From assembly GCA_013204985.1 (NCBI GenBank), contig JABMLG010000003.1, positions 496,001-560,000 of the forward strand: a stretch of DNA of 64,000 nucleotides, in the 5' to 3' direction. Below are positions 1 through 64,000 of the stretch, piece after piece. The translations under genes and the position numbers were made by a program. Position 1 is the first letter of the stretch. Each line of letters begins with the position of its first letter. Source of the DNA: Microbacteriaceae bacterium VKM Ac-2855. Lineage in GTDB: Bacteria; Actinomycetota; Actinomycetes; Actinomycetales; Microbacteriaceae. Under the pieces are notes generated by a model, which worked only from the letters and a program-made list of their open reading frames with translations, was not told where the DNA came from and searched no databases.

Positions 1-73
1 CCAGTTCGGCCCAGTCGGCCCGAGGGATCTCGACGAACGGCGTCGGATGCGGATCGCGCGCGGACAGGGGCAT
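1..73 (-). CDS. coaA: Pantothenate kinase, N-terminal end only (cut by window edge)
   Basis: The complement reads from an ATG at 73 as MPLSARDPHPTPFVEIPRAD followed by WAEL, then leaves the window. The TPFVEI-R-DWAEL segment matches the N-terminus of actinobacterial type I pantothenate kinase, which phosphorylates pantothenate in the first step of coenzyme A synthesis. Only 24 codons are visible, so the kinase domain and its P-loop cannot be checked. It is divergent from glmS, and a TAGGCT box 8 bases before its ATG suggests a leaderless transcript. Identification rests on a short stretch and could be wrong. Confidence 0.6.
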   Translation of the reverse strand, partial: MPLSARDPHPTPFVEIPRADWAEL

Positions 74-81
74 GAGACAAC

Positions 82-87
82 AGCCTA
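82..87 (-). promoter_or_regulatory. Candidate -10 box for coaA
   Basis: On the minus strand TAGGCT stands 8 bases before the coaA ATG, leaving almost no 5' leader. It is back to back with the glmS -10 box at 131-136. No convincing -35 box is seen. Confidence 0.4.
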
Positions 88-130
88 GGGCCGCCCGGGA
101 GGGCGCTCAGGCAGCGCCGTCGCCGAAGGT

Positions 131-136
131 TAGGAT
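131..136 (+). promoter_or_regulatory. Candidate -10 box for leaderless glmS
   Basis: TAGGAT is followed by 7 bases and then the glmS ATG at 144. Transcription would start at or next to the A of the ATG. There is no room for a glmS ribozyme or other leader element. Confidence 0.5.
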
Positions 137-143
137 TCTCCTC

Positions 144-1991
144 ATGTGTGGAATCGTTGGATACGTCGGCGAGCGCGACAGCCTCGGCGTCCTTCTCGGT
201 GGTCTCAAGCGGCTCGAGTACCGGGGTTACGACTCCGCCGGCGTCGCGGTGATCGATGCGGATGGGCAGCTCGAGACGCGCAAGCGCGCGGGCAAGCTCA
301 AGGTGCTCGTGGAGGACCTGGAGGCGTACCCGCTGGCCGTCGGCACCACCGGCATCGGGCACACCCGCTGGGCGACGCACGGCGGCCCGACTGACCGCAA
401 CGCGCATCCGCACCTGGGTGATGACGGCAAGCTCGCCCTCATCCACAACGGCATCATCGAGAACTTCCAGCCTCTCAAGGAGGAGCTGCTCGCCGACGGC
501 TTCAGGTTCGAGAGCGAGACCGACACCGAGGTCGCCGCGCACCTGATCGGCCGGGAGTACCGCCGCACGCACGACCTCGTGCTGGCCTTCCAGACCGTCG
601 TGGCGCGCCTCGAGGGGGCGTTCACCCTGCTCGCTCTGCACCAGGACCAGCCCGGCGTGGTCGTCGGCGCCCGGCGCAACTCGCCGCTCGTGATCGGTCT
701 CGGCGACGGCGAGAACTTCCTCGGCTCGGACGTCGCCGCCTTCGTCGAGTACACCCGCAAGGCGGTCGCGATCGGGCAGGACCAGATCGTCACGATCACG
801 CCGCACGCCGTCACCGTCACCGACTTCTTCGGCAACGCGGTCGAGACGGAACCGTTCGACATCGCCTGGGACGCCGCCGCGGCGGAGAAGGGCGGCTGGT
901 CAAGCTTCATGGCGAAGGAGATCACCGAGGGCCCGGAAGCCGTCGCGAACACGCTCCGCGGTCGGCTGACCGATGGTGTGATCGCGATCCCTGAACTCGA
1001 AGGCCTCGACGAGATGCTCGCCGGCATCGATCGGATCACCGTGATCGCCTGCGGTACTGCGGCGTACTCGGGCATGGTCGCCAAGTACGCGATCGAGAAG
1101 TGGGCGCGGATCCCGGTCGAGGTCGAGCTCAGCCACGAGTTCCGCTACCGCGACCCGGTACTGACGGCGAAGACGCTCGTGATCTCGATCAGTCAGTCCG
1201 GCGAGACGATGGACACGCTGATGGCGGTCAAGTACGCGCGCGAAGCCGGTGCGAAGGCTCTGAGCGTCTGCAATACGCAGGGCGCGACGATCCCGCGCGA
1301 GTCGGATGCGGTGATCTACACCCACGCCGGTCCCGAGGTCGCGGTCGCCTCGACCAAGGCGTTCGTCGCTCAGATCGCGGCGCTGTACCTCTTCGGCCTG
1401 CACCTCGCGCGCATCCGCGGCACCCTCGACGCGGCCGAGATCGCCGCGCACGCCGCCGAACTGCACGCGATCCCCGCCAAGCTGTCGCAGGTCCTCGACG
1501 CGCAGCCCGCGATCGCCCAACTCGCCGGATGGATGGCCGACACCCGCGCCGTGCTCTTCCTCGGTCGCCACGTCGGGTTCCCGGTCGCTCTGGAAGGCGC
1601 CCTGAAGCTCAAGGAGCTCGCCTACATCCACGCGGAGGGCTTCGCGGCCGGCGAGCTCAAGCACGGCCCGATCGCGTTGATCGAGCCGGGCCAGGTGGTC
1701 TTCGTGATGGTGCCCAGCCCGATCGGCTCGTACGAGCTGCAGCGCAAGGTGATCTCGAACATCCAGGAGATCAAAGCGCGCGGCGCCCGGGTGATCGCGA
1801 TCGCCGAGCAGGGGGACACCGCGGCGATCCAGATCGCCGACGAGGTGATCCCGATTCCGCTGGCAGACCCGATGTTCGAGCCGCTGCTCGCGGTCACTCC
1901 GCTGCAGATGTTCGCGATGGAGCTCGCCACGGCCAAGGGCCTCGACGTGGACCAGCCGCGCAATCTCGCCAAGTCGGTCACGGTCGAGTAG
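144..1991 (+). CDS. glmS: Glutamine--fructose-6-phosphate aminotransferase (isomerizing)
   Basis: 615 aa, the usual length. It makes glucosamine-6-phosphate from fructose-6-phosphate and glutamine, the entry step to peptidoglycan and other amino sugars; cytoplasmic. The start is fixed by Cys directly after Met (CGIVGYVG), the N-terminal nucleophile freed when Met is removed. The glutaminase domain (about 1-240) has RGYDSAG near 28, HTRWATHGG near 74 and HNGIIEN near 99. Two SIS isomerase domains follow, with CGTAAYSG near 300 and ISQSGETMDT near 350, and the protein ends in the family's typical LAKSVTVE. A longer frame reaches upstream but would bury the nucleophile. It heads a run of plus-strand genes with acpS and alr. 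Confidence 0.97.
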   Translation: MCGIVGYVGERDSLGVLLGGLKRLEYRGYDSAGVAVIDADGQLETRKRAGKLKVLVEDLEAYPLAVGTTGIGHTRWATHGGPTDRNAHPHLGDDGKLALIHNGIIENFQPLKEELLADGFRFESETDTEVAAHLIGREYRRTHDLVLAFQTVVARLEGAFTLLALHQDQPGVVVGARRNSPLVIGLGDGENFLGSDVAAFVEYTRKAVAIGQDQIVTITPHAVTVTDFFGNAVETEPFDIAWDAAAAEKGGWSSFMAKEITEGPEAVANTLRGRLTDGVIAIPELEGLDEMLAGIDRITVIACGTAAYSGMVAKYAIEKWARIPVEVELSHEFRYRDPVLTAKTLVISISQSGETMDTLMAVKYAREAGAKALSVCNTQGATIPRESDAVIYTHAGPEVAVASTKAFVAQIAALYLFGLHLARIRGTLDAAEIAAHAAELHAIPAKLSQVLDAQPAIAQLAGWMADTRAVLFLGRHVGFPVALEGALKLKELAYIHAEGFAAGELKHGPIALIEPGQVVFVMVPSPIGSYELQRKVISNIQEIKARGARVIAIAEQGDTAAIQIADEVIPIPLADPMFEPLLAVTPLQMFAMELATAKGLDVDQPRNLAKSVTVE

Positions 1992-2019
1992 GCATGCGGA
2001 TGAGCGCCGCGGTGCGGTC

Positions 2020-2370
2020 GTGATCGTGGGTATCGGCGTGGACGTGGTCGATCTGGCCCGATTCGAGCGTGCGGTGTCGCGCACCCCGCGACTGGTGGAG
2101 CGCTTGTTCGCTCCGAGCGAACGCGGGCTGCCCGTGCCGTCCTTGGCGGGTCGCTTCGCGGCCAAAGAAGCGCTGATCAAGGCGCTGGGCGATTCGCACG
2201 GGGTGACCTGGCACGACATGGTGATCGCGAAGGATGCACTGGGCAACCCGTCGTTCGAGTTGACCGGGCGCGCCCGCGAGGTGGCGGATTCTCGCGGCAT
2301 CGCGACCGTGCACGTCTCGATGACGCACGATGCGGGTGTCGCGTGCGCCTTCGTGGTGGCCGAGTCATGA
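2020..2370 (+). CDS. acpS: Holo-[acyl-carrier-protein] synthase
   Basis: 116 aa with a GTG start 28 bases after glmS. It transfers 4'-phosphopantetheine from coenzyme A to the acyl carrier protein serine, activating it for fatty acid synthesis. The two family signatures are present: GVDVVDLARF with the Mg-binding Asp8, and FAAKEALIKALG from about residue 46 with the conserved Glu. The length is usual for bacterial AcpS. The stop overlaps the alr start in ATGA, so translation is probably coupled. Confidence 0.95.
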   Translation: MIVGIGVDVVDLARFERAVSRTPRLVERLFAPSERGLPVPSLAGRFAAKEALIKALGDSHGVTWHDMVIAKDALGNPSFELTGRAREVADSRGIATVHVSMTHDAGVACAFVVAES

Positions 2371-3482
2371 GCGGCTTCCGCGAGGCCGTCATCGACACGG
2401 CGGCGATCGCTGCGAACGTCGCCCGGTTGCGCGAGCTGACCGGAGCGAGTCGGTTGATGGCCGTGGTCAAAGCCGGCGGCTACGGCCACGGTGCGCTCGC
2501 GGCGGCGAACGCGGCGCTGGCCGGCGGGGCCGATTGGCTCGGAACCGCCGACCTGCGCGAGGCCGTGGCGCTGCGCGAGGCCGGCGTCTCCGCTCCGCTG
2601 CTGTGCTGGTTGCACGATCCTGCCGAGACCTTCGATGCGGCGCTCGAGCACGGCATCGACGTCGCGGTCTCCTCTCTGGCACAGGTGGCCGCCGTCGCCC
2701 AGGCGGCGGAGGATCGCGGCTCGCGCGCATCCGTGCAGCTGAAGCTCGAGACCGGGCTGAGCCGCAACGGAGCCTCCGAATCGGAGTGGCCCACTCTGTT
2801 CGCCGCGGTCGCGCGCCAGGTCGAACGTGGCACGCTGCAGGTCACCGGGCTGTTCTCGCACGTCTCGAACGCCTCGAGGGACGACGACCTCGCCGCGGTG
2901 GCCCTCTTCGACCGCGGCATCGCCCTCGCCGCCGGGCACGGTATCGAGCCGGAGCTGCTGCACATCGCCGCGACGGCGGCGGCCCTGCGGGTACCGGAAG
3001 CGCGCTACTCGATGGTGCGCGTCGGCATCGGCATCTACGGCATCTCGCCCTTCGATGACGAGACCGCCCTCGAACTCGGCCTGGTGCCCGCCATGACCCT
3101 GCGCGGAAGCGTGGCCGGAGTCCGCCGCGTTCCGGCGGGTACCGGGGTCAGCTACGACTACACCTACCGCACGGGCGCGGAGACGACGCTCGCGCTGGTT
3201 CCGCTCGGGTACGCCGAGGGCATCCCGCGCGCCGCGTCCGGCACGGCCGAGGTCCTCATCCGCGGTCGCCGATACCGGATCGCAGGACGGGTGGCCATGG
3301 ACCAGTTCGTGGTCGACGTCGGCGACGATCCCGTAGAGACGGGGGACGAGGTGGTGCTCTGGGGCGACCCGACCACGGGTGCGCCCAGCGCCGAGGATTG
3401 GGCACGCTGGTGCGGCACGATCAACTACGAGATGCTCACCCGGGTCGGTCCGCGGGTGACCCGGGTGCACGTCGATGGTTGA
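2367..3482 (+). CDS. alr: Alanine racemase
   Basis: 371 aa PLP enzyme converting L-alanine to D-alanine for peptidoglycan. The PLP-lysine site is VVKAGGYGHG at 33-42 (Lys35), a variant of the common VVKANAYGHG. The second catalytic residue, a Tyr from the C-terminal beta domain, lies in the GVSYDYTYRT segment near 265. The ATG at 2367 overlaps the acpS stop. A start 8 codons upstream is possible but would lie inside acpS and lacks a better ribosome binding site. The 3' end overlaps tsaE by 8 bases, so acpS-alr-tsaE form a tight operon. Confidence 0.96.
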   Translation: MSGFREAVIDTAAIAANVARLRELTGASRLMAVVKAGGYGHGALAAANAALAGGADWLGTADLREAVALREAGVSAPLLCWLHDPAETFDAALEHGIDVAVSSLAQVAAVAQAAEDRGSRASVQLKLETGLSRNGASESEWPTLFAAVARQVERGTLQVTGLFSHVSNASRDDDLAAVALFDRGIALAAGHGIEPELLHIAATAAALRVPEARYSMVRVGIGIYGISPFDDETALELGLVPAMTLRGSVAGVRRVPAGTGVSYDYTYRTGAETTLALVPLGYAEGIPRAASGTAEVLIRGRRYRIAGRVAMDQFVVDVGDDPVETGDEVVLWGDPTTGAPSAEDWARWCGTINYEMLTRVGPRVTRVHVDG

Positions 3483-3981
3483 GTACCCGGCCGAGCTGCG
3501 CGATCGGGCGGCACTCGGAGAGTTCGACGCGACGGTCGCCGATCCCGACGCCATGGAGGCGCTGGGCCGCCGGGTCGGCAGCCTGCTCCGCGCGGGCGAC
3601 CTCCTGGTGCTGACCGGGCCGCTGGGTGCGGGCAAGACCACCTTCACGCGCGGCCTCGGGCTCGGGATGAACGTACGCGGCCCCGCGACCAGCCCGACCT
3701 TCGTGATCGCGCGCACCCATCCGCCGCTCGGCGACGGCCCGCCGCTGGTGCACGTCGACGCCTACCGGCTGGGGTCCGCCCTCGAGTTGGACGACCTCGA
3801 CATCGACTTCGCCGGATCCGTCGTCGTGGTGGAGTGGGGTGCTGGGATGCTGGACGGCGTCGCCTCCTCGTGGCTCGACGTGACGATCGAGCGGCCCACC
3901 GGGGCCGGCGACGACACGGTCGAGGGCGAGGAGCCCATCGAGCCGCGGCGGGTGCGCGTGCGTGGAACAGGCTGGGCCTGA
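3475..3981 (+). CDS. tsaE: tRNA threonylcarbamoyladenosine biosynthesis ATPase TsaE
   Basis: 168 aa P-loop ATPase that works with TsaB and TsaD to make t6A37 in ANN-decoding tRNAs. The Walker A motif GPLGAGKTT is at 48-56, SPTFVIARTH at 73-82, HVDAYRLG near 93-100, and VVVVEWGAG near 117. The sequence after about residue 135 is acidic and weakly conserved. The ATG lies within the end of alr. Placement before tsaB-rimI-tsaD is the usual actinobacterial order. Confidence 0.95.
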   Translation: MVEYPAELRDRAALGEFDATVADPDAMEALGRRVGSLLRAGDLLVLTGPLGAGKTTFTRGLGLGMNVRGPATSPTFVIARTHPPLGDGPPLVHVDAYRLGSALELDDLDIDFAGSVVVVEWGAGMLDGVASSWLDVTIERPTGAGDDTVEGEEPIEPRRVRVRGTGWA

Positions 3982-4012
3982 GCCGTCGTTCGTGCGGGTC
4001 GCCGCCGTTGCG

Positions 4013-4018
4013 TACCCT
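4013..4018 (+). promoter_or_regulatory. Candidate -10 box for leaderless tsaB
   Basis: TACCCT is followed by 7 bases and the GTG of tsaB. It would give an internal promoter within the operon, just after tsaE. No clear -35 box is seen. Confidence 0.4.
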
Positions 4019-4025
4019 TGACACC

Positions 4026-4646
4026 GTGCTCCTCGCGATCGATACCTCCGCCGGAACCGCCGTCGCGGTCGTCGATCTCGACGGCGAGGTGCGCAGCGAG
4101 CGGTTCGAGACGGACACGATGCGGCATGCCGAGGTCGTCGGTCTGCTGATCGTCGAGGCCCTCGAGAGCGCCGGATGCACGCCGGGCGACATCAGCACGG
4201 TCGCCGTGGGAATGGGCCCGGGGCCCTTCACCGGCCTGCGCGTCGGCATCGCCGCGGCCCGAGCGTTCGCCTTCGGCCGCGGCATCCCCACACGGCCCGT
4301 CGTCTCGCACGACGCGATCGCGCTCGACGCGCTCGAGCACGGGCACGCGGCCGATCTGCTCGTCGTGTCGGATGCGCGGCGGCGCGAGCTCTACTGGAGC
4401 GCGTACGCCGGGATGGACGACGCCGGTCTGCCGGTGCGCCTCGACGGGCCGGGCCTGGCCATGCCCGCCGAGCTGCCGCATCCGCAGCTGCCGCGCCTGG
4501 TCGCCGAGTCGGTGTCGGCCGGACATCTGGGCCGGGTCGCCGCTCGCTCCATCGCCGCCGGTCGCGCCGCCGCGGCCGACGAGCCGCTGTATCTGCGCTC
4601 GCCCGACGTCACCCTCTCGGCCGGCCCGAAACGGGTGACCGGATGA
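4026..4646 (+). CDS. tsaB: tRNA threonylcarbamoyladenosine biosynthesis protein TsaB
   Basis: 206 aa. TsaB is the inactive ASKHA paralog that dimerises with TsaD in t6A synthesis. The N-terminus VLLAIDTSAGTAVAVVD is the ATPase-fold beta hairpin, and VAVGMGPGPFTGLRVGIAAA near 60-80 is the family signature. The GTG start is chosen because it begins exactly at the conserved first strand. The open frame runs further upstream into tsaE without homology. The stop overlaps the rimI start in ATGA. Confidence 0.94.
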   Translation: MLLAIDTSAGTAVAVVDLDGEVRSERFETDTMRHAEVVGLLIVEALESAGCTPGDISTVAVGMGPGPFTGLRVGIAAARAFAFGRGIPTRPVVSHDAIALDALEHGHAADLLVVSDARRRELYWSAYAGMDDAGLPVRLDGPGLAMPAELPHPQLPRLVAESVSAGHLGRVAARSIAAGRAAAADEPLYLRSPDVTLSAGPKRVTG

Positions 4647-5137
4647 CCGCCTGGGAACTGCGTCGCGCGGTGATCGGCGATCTCGCGCAACTGATGCGCA
4701 TCGAGCACGACGTCTACCCCAGCGACGCCTGGTCGAAAGAGACGATGGCCGCCGAGCTGCGCGCACCGCACGGCTACTACGTCGTGGCGCATCCGGTCGG
4801 CGAGCCGTCGATCATCGACGGATACGCCGGGCTGCTGGCTCCGCGCGGCGCCGGCCAGGCGGATGTGCAGACGATGACCGTCGCGGCGCACGCGCGCCGC
4901 CGCGGGCTGGGACGGACCCTGCTGACCACCGTGCTCAACGAGGCCCGCCGACGCGGCGCCGAGGAGGTCTTCCTCGAGGTGCGGGCCGACAATCCGAACG
5001 CGCAGGCGCTGTACGAATCCGCGGGCTTCGTCACGATCGGCGTCCGCCGCGGTTACTACCAGCCCGATGACGTCGACGGCATCACCATGAAACTCGAGCT
5101 GGCCGCGCCAACAACGATCCTCGCGGAGGAATCATGA
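4643..5137 (+). CDS. rimI: Ribosomal-protein-alanine N-acetyltransferase RimI
   Basis: 164 aa GNAT-fold acetyltransferase that in characterised members acetylates the N-terminus of ribosomal protein S18. The acetyl-CoA loop is [10 protein letters not shown] at about 85-94, preceded by the [10 protein letters not shown] strand, and the late motif [13 protein letters not shown] is at 117-129. It is translationally coupled to tsaB upstream and tsaD downstream (both overlap by 4 bases). The substrate in this organism is inferred from the family and from linkage with tsaB and tsaD. Confidence 0.92.
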
Positions 5138-6201
5138 CCACCCCGCTCGTCCTCGGGATCGAGACCAGCTGCGACGAGACCGGCATCGGTATCGTGCGCG
5201 GCACCACCCTGCTGGCGAACACCATCGCCTCGTCGATGGAGGAGCACGCCCGGTACGGCGGCGTTGTGCCCGAGGTCGCCGCTCGCGCGCACCTCGAGGC
5301 ACTCGTACCCGCATTGCGGCAGGCGCTCGACGAGGCCGGGGTGACGTTGGCCGACATCGATGCGATCGCCGTCACGAGCGGTCCCGGGCTCTCCGGTGCG
5401 CTGATGGTCGGCGTCGGGGCGGCCAAGGCGCTCGCCGTCTCGCTCGGCGTGCCCATCTACGCGGTCAACCACCTCGTCGGTCACGTCGGTGCCGACATCC
5501 TGCGCGCCGACGGCAGCGAGGGCGCGCCGGTGCAGCTGCCGACGATCGCGTTGCTCGTCTCCGGCGGACACACTTCGCTGCTGCATGTGCGCGACCTCGT
5601 CTCCGATGTCGAGCTGCTTGGCGAGACGATCGACGACGCCGCGGGGGAGGCCTTCGACAAGGTCGCCCGGGTCCTCGGGCTGCCCTACCCCGGAGGCCCG
5701 CAGATCGACCGGGTCGCTGTCGACGGCGACCCGAAGGCGATCCGCTTCCCGCGCGGCCTCAGCCTGCCGAAGGACATGGCGAAGCACCGCTACGACTTCT
5801 CCTTCTCGGGCCTGAAGACGGCGGTGGCCCGCTGGGTCGAGCGGCGTCAGGACGAGGGCGAGCCGGTGCCGGTGGCGGATGTGGCCGCGAGCTTCCGCGA
5901 GGCGGTGGCGGATGTGCTGCTCACCAAGGCCGTCGCCGCGTGCGTCGATCTGGGCGTGCCGCGACTTCTGCTCGGCGGCGGCGTCGTCGCCAATGCGCGG
6001 GTGCGCGCGCTCGCGCAGGAACGCTGCGACGCTGCGGGCATCGAGCTGCGCATCCCGGCGCTGTCACTCTGCACCGATAACGGCGCGATGATCGCCGCGC
6101 TGGGCGCGCAGCTGATCGAGGCGGGCCACGCGCCGTCGACGTTGGATTTCGGTGCGGATTCGACCCTGCCGGTCACGCAGATCCAGGTAGGAGGCCGCTG
6201 A
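5134..6201 (+). CDS. tsaD: tRNA N6-adenosine threonylcarbamoyltransferase TsaD
   Basis: 355 aa catalytic subunit that moves the threonylcarbamoyl group onto A37 of tRNA. The N-terminal [14 protein letters not shown] is the Kae1/TsaD signature. His53 in the ARAHLEAL segment and the paired histidines of [10 protein letters not shown] are in place as the usual metal site. The nucleotide-binding VSGGHTSL follows, and [11 protein letters not shown] lies near the C-terminus. The length is normal. It overlaps the next gene by one base (TGATG). Confidence 0.97.
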
Positions 6202-6578
6202 TGAGCGACGACGCCACCCGGTACCCGCCGCCGAGCACACCGCCGAGCGCACCGCCGAGCGCACCGCCGAGCCCGTCGTCGGCAGAGGAGGGATGGCCGG
6301 CACCCGAGTCGGCCTTCGCCCCGGCACCCCTTCGAGCGCGCCTCAATCCGCTCGCCGTGCTCTCGCTCATCACCGGTATCCTCCTGCTCGCTCCGGCGGC
6401 GATCGTGCTCGGGCATGTGGGGATCGCGCAGCTGACGCGCCGCGGTGAGCGCGGCCGAGGTCTCGCCATCACCGGTCTGGTGCTCGGCTACCTCGGTACC
6501 GTGTTGCTGGTGGCCGCGTGGGTGCTCGTCTCGGCCTGGATCGCCGGACTGCGCAACGACGGTTTCCTCCCGGCCTGA
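6201..6578 (+). CDS. Small DUF4190-type membrane protein
   Basis: 125 aa. The first 45 residues are rich in Pro, Ser and Ala, with PPSAPPSAPPS repeats. They are followed by NPLAVLSLITGILLL and a second hydrophobic stretch, with GHVGIAQLTRRGERGRGLAITGLVLGY between and within the helices, which is the DUF4190 pattern. Two membrane helices (about 48-72 and 88-115) are predicted by eye. A strong TAGGAGG precedes the ATG by 7 bases and the gene is coupled to tsaD. Function unknown; similar proteins are common in actinobacteria, often with a disordered cytoplasmic N-terminus. Confidence 0.88.
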   Translation: MSDDATRYPPPSTPPSAPPSAPPSPSSAEEGWPAPESAFAPAPLRARLNPLAVLSLITGILLLAPAAIVLGHVGIAQLTRRGERGRGLAITGLVLGYLGTVLLVAAWVLVSAWIAGLRNDGFLPA

Positions 6579-6635
6579 ACGATACGAGCTGTGACACGCG
6601 GCGCTACGGGAGTGACCGCGGGGGAGCCTGATCGC

Positions 6636-6641
6636 TACACT
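6636..6641 (+). promoter_or_regulatory. Candidate -10 box for leaderless gene at 6649
   Basis: TACACT is followed by exactly 7 bases and the ATG at 6649. The hairpin-free 70-base gap after the previous gene supports a separate transcript. Confidence 0.5.
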
Positions 6642-6648
6642 CGGGAAA

Positions 6649-7176
6649 ATGAGTGACAGCACAGAGTCCACTGAGCCGGACCGTCCCGACGACAACACCC
6701 GCCCGCCCGCCCCGCCCGTTCCGCCGGTAGCGCCGCCGGCGGCTCCCACGCCGCCGCCGTCGTACAGCGCGCCGGCCGGAGCCACGCCGCCGCCGCCGTC
6801 GTACGGCAGCCCGTCCGCGTCGGAGCCGAACGCTCCCGCCGAGCCGGCCGCTCCCTATGGAGCGCCGAACGCCCCGTACGGAGCCGCGCCCTACGGCGCG
6901 ACGGCCACCGCACCCAAGACGCTCAGCCTGATCGGCATGATCGCGGGAATCCTCGGAATCGTGGTGTCGCTCTTCGGCGCCGGCTTCGGATTCATCTTCT
7001 CGGCCGCCGCGGTCGTGCTGGGATTCCTCGGGCGTTCGCGCGAGAAGCAGGCGAAGGGCTTCTGGCTCACGGCGATCATCACCGGATTCGTGGGCATCGT
7101 CATCTCGGTGATCGTGCTCGTGTTCGCGATCATCGTGTTCCTGGCGATCGCCGCGGACCCGAGCTACAACTACTGA
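6649..7176 (+). CDS. Proline-rich DUF4190-like membrane protein
   Basis: 175 aa. The first 85 residues are a low-complexity tail rich in Pro, Ala and Ser with PPPPSYG and PYGAPNAPYG elements. Two hydrophobic segments follow, about 92-125 (SLIGMIAGILGIVVSLFGAG) and 135-168, with a short basic loop RSREKQAKG between them. The arrangement resembles the preceding gene, and the two may be diverged paralogs. Function is not known. It converges on the methyltransferase gene with a 24-base gap. Confidence 0.85.
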   Translation: MSDSTESTEPDRPDDNTRPPAPPVPPVAPPAAPTPPPSYSAPAGATPPPPSYGSPSASEPNAPAEPAAPYGAPNAPYGAAPYGATATAPKTLSLIGMIAGILGIVVSLFGAGFGFIFSAAAVVLGFLGRSREKQAKGFWLTAIITGFVGIVISVIVLVFAIIVFLAIAADPSYNY

Positions 7177-7200
7177 TCCCAGCCGGCCGGGCCGCGTCGA

Positions 7201-8388
7201 TCACGACGTGCGCTCGGCCAGCAGGGCCCGGTGCCGCCCGGCGACCCGGGTGAGGAACAACACGGCGCTCTCCGGCCCCTTCAGGCCGAGCTTCTTGCGG
7301 AACAGCGCGGGGTCGGTGTCGACCCCGCGCTTCTTGATCTCCAGCGTGCCGATCCGTCGCGCTTTGAGCTCGCGAGCGAGCGTTCGCTCGTCGAGCGGGA
7401 ACTCCGCGAGCAGGTGGAAGCTGCGCATGAACGGCGACGTCACCGGATCGTCGCCGGTCAGATACGCGATGCCGGGCGAGAGCATCCGGGTACCCGTACG
7501 GCGAGCCAGTTCGCCGATCAGGCGGGCTCGGATCACCGCTCCGTCGGGTTCGTGCAGATAGGCGCCGCGCTCGCCGACCTCGGCGTCCTCGCTATCGGCA
7601 TCAGCTGTCAGCTCTGCCGCCCCGCTCGCGGAGAGCAGCAGGGCCGAACGGCGGATGCCGGGGCGCGCGACCGCACCGAACCACAGCCCCATCTCGACGA
7701 GGTCGCCGTCGACCGAGACCCACTGCGCCTCGGCTGCTGCGGGTATCAGCTCGCGGTCCAGACCAGGCCCGAGCTTCACGCCGGTCGGCATCCGCTCGGC
7801 CAACCCGAACGCGAAGTCGAGGCTCGGCGAATAGTCGGAGGGGTCCTCGAGCCGTCGGGTCTGGGTGTGACCGGCCGTCCGACGCGCCGGATCGAGGAAA
7901 ACGCCGTCGTAGCCCCCGAGATCGAAGGTGGTGGCGTCGGCGTGCACGGCGCTCGCCTGCTCGAACGGAGCGAGGTTGAAGCTCGCGAGGGTCGCCGTGA
8001 TCTCGTCCGCATCGACCGCGGTCACCTCGAGATCGATCGCCGCCATCGCGAGGGCGTCGCCGCCGATGCCCGAGCCGAGGTCGGCGATCCGGCTCAGGCC
8101 CGCTCGCTGGAAGCGGCCGGCGTGAGCCGCCGCGACGCGCAGACGCGTCGCCTGTTCGAGCCCGGCATCCGTGAACAGCATCGAACGGGCGAAGTCGCCG
8201 AACTTCGCCGCGGCCTTCTGGCGCAGACGTGCCTGCGTCAACACGGCGGCGACCAGACCGGGGGAGTGACCGTGCCCGCGGAGGCGGGACACTGCCGAGA
8301 CCAGGCCCGCGGAGTCGTAACCGTCGAGCGAATCGAGCAGTCGCAGCCCCTCGGGCGAGAGGAGTTCGACGAGTTCCGAGCGGTGCAT
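7201..8388 (-). CDS. Class I SAM-dependent methyltransferase with THUMP-like C-terminal domain
   Basis: 395 aa. The SAM-binding motif I is IADLGSGIGGDALAMA near 100-115, followed by the acidic VTAVDADE. FLDPARR near 162 fills the usual catalytic-strand position. The C-terminal third, with RMLSPGIAYLTGD and LEIKKRGVDTDPALFRKKL, matches the THUMP-like domain found in a family of presumed RNA methyltransferases. The substrate is unknown. The ATG is preceded by TAGCGT at 6 bases, so a leaderless transcript is likely. It is divergent from groES. Confidence 0.87.
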   Translation of the reverse strand: MHRSELVELLSPEGLRLLDSLDGYDSAGLVSAVSRLRGHGHSPGLVAAVLTQARLRQKAAAKFGDFARSMLFTDAGLEQATRLRVAAAHAGRFQRAGLSRIADLGSGIGGDALAMAAIDLEVTAVDADEITATLASFNLAPFEQASAVHADATTFDLGGYDGVFLDPARRTAGHTQTRRLEDPSDYSPSLDFAFGLAERMPTGVKLGPGLDRELIPAAAEAQWVSVDGDLVEMGLWFGAVARPGIRRSALLLSASGAAELTADADSEDAEVGERGAYLHEPDGAVIRARLIGELARRTGTRMLSPGIAYLTGDDPVTSPFMRSFHLLAEFPLDERTLARELKARRIGTLEIKKRGVDTDPALFRKKLGLKGPESAVLFLTRVAGRHRALLAERTS

Positions 8389-8394
8389 CCGACA

Positions 8395-8400
8395 ACGCTA
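8395..8400 (-). promoter_or_regulatory. Candidate -10 box for leaderless methyltransferase gene
   Basis: TAGCGT on the minus strand is 6 bases before the ATG at 8388. It faces away from the groES promoter about 60 bases downstream. Confidence 0.4.
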
Positions 8401-8424
8401 CCGCCCGGCTCCGACCGGTGCGCT

Positions 8425-8451
8425 CTGGCACTCGCATTGCACGAGTGCCAG
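8425..8451. promoter_or_regulatory. Upstream CIRCE-like operator (HrcA site) overlapping the groES -35 box
   Basis: A perfect inverted repeat CTGGCACTC-N9-GAGTGCCAG. It has the length and spacing of CIRCE (TTAGCACTC-N9-GAGTGCTAA), with two symmetric changes per arm. The putative -35 TTGCAC (8438-8443) lies inside it, so repressor binding would block RNA polymerase. Confidence 0.8.
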
Positions 8452-8466
8452 GAAGGGCCCTAGACT
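8438..8466 (+). promoter_or_regulatory. groES promoter
   Basis: TTGCAC at 8438-8443, a 17-base spacer, and TAGACT at 8461-8466 make a well-spaced housekeeping-type promoter. It lies between and within two CIRCE sites. The leader to the GTG would be about 85 bases. Confidence 0.7.
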
Positions 8467-8470
8467 CGTT

Positions 8471-8497
8471 TTAGCACTCTCGGAGGGGGTGTGCTAA
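8471..8497. promoter_or_regulatory. Downstream CIRCE operator (HrcA site) of groES
   Basis: TTAGCACTC-N9-GTGTGCTAA differs from the CIRCE consensus by a single base. It starts 4 bases after the -10 box, at the expected transcription start, the classic place for HrcA repression of chaperonin genes. Confidence 0.92.
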
Positions 8498-8556
8498 CCG
8501 CCACTCGGCGGTGCCGACTCCTTCGAACCCCATCGTCGTCAAGAAAGAGGTCAACC

Positions 8557-8853
8557 GTGTCGGTGTCCATCAAGCCGCTCGAAGATCGCATCGTCATCAA
8601 GCAGGTCGAGGCGGAGCAGGTGACCGCATCCGGTCTCGTCATCCCCGACACCGCCAAGGAGAAGCCCCAGGAGGGCGAAGTCGTCGCCGTCGGCCCCGGC
8701 CGCATCGACGACAACGGCAACCGCGTGCCGCTCGACGTCGCCGTCGGCGACAAGGTGATCTACTCCAAGTACGGCGGAACCGAGGTCAAGTTCGGCGGCG
8801 AAGACCTGCTGGTCCTCTCCGCTCGCGACGTGCTCGCGGTCGTCGTCCGCTAG
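8557..8853 (+). CDS. groES: Co-chaperonin GroES (Hsp10)
   Basis: 98 aa, full length. GroES forms the heptameric lid of the GroEL folding chamber in the cytoplasm. [13 protein letters not shown] begins the typical beta barrel, [19 protein letters not shown] is the mobile loop region and [17 protein letters not shown] the conserved C-terminal half. The GTG gives SVSIKPLED; an upstream in-frame GTG inside the CIRCE operator is not credible as a start. No groEL follows: the gene ends in a terminator and hairpin array, so it is monocistronic here. Confidence 0.97.
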
Positions 8854-8874
8854 TTCGACGCGTTCTTCTCGGCG

Positions 8875-9080
8875 AAGTCCGGTGGCCAAAGAGGCCACCG
8901 GACTTCTCTGTTTCCGGGGCGCGTGGCGCGTGGCCCAAGGGGCCACCCGGCTTCTCTGTTTCCGGGGCGCGGCCGGTGGCCGAAGAGGCCACCGGACTTC
9001 TCTGTTTCCGGGGCGCGTGGCGCGTGGCCCACGGGACCACCCGGCTTCTCTGTTTCCGGGGCGGGGCCGGTGGCCGAAGC
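8875..9080. repeat. Tandem array of hairpins after groES; first unit is a terminator
   Basis: The first element is a perfect 13-bp stem (8875-8887 with 8893-8905, loop AAAGA) followed by TTCTCTGTTTCC, and would terminate groES. The segment TTCTCTGTTTCCGGGGCG then recurs at 8904, 8952, 8998 and 9046 (spacing 48, 46, 48). Each copy is preceded by a GTGGCC...GGCCAC type hairpin, giving a 94-bp higher-order unit present twice. All frames through the array give only low-complexity peptides, so it is not read as coding. It fills most of the 327 bases between groES and rarD. Confidence 0.85.
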
Positions 9081-9167
9081 GGCGGGACGCCGGTCCGCTG
9101 CGCACACGGTGGCATCGAATGCACGCTGCAGGGCAGGAATGCGCGGTCGACGAACCGTGCGCTCGCG

Positions 9168-9173
9168 TAGCGT
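9168..9173 (+). promoter_or_regulatory. Candidate -10 box for leaderless rarD
   Basis: TAGCGT is followed by 7 bases and the GTG at 9181. It is weaker than the other examples, since TAGCGT is common in GC-rich DNA. Confidence 0.3.
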
Positions 9174-9180
9174 CGAAGCC

Positions 9181-10170
9181 GTGACCACCGACCCGAACCG
9201 CACCCCGACCGACGAGATCCTGCCTGGAGCGCTCGAGGGAGAGGGTGTCGAGGCCGCAGCCGCCGATTCGGCGGGTCGCCTGTCGTCATCCGGACTGTGG
9301 TTCGGTTTCGGCGCCTACCTGCTCTGGGGCGCGATGCCGCTCTACTTCCTCGCCATGGCGCCCGCCAACGCGTTCGAGATCGTCGCGTTCCGCGTGCTGT
9401 TCTCGCTGGTGTTCTGCGTGATCCTGCTCACCGTCACTCGCGCCTGGCACGCCTTCGGCCGCCTCCTGCGCGAGCCCCGGTTGTTCTGGATCATGGGGCT
9501 GGCCGGAGCATTGATCTACGCGAACTGGCAGATCTACGTGATCGCGACCACCACCGGGCACGTGATCGAGGCCGCCCTGGGCTACTTCATCAACCCGTTG
9601 GTGACCGTTCTGCTGGGTGTCTTCGTGCTGAGGGAGCGGCTTCGGCCTGCGCAGTGGATCGCGATGGCGATCAGCGTCGCCGCCGTCCTGGTGATCGCGA
9701 TCGGCTACGGGCAGTTCCCGTGGGTGTCGCTCGGCCTGGCGTTCTCCTTCGGCCTGTACAGCCTGGTGAAGAACAAGGTCGGCGGGCGAGCGGATGCGGT
9801 CGGTGGTCTGACGATGGAGACGCTCTGGCTGACCCCGCTGTCGATCGTGCAGCTGATCGTGGTGAGTCAGCTCGTCGGCCTCACGGTCGTCTCGGAGGGG
9901 ATCGGCCACACGCTCATCCTGGCCTCGGCCGGTATCGTCACCGCGGTGCCGCTGCTCATGTTCGCCGGCGCGGCGCGGCGCCTCCCGCTGTCGATCGTCG
10001 GCTTCATCCAGTACCTCACCCCGATCCTGCAGTTCTTGGTCGGTGCCTTCGTGCTGCGTGAGGCCATGCCGCCCGAGCGCTGGCTCGGCTTCGCCCTGGT
10101 CTGGCTCGCTCTGATCGTCTTCTCGGTCGACCTCGTGCGCGCCGAGCACCGCCGCCGCTCGCCGGCCTGA
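9181..10170 (+). CDS. rarD: EamA-family transporter RarD
   Basis: 329 aa inner-membrane protein of the drug/metabolite transporter superfamily. After a polar 30-residue N-terminus, about ten hydrophobic helices follow. Recognisable RarD segments are GFGAYLLWGAMPLYF, ANWQIYVIATTTGHVIEAALGYFINPL and FGLYSLVKNK. The substrate is not established for the family. The GTG start is chosen because the frame upstream runs through the hairpin array and gives only repeat-derived peptide. Confidence 0.9.
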   Translation: MTTDPNRTPTDEILPGALEGEGVEAAAADSAGRLSSSGLWFGFGAYLLWGAMPLYFLAMAPANAFEIVAFRVLFSLVFCVILLTVTRAWHAFGRLLREPRLFWIMGLAGALIYANWQIYVIATTTGHVIEAALGYFINPLVTVLLGVFVLRERLRPAQWIAMAISVAAVLVIAIGYGQFPWVSLGLAFSFGLYSLVKNKVGGRADAVGGLTMETLWLTPLSIVQLIVVSQLVGLTVVSEGIGHTLILASAGIVTAVPLLMFAGAARRLPLSIVGFIQYLTPILQFLVGAFVLREAMPPERWLGFALVWLALIVFSVDLVRAEHRRRSPA

Positions 10171-10174
10171 GCAG

Positions 10175-10228
10175 CCTGCGCGGCGCCCCCATCCTGCGCG
10201 GCGCCCCCAGCCTGCGCGGCGCCGCCAT
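10175..10228. repeat. 18-bp tandem repeat, three copies
   Basis: Three units of CCTGCGCGGCGCCCCCAT and close variants (10175-10192, 10193-10210, 10211-10228). A partial fourth merges into the palindromic repeat that follows. It is non-coding and lies just after the rarD stop. Confidence 0.85.
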
Positions 10229-10306
10229 CCTGCGAGGGACCCCTCCTGTGCGCGTCGGACCCCCTCCGGGAGGGTCCCTCGCGCACAGGAGGGGTCCCTC
10301 GCAGGA
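10228..10306. repeat. Palindromic intergenic repeat, copy A
   Basis: Perfect 27-bp arms at 10228-10254 and 10280-10306, with a smaller GGACCC/GGGTCC hairpin in the loop. It lies between convergent rarD and the lipoprotein gene, where it could act as a two-way terminator. The core GCGAGGGACCCCTCCT also appears in copies near 22.6 and 55.0 kb, and in diverged form near 21.5 kb. Confidence 0.9.
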
Positions 10307-10321
10307 GGGCGGTGGGGCGGG

Positions 10322-10873
10322 TCAGCTCGCGACGCCGGAGAGCGAGCCGGTGGTCTTCTCTCCCTGGAGGGTGATCAAGCAGTTGATGGTGCGGTCACCC
10401 TCGTCCCAGCTCCCGGAGGTCGGGTAGTAGTAGCTGAAGTCGTACTGCGAGCTCTGGTAGTCGAGGCCGACGAAGGTCTCGAAGGCGGTGGTGCACTCGG
10501 TCTCGGCCTGGTCCCACAGTGCCTGCTCCTCGGGGTAGGCGTCGGCCTCCGGCACGGTGAGGTTCGCGAAGACCTCGAAGTCGTGCGGCTCGGTGCACGG
10601 CACCGTCGGGACGGAGGTGACCTCGGTCTCCGCGTCCTCGGCGGAGGAGAGGGTGGTGTCGTCGAGGCAGTCGCCGACGCTGAGGCTGAACACGTCCGTC
10701 GTGCCGCCCTCGGTGATCTCGCCGGTCTCGGTGTCGCGCGTCTCGCCCTTCGGGATCAGCGACTGGATGGCGCTGCATCCGCTCAACGTGATCGTCAACG
10801 CCCCGGCGGCGGCGACGATCGCGGCCCCGTGCGTCCAGCGGCGGCGGACGCTGCTCGTGCTCATGGTGTTCAT
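10322..10873 (-). CDS. Septum formation family lipoprotein
   Basis: 183 aa. The signal peptide has a basic start (RRRW), a hydrophobic core and a lipobox LSGC with the lipidated Cys at about residue 33. The mature part contains LSVGDCLDD, VPTVPCTEPHDFEVFA and DRTINCLITLQG. This matches the actinobacterial septum-formation domain, in which paired cysteines frame a PHxxEV motif. It is probably anchored on the outer face of the membrane. The molecular role is unclear, and the family name comes from one early description. Alternative start four codons in. Confidence 0.82.
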   Translation of the reverse strand: MNTMSTSSVRRRWTHGAAIVAAAGALTITLSGCSAIQSLIPKGETRDTETGEITEGGTTDVFSLSVGDCLDDTTLSSAEDAETEVTSVPTVPCTEPHDFEVFANLTVPEADAYPEEQALWDQAETECTTAFETFVGLDYQSSQYDFSYYYPTSGSWDEGDRTINCLITLQGEKTTGSLSGVAS

Positions 10874-11112
10874 CGTGCTCCCCTACGCATGTCGATCGAC
10901 TCACGATAAACCCGGCTCGCATCCAGCCGAAAGCCCGCGCAAAGCATCGCGATCAGGCCACGAATCGAGAAGTGGTCACGAATGTAACGATTCGGTCGCT
11001 TTACACGCCCGTAACACGGCTGCATTGTTCGGGGCCGTTTGGGAGGTTACGTTGGCACGACGGCAGCCTTCGGCGTGCCGTGAAAACCACCAATCACATT
11101 TCAAGGAGCAAC

Positions 11113-12393
11113 ATGGGCGTTTTCGCGAAGGCCGGCAAGGCCTCTGGCGCACGGTCCCTCCGCGCGGTTCTCGGCGGGGTGGCCATTCTCGGCGCCAGCG
11201 CGCTGGTCCTGACCGGCTGCTCGAGCAGCGGCGGTACGGACACGAGCTCGTCGGGAGACCTCTCCCTCAAGATCGGCACGATCCTCCCGCAGACCGGCAC
11301 GCTCGCCGTGCTCGGCCCGCCCGAGATCGCGGGTGTGGACCTGGCGGTCAAGGACATCAACGACGCGGCCGCCGGTATCACCGTCGACGTCGAGCAGAAG
11401 GACTCCGGCGACACCTCGACCGACATTGCGACCCAGTCGGCGACCTCGCTGCTGGCCGATGGCGTCACCGCGATCGTCGGCGCAGCGTCCTCGGGTGTCT
11501 CGAAGACCTTCATCGACCAGGTCACCAGCGCCGAGGTCATCCAGATCTCGCCCGCCAACACCTCGCCCGACTTCACCGACTACGACGACGGCGGCTACTA
11601 CTGGCGTACCGCTCCGTCCGACGTTCTGCAGGGCCGCATCCTCGGCAACAAGATCCTGGCGGACGGCAAGACCAACGTCTCGATCCTGTACATGAACGAC
11701 GCGTACGGCACCGGCCTCGAGAAGAACATCAAGGAGACCCTCGAGCAGGGCGGCGCGACCGTCGGCGCCGAGGAGATCTTCGAGCCGGCTTCGACCGACT
11801 TCAACTCGGCCCTCACCACGGTTCTGGCCACCAACCCCGACGCACTCGTCGTGATCTCGTTCGACGAGATCAAGACCATCGCGGAGCAGCTCGCGGCGAA
11901 GGGCTTCGACTTCTCGAAGCTCTACGGCACGGACGGCAACTACGGTGTCATCGGCGAAGCCGACACGAACGTCGACATCGCCGGCGCTCAGTTCACCAAC
12001 CCGGGTGTCCAGGCCTCGACCGACTTCCAGGACAAGCTCCAGGCACTGGTCAAGGAGCAGGGCAACGACGAACTGACGGTGTTCTCCTACGCTCCTGAGT
12101 CGTACGACGCAACGGTCCTCCTCGCCCTCGCGGCGCTGCAGGGCGGCGCGACCGACGGCCCGACGCTGAAGGACAACCTGATGTCGGTCTCCGAGGGTGG
12201 CGAGAAGTGCACCACCTTCGCCGACTGCGCGGCTCTCATCGCCGACGGCACCGACATCGACTACGACGGACTCTCGGGCCCGATCAGCTTCGATGACAAC
12301 GGTGACCCCAGCGAGGCGTCCGTGTCGATCTACAAGTACTCCACCGGCAACGTGACCTCCTTCGAGGAGACCGTCGACGGCAAGCTCGACTAA
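11113..12393 (+). CDS. Branched-chain amino acid ABC transporter substrate-binding lipoprotein (LivJ-like)
   Basis: 426 aa. The signal peptide ends in a lipobox LTGC (Cys near 37), then a Ser/Gly linker. A periplasmic-binding fold of the LivJ type follows: IGTILPQTGTLAVLGPPEIAGVDLAVKDIN, the VTAIVGAASSGVSK hinge region and QISPANTSPDF. The start is set by AAGGAG 4 bases before the ATG; the frame runs upstream without homology. The permease and ATPase genes of the same kind of system lie on the opposite strand at 14.0-18.3 kb and are the likely partners. The ligand is inferred to be branched-chain or related amino acids. Confidence 0.9.
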   Translation: MGVFAKAGKASGARSLRAVLGGVAILGASALVLTGCSSSGGTDTSSSGDLSLKIGTILPQTGTLAVLGPPEIAGVDLAVKDINDAAAGITVDVEQKDSGDTSTDIATQSATSLLADGVTAIVGAASSGVSKTFIDQVTSAEVIQISPANTSPDFTDYDDGGYYWRTAPSDVLQGRILGNKILADGKTNVSILYMNDAYGTGLEKNIKETLEQGGATVGAEEIFEPASTDFNSALTTVLATNPDALVVISFDEIKTIAEQLAAKGFDFSKLYGTDGNYGVIGEADTNVDIAGAQFTNPGVQASTDFQDKLQALVKEQGNDELTVFSYAPESYDATVLLALAALQGGATDGPTLKDNLMSVSEGGEKCTTFADCAALIADGTDIDYDGLSGPISFDDNGDPSEASVSIYKYSTGNVTSFEETVDGKLD

Positions 12394-12428
12394 GCACTCC
12401 GAAACACCGGCTGCACAGCACGGCCGCA

Positions 12429-12460
12429 GAAAGGCCCCGATCCTCGGATCGGGGCCTTTC
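12429..12460. terminator. Terminator after the LivJ-like gene
   Basis: A perfect 14-bp stem (12429-12442 with 12447-12460) and a CTCG tetraloop, 36 bases after the stop. The arms end in AAAGG/CCTTTC, so it may act in both directions. Confidence 0.85.
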
Positions 12461-12516
12461 CGTGTGCACTGCGCTGATGGTCCGTGTGCACTGCGCGATG
12501 CGGTGCCGTGGACGCA

Positions 12517-12550
12517 CGAATGCCGCCGTTCCCTGGAACGGCGGCATTCG
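12517..12550. terminator. Hairpin downstream of the small gene at 12609-12818
   Basis: A perfect 16-bp inverted repeat (12517-12532 with 12535-12550). It lies 59 bases past the stop of the minus-strand small gene and is placed to terminate it. Confidence 0.65.
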
Positions 12551-12608
12551 GCGAGGCGACCGGCGGCGCGCAGGTGCGGCGCAGCGGGCCGCGGTGTCGG
12601 GGTGCTGC

Positions 12609-12818
12609 TCAGCCGGCGCGCAGCTCGGTGTGTGCGAGTTCTTCGCTGAGCCGGTAGGTGACGAAGGATCGGCTGAAGCTGCGCCGCTTGCCGCCGACGC
12701 TATCGGCGATCACCACCTGCGCGTACACGCCGATCACGCGCCACGTCAGCGGGTCGTTGAAGGCTCCCGAGTGGAATGTGTCACCGATCTCGATCGGAGC
12801 GGGGATGTAGTTCGTCAT
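12609..12818 (-). CDS. Small conserved-looking hypothetical protein
   Basis: 69 aa, not recognised. It reads MTNYIPAPIEIGDTF, then WRVIGVYAQVVIADSVGG and RSFSRSFVTYRL, suggesting a small soluble beta-rich domain with no signal peptide or membrane helix. The ATG has a weak AGGG about 10 bases upstream. Support for a real gene: its own hairpin terminator, and inverted repeats in the upstream region. Composition and length alone would not prove coding. Confidence 0.55.
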   Translation of the reverse strand: MTNYIPAPIEIGDTFHSGAFNDPLTWRVIGVYAQVVIADSVGGKRRSFSRSFVTYRLSEELAHTELRAG

Positions 12819-12882
12819 GTCCGTGACCCTTCGGTGCGTGGGCTGAAGCAGCAGTGCGGACCCGCGCTCGGATCGAGCGAGG

Positions 12883-12900
12883 ATCTCTCGATTAAGAGAT
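12883..12900. promoter_or_regulatory. Inverted repeats upstream of the small gene
   Basis: ATCTCT-N6-AGAGAT at 12883-12900 is adjacent to a second inverted repeat CGCTCG-GAT-CGAGCG (12865-12879). They lie 47-82 bases before the start of the minus-strand small gene and could be operator sites. No known consensus is matched. Confidence 0.35.
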
Positions 12901-13087
12901 GGTGAACTCTCCGGATGATGACGCCGAGCCTGCTCGGAACCTTCGTCCGTGAAGGGGAGCAGTCGCGCGACCTGCCGTGTTCCGCCCCCGGTGTAGTGAC
13001 GACGTTACGGTAGAGACGCCGCGACACCCGTCCCTCGAACGGGGATGGTGAGCCGGAAGAATCACTCGCTTTGACGCGACCCGAGGA

Positions 13088-13939
13088 TCACTCCCAGCCG
13101 CAGGAGTCGCGCGCGATGAAGTCGTAGAATTCGCCTCGGACTTGCGTGCTGACCGGGATGTAGAAGACTCCCGTCGTGCCCGCATCCGTCGTGACCGTGA
13201 GCGGGAAGAACGTGCCGCGCTTGTCCTCCGACACCGTGTGCGTGTTGCAGTTGTTGGGCACGACATCGAGTGTGAGCACGACGGATTCGGAACCGGCGGC
13301 GAAGCTGCGACCCACGGGCCACGTCGTCGCCCCCGACGCGGGGCGCAGCAGCACGGTGCCGCCCACCGACGCGACGGCGACCGATCCGGCACCCCCCGTC
13401 GGGGTGAAGGTGATGTCGAGTCGCGCGGTCGCCACGCCGCCGATGTCCACGACCCGCAACGCATCCGCCGGTGTCACCGTCAGCGTCTTCGCGACGGTGT
13501 CGGCGAGGCAGTCCTGGGCGCTGATCCGGGCGATGCTGTCGAAGGGATCGGCGGGCTCGACGGTAGCGACCCCCGAGCGGCCGGAGGCGGTGTAGGCCAC
13601 TCGAACGGTGGTCGTCGGAGTCGCCACGTCGCAGGCGGTCGTGTCGAGTTGCACCCGCAACGCCTTCGTCGTGCCCGCGGGTACCTCCACCGGCTCCTCC
13701 GTGATCGCCGGGGCCTCGAAGGCCTCCGAATCCAGTCGCGCCTCGAAAACCTCGAACGGCGCGGCCGTGTCGTTGGTGATCCGGAGCTCCATGCGGCGGG
13801 GTCCGTAGTCGTCGCGGTTCTGCTGGATCGCTACGGAGACGCCGCGCGGCAGGGTGTCGGCGACGGAGGCGCATCCGCTGAGTAGACCCGCGGCGGTCGC
13901 GACGACGACGGTGGCGGTGGCGAGACGGGAGTGACGCAT
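13088..13939 (-). CDS. Hypothetical lipoprotein
   Basis: 283 aa. The signal peptide MRHSRLATATVVVATAAGLL is followed by lipobox LSGC (Cys23), so the protein is probably membrane-anchored outside the cell. The mature part is beta-rich, with repeated segments of the VxVxAGTTKALRVQLDT and VTPADALRVVDIGG kind and four cysteines (in ACDVA, DCLAD, NNCNTH and SCGWE). These may form disulfides. I do not recognise the family. It is followed on the same strand by a gap and the liv terminator region. Confidence 0.8.
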   Translation of the reverse strand: MRHSRLATATVVVATAAGLLSGCASVADTLPRGVSVAIQQNRDDYGPRRMELRITNDTAAPFEVFEARLDSEAFEAPAITEEPVEVPAGTTKALRVQLDTTACDVATPTTTVRVAYTASGRSGVATVEPADPFDSIARISAQDCLADTVAKTLTVTPADALRVVDIGGVATARLDITFTPTGGAGSVAVASVGGTVLLRPASGATTWPVGRSFAAGSESVVLTLDVVPNNCNTHTVSEDKRGTFFPLTVTTDAGTTGVFYIPVSTQVRGEFYDFIARDSCGWE

Positions 13940-13996
13940 CCTGGACCTCTTTGTGCTCCTGGACCTCTGTGCAGTGCGTGCCTGCGGAGACGACGA

Positions 13997-14026
13997 AGCC
14001 CGCCGACCCGAAGGGTGCGGCGGGCT
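13997..14026 (-). terminator. Terminator of the livHMGF operon
   Basis: A 9-bp stem AGCCCGCCG/CGGCGGGCT with an inner ACCC/GGGT extension (one bulged base), 21 bases past the livF stop. Confidence 0.65.
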
Positions 14027-14046
14027 CCGGATGGGGCAGTCGCGTC

Positions 14047-14804
<758 letters not shown>

Positions 14805-14808
<4 letters not shown>

Positions 14809-15827
14809 TTCGTGTCCTCCTTCGGTTCGGCGGCTGCACTCGTGCCGAAGTCGACGGCGGGGTCCGCCGGCCGCTGGAAGGCGGCGTCGTGCGCGGGGAT
14901 CCCGATACCGGCGGCCTCCGCCTCCTGCTCGACCTCCTCGCGTACGAGCGACGACTCCATGTCCTCGGCGACCGCGAGCTGACCTTCGATCGTGCCCAGG
15001 TCGGTGTCGTGGTGGGCGCCCAGGTAGGCGTCGATGACGGCCTGGTCGTTCATCACGGTCGAGGGCGGGCCCTCGGCGACGACTTTGCCTTCGGCCATCA
15101 CGATCACCCAGTCGGCGATGGTGTTGACCATGTGCATGTCGTGTTCGACGAAGAGCACGGTCATGCCCTCGTCCTTCAGCGCGATGATGTGACCCAGCAG
15201 CGACTGCGTCAGCGCGGGGTTCACCCCGGCCATCGGCTCGTCGAGCATGACCAGCTCGGGGGAGGACATCAGCGCGCGAGCCATCTCGAGCAGCTTCTTC
15301 TGGCCGCCGGAGAGGCTCGAGGCGTAGTCGTCGGCCTTCGTGTCGAGCTTGAACTTCGCGAGCAGCTCCATCGCCCGCTTCTCGATCGCGTCCTCCTCCT
15401 TCGACCACAGGCCCTTGAAGAGCGAGGTGAAGATGTTCTCGCCCTTCTGGCCTTTGGCTCCGAGGAGCATGTTCTCGAGCACGGTCATGCCGCCGAGCGC
15501 CTTGGTGAGCTGGAAGGTGCGCACCATGCCCATCCGCGAGACCTTGAAAGCCGGCACGTTCGCCAGCTTCTTGCCCTTGAAGCTCCAGTTGCCCGTGTTC
15601 GGCTTGTCGAAGCCGGTGAGCAGGTTGAAGAACGTGGTCTTGCCGGCGCCATTCGGGCCGATCAGGGCGGTGATGGATCCGCGGGGGATCTCGACGTGAG
15701 CGACGTCGACCGCGGTCAGACCGCCGAACCGGCGACTGACGCCGTCGGCGACGACGATGGGGTCCTTCTTCTTGACCCCGGGGACGATCGTTTCCTCGGT
15801 GATGTCCGAGACCAGCGTCTTAGGCAA
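14805..15827 (-). CDS. livG: Branched-chain amino acid ABC transporter ATPase LivG, with C-terminal tail
   Basis: 340 aa, longer than the usual 250-260. Walker A GPNGAGKTT is at 57-65, signature LSGGQKK near 160 and Walker B MLDEPMAGVNP near 180; the typical LivG end ...DQAVIDAYLG falls near 272. A further 65 residues rich in Glu and Ala follow (VREEVEQEAEAAG) with no known role. The start appears to be TTG at 15827, with AAGGA 8 bases before it. It overlaps livM by 8 bases. Confidence 0.92.
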
Positions 15828-16806
15828 AATGCAGATCCTTCTTCTTTCCGAAGATGCCCTGTGGTCGGAAGATCACGAGCAGCATGAGGGCTATACCCAC
15901 GATGATGAACCGGATCGGGCCGGTCTGCACGGTGGTGAGGTGGATGATGTCGTTGCTCAGCACGCCGGAGTCGATACCGAGCGTGAGCAGACCATCCGTG
16001 AGGCCGAGGGTCACCCAGAAGATGATCGAGCCCGCGACCGGGCCGAACACCGTCGCGGCGCCACCCAGCAGCATGATGGTGTAGAGGAAGAACGTCAGCT
16101 GCGTGCCGTAGTTGTCGGGCTGCAGCGAGCGGGGCAGGATGAACAGCGCTCCGGCCAGGCCACCGAGCACGCCACCGAGGATCAGCGCCTGGATCTTGTA
16201 CGAGAAGACGTTCTTGCCGAGCGAGCGCACGGCGTCCTCATCCTCGCGGATGCCCTTGATCACGCGACCCCAGGGGCTGCGCATCAGCAGGAACACCATC
16301 AGACAGGCGAGTCCGACGATCGCCCAGCCGACGATGCGCACCCACCACTGGTCCTGGTTGTAGGTCAGGATGCCGACGCCGAAGCGGCCATCCGGCAGCG
16401 GGTTCAGGGCGTTGAACGCCTTGGCCGAGCCGTTGATGCCTTCCGAGCCTCCGGTGACATCCGAGAACTCCGGTGTCTTCACCGATAGCCGGATGATCTC
16501 GGCCGCTGCGATCGTGACGATGGACAGGTAGTCGGCTCTCAGCCGCAGGGTGGGGATACCCAGGATCAGGGCGAACACGGTCGCGGCGACGATGGTGGCC
16601 AGCACCGATCCCCAGAGCGGCCACTCGAACTTGACCGAGGTGATCGCGAAGGCGTATCCGCCGACGGCCATGAAGCCCGCCTGGCCGAAGTTCAGCAGAC
16701 CGGTGAAGCCGAAGTGGATGACGAGGCCGATGGTCGCGAGGGCGTAGGCGGCGGTGGTCGGGTCGAAGATCTGCCCGACGGCGAGCCAGATGAAGTTGAA
16801 GTTCAT
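15820..16806 (-). CDS. livM: Branched-chain amino acid ABC transporter permease LivM
   Basis: 328 aa integral membrane protein with about nine to ten helices. It contains HFGFTGLLNFGQAGFMAVGGYA near the N-terminus and RSLGKNVFSYKIQALILGG in the cytoplasmic coupling region, and ends in LLVIFRPQGIFGKKKDLHFA, as is typical of LivM. The ATG at 16806 (MNFNFIWLAVGQIFD) is 5 bases after the livH stop. A longer frame exists upstream within livH but would add only a polar peptide. Confidence 0.93.
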   Translation of the reverse strand: MNFNFIWLAVGQIFDPTTAAYALATIGLVIHFGFTGLLNFGQAGFMAVGGYAFAITSVKFEWPLWGSVLATIVAATVFALILGIPTLRLRADYLSIVTIAAAEIIRLSVKTPEFSDVTGGSEGINGSAKAFNALNPLPDGRFGVGILTYNQDQWWVRIVGWAIVGLACLMVFLLMRSPWGRVIKGIREDEDAVRSLGKNVFSYKIQALILGGVLGGLAGALFILPRSLQPDNYGTQLTFFLYTIMLLGGAATVFGPVAGSIIFWVTLGLTDGLLTLGIDSGVLSNDIIHLTTVQTGPIRFIIVGIALMLLVIFRPQGIFGKKKDLHFA

Positions 16807-16811
16807 GTTCC

Positions 16812-18260
16812 TTAGCCGATCCGTTCCTTGCGGCCCAGGATGCCCTGGGGTCGCACGAGGAGGATGATGATCATCAGGACGAGCGGAGCCACGTATTTCA
16901 GGTTCTCGGGGATCCACATGGTCGAGATGTTCATCATCAGGCCGATGATGAGCGAGCCGACGAGCGCGCCGTAGGCGGAGCCGAGACCACCGAGGGTGAT
17001 CGCGGCGAAGATCAGCAGCAGGATCGACGCGCCGGTGTCCCAGCGCAGCGACTGGTAGTAGCCGATGTAGACACCGGCCAGCGCGGCGAGGGCGCCGGAG
17101 CCGACCCAGACCACGCGGATGACGCGCTCGACGTTGATGCCGGAGGCGGAGGCGAGGGCGCGGTTGTCGGAGACGGCGCGCATGGCCTTGCCGATCTTGG
17201 TCTTCGTGAGCACGAGGGCCACCGCGACGATGCAGATGATGCCGACGATCGCGCCGACGATGTCGGTGAACTTCAGGCTGATGCCGAGCGGCTCGTACAC
17301 GAAGAACGGGGTCGTCGAGTTCGGCAGCGACAGGCGGTCGGCGCCGAAGAAGAACACGAACAGGTACCGCAGGGCGAGCGAGAGGCCGATCGTCACGATC
17401 ATCAGCGGGATCAGGCCGATGCCGCGCTTGCGCAGCGGCTTCCAGAGCAGACCGTCCTGCACGTAGCCGAACGCTCCGCCGAGGATGACCGCGATCGGGA
17501 TCGCGACCAGGGCCGGCAGGCCGAAGACGCCGCTGAACAGGTACGCCATCAGAGCGCCGAATGTGACCAACTCGCCGTGAGCGAAGTTGTTCAGGCCTGT
17601 GACGCCGTAGATCAGTGACGCACCGATCGCGGCGAGCGCGATCAGCAGGCCGAAGATCAAGCCGGTGACCACCTTGGGCCAGAACACGATCCAGAACGTG
17701 TCGGCCGTGACCGTCGCGGTCGCGGCGTTCGAGGTTCCGTCGGGGTTCGTGCTGCCGTTGCCCGCCGTGCCGCTCGTGGCCGAGTCCGTGGGGGTGCTGG
17801 TCTCGGGGGCCGTGGCCCCGACACCCTTCGGGTTCGCGGTCGAGACGATGAAGTTCACGATCTGATTCGCCGAGTCGGCGATCGTGACCTCTTTGGGGTT
17901 CTGTCCGGCGGCCGGATACCCCTTGTCCGCGGGAAGAGTTTCCTCATCGACCGAGACGGTGTACTGACCCGGCTCGTCGAGGGGGAAGATCGCCTTGCCG
18001 TCGTCGCCGGTGGTCACGGTCGCTGTGGCGTCGCCCGAGATCTCGACGGTCACACCGGCGAGGTTCTCGTTCGTGCCCTGCACGCGGACCCACGCGGTGA
18101 TCGACTGGTCCGCGGTCGTCGTGGCCATCGCCGCCGGGGCGAGTGCCAGCACACCGGCGAGCGAGGCGCCCACCAGCCCGAGCGCGACCAGACGCTTGCG
18201 CATCGTCGCGAGTCGCTGCAGGGGAGTCGTGCGTCGCGAGCGGATGGTCAGCTCATCCAT
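16812..18260 (-). CDS. livH: Branched-chain amino acid ABC transporter permease LivH with N-terminal extracytoplasmic Ig-like domain
   Basis: 482 aa; classic LivH is about 290-300 aa. The C-terminal part (about 190-482) is a normal LivH permease with AAIGASLIYGVTGLNNFAHGELVTFGA and an end in LLVRPQGILGRKERIG. In front of it are a hydrophobic signal/anchor (about 22-46, ending APAAMA), a beta-sandwich of the carboxypeptidase-regulatory type (about 50-145, with NLAGVTVEISGDATATV and DEPGQYTVSVDE) and a Thr/Ser/Asn linker (146-185). The ATG at 18260 has GGAGGG upstream; the Met at residue 20 is an alternative. First gene of the livHMGF operon. Confidence 0.9.
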   Translation of the reverse strand: MDELTIRSRRTTPLQRLATMRKRLVALGLVGASLAGVLALAPAAMATTTADQSITAWVRVQGTNENLAGVTVEISGDATATVTTGDDGKAIFPLDEPGQYTVSVDEETLPADKGYPAAGQNPKEVTIADSANQIVNFIVSTANPKGVGATAPETSTPTDSATSGTAGNGSTNPDGTSNAATATVTADTFWIVFWPKVVTGLIFGLLIALAAIGASLIYGVTGLNNFAHGELVTFGALMAYLFSGVFGLPALVAIPIAVILGGAFGYVQDGLLWKPLRKRGIGLIPLMIVTIGLSLALRYLFVFFFGADRLSLPNSTTPFFVYEPLGISLKFTDIVGAIVGIICIVAVALVLTKTKIGKAMRAVSDNRALASASGINVERVIRVVWVGSGALAALAGVYIGYYQSLRWDTGASILLLIFAAITLGGLGSAYGALVGSLIIGLMMNISTMWIPENLKYVAPLVLMIIILLVRPQGILGRKERIG

Positions 18261-20178
<1,918 letters not shown>

Positions 20179-20193
20179 TCCAGCACGGTTCCC

Positions 20194-20241
20194 GAAGGAG
20201 CCCGTTTCGCGCGACCCGAGTCGCGCGAGGCGGGCTCCTTC
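20194..20241. terminator. Terminator after guaB
   Basis: A long hairpin: outer arms GAAGGAGCCCG and CGGGCTCCTTC with inner arms CGCGCGAC and GTCGCGCG around CCGA, 16 bases after the stop. The T-tail is weak (TTCGTCGT), as is common at high GC. Confidence 0.8.
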
Positions 20242-20305
20242 GTCGTAACGGACTCCACCGCTCGCCTCGCGGTCGCCGCTCGAACGCGAGTCGTGGTCGT
20301 CGCAC

Positions 20306-20311
20306 TAAACT
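20306..20311 (+). promoter_or_regulatory. Candidate -10 box for leaderless guaB3
   Basis: TAAACT lies 6 bases before the GTG at 20318. With the guaB terminator upstream, guaB3 appears to have its own promoter. Confidence 0.45.
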
Positions 20312-20317
20312 TGTCCG

Positions 20318-21439
20318 GTGACTGAGATCGAGATCGGGCGCGCCAAGCGCGCCCGCCGTGTGTATGCGTTCGACGACATCGCTGTCGTACCGAGCCGGCG
20401 GACCCGCGACCCCGAAGTGGTGTCGGTCGGCTGGACCATCGACGCGTACCAGTTCGCGACGCCCATCCTCGCGGCACCGATGGACTCGGTCGTCTCGCCC
20501 GCGACGGCGATCGCGCTGGGCAACCTCGGTGCCCTGGGTGTGCTCGACCTCGAGGGCCTGTGGACCCGCTACGAGGATCCGGAACCGCTGCTTGCCGAGA
20601 TCCGCGAGCTGCCCGCCGAGAACGCGACCCAGCGGATGCAGCAGATCTACGCCGAGCCGATCAAGCCCGAGCTGGTGACGGCCCGCCTGGCCGAGATCCG
20701 CGCGGCCGGCGTGACGGTCGCCGGCGCTCTGTCGCCGCAGCGCACCGCCGAGCTGTACCAGACGGTCGTCGACGCCGGCGTGGACATCTTCGTGATCCGC
20801 GGCACCACCGTCTCCGCCGAGCACGTCTCGCGCGACAAGCAGCCGCTGAACCTGAAGAAGTTCATCTACGAACTCGATGTTCCGGTCATCGTCGGCGGCG
20901 CGGCCACGTACACCGCGGCGCTGCACCTGATGCGCACCGGCGCCGCCGGCGTGCTCGTCGGTTTCGGCGGCGGCGCGGCATCGACCACCCGCGCGACCCT
21001 GGGCATCCAGGCGCCGATGGCGACGGCGCTCGCCGACGTGGCCGGTGCACGCCGCGACTACATGGACGAGTCCGGCGGACGCTACGTGCACGTCATCGCG
21101 GACGGCGGCCTCGGCTCCTCCGGCGACATCGTCAAGGCGATCGCCGTCGGTGCGGATGCCGTGATGCTCGGCTCGACGCTCGCCCGCGCCACGGATGCAC
21201 CCGGCGGCGGCTGGCACTGGGGTGCCGAGGCGCACCACGCGCAGCTGCCGCGCGGCAAGCGCGTGCACGTCGGCCAGGTCGGCCCCATGGAGCAGGTGCT
21301 GTACGGCCCCGCCACCTCGGCCGACGGCGCGGCCAACCTCATCGGCGCCCTCCGCCGCTCGATGGCGACCACCGGCTACTCCGACCTCAAGGAGTTCCAG
21401 CGCGTCGAGGTCGTCGTCTCCCCGCACAGCCCCAGCTGA
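20318..21439 (+). CDS. guaB3: GuaB3 family IMP dehydrogenase-related protein
   Basis: 373 aa TIM-barrel protein related to IMPDH but without CBS domains. It keeps the FDDIAVVPSRRTRD start, the phosphate-binding HVIADGGLGSSGDIVKAIAVGADAVMLGS segment and the end VGPMEQVLYGPA..A..LIGALRRSMATTGY. The loop matching the IMPDH catalytic Cys reads GFGGGAASTTRATLGI, with no Cys; in fact no Cys is visible in the whole protein. It therefore cannot use the normal covalent thioimidate chemistry. The family is found beside guaB in actinobacteria; its role there is unsettled. Confidence 0.93.
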   Translation: MTEIEIGRAKRARRVYAFDDIAVVPSRRTRDPEVVSVGWTIDAYQFATPILAAPMDSVVSPATAIALGNLGALGVLDLEGLWTRYEDPEPLLAEIRELPAENATQRMQQIYAEPIKPELVTARLAEIRAAGVTVAGALSPQRTAELYQTVVDAGVDIFVIRGTTVSAEHVSRDKQPLNLKKFIYELDVPVIVGGAATYTAALHLMRTGAAGVLVGFGGGAASTTRATLGIQAPMATALADVAGARRDYMDESGGRYVHVIADGGLGSSGDIVKAIAVGADAVMLGSTLARATDAPGGGWHWGAEAHHAQLPRGKRVHVGQVGPMEQVLYGPATSADGAANLIGALRRSMATTGYSDLKEFQRVEVVVSPHSPS

Positions 21440-21460
21440 CCCGCGGCCCGGGCCCACCCA

Positions 21461-21543
21461 CCTCTTGCGACGGACCCCTTCCGTGCGCGTCGGACCCCCT
21501 CCGGGCGGGTCCCGCGTGCACTGGAGGGGTCCCTCGCAAGAGG
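21461..21543. repeat. Palindromic intergenic repeat, copy B
   Basis: Imperfect arms CCTCTTGCGA...TGCGCG and CGCGTGCA...TCGCAAGAGG flank the same GGACCCCCTCC loop as copy A. It lies between convergent guaB3 and the AbiEi-like gene, ending 4 bases before that gene's stop codon. Mismatches are within the arms, so it is older or more diverged than copy A. Confidence 0.85.
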
Positions 21544-21546
21544 CTG

Positions 21547-22488
21547 TCAGCGGGGGCGGACGCCGGCGAGTCGAAGCTTCCTGAGCAACGGCGAGACGGT
21601 CCACGCATCGAGCCAGGTCCAGTGCGTCGTTCTCGAGCCGCAGGCGCGGAGGAGTTCATCCCGTTCCTTCTCGGCCTGCGTCGAATTCAGGATGGCCTCA
21701 TCGCGGGGTCCTGGACCCAGCGAGTACTTCTCCATCCCGTCGGCCTCGCCGACCACGTCGGCCTGCTCGAAATAGAAATCGGTCCGAGCCTGTCGCCCAT
21801 CGGCGAGTCGCCATGTCTTCTGAAGAACCGGAGTCGGCAGCCCGGCTTGTTCGATCACGAGTCTGCTGATGGATTCGAGTGGACTCTCGGCGCCCGCATC
21901 CGCGAACGCTATCAAACGCTTGGCTGACGCGGTGCCTCGGCCGCCGCCGAATTCGCGCCGCCGCGCGTCGAGGGCGGCGCGCATCGCTTCGGGATCCCCG
22001 CCGGCTCTCTCCACTCGATGCAGCGTGTGATCCAAGGCGATGATGCCGGCGCGCGGGTCTCGGCTGGTCCGGGCGATATCGAGAACGGTGTCGACGATCG
22101 AGGTCGTCACGATGCCGTCGATGATGTCGAGGAGGAGCGGCTGAGCGAACCGGCGCTCCACCAGCCCGTTGCGACGTCGGCTGCCGCCGCTTCGCCGACT
22201 CAGGATCGACACGTCGGTCTCGATCCGGCCGAGAAGCGGTATTCCGTGGAGGAGTGCGGCGTCCCGGCCGACGATGACGACGTCGGAGAGATCGTGTGCG
22301 ACAGCGTGGATGGCGATCAGCTTCCGCTCCATCTCCGACGCGTCAGCCCACTGCTCCGCCTCGATATACGCGCGAGGTCGAGCCCGGACCATTTCATCCC
22401 GCTGTCGTGCCCGACGGAGTTCGCCGCGACGATCGTCGGCCGCCGCGGTAGAAAAGACGATCGGAGGTAGTTCCCGTAGTTCATTCAT
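21547..22488 (-). CDS. AbiEi-like HTH protein with DUF559/PD-(D/E)XK-like C-terminal domain
   Basis: 313 aa. The N-terminal half has the pattern of actinobacterial AbiEi-type winged-helix proteins (RARPRAYIE, VVIVGRDAALLHGIPLLG, VTTSIVDTVLDIART). The C-terminal part GAESPLESISRLVIEQAGLPTPVLQ...ADGRQARTDFYFEQADVVGEADGMEKY has the spaced E, D and E-x-D-G-x-x-K residues of a Vsr/DUF559-like nuclease fold. Whether it is an active nuclease or a regulator is unknown; no toxin partner lies next to it. The ATG at 22488 starts the conserved part. It is flanked on both sides by copies of the palindromic repeat. Confidence 0.75.
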   Translation of the reverse strand: MNELRELPPIVFSTAAADDRRGELRRARQRDEMVRARPRAYIEAEQWADASEMERKLIAIHAVAHDLSDVVIVGRDAALLHGIPLLGRIETDVSILSRRSGGSRRRNGLVERRFAQPLLLDIIDGIVTTSIVDTVLDIARTSRDPRAGIIALDHTLHRVERAGGDPEAMRAALDARRREFGGGRGTASAKRLIAFADAGAESPLESISRLVIEQAGLPTPVLQKTWRLADGRQARTDFYFEQADVVGEADGMEKYSLGPGPRDEAILNSTQAEKERDELLRACGSRTTHWTWLDAWTVSPLLRKLRLAGVRPR

Positions 22489-22823
22489 CGCTCGATCGTG
22501 CTCCCGCCGAGAGCCGACGGCTGCCCCGATTCCGTGATCTGTGCACAACTCCGGGAATCCGCGCCTGGGGAGGAGCAGACGCAGGGGCGCGCATTGGAAC
22601 CACGGCGCGACCGACCTCTTGCGAGGGACCCCTCCTGTGCACGTCGGACCCGCCCGGAGGGGGTCCCGCGCGCACAGGAGGGGTCCCTCGCAAGGAGGCG
22701 GGGGCGGGCCGGGGGTCTGGGGCGTACGCGTGGGGCGAACGGCGGCGGGGGAGGGGTGCGGGTCCGTAAACTGGAGGGGATCCCCGAATGGAACGCGCTG
22801 CGGCGCGGAGAAGGAGTGCGCGC
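22489..22823. other. 335-bp divergent intergenic region before khtT-like gene
   Basis: It holds palindromic repeat copy C (listed separately), a G-rich stretch, a TAAACT candidate -10 (22766-22771) for the antiporter genes and a short GGGGATCCCC palindrome just after it. No gene is seen. Confidence 0.5.
22615..22698. repeat. Palindromic intergenic repeat, copy C
   Basis: Perfect 21-bp arms at 22620-22640 and 22672-22692, extended outward by CCTCT/AGGAGG, with the GGACCCGCCCGG...GGGTCCC loop of the family. Unlike copies A and B it lies between divergent genes, so a terminator role alone does not explain it. Confidence 0.88.
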
Positions 22824-23342
22824 ATGGTCGAGGTACGGAGGGTCAAACTGCCCGGCGTCGGTGTGCTGCACACGTTCGTCACCGGAGACGGTGGCAAGGT
22901 CGGTGTCATCGCGCACCGCTCGGGGCACAGCGACCTGATCACGTTCGCCGACGAGGAGCACGACAGCGCGAAGGTGTCGCTGCGACTCAGCGACGACGAG
23001 GCGCACACCCTCGCCGAACTGCTCGGTGGCACCCAGATCACGGAGTCCCTCACCGCGCTCGACCAGATCCCGGGTCTCTCGATCGATTGGTTCACGGTCG
23101 ACTACGACGACCACATCGCCGGGCAGCAGCTCGGCAAGCCCGCCGACCGCGGCATCGTCGGACTCACCGTCGTGGCCGTTGTTCGCGGTGACGCGGCGAA
23201 TCCGGCCCCGGCCCCCGACTTCAAGGTCTTCCCCGGCGACACCCTCGTGGTGGCCGGCAGCCCCGAGAAGGTCGCGAAGGCGTTCACCTTCTTCCGTTCC
23301 GGCGTCTTCGCCAAGCCGGTCGACGCTCCGCCCGGAGGTTAG
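22824..23342 (+). CDS. KhtT-like regulatory subunit of K+/H+ antiporter (TrkA-C domain)
   Basis: 172 aa cytoplasmic protein. The N-terminal half is KhtT-like (VKLPGVGVLHTF, GKVGVIAHRSGHSDLITF), and the C-terminal half is a TrkA-C (RCK_C) domain with RGIVGLTVVAVVRGD and FKVFPGDTLVVAGSPEKVAKA. In Bacillus, KhtT gates the antiporter KhtU. AAGGAG precedes the ATG by 7 bases. It lies 5 bases upstream of the antiporter gene and is surely co-transcribed. Confidence 0.87.
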   Translation: MVEVRRVKLPGVGVLHTFVTGDGGKVGVIAHRSGHSDLITFADEEHDSAKVSLRLSDDEAHTLAELLGGTQITESLTALDQIPGLSIDWFTVDYDDHIAGQQLGKPADRGIVGLTVVAVVRGDAANPAPAPDFKVFPGDTLVVAGSPEKVAKAFTFFRSGVFAKPVDAPPGG

Positions 23343-23347
23343 GCCGC

Positions 23348-24829
23348 ATGCACCACGGCGAAGACCTCATCGTTCTCGGAATCCTGTTCGTCGTCGCCTA
23401 CGTGCTCGGCCGACTGGGCAAGACCATCGGTCTGCCCGCGATCCCGATCTACATGGTCGTCGGTCTCCTGGCGAGCCCGCACACGGACTGGTTCCCGCTC
23501 GACTTCGAGTCGGAGTACATCGAGCTGACGGCCGTCTTCGGCCTGATCCTTCTGCTGTTCAATCTCGGTCTCGAGTTCGATCAGGAGGAGTTCTTTGCGA
23601 ACGCCGGCAAGCTGATCATCTCCGGCGGCTCCTACATCCTGGTGAACATGGCCGCCGGTCTCGGCTTCGGCTTCCTCGTGGGCTGGGGGACGCAGGAGGC
23701 GCTGATCATCGCCGGCATCACGGCGACGAGTTCGAGCGCCATCGTGACCAAGCTCCTGATCGAGCTCAAGCGCCTCGCGAATCCCGAGACCCCGATGATC
23801 CTGGGTGTCACGGTCGTCGAAGACATCTTCATCGCGATCTACCTGGCGATCGTGTCGGTCGTGCTCAGCGGCGAGACCGAGCTCTGGCCCGTGGTGGGCA
23901 AGCTCGCGATCGCTTTCGCGTTCCTCGTCGTGATGTTCTCGGTCGCGCGCTGGGGTGGCCGCTTCGTGTCACGGATCTTCAAGACGAAGGACGATGAACT
24001 CTTCACGATCCTCTTCTTCGGCTTGGCGATCCTGTTCGGCGGGATCGGCGAGATACTCGGGGTCACGGATGCGATCGGCGCGTTCCTGATCGGGCTCGTC
24101 ATCGGCGCGACCCGGTTCCGCAGCAGGGTCGAGCACATCGCGATCCCTTTGCGCGACGTCTTCGGTGCCTTCTTCTTCGTGAACTTCGGCCTGGGGCTGG
24201 ATCCGAGCGCCTTCCCGAGCGTGCTCCTGCCGGTCGGTGCGGCTGTGCTGATGACGATCGTGCTCAACCTGGGCGCCGGACAGTTCGTGGCCTGGTTGAA
24301 CAAGCTCGGTCCGCGCGCGGGGCTGAACGCGGCGTTCATCCTGCACAACCGGGGCGAGTTCGCGCTGATCCTGGCCACACTCTCGCTCGCGGCGGGCCTG
24401 AATCCGCTGATCCAACCCTTCGCGGGGCTCTACGTGCTGGTGATGGCCATCATCGGCCCGATCCTCGCCTCACGCTCCGAGGCGATCGGCGACGCCGTAT
24501 TCCGGCGCCGTGGACCACGGAGTGCGCCGACCGGTCGCAGCGCCATGGCGAACGAGGAGTTCGCCCTCGTCGCCGCCGCGATGGACGACGACTCCACACG
24601 GGCTCCGGAGTTCGACGGCGTACCGGTCGAATCGGGGCGAGCGGATGCGTCGACAGCGGCCGCCGAATCCGTGCGCGATCTGGGCGAGCGCGGTCGGGCG
24701 CGCACCCCGGAGGAGGACGACGGCGATGTGTCGGATCCGTCGGTCGCGGCCCTGATCGAGCAGGCGATGGCGCAATCGGACGGCGATGGTCGCCCGGCGC
24801 CGGTGCGTCCGCGCGAGCCCGACTACTGA
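23348..24829 (+). CDS. CPA2-type cation:proton antiporter (KhtU/KefB-like)
   Basis: 493 aa. About 12 membrane helices span residues 1-380: GILFVVAYVLGRLGKTIGLPAIPIYMVVGLLASP, LFNLGLEFDQEEF, GITATSSSAIVTKLLIE, GVTDAIGAFLIGLVIGATRF and HNRGEFALILATLSL match the CPA2 pattern with its ion-binding Asp. The last 110 residues are a hydrophilic acidic tail. With the KhtT-like partner it probably exports K+ or other monovalent cations in exchange for protons; ion choice is inferred. Confidence 0.92.
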   Translation: MHHGEDLIVLGILFVVAYVLGRLGKTIGLPAIPIYMVVGLLASPHTDWFPLDFESEYIELTAVFGLILLLFNLGLEFDQEEFFANAGKLIISGGSYILVNMAAGLGFGFLVGWGTQEALIIAGITATSSSAIVTKLLIELKRLANPETPMILGVTVVEDIFIAIYLAIVSVVLSGETELWPVVGKLAIAFAFLVVMFSVARWGGRFVSRIFKTKDDELFTILFFGLAILFGGIGEILGVTDAIGAFLIGLVIGATRFRSRVEHIAIPLRDVFGAFFFVNFGLGLDPSAFPSVLLPVGAAVLMTIVLNLGAGQFVAWLNKLGPRAGLNAAFILHNRGEFALILATLSLAAGLNPLIQPFAGLYVLVMAIIGPILASRSEAIGDAVFRRRGPRSAPTGRSAMANEEFALVAAAMDDDSTRAPEFDGVPVESGRADASTAAAESVRDLGERGRARTPEEDDGDVSDPSVAALIEQAMAQSDGDGRPAPVRPREPDY

Positions 24830-24917
24830 GCGGGCACCCAGAGCGGACCCGTTAGGCTCGTTCGCGGCCCGAACCGTCCGGCGGGCACGTGCGATCGGGC
24901 GGACGGAGGAGTGCGAC

Positions 24918-25736
24918 GTGGAGACGACGGTCTGGCAGGTGGCTCGACGGCCGCGCTGGATCCTGGCGCTGCTGCTCGCTCTGGCGGTCGCCGCCGGCTT
25001 CGCCGCCCTGGGGCAGTGGCAGCTGGACCGCGCGGTGGCGAACCACGCACCGATCAGCGACATCGACTCCGAATCGACGGTTCCGCTGGACTCGATCGCT
25101 GAACCCTCGGTGGGCCTCACCGCCGCCGCCGATGGTCAGATGGTCAGCACGTCGACCCGACTGGTCGCCGGTGACGCCCAGATCCTCGGTGGGCGCCTCA
25201 ACGGCGGCCGCAGCGGATGGTGGGTGATCGCGCACACCCGCACCGGGGCGGAGAGCGGACAGCCGGTGGATCTGGTTCTCGCCTACGGCTGGACCGACGA
25301 CGAGTCGGAGGCGCAGCTCGTCGCGGATCGTCTGAACGCCGACCCGTCGTCGACGGCGGAGTTCGCGGTCACCGGTCGACTCGTGGCGAACGAGGGGCCG
25401 GAACTCCCTGCGGACGGCTCGGATCCGACGACGCTGACCACCCTCTCGCTGGCGGATCTCGTCAACCGGTGGAGCGACGTCGCGCCGGATGTCTACGAGG
25501 GTTACGTCGTGGTCGACCAGCCACTCGACGGTCTCGAGACGATCGATTCGCCTGAGCGGGTCCAGGACGTCTCGCTGAACTGGCTCAACGTGTTCTACGC
25601 CGTCGAGTGGGTCGTCTTCGCCGGCTTCGCCCTCTACCTCTGGTTCCGCCTGGTGAAGGACGCGTGGGAGCGCGAGGCCGAAGAGGCGGCCGACGCTGCT
25701 GCGCTCGAGAACGCGGGCCTCGAGCGACACTCCTGA
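24918..25736 (+). CDS. SURF1 family cytochrome oxidase biogenesis protein
   Basis: 272 aa. It has two membrane helices, near 10-30 (PRWILALLLALAVAAGFAALGQWQLDRA) and near 225-245 (LNVFYAVEWVVFAGFALYLWFRLV), around an extracytoplasmic loop. GQWQLDR is the SURF1 N-terminal signature, and LNGGRSGWWVIAHTR and the YVVVDQ segment are the middle motifs. It is thought to aid insertion of haem a into cytochrome c oxidase. The GTG has GGAGGA 7 bases upstream. Confidence 0.92.
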   Translation: METTVWQVARRPRWILALLLALAVAAGFAALGQWQLDRAVANHAPISDIDSESTVPLDSIAEPSVGLTAAADGQMVSTSTRLVAGDAQILGGRLNGGRSGWWVIAHTRTGAESGQPVDLVLAYGWTDDESEAQLVADRLNADPSSTAEFAVTGRLVANEGPELPADGSDPTTLTTLSLADLVNRWSDVAPDVYEGYVVVDQPLDGLETIDSPERVQDVSLNWLNVFYAVEWVVFAGFALYLWFRLVKDAWEREAEEAADAAALENAGLERHS

Positions 25737-25760
25737 ACGGTGCGGCGGAGGGCCTTGCTC

Positions 25761-26006
25761 CTACGAGCGATGGCCCCCGTCGTGGGCCCGGTCCCACGTC
25801 GCCCGGCGGATGGTCGCGTATCCGATGCTGGTCCCCATGGAGAGGATCAGGCCGAATAGAACGAGTAGCACGATGCCCAGCGCATCGGGCTTCGTGACGC
25901 CGATGAGGTCGAGCTGCATGCGGAGGATCACGCCGAAGAACAACCAACCGACGAGGCTGATCCCGAGATAGCTGACGATCAGCGTGGTGCGTCGGGAGGC
26001 TCTCAC
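25761..26006 (-). CDS. Small two-helix membrane protein
   Basis: 81 aa. There are two hydrophobic segments (about 8-30, LIVSYLGISLVGWLFFGVILRM, and 43-66, GIVLLVLFGLILSMGTSIGYA) with a basic start and a polar, His-rich tail. The GTG has AGGAAAG upstream and a good promoter further up. Function unknown. It converges on SURF1 with a 24-base gap. Confidence 0.75.
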   Translation of the reverse strand: MRASRRTTLIVSYLGISLVGWLFFGVILRMQLDLIGVTKPDALGIVLLVLFGLILSMGTSIGYATIRRATWDRAHDGGHRS

Positions 26007-26347
26007 GGTGGAACTCTTTCCTGGAAGATTCGGTAGCACGACCCTAACGCGAGGAACGCTCGACAGCAACAAGGTGAGCGCGTCTGCACAGCCACGGCCC
26101 TCGGACGGGGAAGGCGGTAATGAATCCCGACGTTCCCGGCAGTGGGCCGGGTACGACCTGTGCTGCGCCTGATGCGGCCGCACGGCTGCGTCATCGTCGC
26201 GATGACATCTGTGGTCGCGCCGGGTGCGGCGGCACTACAACGGGTGCCCCGATGGTGCCCCGAACGAGCGTCAATGGTTCCCGACACTCCGTACACTGAG
26301 GGACATCGTGTCCTGAGGGTTGGCTCTCTCATCGTCGGAAGGCCCAC
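26007..26347. other. 341-bp divergent control region before the first SLH-like gene
   Basis: No gene is seen. Minus side: TTGCTG (26064-26069), a 17-base spacer and TAGGGT (26041-26046) form a promoter for the small membrane protein. Plus side: TACACT (26292-26297) is a candidate -10 for the SLH-like gene, followed by the inverted repeat GGACA-TCG-TGTCC. A direct repeat of GGTGCCCCGA (about 26242 and 26254) precedes it. Confidence 0.5.
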
Positions 26348-28627
26348 ATGCCCCGCTCCTCCCTGCGCCCGCGTCTCGCGGCCGTCGCGCTGGCCTTCGG
26401 CCTCCTCGGTGCCGGAGCCGTCGCGGCTCCCGCGTCCGCCGTGGCTCCGGCATCCTCCCCGGCCGACGTCGTTCCCCGTGCGGACCAGCCGGGAACACCG
26501 GCGGATGCGGCCCCCGAGACGACATCGCAGGTTCCACCTTCCGCCACGACGGGGACGCTCCGAGGAACCGTGAGCATCGAGGGCGGCGGCGAGCTCTCGG
26601 ATCGTGTCTCCGTGGAGGCGATCGACGTGAAGACGGGATACTCCTTCATCGAGACGACCGATCTTCAGGGTGCGTACTCCTTGACGTTGAACGCCTCGAC
26701 CTACGCGGTGGCCTTCCGCCCGTGGACCAGTGTGCCGCTGGCCAGCGAATGGTGGGACGACAAGAAGACCCGAGACTCTGCCAATCCCGTCACGATCACC
26801 GCCGGTACGACTGTCGTCGCGGACGCGGAGCTGGATAGCGGCGGGTCGATCTCCGGTCGTGTGACCTGCGCAGGCGCGCCCGTCGTCAACGGATCGGTGA
26901 CCGCGGCACCGATCTCGGGCGGCGGTTACAACCGCTCGGTCTTCACGGACCAGGACGGCCGTTACACCGTGGTCGGACTCCAGGAGGGCGGCTACGAACT
27001 GAGCTTCAGCAACTCCGGCTCCTGCGTCGGTGAGTGGTGGAAGGATTCGAGTTCTCGCGCGGGATCCACTCCGGTCACGATCGGCTCGAAGCAGAACAGG
27101 ACCGGTATCGATGCCGACCTGCAGGTCGGCGGTGCGATCAGCGGCTCGATCGTGGGCGGTGCTGCTGCGGGCGGGACGGTGTACGCGTACACGGCCGGCG
27201 CGAACCCGCTGGCCTCCAGCGCCGTCGGCTCAGCGGTCGTGACGGCCGGTTCCTCCGACTACACGATCTCCCCGCTGCGTCCTGGTTCCTACTACGTCTA
27301 CTTCTCGCCGAACTCGAATGCTGTGCAGCGCCAGTGGTATTCATCGGCTGCGACGAGCGCCACGGCCACGGCGGTCTCGGTCACGTCCGGTAACACGAGG
27401 TCCGGCACCAATTTCAGCGCCCTCGCAACGGTGTCCATCTCTGGACGCGTCGTGGACACCGCCGGCGCGCCGGTGCCGTACACCACCGTAACGGCGACGG
27501 TGGCAGACGCTCCGACCAATGAGGGCGTCTACTACGGCTCGGTGGACACCAACGGGAACTACTCGATCCCCGGCCTGGTCAATGGGACTTACACGGTCGG
27601 GTTCCGCAACTACAGCACGTCGACCTCCTGGGCCTCACAGTGGTACGAGAATTCGCCGACGAGTTCCGGAGCGAAGCCGATCGTGGTCGGCGCGAACGGC
27701 GCTTCCTCGATCGACGCGACCCTCCAACGTGGCGGCTCGCTGAGCGGAACGGTCACGGCCGTGGATGCGCAGGGACAGCAGACGGCCACCCTCGCCGAGG
27801 ACGTCATTGCCGTGCCCTACACCTCATCCGGTTCCGGCTGGATGGCGATGCGCGACTACGCGAGCAGTGTTTCGTCGTCCTCCGGTGCGTATCAGATCAT
27901 CGGTCTCGCGGCCGGCAGCTACCGTGTCGGTTTCGAGGGCGCCTCGACGTCGGGCTCGTCGTACTACGGGGCCGCCTATTACGGTGATGCGTCATCGGTC
28001 CTCACTGCGCGCGACGTGGCGGTGACGGCAGGAGCAGATCAGGCGGGAGTCGACGCGACGATCGCGCCCAAGGGCTTCCAGCCGTCTTTCTCCGACGTGA
28101 CGTATTCGAACCCGTTCTTCTCGGATATCGAATGGATGTCGAGATCAGGCATCTCGACCGGCTACGTCAACCCGGACGGGTCGAGGTCGTACCGGCCGAC
28201 GGCGGTTGTGTCCCGTCAGGCGATGGCGTCGTTCTTGTACGAGTACTCGGGCGACACGTTCACACCGCCTCCGACGCCGTCGTTCTCGGATGTGCCGGTC
28301 TCGCATCCGTTCTACACGGCGATCGAATGGATGAAGGCCGAGGGCATTTCGACCGGCAACGCGGATGGGACCTATCGGCCCAACGACGCCGTCTCGCGGC
28401 AGGCGATGTCGGCGTTCCTCGCTCGGATGAGCGGCGAGACGATCCCGGTGCCGGTATCCGGATCGTTCTCGGACGTGCCACCGAGCAACCCGTTCTTCGC
28501 TCAGATCGAGTGGATGAAGACGGAGGGCATCTCCACCGGCTATCCGGACGGTACCTTCCGCCCGCTGGACAGCGTCACGCGACAGGCGATGGCGGCGTTC
28601 CTGCATCGCTACGACCTCCGCGAATGA
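26348..28627 (+). CDS. Secreted surface protein: five carboxypeptidase-regulatory-like repeats plus three SLH-like repeats
   Basis: 759 aa. A signal peptide is cut after about residue 32 (APASAVA). Five beta-sandwich repeats follow; their first strands are GTLRGTVSI, GSISGRVTC, GAISGSIVG, VSISGRVVD and GSLSGTVTA. Each is about 95 residues and ends near (S/Q)-x-W(W/Y)-x-(D/S). From Phe581 to the end are three SLH-like repeats of the form F-DV-NPFF-IEWM-GISTG-DGT-RP-V-RQAMAAFL. The repeats probably anchor the protein to the cell wall while the sandwich repeats project outward. The binding partner is not known. It opens the surface-glycan region. Confidence 0.88.
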   Translation: MPRSSLRPRLAAVALAFGLLGAGAVAAPASAVAPASSPADVVPRADQPGTPADAAPETTSQVPPSATTGTLRGTVSIEGGGELSDRVSVEAIDVKTGYSFIETTDLQGAYSLTLNASTYAVAFRPWTSVPLASEWWDDKKTRDSANPVTITAGTTVVADAELDSGGSISGRVTCAGAPVVNGSVTAAPISGGGYNRSVFTDQDGRYTVVGLQEGGYELSFSNSGSCVGEWWKDSSSRAGSTPVTIGSKQNRTGIDADLQVGGAISGSIVGGAAAGGTVYAYTAGANPLASSAVGSAVVTAGSSDYTISPLRPGSYYVYFSPNSNAVQRQWYSSAATSATATAVSVTSGNTRSGTNFSALATVSISGRVVDTAGAPVPYTTVTATVADAPTNEGVYYGSVDTNGNYSIPGLVNGTYTVGFRNYSTSTSWASQWYENSPTSSGAKPIVVGANGASSIDATLQRGGSLSGTVTAVDAQGQQTATLAEDVIAVPYTSSGSGWMAMRDYASSVSSSSGAYQIIGLAAGSYRVGFEGASTSGSSYYGAAYYGDASSVLTARDVAVTAGADQAGVDATIAPKGFQPSFSDVTYSNPFFSDIEWMSRSGISTGYVNPDGSRSYRPTAVVSRQAMASFLYEYSGDTFTPPPTPSFSDVPVSHPFYTAIEWMKAEGISTGNADGTYRPNDAVSRQAMSAFLARMSGETIPVPVSGSFSDVPPSNPFFAQIEWMKTEGISTGYPDGTFRPLDSVTRQAMAAFLHRYDLRE

Positions 28628-28667
28628 GCATCGCTGGCGTCTGGGGGCGCGTTCCCGGTCGCCTGCG

Positions 28668-30638
28668 ATGACGGGTGGAACCCGCGACCGCTTCGCATCG
28701 GCGGCCCTGATCGCCGCCGTGCTCGCCACCATCGTGCTCCTTCCGGGTGCGATGAACCGCTGGGTGCTGCCCAAGGAACTCGTCCTCGCGATCGCCCTGC
28801 TCCTCGGTGTCCTCGGTACCTCCAGCGGACGGCTGCCGCGCTGGATCGTGGTCTACATCACGGCTGCGGTCGCCGTTCTCCTGCTCGCGGCCGTCACCGG
28901 CGCGGCGCCCCTCTCGCAGCTCGCCGGCCGGTGGCCGCGATACGAGGGCCTCATCTCGCTGCCGGTTTACATCGGCGCCGTGTGGCTCGGAGCACGATTG
29001 CTCGGACCAGGAGCCGGGCCTGGCCGCATCGCCCTGTTCGTTCGCTTGTCATCGATCACCGCGATCGCGATCGGATCCGTCGCGGTCCTCGAGGCCGCGG
29101 GGGCGCGTCCGATCCCTGGCGATCTCGCGCGGCCGGGTTCCCTGCTGGGCAACGCCACGGATCAAGGCGCCGTGGGGGTCGTTCTGACCGCTGTGCTCGC
29201 GATCGCGACCCGTCGAGCATGGCACGAGGGCTTCGCACGCGACCGGTTGCTGGTAACAGCCGGGCTGGGGGCGGCGATCGCTAGCGTGGTGCTCTCGGCC
29301 TCGCGCAGCGCGCTGGTGGGGCTGGCTGCGGTCGCCGTGCTCGCCCTCGCGATGGCGGCCTCGAGCGGAGCCCTGCGCCGGCGGGAGACGCTCCGGTTCG
29401 GCCTGATCGCGGTCGTGGTGCTCGTGGCGGTGTTCGTCATCCCGTTGAGTCGGGATCGTGTGCTGGGTCTGAGCCCTTTGGCGGCGAGCTCGGCCGAGGC
29501 TCGATGGTCGATGTGGGCTCAGAGCTTCCGGATGGTGGCCGAGACGCCGTTGCTCGGCGTCGGTCCGAGCGGCTTCATGGACCGGCTCTCGGCGCTGCAC
29601 GGCGAGGACTGGTTCGCGCTCAACGGTTCCGGATCCACGACCGACTCCCCTCACGACGTGATGCTGCAGGTGCTGGCCGCGGGTGGGGTCGTTCTCCTGG
29701 TACCGGCGGTCGTCGCCGGAGTTCTGGTGATGCAGAGGGGTCTCGGCGCGTGGCGCGCTGCGTCGGCGGTGGTCCACTCCGAGAGAAAGAGGGCGGATGA
29801 GCAGCGCGCCGCGGCGCAGATGAAGCAGGTCTCTCGAAGTCGGAAGAAGAAGGCAGACTCTCCGACAGTCGTCACGATCGCTGCCGTCGACACCTCGCGC
29901 CGCGATCTTCTGGGTGGCGCACTGCTCGGCGTGGTCGGCTACCTCGTCGTTCTCAGCACGCACTTCACGATCGCCGGCACGATCGTGCTCCCGGCGATGC
30001 TCGCGGGCGCCCTGGTCGGTGTTCCAGCGGTCCGCGAGCGGCCCCCGCTGCGTCGCGCGCTCGCCGTCGCCTCCGCCGCCTGGGTCGTTGTGCTCGGAAC
30101 GGCGACCAGCGCCGAGCTGCCCCTGCAGGTGGGCGTCGAAGCGGCTGCCCGCGGCGATGTCGTTACGGCGGAGCGGGCTTTCGACACCGCGAGTGCCCTG
30201 CGGCCGTGGGACGCCGATGTGACGCTGATCGCCGCCCAGTCGCTGGCCGGAGCCGCAGACACCGGTGCCGTCGGAGCGCCGGCCGCGGCCGCGCGCTGGG
30301 GGACTCTCGCGGTCTCACGACTGCCGGCGTCGGTGCTCGCCGCCAAAGCCCTGGCGGTTGCGCAGCAGTACACGGGAGACGTGGCTGCCGCGGTGGCGAC
30401 GCTCCGCGATCTCGACGCCCGCGCTCCCAACGATCCCGAGACGACGCATCGACTCGGCGGCCTGCTCCTGCTCCTGGGCGATCCCGACGCGGGCCGCCTC
30501 CTGCAACGTGCGGTCGAGCTCGACCCGAGTGATGTTGACGCGTGGACGACCTTGCGCTTCTGGGCCCAGCAGGTCGACGATCGCGGTGTTCTCGAGCGGG
30601 CCGACGTGGCGCTCGCTCGCCTGCGGCTCGCGCCGTAA
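28668..30638 (+). CDS. O-antigen ligase/polymerase-like membrane protein with C-terminal TPR domain
   Basis: 656 aa. About 11-13 membrane helices (to about residue 490) include the Wzy_C/WaaL signature region ARWSMWAQSFRMVAETPLLGVGPSGFMD followed by SPHDVMLQVLAAGG, with the large outer loop and conserved His. A basic cytoplasmic insert RKRADEQ...KQVSRSRKKK lies near 375-400. The C-terminal 160 residues are TPR-like (AARGDVVTAERAFDTASALRPWD, LGDPDAGRLLQRAVELDPSDVDAW). It likely joins or polymerises lipid-linked glycans on the outer face. Ligase and polymerase cannot be told apart from sequence. Confidence 0.82.
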   Translation: MTGGTRDRFASAALIAAVLATIVLLPGAMNRWVLPKELVLAIALLLGVLGTSSGRLPRWIVVYITAAVAVLLLAAVTGAAPLSQLAGRWPRYEGLISLPVYIGAVWLGARLLGPGAGPGRIALFVRLSSITAIAIGSVAVLEAAGARPIPGDLARPGSLLGNATDQGAVGVVLTAVLAIATRRAWHEGFARDRLLVTAGLGAAIASVVLSASRSALVGLAAVAVLALAMAASSGALRRRETLRFGLIAVVVLVAVFVIPLSRDRVLGLSPLAASSAEARWSMWAQSFRMVAETPLLGVGPSGFMDRLSALHGEDWFALNGSGSTTDSPHDVMLQVLAAGGVVLLVPAVVAGVLVMQRGLGAWRAASAVVHSERKRADEQRAAAQMKQVSRSRKKKADSPTVVTIAAVDTSRRDLLGGALLGVVGYLVVLSTHFTIAGTIVLPAMLAGALVGVPAVRERPPLRRALAVASAAWVVVLGTATSAELPLQVGVEAAARGDVVTAERAFDTASALRPWDADVTLIAAQSLAGAADTGAVGAPAAAARWGTLAVSRLPASVLAAKALAVAQQYTGDVAAAVATLRDLDARAPNDPETTHRLGGLLLLLGDPDAGRLLQRAVELDPSDVDAWTTLRFWAQQVDDRGVLERADVALARLRLAP

Positions 30639-30698
30639 TCGCGTCGATACAGTTGCAGGGGTCGCGATGAACGGACATCGCGCGAGGAGGACGATCAG

Positions 30699-32756
30699 GT
30701 GGCTTCGATGGGCACGGAAGAACAACGGGCGGCCGCGCGAGACGCGCTGGAGCCGATCGTGCTGGTCGACCGCGGATCGAGTTACCGCGACGGGGCGGAA
30801 TCGGTTCTCGTCGATCTCGTGTCCGGCGCGACCGACATCACCTCCACGAGCGATGAGATGCTCGCGAACGCGGTGGACTGGCCGCAGCGGTACCACGTCG
30901 ATCCCGCTCGCGCGAACGTTCTGCGCGCCCTCGACCTGCCCGCGGACGCCGTTGTGCTCGAGGTCGGCTCCGGGTGCGGCGCGATCACCCGGTACCTCGG
31001 CGAGACGGTCGCGCACGTGGATTCTCTCGAGCCCGTACCCTCCCGCGCCCGCGTAGCGCGTCTTCGGACACGCGATCTGCCCAACGTCGACGTCTTCGTC
31101 GGGCAGGTACAGGACCTGCCCGACGATGAGCGTTACGACGTGGTGGTCGTCGTCGGTGTCCTCGAGTACGTCGGGAACGGATCCGTGGATCCGGCCCCGT
31201 ACCGCGAGTTCCTCGACGCGTGTCACCGTCGCCTGCGCCCCGGCGGAAGCCTGGTGCTGGCGATCGAGAACAGGTTCGGCGTGAAGTACTTGGCAGGCGC
31301 GCCCGAGGACCACTACGGCGTTCCCTACGTTGGCGTCGACGGGTACGCACGCGGCGAGCTCGCGCGGACCTTCAGCCGTCGCGAGCTGGTCGAGATGCTC
31401 GAGCAGGAGCGATTCGGCACCCGCTCCTTGATCGCCTTCCCCGATTACAAGCTCACGCGCGTCGTTTTCGATCCGGAGCGGCTCGATGACCTGCCGGCCC
31501 GCGAATTGCTCGCAGCCGTGCCGACGTTCCCGAGCCCGGACTGGACCGGCACCCGCGCGGCGGGGCCCGACGAGCGGCGGCTGTGGTCGGGATTCGTCGA
31601 CGCCGGCCTGGCGGCCGACACGGGTAACTCGCTGGTGATGCTGGCGCACAAGGGCGAACGCCCCGCTGCCGTTCTCTGGCCGGCGGAGCGAGCCGGCCGG
31701 TACTTCTCGCGCGAGCGCCGCCCCGGCTTCACCTCGGTCGCGACCGTGGTGCGCGAGAACCAGTCGGTCGTCGTCCGTCGCGCACCCCTGGTGCCGGATG
31801 CGGCGCCACCCGGCACGGACGCGGTCACCGAGTCCGAGGTCGCCTTCGTCTCGGGCACCGACCTGGTCGATCGCTTGACCGGCGCTGAATTGGAGGAGGC
31901 GCGCGCCCTGTTCTCCGCGTGGCATTCGCTCGCCGACGGCGCAGCGGCACGCGGTGAGCTGTCCTTCGACTTCGTTCCGCACAATCTGCGGGTCGCGGCG
32001 GACGGCTCGCTCGTCTTCATCGATGACGAATGGCGTCCGACGTTGTCGGACTCGGCCTCGGTCCTGCGGCGCGGAGTCGTGCTCACGGCGGTTCATCTGC
32101 AGCGCGTCGGCGTCGCCGGAACCTGGGGCGACCGTGCGACGGGTCGCGACCTGGCGGTGCTGATGGGTTCGTGGGTGGGCCTGGGGGCGGATGACGGCTG
32201 GATCGCCGCCGCGATCGATCGGGAGGCCGAGTTGCAGGTGCGCGTCGGACAGCGCGGGCCGGTGACGACGCCCGAACGTCTGCGGGCGGTGCGCGCGGGG
32301 ATCGAGGCGGTTCTCGATACCACCGTCGGCGCACCCGGCGCAGGCGTCGTGCCCGCATCGGTGGCTCCCGATTCCGCACCGGATCCAGCGGATCTCGCCG
32401 CCGTCGCCGCTGCCGTCGAGGCCGACGCCGAGTTCCTGCGCCGTCTCGAGCTCGGCGACGCCGCCATTCTCGCGCTGGCGGCGACCGAGAAGCGCACCGC
32501 CGATCTGCTCGAGAGCATCCAGACGGAGAACGCGGCGCGCGAGGCCGAGATCGATCGTCACGCCGCCCTGCACGTGGAGGAAGTGCGTGATCGCTCCGCC
32601 GCCCACATCCGTCATCTCGAGGACCTCGTCCGCAGCCTGACCGCGCGCCTGGACGCGGCCGAGCTGGGCATCCGCGAGGCGCACGCCTCGACCAGCTGGC
32701 GCGTCACGACGCCCCTCCGGGTGGCCGCCCGCGCCGTGAAGAAGCACGATCGATGA
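30699..32756 (+). CDS. SAM-dependent methyltransferase of surface-glycan type with C-terminal coiled coil
   Basis: 685 aa. The N-terminal class I methyltransferase has motif I VLEVGSGCGAITRY at 86-99, an acidic DSLEPVPSR and YDVVVVVGVLEYVG as motif II, then LRPGGSLVLAIENRFGVKYLAG. The middle part (about 300-520) is of unknown function, with a kinase-like DFVPHNLRVAADGSLVFIDDEW segment. A coiled coil (about 560-660) precedes STSWRVTTPLRVAARAVK, an ending shared by many glycan-modifying enzymes. GAGGAGG precedes the GTG. It probably methylates or caps a glycan; overlap with the next gene (ATGA) shows coupling. Confidence 0.82.
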   Translation: MASMGTEEQRAAARDALEPIVLVDRGSSYRDGAESVLVDLVSGATDITSTSDEMLANAVDWPQRYHVDPARANVLRALDLPADAVVLEVGSGCGAITRYLGETVAHVDSLEPVPSRARVARLRTRDLPNVDVFVGQVQDLPDDERYDVVVVVGVLEYVGNGSVDPAPYREFLDACHRRLRPGGSLVLAIENRFGVKYLAGAPEDHYGVPYVGVDGYARGELARTFSRRELVEMLEQERFGTRSLIAFPDYKLTRVVFDPERLDDLPARELLAAVPTFPSPDWTGTRAAGPDERRLWSGFVDAGLAADTGNSLVMLAHKGERPAAVLWPAERAGRYFSRERRPGFTSVATVVRENQSVVVRRAPLVPDAAPPGTDAVTESEVAFVSGTDLVDRLTGAELEEARALFSAWHSLADGAAARGELSFDFVPHNLRVAADGSLVFIDDEWRPTLSDSASVLRRGVVLTAVHLQRVGVAGTWGDRATGRDLAVLMGSWVGLGADDGWIAAAIDREAELQVRVGQRGPVTTPERLRAVRAGIEAVLDTTVGAPGAGVVPASVAPDSAPDPADLAAVAAAVEADAEFLRRLELGDAAILALAATEKRTADLLESIQTENAAREAEIDRHAALHVEEVRDRSAAHIRHLEDLVRSLTARLDAAELGIREAHASTSWRVTTPLRVAARAVKKHDR

Positions 32757-34570
32757 GGCTGGCCCTGGTCTCGCCCGCCCGCGGCAACCGCTACATGCGC
32801 GAGATCCTCGAGGGGATCGCCTACGAGGCGAACGCGGCCGGTATCTCCGCCGCGGTGGTCGACGACGTCTTCCCCGAGGGGGACGACATCGTCTACGTCG
32901 TGATCCCGCACGAATACTTCGCGCTGGTGGCGCCCGAGGACTGGCCGGACGAATCCGTGCTGTCGCGCACCTTCGCGTTGACCGTCGAGCATCCCGGAAC
33001 GCAGTGGTTCGAGACCTCGGCCGAGCAGGCTCGGCGGTGCGGGGGGATCCTCGATATCAACCGCGATTCAGCGGCGGAGTTGCGTCGGCGCGGCCAGCCG
33101 GCGGTGCACTTCCAGCTCGGCTACACCGAGTTCAGCGACGCGTGGCACGGCGAGGACCGCCTGCGTTCGACGGACGTTCTGTACCTCGGTTCGACCGACG
33201 AGAAACGCGACCGCGCCCTCGCCGGCGCCGCGCCGTTCTGGTGGGACCGCCGTGTCCGCCTCCTGCTGCCCTCGCACGAGCCCAAGCCCGACGCCGGCGG
33301 CGACTTCATCGTCGGCCGACGCAAGCTGGAGCTGCTCAGCGACACACGGATCCTCGTCAATCTGCATCGTGACCGCTCGCGCAGCCTCGAATGGGTACGC
33401 GTGCTCGAGGCGATCGCCAACGGCGCCGTCGTCTACTCGGAGCACTCGGTCGACGCGGCGCCGTTGGTCTCCGAAGAGCACTTCGTCTCCGTGTCGCCCG
33501 AGAACCTCGGCGTCATGACGGCGAACGCGCTCGGCAACGAAGAGTATCTCGACGGCATCCGCCGACGGGCCTACGACTACATCCGTGGCTACCTCCGGCT
33601 CTCGACGTCGGTCGAGATCCTCTTGGCCGAGGCGGAGCGTCTGCTCCGCGAGCGCCCTGCGGTGCCGTCGGCGCACGAGGTGCCCGTTCCGCCGGGCCCG
33701 GTCTACCCGCGGCCCGCGTGGGAGCATTACGAAGGCACGCGCGATCACCTGGGCGAGGCGGTCGCCCGGCTCGAGAACAGGGTCGGCCAGTTGACCCGAG
33801 CGCTGGCCGCGGCGCAGGCGCCGGAGGCCGCGGCGCCTCCGGTCAACTCACCGGCGTGGCTGGTGGCGCAACCGCGGGTCTCCGTCATCATCCCGATGCA
33901 CAATGCGGCGGCCTGGATCGTCGAGTGCCTCGATTCGGCCGTTCGCAGCACCGGTGTCGCCTTCGACATCGTGGTGCTGGACGACGCCTCGACCGACGCG
34001 TCCGCGCGCATCGTGCGCGACTACATCCTGACGCACCCGGAGGTGCCGCTGCAGTTGCTGCACGCTCGGGCGAATCGGGGACCGTCGGCGACACGGAACG
34101 AGCTGCTCGAGAACGCCAGGGGCGAGTTCGTCTTCCTCCTCGACGCCGACAACGGGATCTATCCCAGCACCCTCGCGACCCTGGTCGCCGCGCTCGACGA
34201 CGACCCGAAGGCGTCCTTCGCCTACGGCATCATCTCGACCTGGCGCGACGGCATCGCCCAGAGCCTGATCAGCTCGCGCCCGTGGAACCCGCGGCTGTTC
34301 CGGTTCGGCAACTACATCGACAACATGGCGCTGCTGCGCACGGCGGAGCTGCGCGAGCTCGGCGGCTGGGACGCATCGCTGACCAACTGGGAGGATTTCC
34401 AGCTCTGGCTGCGGTATGCGGAGGCGGGGAAGTACGCGGCGTTCGTACCCTCGATCGTCGCCTGGTACCGGGTCTCGCGTTATTCGCGCAGCATGGAGGT
34501 CTCGTTGCACGCTCCGCAGCTGTGGACGGCGATGCGCTCGGTGGCGCCCGGGGTGCTGACCGACGAGTAG
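32753..34570 (+). CDS. Two-domain glycosyltransferase (GT1/CgeB-like N-terminus, GT2 C-terminus)
   Basis: 605 aa. The N-terminal half (about 1-300) resembles the glycosyltransferase fold of CgeB-like proteins: YLGSTDEKRDRAL, ILVNLHRDRSRSLEWVRVLEAIANGAVVYSE and a late YDYIRGYLR. The C-terminal half is a GT2 domain with VSVIIPMHNAAAWIVECLDSA from about 376, VVLDDASTD, and the metal-binding LLDADNG near 461. No membrane helices are seen. Donor and acceptor sugars are unknown. The last 91 bases overlap the convergent beta-helix gene. Confidence 0.85.
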   Translation: MRLALVSPARGNRYMREILEGIAYEANAAGISAAVVDDVFPEGDDIVYVVIPHEYFALVAPEDWPDESVLSRTFALTVEHPGTQWFETSAEQARRCGGILDINRDSAAELRRRGQPAVHFQLGYTEFSDAWHGEDRLRSTDVLYLGSTDEKRDRALAGAAPFWWDRRVRLLLPSHEPKPDAGGDFIVGRRKLELLSDTRILVNLHRDRSRSLEWVRVLEAIANGAVVYSEHSVDAAPLVSEEHFVSVSPENLGVMTANALGNEEYLDGIRRRAYDYIRGYLRLSTSVEILLAEAERLLRERPAVPSAHEVPVPPGPVYPRPAWEHYEGTRDHLGEAVARLENRVGQLTRALAAAQAPEAAAPPVNSPAWLVAQPRVSVIIPMHNAAAWIVECLDSAVRSTGVAFDIVVLDDASTDASARIVRDYILTHPEVPLQLLHARANRGPSATRNELLENARGEFVFLLDADNGIYPSTLATLVAALDDDPKASFAYGIISTWRDGIAQSLISSRPWNPRLFRFGNYIDNMALLRTAELRELGGWDASLTNWEDFQLWLRYAEAGKYAAFVPSIVAWYRVSRYSRSMEVSLHAPQLWTAMRSVAPGVLTDE

Positions 34571-36270
34571 CGCAGTCCGCCGCGTACCGTCGCGGGCGCC
34601 TCGGCGAGTGAATCCACGTTGCCTCGGGCGCGCGCGGCACTGAGCGAGCCGACCTCGCTGATCAGCGTCACCGTCCCGGAGGCGTAGCTGAAGTACGCTT
34701 CGCCTCCGCTGACGACGTTGTCGCGCAGCCGGGCGCGAGCGTGTTCGTCGAAGATCTGCGCGCCGGCGTTGTCGGAGATGAGATTGGCCTCCAGAGTCGC
34801 CTCGGCGACGGCGTCGCGCACGTAGACGCCGCCGCCGCCGCGCGGAGTGGACGAACGGTTGGCGCGGATGATGTCTCCCGTGATCACGGCGCGCGCGCCG
34901 TCGAGCAGGGCCACCCCACCGCCGACCAGTGCCGTGTTTCCGGTCACGTCGTTGCCGCTCATCCGCAGCCGGGCATGGGCGGCGTACACGCCGCCACCGC
35001 TCGCGGCGAGGGCACCGGTGACGGTGTTCGCGCGGATGCGGTTCCCGGTGAGTCGGACGACGGCGCCCTCGGCGATGGACACGCCGGCGCCGCCGGCGGA
35101 TGCGGAGTTGCCGGCGAGCTCGTTGTCGCGGATCGTCGGCTCGGAGTGGTCGTAGACCGCGATGCCTCCACCGAAGCCCGACCCCTCGAACAGCGGGTCC
35201 ACAACGGCTCGATTGCGGAGGATCCGGTTACCGGAGACCGTCATCGTGCTGGTCGCGGACTCCAGATGGATCCCGCCGCCGTACGCGGCCGCGTTGTCGA
35301 CGATCGTGTTGTCCACGATGGTCGCATCGACGCCGACACGGACCATCACGCCGCCACCCGCGAACTGCGCCGTGTTGGCTCGGATCAGGTTGCGGGCCAC
35401 GACCGGACGGCTGGCGACCTCCGGCAACCGGATGTCGTTCTCGAGGTAGATGGCGCCGCCGGAGGATCCGCCGTTGAGGATCTGCGCACCGGTGACCGCG
35501 TTGCCCTCGAACGTGTTGCCCACGATCGCGGGCGAGGAGTACTTCACGGCGAAGACGCCGCCGCCGAAGACACCCGCTGTGTTGTCGCTGATCGTGTTGT
35601 CGATCAGCAGCGGGGAGGATCCGTCGTAGACGAGGATCCCGCCGCCGTGGACCTCCGAGTGATTGCCGACGATGCGCATCCGCTGGATCACCGGGTTCGC
35701 GTCGAAAGCGATGGTGATCCCACCGCCCTGGCCGTCGGGGGAGTGCCCTCCGGTGATGGTGAATCCGCTGACGCGCATCCGGCTGTCGTCGGCTGCGGGA
35801 ACGTGCTGGATCATCAACGGCGAGCGGCCGGCGGGAGCGGTCAGCACGATCGACGCGGGGTCGCCCAGGCCGACCAGATCGATCGCGCGTCCATCGACCG
35901 TGACGTTCTCGACGTAGCGACCGGGCGTGATCGCGACGGTGTCGCCGGAGCGGGCGGCATCCACGGCGGCCTGGATGCTCGGATACGCGAGCCCCTCACC
36001 GACCAGCAGACGGCGCGGTCGGGCACCGTCGGCGACGGCGCCGCTCGGCAACGGCAGGGCGGGGACGGCGACGGTGAGGCGCGGGCCGCCGAGAGCGCGC
36101 GTCGGAGGGCCGATCGCGTCACTCCCCGTGGCCGGGACGGGGGTGAGCGCACCGATAGCGACGACAACGGCCGTCGCAACGAGCGTGCGCACCGCGCGGA
36201 GGCCGATCACCGCACCAGCGTACGACGCCGAGACCGACTTGGCCGCCCTGTTCGCGGCGGATACGCTCAT
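34480..36270 (-). CDS. Secreted right-handed beta-helix repeat protein
   Basis: 596 aa. A signal peptide (core LVATAVVVAIGALTPVPATG) precedes a PbH1-type parallel beta-helix of many turns with repeating GGGI/GGGV and N-x-I-x-x-N patterns (AGVFGGGVFAVKYSS, AAYGGGIHLES, ASGGGVYAAHARL). The start of the helix, YPSIQAAVDAARSGDTVAITPG, is typical of polysaccharide-degrading or -binding helices. Start uncertain: ATG at 36270, or GTG at 36210, which puts the signal peptide nearer the N-terminus. The 3' end overlaps the convergent glycosyltransferase gene. A role in trimming or binding the surface glycan is inferred from position only. Confidence 0.83.
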   Translation of the reverse strand: MSVSAANRAAKSVSASYAGAVIGLRAVRTLVATAVVVAIGALTPVPATGSDAIGPPTRALGGPRLTVAVPALPLPSGAVADGARPRRLLVGEGLAYPSIQAAVDAARSGDTVAITPGRYVENVTVDGRAIDLVGLGDPASIVLTAPAGRSPLMIQHVPAADDSRMRVSGFTITGGHSPDGQGGGITIAFDANPVIQRMRIVGNHSEVHGGGILVYDGSSPLLIDNTISDNTAGVFGGGVFAVKYSSPAIVGNTFEGNAVTGAQILNGGSSGGAIYLENDIRLPEVASRPVVARNLIRANTAQFAGGGVMVRVGVDATIVDNTIVDNAAAYGGGIHLESATSTMTVSGNRILRNRAVVDPLFEGSGFGGGIAVYDHSEPTIRDNELAGNSASAGGAGVSIAEGAVVRLTGNRIRANTVTGALAASGGGVYAAHARLRMSGNDVTGNTALVGGGVALLDGARAVITGDIIRANRSSTPRGGGGVYVRDAVAEATLEANLISDNAGAQIFDEHARARLRDNVVSGGEAYFSYASGTVTLISEVGSLSAARARGNVDSLAEAPATVRGGLRYSSVSTPGATERIAVHSCGACNETSMLRE

Positions 36271-36276
36271 CCTTGG

Positions 36277-38484
36277 GTGGAGCGCGACTCCGCCGCGCGC
36301 GCTCGCGCGAGACGATCACCGGGGGAGACCGCCATCGAAACCAGCGTCGGGGCCGTGACCGCGAACGCGGTCACCGTCGTCGTTCCCGTCTACGGAGGCG
36401 TCGAACGCACCCTGGACTGCATCCGATCCGTGATCGACACCGTCGATCTCGACCTGAACCGCCTCCTCGTCGTCAACGACCTCGGCCCTGAGGCCGAGCT
36501 GATCGAACGCGAAGTGCTCGCGGCTCTGGAGGGCGTCGACGGTGCCCGCTACGAGCGCAATCCTCGCAATCTCGGCTTCGTCGCCACCTGCAACCGTGCC
36601 GTTCGCGTACTCGACTCCACGGCGAACGACATCCTGCTGCTCAACAGCGACACGGTGCTCAGCCCCGGCGCGCTGAGCGAGATGGCGGCCGTGCTGGCGG
36701 CGGCCGAGAAGCACGCGGTGGTCTGTCCCCGCAGCAACGATGCGACGATCGCGTCCATCCCCTTCCTCCGCCGGACCGCGGAAGCGCCCCGACCCGCCGA
36801 GCGGAGCCGGGAGGTGTTCGCGGCGCTCGCTGCAGAGCTTCCGCGTTGGAACGTCGCGCCGGTCGCCGTCGGTTTCGCGTTCCTGGTGCGTCGATCCGTC
36901 GTGCGCGGGCACGGTCTGTTCGACGAGATCTTCTCGCCCGGGTACGACGAGGAGAACGACTTCTGCCTGCGCGTGAACGCTCTGGGGTGGAGTGCGGTCA
37001 TCGCGAATCGTGCGTTCGTCACGCACGCGTCCTCCTCCAGCTTCGGCGACGCGCGTCGACGCGCACTGCAGCGGGCGCACGGCGCGGAACTCGAGCGGCG
37101 GTACCCCTTCTATCCGGAGATCGTCACGCACTACATCGGCGCACCGGTGGACGCCGTCGATCACTTCGCCGACGTCCTCGTCGAGGATCGGGGCGCGCGT
37201 GGCTCGCTGCTGGTCGACGTGCACCACCTGTCGGCGCACTACGACGGAACCACGCGCAACGCCCTCACCTTCCTCGACCTGCTCGCAGAACGGCGGGCGT
37301 CGCTCGACGTGGACGTGAGCATCCGTTCCTCCCGCGAGTCGATCGAGTTCTTCGACCTCGCACGCTTCGGCTTCCCGGTGCTCGAGAACGGCGACACGTC
37401 CAGGGTCTTCGACGCCGTCTTCTCCCTGAGCCCGGTCACGACCGTCGAGGCTCTCCTCGCCGCTGCGACGGCCGCACCGCGGTGGATGACGTCGCATCTC
37501 GACGTGATCGCCCTGCGCACCTGGAATCTGCGGATGTCGGGTTTCGCCCGCGCCCGCATCGTGCGGGACTCGCTCGAGCTCGCCGACCGGGTCGTCGCGA
37601 TCAGTCGCGCCACCGTGGACGACTCGCGCGCCTACTTCGGCGATCTCGCACTGGAGGAGTCCCGGGTGAGGGTCATCGCGCAGGGCGCCGCCGACACGGC
37701 CTTCCCGCCTCGGGCCGACGACGTCGGTCTGGCGGACCTGGACGCGGACACGCGGCAGGTGATCGAGGCCGGCGGTTTCGTGATCGTGATGGGCAACGGC
37801 TTCCCCCACAAGCAGGTGCAGCGCGCGCTCGAGGCGCTGCACGGTCTCGACCGTCCCGTGCTCGCCTTCGGATCGAGGGCGAGCGCGGGGGTGCACGATG
37901 CGAACGTGCATCGTCTGCCCACCGGAGCGCTGTCGGACGAGCTCATCGGGCAGCTGCTGCGTCGTGCCGGTGCGATGGTGTTCCCCACGAGTTATGAGGG
38001 ATTCGGTCTCCCCGTGGCCGAAGCGGCCGCCGTCGGTCTGCCCGTGGTCGCCTATCGATCAGCGGCACTCGTCGAGACCGTCGCCGCCCTCGAGGTGGCC
38101 GATGCGGTCTCGTTCGTCGACGACTTCCACAGCCTCGGCACGGTCGTCTCCCGGGTCGCCGCGGCCGGCACCGAGCGCGCCCCTCGGGAGATCCGGACGA
38201 TGCGTCGGTACAACGAAGCGCTGCTGGCGGAGTTCATCGAGCTGGCGTCCACTCCGGTCGACCGCGATCGGCTGCGGCGGCGCTGGAGCGCCGTCTCGGC
38301 GATCGCCGACTACTCGGCCGCATCCGAACGCCGCGCACGCGAGTCGGATGCTCGCGCCGACCAGGCGCTCGCCCTGCTCGCCGCCACCCGTGCGACCCGC
38401 AGCTTCCGCGCCACGCAACGGGTGGTCGTCGCCCTCGGCCCGCTGCGTCCCGTCCTTCGGGCCCTGCGCGCACGACGCCGATGA
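36277..38484 (+). CDS. Fused glycosyltransferase GT2-GT4
   Basis: About 735 aa from GTG 36277; GTG 36355 is an alternative, and neither has a good ribosome binding site. The GT2 domain starts with VTVVVPVYGGVERTLDCIRS (about 31), has NPRNLGFVATCNRAV and LLLNSDTVL with its acidic metal-binding residue, and FSPGYDEENDFCLR. The GT4 domain follows, with FVIVMGNGFPHKQVQRALEAL and the donor-binding FPTSYEGFGLPVAEAAAVGLPVVAY. The far C-terminus has a basic amphipathic tail. The two active sites may add successive sugars. Its stop overlaps the pyruvyl transferase start (ATGA). Confidence 0.85.
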   Translation: MERDSAARARARRSPGETAIETSVGAVTANAVTVVVPVYGGVERTLDCIRSVIDTVDLDLNRLLVVNDLGPEAELIEREVLAALEGVDGARYERNPRNLGFVATCNRAVRVLDSTANDILLLNSDTVLSPGALSEMAAVLAAAEKHAVVCPRSNDATIASIPFLRRTAEAPRPAERSREVFAALAAELPRWNVAPVAVGFAFLVRRSVVRGHGLFDEIFSPGYDEENDFCLRVNALGWSAVIANRAFVTHASSSSFGDARRRALQRAHGAELERRYPFYPEIVTHYIGAPVDAVDHFADVLVEDRGARGSLLVDVHHLSAHYDGTTRNALTFLDLLAERRASLDVDVSIRSSRESIEFFDLARFGFPVLENGDTSRVFDAVFSLSPVTTVEALLAAATAAPRWMTSHLDVIALRTWNLRMSGFARARIVRDSLELADRVVAISRATVDDSRAYFGDLALEESRVRVIAQGAADTAFPPRADDVGLADLDADTRQVIEAGGFVIVMGNGFPHKQVQRALEALHGLDRPVLAFGSRASAGVHDANVHRLPTGALSDELIGQLLRRAGAMVFPTSYEGFGLPVAEAAAVGLPVVAYRSAALVETVAALEVADAVSFVDDFHSLGTVVSRVAAAGTERAPREIRTMRRYNEALLAEFIELASTPVDRDRLRRRWSAVSAIADYSAASERRARESDARADQALALLAATRATRSFRATQRVVVALGPLRPVLRALRARRR

Positions 38485-39515
38485 GCGCGCCGACCACGGT
38501 CGATGCGCTCGCCGATGTGGCGCGCGAGCGCCTGCGCGAGGTCCTCGGCGGCGCCACACGGGTGGGCCTGGTGAACTTCCCGTTCCACGGGAATCCTGGT
38601 GACCCGGCGATCTGGCTCGGCACCCGCGCGCTGCTGCGCGAGTTGGGCGTGCGCGTCGTGTATTCGGCGGCCTCGTGGAGCTTCGATCCCGACGTCGCAC
38701 GCCGGCGCCTCGGTGGGGCGCCGTTGCTGATCAACGGCGGCGGCAACCTGGGGGATCTGTATCGGGGCCAGCAGCAGACGCGGGAGCGCGTCCTGCGTGA
38801 GATGCCCGATACGCGACTCGTCCAGTTGCCGCAGAGCATCGCGTTCACGGATGCGGCGCGCGCCCGTGCTTTCGCGCGACTCGTGTCCGCACACGGCGGC
38901 GTGACCGTGATGACCCGGGAGGATCGCTCGACCGAGCGCGCGCGCGAGCTGTTCGGCTCGGAGCCCGTGCAGAGCCCGGATCACGCCTTCGGCCTCCGGC
39001 GCCTGGCGGTGGCCGCCCCCACGCACGAGCTGCTGTGGCTGACCTGGCGTCGAGGAGCGCTGGAGTGGCGCGCCGAGTCGGACCCGCCCGCCGATCTCAG
39101 CGCGAACCACGTCGACTGGATCGAAGCGGCCGGCAGCGCGCACGAACGATTCGACGCCGCGGGAGCGCGGGCCTGGCGGCTGGGGACGCGTCTGCGCGAC
39201 GGATGGGATCGCGAGGGGAGCCGGGGGATCCGGAGCGACCTGGCCGCGACGACCTTCGCCCCGTTGGCCCGGCGCTGGGTGGCCGAGGGCGCCGCGCTCG
39301 TCGCCGACCACCGCGTGGTGGTCACCAACAAACTCCACGGACACGTCTTCGCCGCTCTGCTCGGACGAGCGCAGGTGGTGCTGGACAACTCCTACGGCAA
39401 GGTATCGGCGACGCTGGACACGTGGACGGGCGGTCTGCCCGAGGTGCATCGCGCACGCGACGCGGACGAGGCGCGCGCGATCGCCCGACGACTCCTCGAC
39501 GAGGTGCCGGCGTGA
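38481..39515 (+). CDS. Polysaccharide pyruvyl transferase family protein (CsaB-like)
   Basis: 344 aa. Family features: NFPFHGNPGDPAIWLGTRALL at the N-terminus (the GN-GD element), LLINGGGNLGDLYRG near 75-90, VQLPQSIAF, MTREDRSTERARELF, SPDHAFGL, and TNKLHGHVFAALLGRAQVVLDNSYGK near 280-305 with the catalytic-region KLHGH. The family adds ketal pyruvate from phosphoenolpyruvate to sugars of surface glycans. CsaB of Bacillota does this on the wall polymer that SLH domains bind. It is coupled to genes on both sides by ATGA/GTGA overlaps. Confidence 0.85.
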   Translation: MSAPTTVDALADVARERLREVLGGATRVGLVNFPFHGNPGDPAIWLGTRALLRELGVRVVYSAASWSFDPDVARRRLGGAPLLINGGGNLGDLYRGQQQTRERVLREMPDTRLVQLPQSIAFTDAARARAFARLVSAHGGVTVMTREDRSTERARELFGSEPVQSPDHAFGLRRLAVAAPTHELLWLTWRRGALEWRAESDPPADLSANHVDWIEAAGSAHERFDAAGARAWRLGTRLRDGWDREGSRGIRSDLAATTFAPLARRWVAEGAALVADHRVVVTNKLHGHVFAALLGRAQVVLDNSYGKVSATLDTWTGGLPEVHRARDADEARAIARRLLDEVPA

Positions 39516-40396
39516 CGGGCCTCGTGGTGACGCTGCTCGTGCGTGACGAAGCGGACATCGTCGCCGCGACGATCGAGCACCACCTCGCTCAAGGTGCGGA
39601 TCTGTTGATCGTCACCGATAACGGATCCGTCGACGGAACGGTCGACATCCTTCGCTCCTACGCGGACGCCGGCGTCGTCGATCTGCTCTTCGAGGCCGCC
39701 CAGGACTACGAACAGAGCGCCTGGGTGACGCGGATGGCGCGACGCGCGGCCCGGGAATACGGGGCGCGCTGGGTGGTGAACGCCGACGCCGACGAGTTCT
39801 GGATCCCTCGGGATCGGGCGTCCTCCCTGCGCGACACGCTCCTCGCCGTCGATCCCGCGTACGACCTGGTCAGCGCCCGCCGCGACGACCTGCGGGCGCT
39901 GCGGCGCGACGGTCGGGCGTGGCCGACCGCCAACGTCTGGCGCGACACCGCGACGCAACGCGAGGACGGCCGCCCGCTCGGGCCCAAGACGGCTCACCGC
40001 GGGGATGCGGACGTCGTTGTGCACCAGGGCAATCACGGTGTCGAGTTCGGCGACCGACCGCTGCGCGCGGCTCCGGATGATCCCCTCGCCATTCTGCATC
40101 TCCCACTGCGCGGTTGGCCGGAGTTCGAGCGCAAGATCGTGAACGGTGGTCGGGCCTACGAGGCGAACACTCGGCTGGCGGCCGACGTGGGATGGCACTG
40201 GCGCGACGACTACCGCGCGCAGCAGGAGGGACGGCTCCGCGAGCTCTACGAGAACCGCCGCCTCTCCGGGCGCGAACGCCGCCGTCTCGAGCGGACCGGT
40301 CGCCTCTGGCGCGATCCGTGGCTGCGAGAGAGCTTGATCGCTCGCACGGGCTCCGCCGTGCGTCCCGAGCTGCTGGCCGCGGTGCTCGCCCGCTGA
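39512..40396 (+). CDS. Glycosyltransferase of the GT2/DUF4422-like 'glyco_tranf_2_4' type
   Basis: 294 aa. It begins VTGLVVTLLVRDEADIVAATIEHHLAQGADLLIVTDNGSVDGT and carries WVVNADADEFWIP near 85-97, in which the ADADEF motif is the metal/nucleotide-sugar site. LPLRGWPEFERKIVNGGRAYEAN and a basic C-terminal end follow. This layout is that of bacterial GT92/GT2-related transferases in capsule clusters. GTG start overlapping the pyruvyl transferase stop. Substrates unknown. Last gene of the plus-strand run. Confidence 0.83.
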   Translation: MTGLVVTLLVRDEADIVAATIEHHLAQGADLLIVTDNGSVDGTVDILRSYADAGVVDLLFEAAQDYEQSAWVTRMARRAAREYGARWVVNADADEFWIPRDRASSLRDTLLAVDPAYDLVSARRDDLRALRRDGRAWPTANVWRDTATQREDGRPLGPKTAHRGDADVVVHQGNHGVEFGDRPLRAAPDDPLAILHLPLRGWPEFERKIVNGGRAYEANTRLAADVGWHWRDDYRAQQEGRLRELYENRRLSGRERRRLERTGRLWRDPWLRESLIARTGSAVRPELLAAVLAR

Positions 40397-40415
40397 GCGG
40401 AGCCGCGCCCGGGCG

Positions 40416-41486
40416 TCAGATCCGCCCGACGAACTCCCTCTCGACGACGATGCGGCGATGCGCGCTCGTCTCCCGCATCCGGCTGACGACGATCGACGGC
40501 GCGTGCTGAGCGATGCGGAACCAGACCCGCGCCCAATCCCCGAGCGCGAGCCCGCTCGAGCCCGCGGTACTGCGCGAGCGGATCATGTCGACCACGTCGG
40601 CGCCGAAGCGGACGGCGGTGCGCAGCACCACGCGCAGGATGAAGCGCCGTGACCCGTTGCGCAGGATCGTCAGCAGACGATTGCGCATGCTCAGGCGTCG
40701 GCCCAGTGTCGGCCTCTGCATCGAGCTCTGCGCGACCTGGTGCACGGCGACGGCGCGGTGCTCGTACACGATCCGGTACCCGGCCAGTCGCATCCGCCAG
40801 CTCAGTTCGAGATCCTCGTAGTACATGAAGAGCCTCTCGTCGAACCCGCCCAGCGCTTCCACGACGTCTCGACGGAGGAAGGCCGCCGAGCCGCTGAAGG
40901 CGAACGGGTCCTCCGCCGGGCCGGAGCTGGCATCCTGCTCCGCGAGCCAGTCCCGGTCGAAGCCGTTCCCGTAGCGGCTGAGCTCGACTCCCGTGCTGTT
41001 GGTCAGTCGCGAGCCGTCGGCTTCGTCGGGCACGCGGCTCCAGTGGACGCCGGAATAGTCCAGCAGTGCGCCCTCTCGCTTCGTCACCGGGCTGAACCGG
41101 CCGGAGAGCAGGACGCGGGCGGCTACCGCCACCACGTCGCGCTCACTGCTGCGCAGCCGGTCGACGCCGGCCCGGAGGAATCCCGGTCGCGCGACGGCGT
41201 CGTTGTTCAGCAGGACGACGATCTCGCCGCGAGCCACCCGCAGGCCGTGATTCGCTCCGCCGGCGAATCCGGAGTTCCCGATGACGGGGACGACCCTGAG
41301 CCACGGGAACCGCTCGACCAGGGCATCCGTCGCGCCGGGAACGGCGCCGTTCTCGACGAGGACGACCTCGACGGCGAGGTCCGCTCGATCGGCGTCGATG
41401 GAGGCGATCGCTTCGGCCGTCAGGTCCGGCCGGTGCCAGTTGACGACGACGACGGAGACATCGACCCCCCTCGAACCGTCTGGCAC
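40416..41486 (-). CDS. Glycosyltransferase family 2 (rhamnosyltransferase-like)
   Basis: 356 aa. GT-A fold with VSVVVVNWHRPDLTAEAIAS at the N-terminus, NSGFAGGANHGLRVARGEIVVLLNNDAVARPGFL (the NNDA metal site) and ALGGFDERLFMYYEDLELSWRMRLAGYRIVYEH, the strongly conserved ED-E-W motif of the WbbL/rhamnosyltransferase subgroup. The GTG at 41486 sits just before the first strand with AGGGG upstream. The open frame extends into the divergent gene but without homology. It converges on the preceding gene with a 19-base gap. Confidence 0.87.
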   Translation of the reverse strand: MPDGSRGVDVSVVVVNWHRPDLTAEAIASIDADRADLAVEVVLVENGAVPGATDALVERFPWLRVVPVIGNSGFAGGANHGLRVARGEIVVLLNNDAVARPGFLRAGVDRLRSSERDVVAVAARVLLSGRFSPVTKREGALLDYSGVHWSRVPDEADGSRLTNSTGVELSRYGNGFDRDWLAEQDASSGPAEDPFAFSGSAAFLRRDVVEALGGFDERLFMYYEDLELSWRMRLAGYRIVYEHRAVAVHQVAQSSMQRPTLGRRLSMRNRLLTILRNGSRRFILRVVLRTAVRFGADVVDMIRSRSTAGSSGLALGDWARVWFRIAQHAPSIVVSRMRETSAHRRIVVEREFVGRI

Positions 41487-41518
41487 GAACCCCTGCTTTC
41501 CCTGGCCGACTCTCTGAC

Positions 41519-41524
41519 TATACT
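41519..41524 (+). promoter_or_regulatory. Candidate -10 box in the divergent glycosyltransferase gap
   Basis: TATACT, a near-consensus -10 in otherwise GC-rich sequence, 44 bases before the GTG at 41569. The -35 region is poor. Confidence 0.5.
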
Positions 41525-41568
41525 TGGGCCGCTCAGTGCCCTGCGCGGGGGCCGAACCAGGGGGACAC

Positions 41569-44124
41569 GTGGTCGGACACACGGAGGGACTCGTTTCCGT
41601 CCTCGTCATCAATTTCCGCAGTGCGGACGAGACCGTCGCGAACGTGCACGACCTGCTCGAGGTCGACTGGCCCGTGGAGCGTCTCGAGGTCATCGTCGTC
41701 GACAACGGATCCGGCGGATCCGACCTCGAATCGCTGCGGTCGAGCTTCGCCGGTTCGACGGTCGTCCGCGTGGTGGAATCGCCCGTGAACCTCGGCTTCA
41801 CCGGCGGCGTGAACCTCGCGGCGCGCGCCGCCCGGGGCGAGTTCCTCGCCCTGCTGAACAGCGATGCGCGCCCGGAGAGGGCCTGGATCTCGGCCGCCGT
41901 CGCCCAATTCGACGGCCGGCGGGAGGTCGCCGCCGTCGCGAGCAAGGTCCTGGACTGGTCCGGCGAGAGGATCGACTTCGTCGCGGGCTCGGTCACCTGG
42001 TTCGGGATGGGCTACAAGCCGCATCTCGGCCAACTCGCCGGAGAGCAGCACGACGTCGAGTCGGACATCCTCTTCGGCACGGGAGCGGCGCTGTTCGTGC
42101 GCGCTTCCGTCTTCGCCGAGGTGGGCGGACTCGATGAGAAGCTCTTCATGTTCTACGACGACGTCGATCTGGGCTGGCGCCTGAACCTGCTCGGCCACCG
42201 GGTGCGCTACGCGCCCCGATCCGTCGTCCGGCATCGGCACCACGGATCGATGGCGTCGTTCGGTAGCCATCGCGAACTGTTCCTCCTCGAACGCAACGCG
42301 CTGGTGCTGCTGTACAAGTACCTGGACGACGCCTCGTTGGCGCGGATGCTGCCGGCGGCTCTGGCGCTGACGGCCCGCCGCGCGGCGGTCCGCGGGGGTC
42401 TGTCGGCCGAGGACTTCGATCTGCGCTCACCGCGCGACCCCGACGAGTTCGCCGCGGATGCGCCCTACTCGAAGGAGGCGGTGGCCGGGCTCGTCGCCAT
42501 CGATGCGTTCGTCGACCTCCTGCCCGAGCTGCGCCCGGAGCGGGAGAGGCTGCAGCACGAACGCCGCGTCGGCGACGCCGAGCTGTTCACGAAGTTCGGC
42601 GAGATGTTCGAGCCGTTGCTGGCGTCGCCGCGTTACGTCGCGGGGTACGAGGCTCTGGTGGAGGCCTTCGGCATCGCCGACGCGACGCGTCGCACGCGCG
42701 TTCTCGTGCTGACCGGGGATGCACTCGGCACCCGGATGGCGGGGCCGGGGATCCGCGCGTGGAAGATGAGCGAGGAACTCGCGCGCCACTGCGATGTACG
42801 TCTGGTCACGTGGAACGTCGCCGAGCGGGCCTCGGCGACCTTCGGCGTGCACCGGGTGCGTCTGCAGAACGAGCGCGAGATGCGGGTGCACGAGCAGTGG
42901 GCGGACGTCATCGTGCTGCAGGGGAGCGCGATGCGACACTTCCGCACGATCGAGGCGACGACGAAGATCGTGGTCGCCGACCTCTACGACCCGGTGCACC
43001 TCGAAGCGCTCGAACAAGGCCGCGAGAACGGCCTCGCGCAGTGGACGCTGCAGGTGGCGGGCGCGACCGAGATGATGAACCAGCAACTGCTGCGCGCGGA
43101 CTTCTTCCTCTGCGCGAACGAGCGTCAACGCCTGTTCTGGCTGGGGCACCTCGCCGCGCTGGGACGATTGAATCCGCGGGTCTACGCCGACGACGACACG
43201 CTCGACTCCCTCATCGGCATCGTGCCCTTCGGTCGCGACGCCGCGGATCCGGTGCACACACGACCCGCGATCCGCGGAGTCGTCGAGGGGATCGGCGCCG
43301 ACGACAAGCTCGTCATCTGGGGCGGCGGCATCTACAGCTGGTTCGACACTCACACCCTGGTCACGGCCATCGCCGAGCTCGCGCGCCGACGCCCCGATGT
43401 CCGGCTGTACTTCATGGGAACGGCGCATCCGAATCCGGATGTTCCCGAGATGGCGATCGTCGGTTCGACGCGAGCGCTCGCGCAGCGGCTCGGCGTGCTG
43501 GATCGGAACGTGTTCTTCAACGACAGCTGGGTCGCGCTCGACGACCGGCAGAACTACCTCCTCGAGGCGGATGCGGGGGTCAGCACGCACTACGACCACC
43601 TCGAGACGACGTTCTCCTTCCGCACCCGCATCCTCGATTACCTGTGGGCGGGGCTGCCGATCGTCTCGACCCGCGGCGACAGCTTCGGCGACCTCGTCGC
43701 CGCCGAGGGCCTCGGTGTCGCGGTGCCCGCGCGTGATGTGACGGCGCTCGCCGAGGCGCTGGAGAGCGTCTTGTACGACCCGCAGGCCGCCGCCACCGCG
43801 CGCGCCGGCGTGCAGCGGGTCCGCAACGAGTTCGTCTGGGAGCGCGCGCTGCGTCCGCTCATCGACTTCTGTCGCGACCCGCTCCCGGCCGCGGACAGGC
43901 CGCAGGCGGGCACGCCGGTGACCCGTGCCACACCCCTCCGGCGACCCGCCCTCCGACGCCGCAGCTCGGAGGAACGCCTCTACGCGATCGCGACGTCGCG
44001 GCACGGTGTGGTGCGCGATGCGTCGCTCGCCCTGCACTACCTCGCGGAGGGTGGACCCGCCGAGATCGCCGCGAAGGTGCGCTCCCGGCTCGACAACCGC
44101 CGCCGATCCCGCAGCGAAGACTAG
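41569..44124 (+). CDS. Fused glycosyltransferase: GT2 N-terminus, GT4-like C-terminus
   Basis: 851 aa. The N-terminal GT2 has VSVLVINFRSADETVANVHDLL, NLGFTGGVNLAARAARGEFLALLNSDARPE and VGGLDEKLFMFYDDVDLGWRLNLLGHRVRY. A spacer (about 260-385) follows, then a GT-B part with RVLVLTGDALGTRMAGPGIRAWKMSEELARH, KLVIWGGGIYSWFDTHTLVTAIAEL and FRTRILDYLWAGLPIVSTRGDSFGDLV. No membrane helices are seen. Start chosen at GTG with AGGGGG upstream. It probably adds two linkages in one glycan. Confidence 0.86.
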   Translation: MVGHTEGLVSVLVINFRSADETVANVHDLLEVDWPVERLEVIVVDNGSGGSDLESLRSSFAGSTVVRVVESPVNLGFTGGVNLAARAARGEFLALLNSDARPERAWISAAVAQFDGRREVAAVASKVLDWSGERIDFVAGSVTWFGMGYKPHLGQLAGEQHDVESDILFGTGAALFVRASVFAEVGGLDEKLFMFYDDVDLGWRLNLLGHRVRYAPRSVVRHRHHGSMASFGSHRELFLLERNALVLLYKYLDDASLARMLPAALALTARRAAVRGGLSAEDFDLRSPRDPDEFAADAPYSKEAVAGLVAIDAFVDLLPELRPERERLQHERRVGDAELFTKFGEMFEPLLASPRYVAGYEALVEAFGIADATRRTRVLVLTGDALGTRMAGPGIRAWKMSEELARHCDVRLVTWNVAERASATFGVHRVRLQNEREMRVHEQWADVIVLQGSAMRHFRTIEATTKIVVADLYDPVHLEALEQGRENGLAQWTLQVAGATEMMNQQLLRADFFLCANERQRLFWLGHLAALGRLNPRVYADDDTLDSLIGIVPFGRDAADPVHTRPAIRGVVEGIGADDKLVIWGGGIYSWFDTHTLVTAIAELARRRPDVRLYFMGTAHPNPDVPEMAIVGSTRALAQRLGVLDRNVFFNDSWVALDDRQNYLLEADAGVSTHYDHLETTFSFRTRILDYLWAGLPIVSTRGDSFGDLVAAEGLGVAVPARDVTALAEALESVLYDPQAAATARAGVQRVRNEFVWERALRPLIDFCRDPLPAADRPQAGTPVTRATPLRRPALRRRSSEERLYAIATSRHGVVRDASLALHYLAEGGPAEIAAKVRSRLDNRRRSRSED

Positions 44125-44160
44125 CCGTGACGGCCCGTCGCGCGGTGTCGACGGGTCGGG

Positions 44161-44166
44161 TACAGT
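44161..44166 (+). promoter_or_regulatory. Candidate -10 box for leaderless SLH-like gene
   Basis: TACAGT lies 8 bases before the ATG at 44175, and no ribosome binding site is visible. Confidence 0.4.
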
Positions 44167-44174
44167 CCCACACT

Positions 44175-45722
44175 ATGAGAGCGCCATGGGGATACAGCAG
44201 GATGGCCGGGGGGCTCGTCGCGTCCGCGCTGGCGGTCGCGCTCGTCGTGACCGGTTCGGTACCGGCCGCCGCGGAGGATGCGACCGGCGGTAGGGATACG
44301 ACCAAGGCACTGGTCGACGGCGCGACGGCGGATGCGGTGCAGCAGGACCTCCTCGATGCGCAGCGTGCGGATCCGGAGGAGGCCGAGGTCACGTCGGGCG
44401 CAGGGACCATCGCCCGGATCTCCGGGTCCGATTGGCAGGCGGGCGACATCGTCAGCGACTCGAACTACTTCGATGGCACGGTGCTCTCGGCGGCTCAGGT
44501 GCAGAGCTTCCTGAACGAGAAGAATGCGGACTGCGCGGGCTCCTACTGCCTGAAGAACTACTCCACCGCGACCCGGCCGGTAGCGGGCGACATGGTGTGC
44601 GACCCGTGGACGACGAGCGGGAGCATGACCGCCGCGCAGATCATCGCGCGATGGGGTGAACTCTGCGGCGTCAGCCAGCGCGCCCTGCTGACCGTGCTGC
44701 AGAAGGAGAGCAGCCTGGTCACCCGTGATGACGCCACCGCGAGCACCTACCTCGCCGCGACCGGCTTCGGCTGCTACGACGGCTCGCCCTGCGCCGCCGA
44801 CAAGGCCGGATTCTTCAACCAGGTGTACTGGACCGCCTACATGTCGCGCCGGTACCTCAATCCGTCGGGCACGCAGACCCACTACGTGAACTACCTCCCC
44901 GGTCGAACGGCGAATGTGCTCTTCAACCCGAACCCCGCCTGCGGCACGGGGCCCGTCGCGGTGAGCAACTACGCGACCGGGACGCTCTACAACTACACGC
45001 CGTATCAGCCCAACGCCGCGGCACTCGCGAATCTTTACGGCACCGGGGATGACTGCTCGACCTACGGCAACCGCAACTTCTGGACGATCTGGACGGGATG
45101 GTGGGGCTCGCCCAACGCGGTCGACCAGTTCTTCACCGACGTGCCGGCCGGCGCCCCGTTCTACAACGACATCCAATGGATGGCCACCTACAAGGTCTCG
45201 ACGGGCACCGCGCAGGCGGACGGTAGCGCGGTTTATCAGAGCAACGCCGCCGTCTCGCGGCAGGCCATGGCGGCGTTCCTGTTCCGTTACAGCGGCGACA
45301 CCGACTTCGTGGCGCCGACGAAGCCGAGCTTCGCCGACGTCGGAACATCGAACCCGTTCTATCGGGCGATCGAGTGGATGAAGGCGGAGAAGATCTCGAC
45401 CGGCACCACCCAGCCCGACGGCACCGTCACCTACTCGCCGCTGTCGGCGGTCTCGCGCGAGGCGATGGCGGCGTTCCTCTACCGCTTCTCCGACGAATCG
45501 TTCACGCCGCCGAGCAGCCCGTCCTTCGCTGACGTGCCCCCGTCGAGCGCCTTCTACACGGCCGTCGAGTGGATGAAGTCCACGGGGATCAGCACCGGAT
45601 CGGCGGGACCGAACGGCACGCTGCTGTACAAGCCGGCCGACGCGGTCTCGCGGCAGGCGATGGCCGCCTTCCTGCACCGCTACTACGACCGCTGGCTGGT
45701 GCGGACGACGCCTGGCCTGTGA
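44175..45722 (+). CDS. Secreted protein with transglycosylase-like domain and three SLH-like repeats
   Basis: 515 aa. The signal peptide ends near VPAAAEDA. The middle domain (about 95-310) contains LSAAQVQSFLNEKNADC, WGELCGVSQRALLTVLQKESSLV, ATGFGCYDGSPC and YTPYQPNAAALANLY. The QKESS segment with Glu178 recalls the catalytic Glu of lytic transglycosylases, and the paired cysteines suggest disulfides. Three SLH-like repeats run from about 316 to 510 (DVPAGAPFYNDIQWM, DVGTSNPFYRAIEWM, DVPPSSAFYTAVEWM). Cleavage of peptidoglycan or of the glycan made nearby is a guess; fold comparison would decide. Confidence 0.83.
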   Translation: MRAPWGYSRMAGGLVASALAVALVVTGSVPAAAEDATGGRDTTKALVDGATADAVQQDLLDAQRADPEEAEVTSGAGTIARISGSDWQAGDIVSDSNYFDGTVLSAAQVQSFLNEKNADCAGSYCLKNYSTATRPVAGDMVCDPWTTSGSMTAAQIIARWGELCGVSQRALLTVLQKESSLVTRDDATASTYLAATGFGCYDGSPCAADKAGFFNQVYWTAYMSRRYLNPSGTQTHYVNYLPGRTANVLFNPNPACGTGPVAVSNYATGTLYNYTPYQPNAAALANLYGTGDDCSTYGNRNFWTIWTGWWGSPNAVDQFFTDVPAGAPFYNDIQWMATYKVSTGTAQADGSAVYQSNAAVSRQAMAAFLFRYSGDTDFVAPTKPSFADVGTSNPFYRAIEWMKAEKISTGTTQPDGTVTYSPLSAVSREAMAAFLYRFSDESFTPPSSPSFADVPPSSAFYTAVEWMKSTGISTGSAGPNGTLLYKPADAVSRQAMAAFLHRYYDRWLVRTTPGL

Positions 45723-45769
45723 GCCGGGAGGCGGGCGGGGGTGAACCCCGCCCGGCCCGCCACCGCCGG

Positions 45770-45775
45770 TACACT
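45770..45775 (+). promoter_or_regulatory. Candidate -10 box for leaderless DUF3817-guaA transcript
   Basis: TACACT is followed by 7 bases and the ATG at 45783, the same layout as at 6636. Confidence 0.5.
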
Positions 45776-45782
45776 GGATGTC

Positions 45783-46259
45783 ATGCCCCTCGAGCCGAAA
45801 CCAGCGCAGTTCCCTGCCATCCGCGCAGCGCTGAAGTTCTACCAGGTGAGCTCCGTGATCACCGGTGTGATGCTGCTGCTGCTCTGCGCCGAAATGGTGC
45901 TGAAGTACGGCTTCCACTACGAACTGTTCGCCTTCGGCCAGCAGGGCATCCTGAACTTCGCGCAGATGTACGAGGTGCCCGGCGGCGAGTACGTGTCCAG
46001 CGGCACCGGCGCCAACGTCTCGACCGGCATCCTGATCGCGCACGGTTGGTTCTACGTCGTGTACCTCTTCGCCGACTTCCGGCTGTGGAGCCTGATGCGC
46101 TGGCCGTTCGCGCGCTTCATCGTCATCGCGCTCGGCGGCGTGATCCCCACCCTCTCCTTCTTCGTCGAAGGGCGCGTCGCCCGCCAGGTCACGGCGTACC
46201 TCGCGCGGCGCGAATCCGCTCTCGTCACCGATCCGAACTCCGTGGAGGCAAACCATTAG
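45783..46259 (+). CDS. DUF3817 integral membrane protein
   Basis: 158 aa. Three to four hydrophobic segments (about 14-34 [20 protein letters not shown], 78-96 [16 protein letters not shown], 105-125) with [10 protein letters not shown] between match DUF3817, a small actinobacterial membrane family of unknown function commonly found just before guaA. The stop TAG overlaps the apparent ATT start of guaA. An ATG 5 bases upstream is out of frame. Confidence 0.88.
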
Positions 46260-47841
46260 CGAGCAATCCCACCTGGCGGCGCAGCCCGTCCTGGTCGTCG
46301 ATTTCGGCGCCCAGTACGCGCAGTTGATCGCGCGGCGCGTCCGCGAGGCGAACGTCTACTCCGAGATCGTGCCCTCGACGGTCACGGCCGCCGAGGTCGC
46401 GGCCAAGTCGCCGGTCGGCATCATCCTCTCGGGCGGACCGTCGAGCGTGTACGAAGAGGGCGCTCCGGCGCTCGACCCCGGGATCCTGCAGCTCGGCATC
46501 CCCGTTCTCGGAATCTGCTACGGCTTCCAGGTGATGGCGAAGACCCTCGGCGGCGAGGTCGCGAACACGGGCCTGCGCGAATACGGCGCGACGGATGCGG
46601 GCGTCGTCACCGACGGCGGCGTGCTGCTCGGGCAGCAGCCCACCGACCAGACCGTGTGGATGAGCCACGGCGACTCCGTCTCGAAGGCGCCCGAGGGCTT
46701 CACCGTTCTCGCCTCGACCGAGTCGACCCCCGTCGCCGCGTTCGGCAACGATGAGACCCGGATGTACGGCGTGCAGTGGCACCCCGAGGTGAAGCACTCG
46801 CAGTACGGCCAGGCCGTGATCGAGAACTTCCTGCACCGAGCCGCCGGCATCCCCGCCGACTGGAACTCGTCGAACGTCATCGACGACCAGGTCGCGCTGA
46901 TCCGCGAGCAGGTCGGCACCGGCCGGGTCATCTGCGGACTCTCCGGCGGAGTCGACTCCGCCGTCGCCGCGGCGATCGTGCACAAGGCCGTCGGCGACCA
47001 GCTCACCTGCGTCTTCGTCGACCACGGTCTGATGCGCAAGGACGAGCGTCGCCAGGTCGAGGAGGACTACGTCGCCTCGACCGGTGTCCGACTGATCACG
47101 ATCGACGCCCGCGAGCAGTTCCTGGATGCTCTCGCCGGCGTGACCGATCCGGAGCAGAAGCGCAAGATCATCGGTCGCGAATTCATCCGCTCGTTCGAGG
47201 GCGCAGCCGAAGCGCTGGTGCTCGAGGCGAAGGCGGAGGGCGGCGCGAGCGTCGACTTCCTCGTGCAGGGCACGCTCTATCCCGACGTCGTCGAGTCCGG
47301 CGGCGGCACGGGTACCGCGAACATCAAGTCGCACCACAACGTCGGAGGCCTACCGGAAGACCTGCAGTTCAAGCTGGTCGAGCCGCTGCGCACGCTGTTC
47401 AAGGATGAGGTGCGCGCGATCGGTCGCGAGCTCGGCCTGCCCGAGGTCATCGTCGGACGCCAGCCCTTCCCCGGCCCGGGCCTCGGGATCCGCATCGTGG
47501 GTGAGGTCACGGCAGAGCGTCTCGACCTGCTGCGTGACGCCGACGCGATCGTTCGCGCCGAGCTGACCGCCGCCGGGCTCGACGACGAGATCTGGCAGTG
47601 CCCCGTCGTGCTGCTCGCCGATGTGCGCTCCGTCGGCGTGCAGGGCGATGGTCGCACCTACGGTCACCCGATCGTGCTGCGCCCCGTCTCGTCCGAGGAC
47701 GCGATGACCGCCGACTGGACCCGCCTGCCCTACGACCTGCTCGCGCGGATCTCGAACCGGATCACGAACGAAGTCGCCGGTGTGAACCGCGTCGTGCTCG
47801 ACGTCACGTCGAAGCCGCCGGGAACCATCGAGTGGGAGTGA
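46255..47841 (+). CDS. guaA: GMP synthase (glutamine-hydrolysing), apparently with ATT start
   Basis: 528 aa. It converts XMP to GMP using glutamine. The GATase domain has [29 protein letters not shown] (Cys88) and [10 protein letters not shown]. The ATP-pyrophosphatase loop is [12 protein letters not shown] near 227, and the C-terminal dimerisation part ends [10 protein letters not shown]. No ATG, GTG or TTG lies in frame before the conserved first strand. ATT at 46255 is in frame, 6 bases after a perfect GGAGG, and overlaps the DUF3817 stop. A TTG at 46324 would remove the first strand of the GATase fold, and CTG at 46273 is possible but worse placed. Confidence 0.93.
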
Positions 47842-47857
47842 TCCCGCGGCGCTGACC

Positions 47858-47895
47858 ACGAGGGGCCGTCACCTGAAGAGGTGGCGGCCCCTCGT
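47858..47895. terminator. Terminator after guaA
   Basis: A 17-bp stem with one G-T pair (47858-47874 with 47879-47895) and a GAAG loop, 16 bases after the stop. Confidence 0.85.
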
Positions 47896-48002
47896 CGTCC
47901 GCCGTTCCTGTCAGCGTTTTCGGTGACGTGCGCCGGTCTCGCCGACGGGGTACGTTCGGCTCAGGCGCCCGGCGTCACCCACCGCAGAGGCCAGGAGGAT
48001 CC

Positions 48003-49178
48003 ATGCCACGCGTCAGTCCCATCGGCCGACCGGGGCGGCGGCGCCCGCTCGCCGGGATCATGATCCTGGCCGCTGCCCTCGCCGCCGTTCTCGTCGGTCT
48101 CGCGCCGGCGCAGACCGCGCGCGCGGACTCGCCCTACTTCCTCGACGTGCCGACGTCGCATCCGTTCTACGCCGAGATCCAGTGGATGGGAGAGAGCGGG
48201 GTCTCGAGCGGGTACGCGGTGGAGGGTGGGCGGGAGTACCGCCCGAACGGCCTCGTGACGCGGCAGGCGGTCGCGGCCTTCCTGTATCGCCGCTCGGGTG
48301 AGAGCGCTGTGCCCCCGGTCGAGGCCACCTTCTCGGACGTGCCGACGAACCACCCGTTCGCGACGGAGATCGAGTGGATGGCTGCCGCCGACATCACGGA
48401 CGGCTACCTCGAGGCCGACGGTCGGCGCACGTTCCGTCCCGAGCAGGTGCTCAGCCGGCAGGCGATGTCGGCCTTCCTCGCGAGAGCGGTGAAAGTGTTC
48501 CCGACCTCGCCCATCGAGGAATCCTTCGCCGATGTCGCCTGGACGACACCGTTCTACCGTGAGATCGAGTGGATGAGATCCGAGGGGATCAGCACGGGCA
48601 CGGCCTCCTCGTCGGGCAAGCCGCTGTACAAGCCTCTCGACGACGTCACGCGGCAGGCTCTGGCGGCCTTCCTCTACCGACTCCGCGACACCCCGACGAA
48701 CGATCCGACGGACCAGTCGACCTGGATCATCGGTTTCGGTGAGATGGGACCGGCGCAGGTCGGTGACAGCTTCGAACACGCCATCGGGTCCGTGCCGGGA
48801 AGCACCCGGGAGCAGACGCCCGCCTGCACCAGCGCCATGATCGGGTACGACCGTTCTCCGGCCGTGAACGCTCTGTACCCGTATCAGGCGGGCCAGCCTC
48901 TCATCGCGACGATCTGGTACAAGCTCGATCCCGGCGGCACGGGCGTGCTCGAGACCACCGCGGGGATCGGCACCGGCTCGAGCAGGGCCGAGGTCCTCGC
49001 CGCTTACGCGGGGCGCACCACCGAGCATCCCGACATCTACGATCCGGCGCACCCGTCACTCTCCGTGACCGCGACGAACGGGCAGTCGATCGTCTTCTCG
49101 TTCGGCTCCTCCGACACCGTCGACCTGCTGCGGACCGGAGAGCTGGCGGTGGCCCTGGCCGGGGAACCCTGCAGCTAG
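48003..49178 (+). CDS. Secreted protein with N-terminal SLH-like repeats and unknown C-terminal domain
   Basis: 391 aa. The signal peptide ends near ARADS (about 42). Here the three SLH-like repeats come first (about 45-228: DVPTSHPFYAEIQWM, DVPTNHPFATEIEWM, DVAWTTPFYREIEWM), the reverse of the other four proteins. The C-terminal domain (about 235-391) has WIIGFGEMGPAQVGDSF, ACTSAMIGYDRSPAVNALYPYQAG and IGTGSSRAEVLAAYAGRTTEHPDIYDP; I do not recognise it. It resembles small beta-rich domains of secreted actinobacterial proteins. GGAGGAT gives a strong ribosome site. Confidence 0.83.
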   Translation: MPRVSPIGRPGRRRPLAGIMILAAALAAVLVGLAPAQTARADSPYFLDVPTSHPFYAEIQWMGESGVSSGYAVEGGREYRPNGLVTRQAVAAFLYRRSGESAVPPVEATFSDVPTNHPFATEIEWMAAADITDGYLEADGRRTFRPEQVLSRQAMSAFLARAVKVFPTSPIEESFADVAWTTPFYREIEWMRSEGISTGTASSSGKPLYKPLDDVTRQALAAFLYRLRDTPTNDPTDQSTWIIGFGEMGPAQVGDSFEHAIGSVPGSTREQTPACTSAMIGYDRSPAVNALYPYQAGQPLIATIWYKLDPGGTGVLETTAGIGTGSSRAEVLAAYAGRTTEHPDIYDPAHPSLSVTATNGQSIVFSFGSSDTVDLLRTGELAVALAGEPCS

Positions 49179-49327
49179 GTCTCCGCTCGCCTGGTCCTGA
49201 TCGGCGCGGATACTCTCCGATCGGCGGTCCACCACACGGGGGTGATTGCGGGCGGACACGACACCTCACCTGTTGGATAGGCTCGAACGGTACGCGTGCA
49301 CGCCGCTCGGCCACTGGGGGAATCCGC

Positions 49328-50953
49328 ATGACAGCCATCACTCGAGGACCCTTCACGCGTTTCGCGGCGATGCTCACCCTCGCGGCCGTCGCCGCGACCA
49401 CCTTCGGTGTGACGTCCTCCGCCGCCGCAGCGACGTCGGCACCCGGCTACTCGGCGACGACCACGATCCCGATCGGCGAGAGCTACGACGGCGGCGACAT
49501 CGTCGTCGACGACGCGAGTTCGCGCGCGTACGTCCTCTCTCGAGGCGTCGAGAACTGGGACAACCGCACGCTCACCGCGATCGACACGACGAGCGATACG
49601 GTCGCATCGACGCTGATCATCCCGGGAGCGTACGGCGACCAGCTCGAACTCGACGCCGAGCATGACCGCATCATCGCCTGGACACCGGGCGACACCCTCG
49701 TCGCTGTCGTCCGCGCCTCCAGCCTGGAGCTGCTGTACAGCGTCTACCTCGACGAAGGTCCGCGCAGCGTGGGGATCGACACGGTCACCGGCCAGGTCCT
49801 GATCGGCACATCCGCCGGGGTCGCCGTACTGACGCCGACGGATGTCCGTGCAGAGTCCCGCTTCATCGCATTGAGCGGGCCAGCGGATGCGATCGCGGTC
49901 GACGAAGCCGGACGCCGCGCCTATGTCCACGTGGAGCGCGGCGCGACCGACGCCGTCGCGACGATCGATCTCGACCGCAGCACGGACAGTGTGATCGACA
50001 CGCACGACCTGGCGCTCGCCGCGCGATCCATGCAGTGGGACTCGGGCGCTCGGCGCATCCTGCTGCACGATCCGACCGACCGTCGCATCGTCGTCGTCGA
50101 TCCCGCGGATTGGAGCGTCGGAGCGTCGATCGCGGTGAGCGAGAACGCTCGGGACCTCGCCGTGGACCCGATCGGTCGACGCGCGTTCGTCTCGAACGGC
50201 GTCGACTCGACGGTATCGGTGATCGATCTGCGATCCGCAGCCGTCATCGGAACGCTGGACGGCTCGGGCGCCGCGGCGATCGCGGCCGGCGTGAGCATCG
50301 CCGGACAAAAGGTCTACGTGGCGCGAGCCTCCGCCGACGGCCCCACATCGGTGCTCGTCTTCGACGGTCCCGCTTTCATCGTCAGCGGCGGACACGCCGT
50401 GCTGGATGTGCCGGCCGACAGCGCTTTCTACACCGAGATCGCGTGGATGTTCTCCCGTGGCTTGACGACCGGGTACGCCGAGAGCGACGGCTCGCTGAGC
50501 TATCGACCGACGGCGACGGTCTCGCGCGAGGCCATGTCGGCGTTCCTCTACCGGTACTCGGGCGACACGTTCACGCCGCCGCCCACGCCGTCGTTCGCCG
50601 ATGTTCCCGTCGACTCCACCTTCTACACGCAGATCGAGTGGATGAAGGCCGAGGGCATCAGTACCGGTACCGTGCAGGCCGACGGCTCTGTCCGCTTCCT
50701 GCCCGGCGACCCCGTTTCCCGGCAGGCGATGTCGGCGTTCCTCGCGCGCCTCGATGGCGCGACTCCGACCGCACCGGTCACGTCGAGTTTCAGCGATGTC
50801 CCGACGGACCACCCCTTCTTCACCGAGATCGAGTGGATGGCCGCCGAGGGCATCAGCACCGGCTACCCGGACGGCACCTTCCGACCCACGGACGTCGTGA
50901 CCCGGCAGGCGATGGCAGCGTTCCTGTACCGCTTCGATCAGCGTGACGACTGA
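49328..50953 (+). CDS. Secreted YVTN-type beta-propeller protein with three SLH-like repeats
   Basis: 541 aa. A signal peptide (to about residue 36, SSAAAATSA) is followed by a beta-propeller (about 40-350) with repeated blades such as DIVVDDASSRAYVLSRG, LELDAEHDRIIAWTPGD and LAVDPIGRRAFVSNGVDSTVSVIDLRSAAVIGTL, the YVTN/WD-like pattern of surface proteins. Three SLH-like repeats from about 357 fill the C-terminus, the last ending TRQAMAAFLYRFDQRDD. Likely a ligand-binding head displayed on the wall; the ligand is unknown. Confidence 0.86.
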   Translation: MTAITRGPFTRFAAMLTLAAVAATTFGVTSSAAAATSAPGYSATTTIPIGESYDGGDIVVDDASSRAYVLSRGVENWDNRTLTAIDTTSDTVASTLIIPGAYGDQLELDAEHDRIIAWTPGDTLVAVVRASSLELLYSVYLDEGPRSVGIDTVTGQVLIGTSAGVAVLTPTDVRAESRFIALSGPADAIAVDEAGRRAYVHVERGATDAVATIDLDRSTDSVIDTHDLALAARSMQWDSGARRILLHDPTDRRIVVVDPADWSVGASIAVSENARDLAVDPIGRRAFVSNGVDSTVSVIDLRSAAVIGTLDGSGAAAIAAGVSIAGQKVYVARASADGPTSVLVFDGPAFIVSGGHAVLDVPADSAFYTEIAWMFSRGLTTGYAESDGSLSYRPTATVSREAMSAFLYRYSGDTFTPPPTPSFADVPVDSTFYTQIEWMKAEGISTGTVQADGSVRFLPGDPVSRQAMSAFLARLDGATPTAPVTSSFSDVPTDHPFFTEIEWMAAEGISTGYPDGTFRPTDVVTRQAMAAFLYRFDQRDD

Positions 50954-51103
50954 GCGGCGAGGCGCCCCGGAATCCGGTCCCTGAGGAGGCTTCCTCGGAC
51001 ACTCCGGAGCCAGTAGCATCCATCAGGGCTCGCCGCGGACCTCTCCGCGCCTGAGGTGCGAGCGGTCGCTCGCGTCCGCGAGTGAACAAGAACCGGGGGA
51101 ACC

Positions 51104-53527
51104 GTGCGTCATTTCCGCTCATCCGTCGTTGCGATCGCAGCGACGCTCGCTCTCGCGTTGTCGGGGGCGACGGTCGCATCAGCCGATCAGCAACTCCCGA
51201 CGACGGCGCCCGCTCAGGTCGTGCCCGCCACGAACGACACCGTGCACGTCTCGTCGAACGGGGAGTTCGCGAGCACGCCCAAGCTCTCCGTCGTCGGAAC
51301 GCTCGGTGTCCGGGTGGGCGACGGCACTCCCGCACAAGCCGATCCCGCGACGGGCGAGATCGCGCCGGGCGGCGAACCCGAGACGAGCTACACGATCTCG
51401 ACGGCGGACGGAACCGTGGTCGACATCTCGGGCGCGTTCCCGCAGACGGTGACGACCGGCTCCGAGATCGACGCCACCGTCGCCGTGCCGGAGGACGTCA
51501 GCGCAGCGTTGCCGACCGCGGTCGCGTCGCAGGTGCGTGCCGCGACGGATGCTCCGGTGGGCGCGTCATCCGCCGCGGGTGCGTCCGTGCTCGAGACCTC
51601 GGTCGAGACCGGCGCGACGCTGCAGATCGTGGAAGCGGATGTCACCCCGCGCGCGGCCGCGGCGGGAGTCACCCAGCCGCTGTACGTAGCGGTCGTCGCG
51701 CCCAACGGCTCGGTGCCGAACTTCTACACCGACGCGCAGGTCGCTTCGCTGTCGAGTGCGCTCGGCAGCTACTGGGTCGGACAGACCTACGGCGAGATCG
51801 CCTCGATCCCACTCCAGGCGACGCGCCAGTACACCTCCGCGTTCGGCGGATGCGATACGGATGCGCTCTGGAACGAGGCCCTCAGCAGCTTCGGCTTCGA
51901 AGGCGACTGGCAGAGTGCCGACTACAACGGCGCGCACGTCGTCGTCCTGACCCCGGATTCGGATTGCGGTTTCATCGGCGTCGGCTCGATCGGCACTCCC
52001 GGCTCGGGAGGTGTCATCCAATCGGTGGTGAACATCGGCCTCGACAAGACCACCGTGGCGCACGAATTCGGTCACAATCTCGGCCTCGGCCACTCCAACA
52101 CGACCTACTGCAGCGACCCCGCCTTCGTCGACAGCGACAGCAGCTGCTACTACGAGGAGTACCACGACTACTACGACGTGATGGCGGGCGGACTCTGCAC
52201 CGGATCGCGCTGTTGGGACGAACTCGGTGCGCTGAACGTGATCGGACGCGCCAGGCTCGGTGTCTCGCAGATCGACTCGCTGGAGATCGATCCGGCCGAG
52301 CCCAGCCGTTCCTGGACGGCGACGATCGCCGCGGCCTCGGCGAGCGGCGGTCGCCAGGGCCTCGAAGTCGTCGACCCGATCACCGGTGGGTACTACTACG
52401 TCGAGTACCGTTCCGGCACGGGGATCGATGCCGGCGGCTTCTACGCCAGCGGTGAATCCGACTACTTCCGTCCGGGGGTGAGGGTGGCGTCGTATCAGGA
52501 GCGAGACTCCGACGGGTACTTCGTCGACTTCTCGAACCAGGCGTCCATCATCCAGGACGACACGGACCCGAGCTTCCGCCCGTACGCGATGCGGGTGACG
52601 GACACCTTCTCCACGCAGTCGGCCGGTCTCTCGATCGCGGTGAACAGCACGAGCGGCACGGAGGCGACGGTGACGGTGACCGAACGCCGCAGCGCCCAGC
52701 TCGTTCCCAAAGCCCGCTCGGCCGCCATCACCGGCGCGACGGCCATCGGCTCGACCCTCTCCATCGTGAACGACAACTGGAACGTGCCGTCGGTGAACCG
52801 CAGCTACGAATGGCTCCGGAACGGCTCGCCGATCGGAGCGACGGGCGCGCAATACGTCACCGTCGCGGCGGACGAGGGCACGGCCATCACGGCACAGGTC
52901 ACGGCCTCCCGCGCCGAGTACCTGACGGGGTCCACCACGACGAACAGCGTGCTCGTCGACTCCCGGCCGCACGCGTTCAGCGATGTCCTGCCGACGCATC
53001 CGTTCTTCACCGACATCGAGTGGATGGCCTCGACCGGTCTCTCGACCGGGTACGACGACGGTCGGGGTGGGAAGGAGTACCGGCCCAGCGCGAACGTGAC
53101 GCGTCAGGCGATGGCCGCATTCCTCTTCCGGCTCTCGGGCGACAGCGCCTACACGGCGCCTGCCGAACCGTCGTTCAGCGACGTGCCGACCACGCACCCG
53201 TACTATCGCGAGATCGAGTGGATGAAGGCGGAGGGGATCACGACCGGGAATCCTGACGGGACCTACAACCCCAACGGCGTCGTGTCGCGCCAGGCAATGG
53301 CGGCCTTCCTCGCGCGGATGTCCGGTGAGACGATCGTCGTTCCGGCCACGCCCTCCTTCAGCGATGTGCCGACGACCAACCCGTTCTACGCGGAGATCGA
53401 GTGGATGCGCTCGAGCGGTATCTCCACGGGGTACGACGACGGCACCTATCGCCCCATCGCCGACGTGTCGCGTCAGGCGATGGCCGCGTTCCTGCACCGG
53501 TACGACGCGAAGTACGGCGACTCGTAG
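51104..53527 (+). CDS. Secreted metzincin-type metalloprotease with three SLH-like repeats
   Basis: 807 aa. A signal peptide ends near ATVASADQ. A propeptide-like region (about 30-180) precedes a reprolysin-like peptidase domain with zinc motif HEFGHNLGLGHS at 320-331 (His320, Glu321, His324, His330) and a Met-turn YYDVMAGG near 360. After a further beta-rich region and an Ig-like segment (GSTLSIVNDNWNVP...YEWLRNGSPIGATG, about 550-610), three SLH-like repeats run from about 624 to the end. GTG start with GGGGGA upstream. Probably a wall-anchored protease acting outside the cell. Confidence 0.88.
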   Translation: MRHFRSSVVAIAATLALALSGATVASADQQLPTTAPAQVVPATNDTVHVSSNGEFASTPKLSVVGTLGVRVGDGTPAQADPATGEIAPGGEPETSYTISTADGTVVDISGAFPQTVTTGSEIDATVAVPEDVSAALPTAVASQVRAATDAPVGASSAAGASVLETSVETGATLQIVEADVTPRAAAAGVTQPLYVAVVAPNGSVPNFYTDAQVASLSSALGSYWVGQTYGEIASIPLQATRQYTSAFGGCDTDALWNEALSSFGFEGDWQSADYNGAHVVVLTPDSDCGFIGVGSIGTPGSGGVIQSVVNIGLDKTTVAHEFGHNLGLGHSNTTYCSDPAFVDSDSSCYYEEYHDYYDVMAGGLCTGSRCWDELGALNVIGRARLGVSQIDSLEIDPAEPSRSWTATIAAASASGGRQGLEVVDPITGGYYYVEYRSGTGIDAGGFYASGESDYFRPGVRVASYQERDSDGYFVDFSNQASIIQDDTDPSFRPYAMRVTDTFSTQSAGLSIAVNSTSGTEATVTVTERRSAQLVPKARSAAITGATAIGSTLSIVNDNWNVPSVNRSYEWLRNGSPIGATGAQYVTVAADEGTAITAQVTASRAEYLTGSTTTNSVLVDSRPHAFSDVLPTHPFFTDIEWMASTGLSTGYDDGRGGKEYRPSANVTRQAMAAFLFRLSGDSAYTAPAEPSFSDVPTTHPYYREIEWMKAEGITTGNPDGTYNPNGVVSRQAMAAFLARMSGETIVVPATPSFSDVPTTNPFYAEIEWMRSSGISTGYDDGTYRPIADVSRQAMAAFLHRYDAKYGDS

Positions 53528-53551
53528 CGGGTCGTCGGGATCGTGGCCGGG

Positions 53552-53914
53552 TCAGAGCCTCTCGTCCACGATCCCGACGAAGCGCGAGCCGATACCGTCG
53601 TACTCGCCGCGGCGGAATCCCGAGCGCACGGGCGGCAGCTCATCCGCACCGTGCGTTTCGCAGCTGAGGTAGTCGAACGCCGGCCACCACTTCTTGGGGC
53701 GCGCGTTCTCGGAGAAGCCGCAGACGTCGCAGACGAGTTCGACCCAGACGGGGCGCTTGCCGGTGCGGTTCGCGCGCGACTGCACGAGCCACGCGGGCGG
53801 GTCCTGCTCGATCGCGGCGAACTCCTCCTCGGTCATCCGCGTGGGGAGTCCGTGCCGGGAGGCCATCTCGAGGGGGATGTCGAGCCGAAGGGCCGCGTCG
53901 CGTCGGGAGATCAT
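53552..53914 (-). CDS. DUF5997 family protein
   Basis: 120 aa soluble protein. Conserved-looking elements are LDIPLEMASRHGLP, FAAIEQDPPAWLVQSRANRTGKRPVWVELVCDVCGFSENARPKKWWPAFDYLSCETHG with a C-x2-C...C pattern that may bind metal, and an acidic-basic tail. It matches DUF5997, a small actinobacterial family of unknown function. The ATG has TAGGGT 6 bases upstream, so it may be leaderless. It converges on the metalloprotease gene. Confidence 0.85.
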   Translation of the reverse strand: MISRRDAALRLDIPLEMASRHGLPTRMTEEEFAAIEQDPPAWLVQSRANRTGKRPVWVELVCDVCGFSENARPKKWWPAFDYLSCETHGADELPPVRSGFRRGEYDGIGSRFVGIVDERL

Positions 53915-53923
53915 CCGTTCACC

Positions 53924-54949
53924 CTATGCCCGCACGGGGCGCAACGTGATCCGGGCGAACAGCCACTCCAACGGCCCCTGTCGGAGCACGCGTGTCCAGA
54001 GCAGTGCGAACGCCATCGCGCCGAAGATGAAACCGGCGAGCAGCGTCCAACTGCGCCAAGCGGTGAAGTCGTAGACGTTGGGGAACGCCTGCAGGTACAC
54101 CGCGAGCAGCACGAGGTGCAGCGTGTAGACCGTGAGCGGCATGGCGCCGATCGCGGCGACGGGGGTGAGTGCGCGCCCGCCGATCGTGCGGATCGGCGAT
54201 GGGGCGGATCCGCAGAGCCAGCAGAGCGAACCGGCCACGGCGACCGCGACACCACCGGCGCCGAGCAACTCGAACGTGGTGCTGGAATGCGCCTCCACCA
54301 GCGTCGGCCCGCCGAGGGCGCGGCCCCCGGCGTACCCCGCCACTGCGGCGACGGTCCCGCCGACGATCATCCACGCCTGCGTCCGTGCCGAACGTACATC
54401 GCAGCGGGCGAGCAGTAGGCCGACGGTCAGGTACGCGAGCCAGGACGGCACGGGGTAGTAGAGGGTGAGCCAGGTGACCACTTCGGACGCCCACGCGCTT
54501 TCGACGGGCTCCAGGGTTTGCAGATACGCCGGAGCCGCGACAGAGATGGCGGTGACGACCACCGGACCGGCGAGGGCGAAGACGCCGACCAGTGCGGCGA
54601 GGAGCCAGCGCGGCGCGTAGAGGAAGACGGCGGCGAGGACGAACATCAGTCCGTAGTGCGGCAGGATCACGGCGATCGGGGTACCGAGCGCGATCAGCAT
54701 CACGCCCAACAGGAGCAGCAGCACACCGCGCAGCACGATCGACAGCGTGGTGCGGATGCGGCGGCCGCCCGGGCGAGCCCCTCCGCTCATCAGGCCGATC
54801 GAGACTCCGGCCAGGGTTGCGAAGAGCACGGAGCTGCGGCCGTCCCAGAGCTGCTCTCCCTCGGTGGGGGCGACGTGCGCCGCGAACATGCCGACGATCG
54901 CAAGGCCGCGCGCGACGTCGAGGCCGATGATGCGGGTGGCTGTCGTCAC
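53924..54949 (-). CDS. Multi-spanning membrane acyltransferase-like protein (HGSNAT/DUF418 type)
   Basis: 341 aa. The start IIGLDVARGLAIVGMFAAHV is the signature of the YeiB/HGSNAT-like group. About ten helices follow, with GRSSVLFATLAGVSIGLMSG, RGVLLLLLGVMLIALG and, near the C-terminus, AIGAMPLTVYTLHLVLL. Members are thought to move acyl groups across the membrane to extracellular sugars; substrate unknown here. GTG start. Its stop lies 10 bases before the DUF5997 start, within that gene's candidate promoter. Confidence 0.8.
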   Translation of the reverse strand: MTTATRIIGLDVARGLAIVGMFAAHVAPTEGEQLWDGRSSVLFATLAGVSIGLMSGGARPGGRRIRTTLSIVLRGVLLLLLGVMLIALGTPIAVILPHYGLMFVLAAVFLYAPRWLLAALVGVFALAGPVVVTAISVAAPAYLQTLEPVESAWASEVVTWLTLYYPVPSWLAYLTVGLLLARCDVRSARTQAWMIVGGTVAAVAGYAGGRALGGPTLVEAHSSTTFELLGAGGVAVAVAGSLCWLCGSAPSPIRTIGGRALTPVAAIGAMPLTVYTLHLVLLAVYLQAFPNVYDFTAWRSWTLLAGFIFGAMAFALLWTRVLRQGPLEWLFARITLRPVRA

Positions 54950-54969
54950 GCGCCCATCGTGCCAGCCCT

Positions 54970-55016
54970 CCCTGCGAGGGACCCCTCCTCGGTTCGAGGG
55001 CGGCTCCCTCGCAGGG
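54970..55016. repeat. Palindromic intergenic repeat, copy D (short form)
   Basis: Arms CCCTGCGAGGGA (54970-54981) and TCCCTCGCAGGG (55005-55016). The left arm continues as GACCCCTCCTCG, sharing the family core, but the loop is shorter than in copies A-C. It lies between two minus-strand genes. Confidence 0.75.
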
Positions 55017-55054
55017 GGGCGTGGGCCGGGCCGGGCGGTGGGCGGGCACGCGAA

Positions 55055-55084
55055 AGGGCGCCCGACCCGGAGGTCGGACGCCCT
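55055..55084 (-). terminator. Terminator after the Bax1-inhibitor gene
   Basis: AGGGCG-C-CCGACC and GGTCGG-A-CGCCCT arms around CGGA, with one mismatched pair, 38 bases beyond the stop. Confidence 0.65.
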
Positions 55085-55100
55085 GTCGTGCGAGGCGGTG

Positions 55101-55137
55101 CTACTCGCGGAAGATGCGGTTCTACTCGCGGAAGATG
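55101..55137. repeat. 21-bp tandem duplication at the 3' end of the Bax1-inhibitor gene
   Basis: The 16 bases CTACTCGCGGAAGATG occur at 55101-55116 and again at 55122-55137, offset 21 bp. The second copy holds the stop codon and the last residues FRE; the first lies just after the stop, in frame. Confidence 0.85.
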
Positions 55138-55895
55138 GAGACGAGACGCAGGATCTCGAGGTACATCCACACCACGGTGACCAGTACGCCGTAGGCGCCG
55201 ATCCAGCCGTAGACGCGAGGAGCGCGGTTCTTCACACCCTGCTGGATGAACTCGAAGTCCATCACGAGCGAGTAGGTGGCGAGGGCGACGGCGATGAGGC
55301 CGACGACGATGCCGATGAAGCCCGTGCGCATGTTGATGCCCAAGAACATCGACAGACCGAAGTTCACGAGGGCGAAGACGCCGTAGCTGATCAGGCCGAT
55401 GAAGAAGATCTTGTTCAGCTTGGGCGAGGTGCGGATCTTGCCGTTCATGAAGAGCGCCAGGGTGACGCCGATCACGATCGCGGTTGCGAGCAGGGCCTGA
55501 ACGACCGCACCCTCGTAGAGCGACTCGAAGATGCGGGAGATCGCGCCGACGGCGATGCCCTGGAAGACGGCGTAGCCGATGATCAGCGGCGGCGACGGCT
55601 TCTTCTTGAAGGCGTTGACCAGACCGAGCACGAGGCCGATGAGGGCGCCGGGAAGCAGCAGGGCCGGAACGAACCAGCCCACCGCGGCGCCCGCGAGGAG
55701 CACCACGAATACAAGCGCCGTCTTCGCGAGGGTGTCCTCGACGGTCATCCGATCGGTGTCGACCGAGCTTGCGGCCGGACGACTGTACATCTGGTCGAGC
55801 GTGTCGGCCGAGACATCCCGGGTGTCCTGCACGCCGCCGGTGTAACCGCGGTTGCTGAACTCGGGGCGCCCATACGCCGGATTGTTGCTTGCCAT
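55122..55895 (-). CDS. Bax inhibitor-1/YccA family membrane protein
   Basis: 257 aa. A polar N-terminus (about 1-55) precedes seven hydrophobic segments. Family features: PPLIIGYAVFQGIAVGAISRIFE, VVQALLATAIVIGVTLALF, LATYSLVMDFEFIQQGVKNRAPRVYGWIGAYGVLVTVVWMYLEILRLVSIF, with the conserved acidic residues of the pore region. The group includes Ca2+-leak channels in other organisms; the function here is unproven. AGAGGAA precedes the ATG. Confidence 0.9.
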   Translation of the reverse strand: MASNNPAYGRPEFSNRGYTGGVQDTRDVSADTLDQMYSRPAASSVDTDRMTVEDTLAKTALVFVVLLAGAAVGWFVPALLLPGALIGLVLGLVNAFKKKPSPPLIIGYAVFQGIAVGAISRIFESLYEGAVVQALLATAIVIGVTLALFMNGKIRTSPKLNKIFFIGLISYGVFALVNFGLSMFLGINMRTGFIGIVVGLIAVALATYSLVMDFEFIQQGVKNRAPRVYGWIGAYGVLVTVVWMYLEILRLVSIFRE

Positions 55896-56049
55896 GGTTC
55901 CTCTTCTCTCGGTGCTGCGTCAGCGACACCGAGTCGCTGGTGAGTAATGGGAATTACTGTATCTGAGAACGTCTCTCAGAGTCTGGCTATTCCCCTACAG
56001 CGAACCGGACGGGTCGCCGCGTCGATGGGGACGTCGCCGGGTGCGGTCA

Positions 56050-56055
56050 TAGTAT
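56050..56055 (+). promoter_or_regulatory. Candidate -10 box for leaderless phosphodiesterase gene
   Basis: TAGTAT is followed by 7 bases and the ATG at 56063. Confidence 0.5.
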
Positions 56056-56062
56056 CGGGCGC

Positions 56063-57088
56063 ATGCGACAGCGACCGGCCCCTCTCGTCATCGGTCACCG
56101 AGGGGCGAGCGGCTACCGCCCCGAACACACCCGCTCGGCCTACGAGCTCGCGATCGCGCTCGGGGCGGACGCGCTCGAGCCCGACCTGGTCGCGACCCGA
56201 GACGGCGTACTGGTGCTGCGCCACGAGAACGAGATCTCGGGCACGACGGATGTGGCCGCGCATCCGGAGTTCGCCGACCGGCGCACCACCAAGCTCATCG
56301 ACGGATCTCCGCTGACCGGCTGGTTCACGGAGGACTTCACCTGGGCCGAGTTGGCCACGCTGCGGGCGCGCGAGCGGCTGCCGGCCGTCCGTCGATCGAG
56401 CGCCACCTTCGATGATCAGTATCCGATCCTGCGGATGCGGGACCTCTTCGAGCTGCTCGATCGTGCCGCCGAGGACGGGCGCGAGACGCCGGTCGGTCTG
56501 GTCGCCGAGATCAAGCACGCGACCTACTTCTCGTCGATCGGCCTCCCATTGGACGAGCTGTTCGAGAGCGCCCTGGCGGAGGCCGGCTGGGACCGCCGCG
56601 ACGAACGCCTCACGATCGAGAGCTTCGAGAAGACCGTGCTGGAGCGTTTCGCCGTACGCGGCGTGGGCCGCCGCCGCGTGTACCTGATCGAGGGAGCCGG
56701 AGCCCCGTTCGATCTCGTAGCGGCGCACGGTACGCACGCGACGCCGTACGCCGATTTCGTGACTGCGGCCGGACTCGCCGGTCTGTCGGGAACCGTGGAC
56801 GGGATCAGCGTCGACAAGAACATGCTGTTCACGAAGGACCTCGCCGGACGCGCCACCGGGACCACCGGCCTCGTCGACGACGCGCACGCGGCCGGCCTCG
56901 AGATCTACTGCTGGACGCTGCGCCCCGAGAACCGTTTTCTGAACAAGCGCTACCGGCACGGCGGCGATCCGGCCGGTTTCGGCGACTGGCGGGCCGAGTT
57001 CGGGGCGATCTTCGCGACCGGGATCGACGGCGTCTTCGCCGACCATCCCGATCTCGCCGTCGAGGCGCGCGCCGGTCTCACGCGCTGA
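56063..57088 (+). CDS. Glycerophosphodiester phosphodiesterase
   Basis: 341 aa TIM-barrel enzyme of the GlpQ/UgpQ type, which cleaves glycerophosphodiesters to glycerol-3-phosphate. GHRGASGYRPEHT at 11-23 carries the catalytic His12, LEPDL at 38-42 the metal acids and VLRHENEI near 51-58 the second His. VAEIKHATYF near 150 and GIDGVFADHPDLAVEAR at the end fit the family. No signal peptide, so it is probably cytoplasmic. Leaderless start likely. Confidence 0.93.
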   Translation: MRQRPAPLVIGHRGASGYRPEHTRSAYELAIALGADALEPDLVATRDGVLVLRHENEISGTTDVAAHPEFADRRTTKLIDGSPLTGWFTEDFTWAELATLRARERLPAVRRSSATFDDQYPILRMRDLFELLDRAAEDGRETPVGLVAEIKHATYFSSIGLPLDELFESALAEAGWDRRDERLTIESFEKTVLERFAVRGVGRRRVYLIEGAGAPFDLVAAHGTHATPYADFVTAAGLAGLSGTVDGISVDKNMLFTKDLAGRATGTTGLVDDAHAAGLEIYCWTLRPENRFLNKRYRHGGDPAGFGDWRAEFGAIFATGIDGVFADHPDLAVEARAGLTR

Positions 57089-57227
57089 CCGTCGTGAGCC
57101 GTCTTCGCAGGCGGTGCCGAGGCCGTGCCCGGCGCGTACGGAGCTTTTCCGCGGTACCGGCTGGCATGATCGGAGGTTCGCACGGCGGATCAGCCGCTCG
57201 TGTCCGACGCAGGGGAGGGGAGACCGC

Positions 57228-58109
57228 ATGGGAACCGCGCAACGCATCACGCGCCGATGGATCGTCTTCGCGATCCTCGCCGTCCTCGGACTCATCGCCG
57301 TCTACGGGCTCGCGGTCCTGACGCCGCAGGGGCAGGCAGCCGAGAACTCCGGCCTGCGCGGCGCCGACCTGGTCTTCGGCCGGGCGACCGGCACCGCCGC
57401 CTCCACCCTCGCCGAGGTGACTCCGCTCGGCATCATCGCCGGCGGGGTCCTCGTCGCGTCGATCGCCCTCATCCGTCGTCGGCCTGCACTGATGGTCGCC
57501 GCGCTCGGGTCCATCGCGTTGACCACGATCGCCACGCAGATCCTGAAGAACTGGGTCTTCACCCGGCCCGAACTCGTCGACGCGATCGACTGGTACACCG
57601 GCGGCAGCTTCCCGAGCGGCCACACCGCGGCGGCCGTGTCGTTGGTGTTCGCTCTCGCCATGGTGGTGCCGGCTCGCGGGCGCAACGTCGTGCTCGTGCT
57701 CGGCGGCATCCTCGTGATCCTGGTCGGCAACCTGACGATGGCGGCCTCGTGGCACCGCGCGAGCGACGTTCTCGGCGCCGACCTGGTGGCGTTCGCCTCC
57801 GCCTCGCTCGCGTGCGCCTGGCTGTCGACGCGCGCTCAGGTGGGTCGTGCGCGCAAGCCCGCTCGACGCGCGACGGTTCGCCTGCTCGTAGTGGCGAGCG
57901 TGATCGCCGCGATCTGCCTCGGTGCGCTCGCGATCGAGGGCATCCAGTACTACCCGAATGAAACGAAGGACCTCACGGCGTTCTTCGTGCAGCAGGTGCT
58001 GGCGGTGTCGACCTCGGCCATCGCCGTGGTCGGCTTCTCGATCGCCTGGCGCGGGCTGGATGTGGGCGGCTCGATGACGCAGCCGGTGCCGCGGGTGCGC
58101 GCGGCCTAG
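57228..58109 (+). CDS. PAP2 superfamily membrane phosphatase
   Basis: 293 aa with about six helices. All three phosphatase motifs are visible: K107...RP at 113-114, PSGH at 129-132 and SWHRASDVLGAD at 174-185. It probably dephosphorylates a lipid phosphate such as undecaprenyl or phosphatidyl pyrophosphate on the outer face; the substrate is unknown. GGGGAGGGGAG precedes the ATG. The longer upstream frame is out of keeping with the N-terminal helix. Confidence 0.9.
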   Translation: MGTAQRITRRWIVFAILAVLGLIAVYGLAVLTPQGQAAENSGLRGADLVFGRATGTAASTLAEVTPLGIIAGGVLVASIALIRRRPALMVAALGSIALTTIATQILKNWVFTRPELVDAIDWYTGGSFPSGHTAAAVSLVFALAMVVPARGRNVVLVLGGILVILVGNLTMAASWHRASDVLGADLVAFASASLACAWLSTRAQVGRARKPARRATVRLLVVASVIAAICLGALAIEGIQYYPNETKDLTAFFVQQVLAVSTSAIAVVGFSIAWRGLDVGGSMTQPVPRVRAA

Positions 58110-58207
58110 GTCCGGTTCCTCGGGACGCGCTGGGCCGCATCCGCCGAACGCGAGCGGATGCTCGGGCCGCGACCCACGGGGTCGGACTCGGTGTCGGTGG
58201 CGACTCT

Positions 58208-58213
58208 TACACT
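58208..58213 (+). promoter_or_regulatory. Candidate -10 box for pcrA
   Basis: TACACT lies 10 bases before the ATG at 58224, giving a very short or no leader. Confidence 0.4.
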
Positions 58214-58223
58214 TGATGGCGAC

Positions 58224-60683
58224 ATGACGTACCTCTTCGAAGCGGATGATCCGCGTGCCACCCCGGTGATCCTGGGCGCCGACTCGCGGCCCGATCACGA
58301 CTCCGCGCACGAGTGGGGCGCCCAGCACGAGCGCCTCGTCGACGGCCTGAATCCGCAGCAGCGGGCAGCGGTCGAGTACCGCGGCGAGGCGTTGCTGATC
58401 GTGGCCGGCGCCGGTTCCGGAAAGACCAGCGTTCTCACCCGCCGCATCGCCAGCCTCATCCAGAACCGCGAGGCGTGGCCGAGCCAGATCCTCGCGATCA
58501 CGTTCACCAACAAGGCGGCGAAGGAGATGCGCGAGCGCGTCGAGCGCCTGATCGGCGCCTCCTCCGAGGGCATGTGGATCTCGACCTTCCACTCCGCGTG
58601 CGTGCGCATCCTCCGCCGCGAGGCCGAGAACTTCGGCTTCACCTCGTCGTTCACCATCTACGACGCCGGCGATCAGCGCGCACTGCTGAAGCGGATCGTG
58701 AAGGAGCTCGAGGCCGACACGTTCGGGATCACCGTCGCGAGCGCCTCGGCGAAGATCTCGAAGCTCAAGAACGAGCTCGCCGACGTCGAGTCGTACGCGC
58801 GCACCGCGAACTTCGACGACCCGAACGAGGCGATGTTCCTGCAGGTGTTCCGGCAGTACACCCGCGCGCTCACTCAGGCGAACGCCTTCGATTTCGACGA
58901 CCTGATCGCGCAGACGGTGTACCTGTTCCGCGCCTTCCCGGCCGTGGCCGCCAAGTACAAGCGCCGGTTCCGGCATGTGCTCGTCGACGAGTATCAAGAC
59001 ACGAACGCGGCCCAGTACGGGCTCATCCACGAACTCACCCGGGCCATCAGCCCGACGGTGCAGGCCGAGGCGCGTTTCGATTCTCCCTACCGCGGGCCGC
59101 TGCTGCCCGACGGGTCGATCCCCGGCGCGTCCCTCACCGTGGTCGGCGACTCCGACCAGTCGATCTACGCCTTCCGCGGCGCCGACATCCGCAACATCGT
59201 CGAGTTCGAGCGCGACTTCCCCGGCTGCGAGGTGGTGCTCCTCGAACAGAACTACCGTTCGACGCAGAACATCCTCTCGGCCGCGAACGCCGTCATCGAG
59301 AACAACTTCGACCGTCGCGCGAAGAACCTCTGGTCGGCGAGTGGCGCGGGCGAGAAGATCGTCGGCTACACCGGCTACTCGGGGCACGATGAGGCGCAAT
59401 TCGTTGTGGACGAGATCGCCGCGCTGCACCGCGCAGGCACCGGCTACAACGAGATCGCTGTGTTCTACCGCACCAATGCGCAGACGCGCGCGTTGGAGGA
59501 GATCTTCATCCGCTCGGCGCTGCCGTACCGGATCCTCGGTGGCACGAAGTTCTACGAGCGCGCCGAGATCAAGGATGCACTGGCGTACCTGATCACGGTC
59601 GCGAATCCCGCCGACGTGCTCGCGTTGCGCCGCATCATGAACACGCCCAAGCGCGGCATCGGCCCCGCAACCGAGACTCAGCTGCAGTCGTTCGCCGACA
59701 CCAACGGACTCACCCTGCGCGAATCGATGCGCAATGCCGGTTCTCTGGGAATGGGACCGAAGGTCACCAAGGCGATCCTCGATCTGGCGCGGCTCCTCGA
59801 CGAGTGCGCCGAGATGCTCGACCCCGAGCGCCCCGACGGCCCGGCGAAGGTGCACGAGGTGCTCACGGCGCTGCTCACCCGCAGCGGCTACCTCGACATG
59901 CTGCGTGCGAGTCGCGACCCGCAGGACGAGGCGCGAGCCGAGAACGTGGACGAGCTCGTCGCGGTCACGAAGGAGTTCGCCCGCAACAATCCCGACGGCG
60001 GTCTCGTCGAATTCCTCACCGAGGTCTCGCTCGTCGCGGCCGCCGACGACCTCGACGACGGGTCCGGCACCGTCTCCCTGATGACGCTGCACACCGCGAA
60101 GGGGCTCGAATACGACGCCGTCTTCCTCACCGGCATCGAGGAAGACCTGCTGCCGCACCGTATCTCGGCCAACGAGCCGGGCGGCCCGGCGGAGGAGCGG
60201 CGCCTGTTCTACGTCGGCATCACCCGCGCCCGCAAGCGGCTGTACCTCTCGCTCGCCATGACGCGCGCGCAATACGGCGAGACCTCGGTCGCGATGCCGA
60301 GCCGCTTCCTCCAAGAGATCCCGGGTGAGCTGATCGAGTGGCGGCAGTCGCCGGGTGCGGCGACCTCGCGCGGCGGCACCCAGCCGCGGGCGCTGAACGC
60401 GACTCGGCCGGGCTTCGGCCGGTCGCGAGCCAACGACGACTTCCGCACGGCGCTCGCCGCGGCTCCCAAGAAGGCCGAGTTCCCGAATCGGATCACCGGA
60501 ATGGTGCGCGATAACGGCGACCTCGAGCTGCTGGCCGGCGACCGTATCCGCCACACCGACTTCGGCGACGGCCGAGTGACCGCGGTCACCGGTGAGGGCA
60601 CCAAGCGCGTGGCGCACGTGACCTTCGAGCGGGTCGGGGCGAAGAAGCTGCTGATCAAGGTCGCTCCGATCGAGAAGCTCTGA
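58224..60683 (+). CDS. pcrA: DNA helicase PcrA/UvrD
   Basis: 819 aa superfamily 1A 3'-5' helicase for nucleotide excision repair and removal of stalled complexes. LNPQQRAAVEYRGEALLIVAGAGSGKT (42-68) is the Q-motif and Walker A; HVLVDEYQDTNAAQYGLI is motif II, VVGDSDQSIYAFRGAD motif III and VSLMTLHTAKGLEYDAVFLTGIEE motif V. YVGITRARKRLYLSLA is motif VI. The C-terminus ends in a Tudor-like fold (GDRIRHTDFGDGRVTAV) that binds RNA polymerase in PcrA. A longer frame starts 22 codons upstream, but that part is not conserved and crosses the promoter. Confidence 0.95.
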   Translation: MTYLFEADDPRATPVILGADSRPDHDSAHEWGAQHERLVDGLNPQQRAAVEYRGEALLIVAGAGSGKTSVLTRRIASLIQNREAWPSQILAITFTNKAAKEMRERVERLIGASSEGMWISTFHSACVRILRREAENFGFTSSFTIYDAGDQRALLKRIVKELEADTFGITVASASAKISKLKNELADVESYARTANFDDPNEAMFLQVFRQYTRALTQANAFDFDDLIAQTVYLFRAFPAVAAKYKRRFRHVLVDEYQDTNAAQYGLIHELTRAISPTVQAEARFDSPYRGPLLPDGSIPGASLTVVGDSDQSIYAFRGADIRNIVEFERDFPGCEVVLLEQNYRSTQNILSAANAVIENNFDRRAKNLWSASGAGEKIVGYTGYSGHDEAQFVVDEIAALHRAGTGYNEIAVFYRTNAQTRALEEIFIRSALPYRILGGTKFYERAEIKDALAYLITVANPADVLALRRIMNTPKRGIGPATETQLQSFADTNGLTLRESMRNAGSLGMGPKVTKAILDLARLLDECAEMLDPERPDGPAKVHEVLTALLTRSGYLDMLRASRDPQDEARAENVDELVAVTKEFARNNPDGGLVEFLTEVSLVAAADDLDDGSGTVSLMTLHTAKGLEYDAVFLTGIEEDLLPHRISANEPGGPAEERRLFYVGITRARKRLYLSLAMTRAQYGETSVAMPSRFLQEIPGELIEWRQSPGAATSRGGTQPRALNATRPGFGRSRANDDFRTALAAAPKKAEFPNRITGMVRDNGDLELLAGDRIRHTDFGDGRVTAVTGEGTKRVAHVTFERVGAKKLLIKVAPIEKL

Positions 60684-60685
60684 CG

Positions 60686-61291
60686 GTGCGGTCGTCGTCG
60701 TCGGTGGGCGTCGAGCGCGCCGCCCGGGTGGCGACGGAGCTCTTCTCGCCGCCGGTGCTCGCGCTGCTGATGCCGTTCGTCATCGCCGTCCAGGTGTCGG
60801 ATCCGCCGCTGGCCGGCCTCGGCTGGGGTGCCCTCTGTGTGTTGTTCGCTGCCGCGACCCCCTACGCGGCGCTGCGGATCCTGATGCGGGCGGGTCGGGT
60901 CTCCGGCGGTCACCACGTGCCGGAGCGACGCCAGCGCACGCTTCCGCTCCTGATCGCGCTGGTCTCGCTGATCGTCGGCAACGTCGTGCTCGCGCTGCTC
61001 GGCGCGCCGCGACCGGTGCTCGTCTTCAGCCTCGTCACGATCGTGCTGCTGCTGCTGATGGCAGTGATCAACCTGGGTTGGAAGATCTCGGGGCACGCCG
61101 CCGTGGTCGCGGTCAGCGGTGCGATCCTGGTGATCGTGTCGGGCCCGTGGACGCTCTTGGCCTCGGTGCCCATCGCGCTCTGGACGGGCTGGTCGCGGTT
61201 GCGCTTGTCGGCGCACACCCCGGCTCAGGTCGTCGCCGGCTTCGCCCTCGGCGTCGTCGTGACCGTGATGGTCCAGCTGTTTCTCGGCTGA
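60686..61291 (+). CDS. PAP2-like integral membrane protein
   Basis: 201 aa with a GTG start 2 bases after the pcrA stop. Five to six helices (LFSPPVLALLMPFVIAVQV, LALLGAPRPVLVFSLVTIVLLLLMAVINLGW). Late motifs KISGHAA near 135 and WSRLRLSAHTPAQVVAGFALG near 170-190 resemble PAP2 motifs SGH and SR-x5-H-x3-D, but the last Asp position reads as Ala-Gly, so activity is doubtful. Perhaps a divergent lipid phosphatase. No link to helicase function is known. Confidence 0.8.
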   Translation: MRSSSSVGVERAARVATELFSPPVLALLMPFVIAVQVSDPPLAGLGWGALCVLFAAATPYAALRILMRAGRVSGGHHVPERRQRTLPLLIALVSLIVGNVVLALLGAPRPVLVFSLVTIVLLLLMAVINLGWKISGHAAVVAVSGAILVIVSGPWTLLASVPIALWTGWSRLRLSAHTPAQVVAGFALGVVVTVMVQLFLG

Positions 61292-61297
61292 GTCTGC

Positions 61298-61372
61298 GCC
61301 GCGCGGTCACGTGCCGCGCGATCCGGCGCCGCGCGATCAGGTGCCGCGCGGTCACGTGCCGCGCGATCCGCC
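61298..61372. repeat. 15-bp tandem repeat, five copies
   Basis: Five contiguous 15-bp units beginning GCCGCGCG (61298, 61313, 61328, 61343, 61358); units 1 and 4 are identical (GCCGCGCGGTCACGT). It lies in the 89-base gap between convergent genes and is likely variable in copy number. Confidence 0.88.
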
Positions 61373-61380
61373 GTGACCCG

Positions 61381-61758
61381 TCAGAGCACGTCGCTGCCGG
61401 CATAGGTGCCGGCCTGCATCAGAGCATCCGCGATCGACACGGCGGCCTCCTCGAACGCGGCCTGTCCCTGGAGGAGACCCGACGAGAGCCCGTCGCCGAC
61501 CGATGCGAGCATGGCGCGGCGCAGGCGCGCGACGATGCGATCGCCCGCGGTCTCGAAGTCGAGCCGGAACGAGATCGGCACGAACTGCTCGGCCTCCCAC
61601 CCCGAGAGACCGATCGCGCCGCCGTAGAGCCGTTGCACGTCGTAGCCGCCGTCCGCATCCGCGCGGACCTCGTAGCCATCGGCGCGAAGCGCGTCGACGA
61701 CGGAGCGTTCCGCCGATGCGGCGTCGGTGTCGATCCTGATGTCGAAGCCGTTGGTCAT
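61381..61758 (-). CDS. Hypothetical protein
   Basis: 125 aa, not recognised. Soluble, acidic and alpha/beta-looking: FDIRIDTDAASAERSVVDALRADGYEVRADADGGYDV, then an aromatic-rich WEAEQFVPISFRLDFETAGDRIVARLRRAML. A good ribosome site (GGGGGAACGGAT) precedes the ATG. Its start is only 41 bases from the end of the acyl-CoA ligase gene on the same strand, so the two may be co-transcribed. Confidence 0.75.
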   Translation of the reverse strand: MTNGFDIRIDTDAASAERSVVDALRADGYEVRADADGGYDVQRLYGGAIGLSGWEAEQFVPISFRLDFETAGDRIVARLRRAMLASVGDGLSSGLLQGQAAFEEAAVSIADALMQAGTYAGSDVL

Positions 61759-61799
61759 ATCCGTTCCCCCTTCGTGCGGTGGCGCCTGGTCGCGCCGAG

Positions 61800-63407
61800 T
61801 CAGTCCGAGTACCGTGCCACCAGCTCGCGCTTGAGAACCTTGCCGCTCGGACCGAGCGGCAGAGCCTCCACGAACTCGATGCGGCGCGGGAACTTGAAGG
61901 CCGCGAGGTGCTCGCCCGCGTAGGCGATCAATTCCTCCGCGGTCGCGGCGGAGTCGGCAGAACTCCCGAGGACGACGGCGGCCACGATCTCCTGACCGTG
62001 CACCTCGTCGGTGATGCCGAACACGGCGGCGTTGGCGACGGCCGGATGTCCGATCAGGACCTCTTCCACCTCGCGCGGATACACGTTGTAGCCGTTGCGG
62101 ATGATCATGTCCTTCGTGCGATCGACGATGCGGATGTAGTCCTCATCATCCTTCGTGCCCAGATCGCCGGTGCGGAACCAGCCGTCCACGATCGCCTCCG
62201 CGGTCGCATCCGCTCGATTCAGGTAGCCCTTCATCAGGTTGTGCCCGCGGATCACGATCTCGCCGAGCGAGCCACGCGGCAGCAACTCGATGTGGTCGGT
62301 GACGTCGGTGCGGGCCACTTCCACTTCGACGCCCCAGATCGGGGTGCCGACGGTACCCGGCCGAGGCGAGCGGCCGACGTGGTTGAAGCTCGCGACCGGG
62401 GAGGTCTCGGTGAGGCCGTAGCCCTCGTAGATCGCTGCGCCGAAGAGCTGCTCGAAGCGCTCGAGCACCGCCACCGGCAGCGCGGCGCCCCCCGAGACCG
62501 CGTAACGCAGCGGCGGACGATCCTCGCGCCGCGCGGCGGCGGCGAGCAATGCGACGTACATCGTCGGCACACCCTCGAAAATGGTGCACCGATTCGCGAT
62601 CATCGCCTCCAGAGCCGCGTCGCCGTCGAACTTGGGGACGAGCACCACCGCCGCGCCGACGCGGAAGGCGGTGTTCATCGCGCAGACCTGGCCGAAGGTG
62701 TGGAAGAGCGGGAGCGCGCCGAGCACCACGTCGTCCGCACGCATGTCGAAGGTGTTCATCAGGAGGACGTTCGACTGCTCGACGATCGCCAGGTGGCTTC
62801 CCTCTGCACCTTTGGGTCGGCCCGTGGTGCCACTGGTGTAGAGGATCGTGGCGGTGTCGAGCGGGTCCGCCGGCCGATAGGTATCGATGGGCGTGGCCGC
62901 GGCCGCGAGGTCTTCGAGGCGCGGGAACGGCGATTCGGCGGCGCTCGCATCCGGTACGAGGACGCTGAGCACGGTGGTATCGGTGAGCGCTGCGCCTTGC
63001 GAGCCCTCGCCGAGCAGAGGGGCCGCGCAGATCAGCACGGATGCGCCGGAGTCGCGCAGCACGTAGGCGATCTCGTCGTGCTTGAGCAGGGCGTGCACGG
63101 GGACGACGACGGCGCCGAGGGACAGCACCGCGAAATAGCTCCGCGGGAAGTCGGGCATGTTCGGGATCAGCACCGCCACGCGGTCACCGGGGCCGACCCC
63201 GGCATCGCGCAGGGCGCCCGCGTAGCCGCGGGTCTGCTTCCAGAGCTCGGCGTAGCTGATCGAGCTCCCGCCCACGATCAGTGCCGTGGCGTCGGGCGTG
63301 CGGGCAGCCGATTCGGCGAGGATCGCGGCGACCGAGACCGTACCGAATCCGTGCGGCGGCGCGGCGGCGGGAAGCGTTGCGGGTCGTGCCTCGGTGATGC
63401 TCATCAT
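61800..63407 (-). CDS. Long-chain acyl-CoA ligase / AMP-dependent synthetase
   Basis: About 535 aa from ATG 63407 (a second ATG follows directly; a GTG at 63455 would add 16 residues). It activates a fatty acid with ATP and coenzyme A. Adenylation motifs: TILYTSGTTGRPKGAEGSH, YEGYGLTETSP, GWFRTGDLGTKDDEDYIRIVDRTKDMIIRNGYNVYP and the C-terminal catalytic Lys in PLGPSGKVLKREL. Length and motifs fit FadD-type ligases; chain-length preference cannot be read off. Confidence 0.9.
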   Translation of the reverse strand: MMSITEARPATLPAAAPPHGFGTVSVAAILAESAARTPDATALIVGGSSISYAELWKQTRGYAGALRDAGVGPGDRVAVLIPNMPDFPRSYFAVLSLGAVVVPVHALLKHDEIAYVLRDSGASVLICAAPLLGEGSQGAALTDTTVLSVLVPDASAAESPFPRLEDLAAAATPIDTYRPADPLDTATILYTSGTTGRPKGAEGSHLAIVEQSNVLLMNTFDMRADDVVLGALPLFHTFGQVCAMNTAFRVGAAVVLVPKFDGDAALEAMIANRCTIFEGVPTMYVALLAAAARREDRPPLRYAVSGGAALPVAVLERFEQLFGAAIYEGYGLTETSPVASFNHVGRSPRPGTVGTPIWGVEVEVARTDVTDHIELLPRGSLGEIVIRGHNLMKGYLNRADATAEAIVDGWFRTGDLGTKDDEDYIRIVDRTKDMIIRNGYNVYPREVEEVLIGHPAVANAAVFGITDEVHGQEIVAAVVLGSSADSAATAEELIAYAGEHLAAFKFPRRIEFVEALPLGPSGKVLKRELVARYSD

Positions 63408-63489
63408 GCTCCAGTCGACGTTGACTGCGAGGCGGTCCGCCTCGGGGTGGCTCACGCTACGCCCGACGTGGCCGGCCGGGCAAGCGGTT

Positions 63490-63792
63490 TCAGCGGGCTC
63501 GCGGCTGATCCCGATCTCGGCCAGGATCGTCGGTCGAGAGGATGTTGGTCCTCGCGGGCGCCCTCGGCTCCAGATGGCGAACGACGAACGCGGCGGCGAC
63601 GAACGCGATACCGAGACCGAACAGCAACCGGTTCAGCGCCGGCACGGTGGCGAAGAGCACATCCAGGATCGAGGATCCGCTTACCTGTGCCTGATAGAGC
63701 AGATTCGGGTACACCAGGCCGAGCGCGATCGAGGCGACGATGCCACCGACACCCCACCACAGCATCGCCCGGGCGGACAGCTTCGGAACCAT
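63490..63792 (-). CDS. Small membrane protein
   Basis: 100 aa. Two hydrophobic segments (about 11-30, MLWWGVGGIVASIALGLVYP, and 52-72, LNRLLFGLGIAFVAAAFVV) are joined by a polar loop with QVSGSSILDVLF; the tail is basic and acidic. GGGGGAACGCC precedes the ATG. Not recognised; such two-helix proteins are common beside metabolic genes. Confidence 0.72.
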   Translation of the reverse strand: MVPKLSARAMLWWGVGGIVASIALGLVYPNLLYQAQVSGSSILDVLFATVPALNRLLFGLGIAFVAAAFVVRHLEPRAPARTNILSTDDPGRDRDQPRAR

Positions 63793-63861
63793 GGCGTTCC
63801 CCCTTCGCTCCGTTCCAGCCTGCACTCTCACCGGGCGGGGCGCGATGGACTCCCAGCCGAA

Positions 63862-64000
63862 TCAGTGCTGCCGCACCACCACTAGCGGCCCGGCCATGGT
63901 CAGCGCCATGCTGTGGCTGACCGAGCCGAGAAGCAGACGCAGGAAGGCGCCGCGCCCGTGGCTGCCCACGACGAGCAGGCGCGCGTCGGCGGCGACGCGG
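63862..64000 (-). CDS. Universal stress protein, C-terminal end (cut by window edge)
   Basis: The complement gives ADARLLVVGSHGRGAFLRLL followed by LGSVSHSMALTMAGPLVVVRQH and a stop. The G-x2-G-x9-G-S element is the ATP-binding motif of UspA-family proteins, followed by the usual final beta strand. Forty-six codons are visible. Confidence 0.88.
   Translation of the reverse strand, partial: RVAADARLLVVGSHGRGAFLRLLLGSVSHSMALTMAGPLVVVRQH

Follow-up and report, generated by a model that had tools for sequence, protein, structure and literature searches.

Gene content of the locus

The window analysed here is a 64,000-nucleotide stretch (C20:496001-560000) of the 4.7 Mb genome of Microbacteriaceae bacterium VKM Ac-2855, which has a completeness score of 100%. 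It encodes five SLH proteins (Table 1), all above the PF00395 cut-off (44.7-105.7 bits vs 20.8). Each protein has three repeats, 15 across the window, as the sequence-only reading had it. A regular expression skipped the first repeat of SLH protein 1, which was evident in other repeat comparisons. Judged by eye from their N-termini, the five proteins are apparently secreted. Comparison of the N-terminal part of SLH protein 2 with the PDB gave a chance-level immunoglobulin as the sole match (0.056). Three more full-length SLH trimer matches were found outside the window (on C5, on C12 and at 47.7 kb of C20). An SLH remnant was also seen at L035:9034-17636 (G000:C21:211 kb), where a 107-amino-acid frame with one or two repeats is followed by several stretches resembling part of SLH protein 5.

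A cluster of glycan genes occupies the 28.7-44.1 kb portion, with SLH genes on both sides; guaA, at 46300, lies between SLH genes 2 and 3. Pfam placed the polysaccharide pyruvyl transferase (PyrT), the Wzy-like protein and several glycosyltransferases of this cluster just where the initial reading had put them; the methyltransferase gene, the beta-helix/NosD gene and guaA are additional to that reading. Elsewhere in the window (16812-18473, minus strand), a branched-chain amino acid permease domain follows a CarboxypepD_reg/SpaA-like stretch that scores below cut-off, an odd pairing.

Table 1. SLH genes and glycan cluster genes of the window.
Feature	Position	Strand	Domains and remarks	Basis
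SLH protein 1	26348..28627	+	CarboxypepD_reg (carboxypeptidase-regulatory-like) repeats; SLH trimer C-terminal	Pfam and repeats
Wzy_C membrane protein	28668..30638	+	O-antigen ligase/polymerase-like; C-terminal TPR-like stretch	Pfam
SAM methyltransferase-domain protein	30699..32756	+		Pfam; syntenic in VKM Ac-2854 (64%)
Glycosyltransferase	32753..34570	+	GT2	Pfam; syntenic in VKM Ac-2854
Right-handed beta-helix/NosD-like protein	34480..36270	-		Pfam
Glycosyltransferase	36241..38484	+	GT2 and GT4 domains; true start uncertain, GT2 domain from near 36373	Pfam
Polysaccharide pyruvyl transferase (PyrT)	38481..39515	+	Pvg1p-like branch ("type A")	PF04230; 5ax7 match
Glycosyltransferase	39512..40396	+	Glyco_tranf_2_4; overlaps PyrT stop	Pfam
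Glycosyltransferase	40416..41996	-	GT2	Syntenic in VKM Ac-2854
Glycosyltransferase	41593..44124	+	GT2 and GT4 domains; scanned from 41596, start approximate	Pfam; 73% in VKM Ac-2854
SLH protein 2	44175..45722	+	N-terminal domain without Pfam name; SLH trimer C-terminal	Pfam; 71% over 506 aa in VKM Ac-2854
SLH protein 3	48003..49178	+	SLH trimer N-terminal; C-terminal part unnamed	Pfam
SLH protein 4	49328..50953	+	Weak, sub-cut-off beta-propeller matches; SLH trimer C-terminal, modelled	Pfam and structure prediction
SLH protein 5	51104..53527	+	M12-type metallopeptidase domain; SLH trimer C-terminal	Pfam

The window pyruvyl transferase

The window PyrT matches the full PF04230 profile with 62.9 bits (5.9e-17; cut-off 25.3 bits). 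No match to TIGR03609, the CsaB equivalog (cut-off 213.1 bits), appeared even at E ≤ 1, and the closest solved structure is Pvg1p of Schizosaccharomyces pombe, 5ax7 (sequence E of 1.6e-25 alone and 3e-45 as a profile; Foldseek 1e-16 with a model whose mean pLDDT is only 70). On these grounds an identity with CsaB, the enzyme with which the sequence-only reading proposed to compare it, was rejected and a Pvg1p-like assignment put in its place. Passages of PMC10435577 describe the residues critical for PEP binding in CsaB together with their Pvg1p counterparts. R146, H286 and K307 of the window PyrT align with PEP-binding residues, K284 stands where an Arg is expected and the position equivalent to the loop Arg falls at R189/R190. 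Alignment and model thus place the protein among the Pvg1p-like ketal-pyruvyl transferases, with most PEP residues kept and activity predicted. It resembles Pvg1p in sequence and fold and keeps most PEP residues but is bacterial and lies within an SLH-flanked glycan cluster. The acceptor of Pvg1p is galactose or lactose according to the same passages of PMC10435577.

When 84,980 species genomes were scanned with exact short patterns, a method that detects close relatives only, three relatives of the window PyrT were returned: one in VKM Ac-2854 (73%) and two in Planctomycetes MAGs (37% and 35%). Both MAGs (L037:10001-11817 and L038:9295-11147) carry the PyrT paired with the same glycosyltransferase directly after it as in the window (39512..40396).

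Other Micrococcales have a CsaB-like subfamily, here called type B, which was delineated from an alignment (A6) and shows a motif like GD-I/V-GQ..YH.GDEA; in leave-one-out scoring its members reached at least 299 bits, and none of the other PyrTs compared exceeded 63. Type B and the window PyrT have in common that they occur near SLH genes, but they are distant branches: the type-B model omits the window PyrT at E ≤ 0.01, and the window-branch model gives type B at most 18 bits. No type-B PyrT was found in the window genome.

SLH fold and sugar-binding pocket

The SLH trimer formed by the last 186 residues of SLH protein 4 was modelled with a pLDDT of 93. Its nearest structures are Sap-SLH and SpaA-SLH, several of them with a pyruvylated ligand, and the three repeats are predicted to form a three-pronged spindle, bearing out the SLH assignment made at the outset. 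Passages of PMC6081394 assign to Arg43 and Gly29 the contacts with the ketal pyruvate. Each of these residues is kept in 15/15 window repeats, and in a wider alignment of 60 repeats Arg43 is found in 59 and Gly29 in 56. In contrast, Trp13, which stacks on ManNAc, is absent from all window repeats, the site aligned to Sap being occupied by Pro (12), Ala (2) or Thr (1); no Trp stands at position 13 in any of the 60. The window repeats have a Phe or Tyr adjoining position 13, an invariant Trp in helix 1 and, in place of TRAE, whose Glu is missing, an SRQAM-like motif. Thus, of the binding pocket known from Sap and SpaA, the pyruvate contacts are kept and the sugar platform is not, and pyruvyl-ManNAc is not indicated as the ligand because the ManNAc-stacking Trp is missing.

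The relation to the known systems follows the same lines. Sap-SLH of Bacillus anthracis and SpaA-SLH of Paenibacillus alvei, the latter with CsaB, share with the window the SLH trimer fold, Arg43 and Gly29, and a pyruvyl transferase in the same genome; unlike the window repeats, they have Trp13, and the Bacillus/Paenibacillus domains have TRAE. The window further differs from the SLH-SCWP system of these two species in that its PyrT is not CsaB and in that client genes and glycosyltransferases are intermingled. The complete loss of Trp at position 13 would also suit trimers with a different target in the wall, either peptidoglycan or a polymer of another charge, with the link to pyruvate being historical. 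We consider this improbable, as the residues that touch pyruvate are precisely the conserved ones.

Conservation of the locus

The order antiporter-SLH-SURF1-SLH-methyltransferase-GT-PyrT-GT-GT(-)-GT-SLH is kept in VKM Ac-2854 (G158), which on a second contig shows SLH-DUF3817-guaA-SLH-...-pcrA. The Wzy_C gene, one glycosyltransferase gene and the beta-helix gene (L036) were not found by tblastn in the VKM Ac-2854 stretches. The first of these bears on the idea that the cluster glycosylates the SLH proteins, the Wzy_C-TPR protein acting as oligosaccharide ligase as in S-layer glycosylation. Homologues of this protein do lie beside SLH/PyrT loci in G155 (51%) and G238 (34%), and it gives a weak match to the O-glycosylation ligase profile TIGR03097 (29.8 of 188.1 bits, far below cut-off). 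However, its gene was not found in the VKM Ac-2854 cluster, which is otherwise syntenic, and a search of 27 SLH-near loci for the window glycan genes found Wzy_C in only two, the glycosyltransferase at 32753 weakly in two and none of the others at 1e-10. A role in glycosylating the SLH proteins therefore appears unlikely.

Between the window and VKM Ac-2854, the flanking housekeeping genes are 77-98% identical, whereas the SLH and glycan genes are 39-73% identical and vary in number. Such a pattern would be expected if the PyrT served a pyruvylated exopolysaccharide or capsule with a role of its own, and the SLH genes were its neighbours only as fast-changing surface genes in a hotspot near guaA. 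Further evidence on this possibility is given below.

Across 15 genomes of the genus, PF04230 is present in all and SLH in three (G000, G158 and G155). All three SLH genomes hold a PyrT nested among SLH genes, and these PyrTs belong to two branches, the one that sits between SLH genes in G155 being CsaB-like. A relative of the window PyrT occurs in G158 and, weakly, in G156, a genome without SLH. The pcrA-guaA interval of G299 (family f13) harbours a type-B PyrT together with SLH genes, and three of the window's SLH genes occupy the same interval. This hints at an ancient locus common to both, where one enzyme has been replaced by another; as a single case, it is a lead only.

Co-occurrence of SLH proteins and pyruvyl transferases

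Among 149 Microbacteriaceae genomes, SLH was detected in 6, PF04230 in 86 and type B in 18. Neither PF04230 (5/6 SLH genomes vs 81/143 others, p = 0.40) nor type B (1/6 vs 17/143, p = 0.54) was significantly associated with SLH in this sample, where 17 of the 18 type-B genomes have no detected SLH. PF04230 is absent from one SLH genome (G088), and in G007, G140 and G064 its matches are on other contigs or hundreds of kb away from the SLH gene.

The order sample (396 genomes) contains 95 genomes with SLH, 250 with PF04230 and 48 with type B. Here SLH is associated with PF04230 (82/95 vs 168/301, p = 2.4e-8) and with type B (33/95 vs 15/301, odds ratio 10, p = 1.7e-12; counted by genus, 15/25 with SLH vs 3/83 others, p = 2.2e-9), the type-B p values being inflated because the subfamily was defined from loci picked near SLH. 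The 19 type-B rows of alignment A6 (G036, G155 and 17 from the order sample) had all been selected for their closeness to SLH before the subfamily was defined. When the picked genomes were dropped, that is, the 17 A6 genomes of the order sample and G415, chosen likewise and lying outside A6, the association persisted (15/77 vs 15/301, odds ratio 4.6, p = 1.5e-4; by genus, 9/21 vs 3/83, p = 1.6e-5). Since the genomes are related, the tables by genus are the safer ones.

With the type-B genomes set aside, PF04230 is equally frequent with and without SLH (49/95 vs 153/301, p = 0.91), and the notion that any PF04230 protein tracks SLH was rejected. This lack of association is in keeping with PyrTs that serve a capsule or exopolysaccharide and have SLH genes as mere neighbours; against it, the type B-SLH association survives removal of the picked genomes. 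TIGR03609 does not single out the SLH-linked PyrTs because linked type-B proteins (88.9 bits in G155, 67.3 in G036) and unlinked PyrTs of G140 (85.0 and 83.8) overlap in score.

Fifteen genomes of the order sample have type B but no detected SLH; conversely, 62/95 SLH genomes are without type B and 13/95 without any PF04230. The latter 13 would speak for trimers that bind another wall component, but 11 of them show only one or two SLH matches. SLH counts per genome are lower bounds, at most 8 candidates per genome having been scored; on this count type B is present in 19/36 genomes with at least five SLH matches and in 14/59 of the remaining SLH genomes (p = 0.007). In sum, the co-occurrence anticipated by the sequence-only reading was seen for type B across the order and did not reach significance in the Microbacteriaceae, while SLH genomes devoid of a pyruvyl transferase, which that reading would count against itself if frequent, do occur, also in one of the six from the Microbacteriaceae.

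Proximity of SLH genes to pyruvyl transferase genes

Up to 20 kb around every type-B match was retrieved and scanned for SLH. In the 33 SLH genomes with type B, an SLH domain lay within 10 kb in 20 and within 18 kb in 4 more; the stretch contained none in the remaining 9, where a miss is possible because stretches were sometimes off-centre or ended at contig ends. Without the picked genomes, SLH was within 10 kb of type B in 6/15. Distances can be very short: 273 bp separate the type-B PyrT from the SLH domain in G036, and 33-102 bp lie between the edges of the PyrT and SLH domains in nine genomes of family f12. In three f12 proteins scanned, a GT2 domain is in the same frame as the type-B PyrT.

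PyrTs other than type B served as controls. Outside family f4, SLH was near 2/25 of their loci (p = 3.6e-5 vs 20/33; p = 0.036 vs 6/15); 20 of these loci came from the matches listed, with G521, known to be near SLH, left out, and the figure of 25 results from adding G521 and L122-L125. With the f4 loci included the comparison becomes 8/32 vs 20/33 (p = 0.006). Family f4, whose genomes were examined after the fact, has SLH within 10 kb in 6/7 loci (5 genomes). Five of the seven loci hold a short PyrT that, among the PyrTs retrieved, is the closest actinobacterial relative of the window branch (82-92 bits with the window-branch profile, which gives type B no more than 18), and SLH lies within 10 kb in four of the five. 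SLH proximity thus arises on both PyrT branches. The Pvg1p-like PyrTs near SLH at L117, L118, L120 and L121, in f4 genomes of about 2 Mb, form a second lineage like that of the window. Altogether, SLH genes are found near pyruvyl transferases in six families (f1, f4, f6, f10, f12 and f13). An earlier count among the matches listed (13/30 genomes with PyrT and SLH at most 10 kb apart, 0.9 expected under random placement) is superseded by the locus counts above.

The rarity of SLH near non-type-B PyrTs outside f4 again favours unrelated neighbours in a variable region. Nevertheless, PyrTs from two distinct branches are found repeatedly among SLH genes and the f12 gap is minimal in nine genomes, and we regard mere neighbourhood as rather unlikely.

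A quick tree was computed for 72 type-B rows, with distant rows as the root and a single support value. One clade takes up 46 of the rows: 34 belong to genomes in which SLH was not detected, 8 have SLH in the stretch and 4 represent other SLH genomes. The other 26 rows are all from SLH genomes, and for 19 of them SLH is at most 6 kb away. Type-B-like PyrTs in genomes without detected SLH include those at L075, L077-L081, L083, L084 and L086 (nine genomes of family f7) and at L126-L144 (Microbacteriaceae). At L075 and L083, by eye, the type-B-like gene adjoins a groEL-like gene.

Discussion

We estimate at roughly 60% the probability that the window PyrT makes a pyruvylated wall glycan held by the neighbouring SLH trimers. 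The cluster at 28.7-44.1 kb would build or decorate a cell-surface glycan, to a sugar of which the PyrT would add ketal pyruvate from PEP; the SLH trimers of the five neighbours, and of further proteins of the genome, would then clasp the ketal pyruvate through Arg43 and the Gly29 backbone, and so anchor these proteins non-covalently to the cell wall. The basis of this explanation is the SLH fold, the kept Arg and Gly, the PEP residues, synteny and the order-wide link of SLH with other PyrT branches. From these we infer that the PyrT is active, that its product is a wall polymer and that the SLH trimers bind this product. The SLH-PyrT coupling is likely a variant of the known anchoring system. 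The proposal that a receptor glycan and its SLH clients are encoded together thus gains from the SLH genes near PyrTs in six families of the order, and neither a CsaB enzyme nor a pyruvyl-ManNAc ligand is indicated.

Two qualifications apply to the comparative data. Two related genomes are the only ones in which the window's own PyrT type was found close to SLH genes, and a single evolutionary event may account for this link. The order-wide statistics concern the other PyrT branch, chosen after its proximity to SLH had been seen.

Work by Mesnage from 2000 is reportedly a source for the coupling of SLH domains to pyruvate in Firmicutes. Passages of PMC6081394 and PMC5817068 present this coupling as established there, those of PMC5817068 also put SLH in Micrococcales already in print, and passages of PMC6801904 propose, in general terms, that SLH and CsaB orthologues are functionally coupled. 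No account of the actinobacterial coupling, the altered pocket or a Pvg1p-like writer was found in the titles, abstract beginnings and passages of the open-access literature, and the remark that such an arrangement is not usually described in Microbacteriaceae accords with these same texts. Neither was a literature trail found for pyruvylated wall polymers in Microbacteriaceae, PMC10978784 being concerned with indole-pyruvic acid instead.

The loss of Trp13, and a PyrT from the branch of Pvg1p, which acts on galactose or lactose, make it improbable that the sugar is ManNAc, as it is in Bacillus. According to passages of PMC6801904, walls of Promicromonospora and Nocardiopsis contain 4,6-Pyr-Gal, 2,3-Pyr-GlcA and pyruvylated teichoic acid, with no associated function known. 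The organisms differ from that of the window, the polymer class, actinobacterial and bearing ketal pyruvate, being what they would have in common. As pyruvylated galactose is known from Promicromonospora walls, pyruvyl-galactose is a sensible first candidate for the ligand, and no more.

A broader proposal can be made tentatively, as a possibility somewhat against the odds: the SLH trimers of Micrococcales might read a changed pyruvyl-sugar code. The pyruvate clasp would be kept and the Trp13 platform replaced by the aromatic residue at position 14 and/or the Trp of helix 1; the writer would have been swapped between CsaB-like and Pvg1p-like branches at SLH loci; and writer and readers would be co-encoded and co-evolving, with a ligand such as pyruvyl-galactose.

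Our understanding of SLH anchoring comes from Firmicutes, with pyruvyl-ManNAc as the ligand. If in Micrococcales the same clasp does serve another sugar, with another enzyme, SLH specificity would become a readable code with natural variants, for which the CsaB-like type-B PyrTs close to SLH genes offer concrete pairs for testing. The pyruvylated polymers of actinobacteria, so far chemotaxonomic markers, would gain a function, and the Micrococcales would gain a little-recognised route of surface display.
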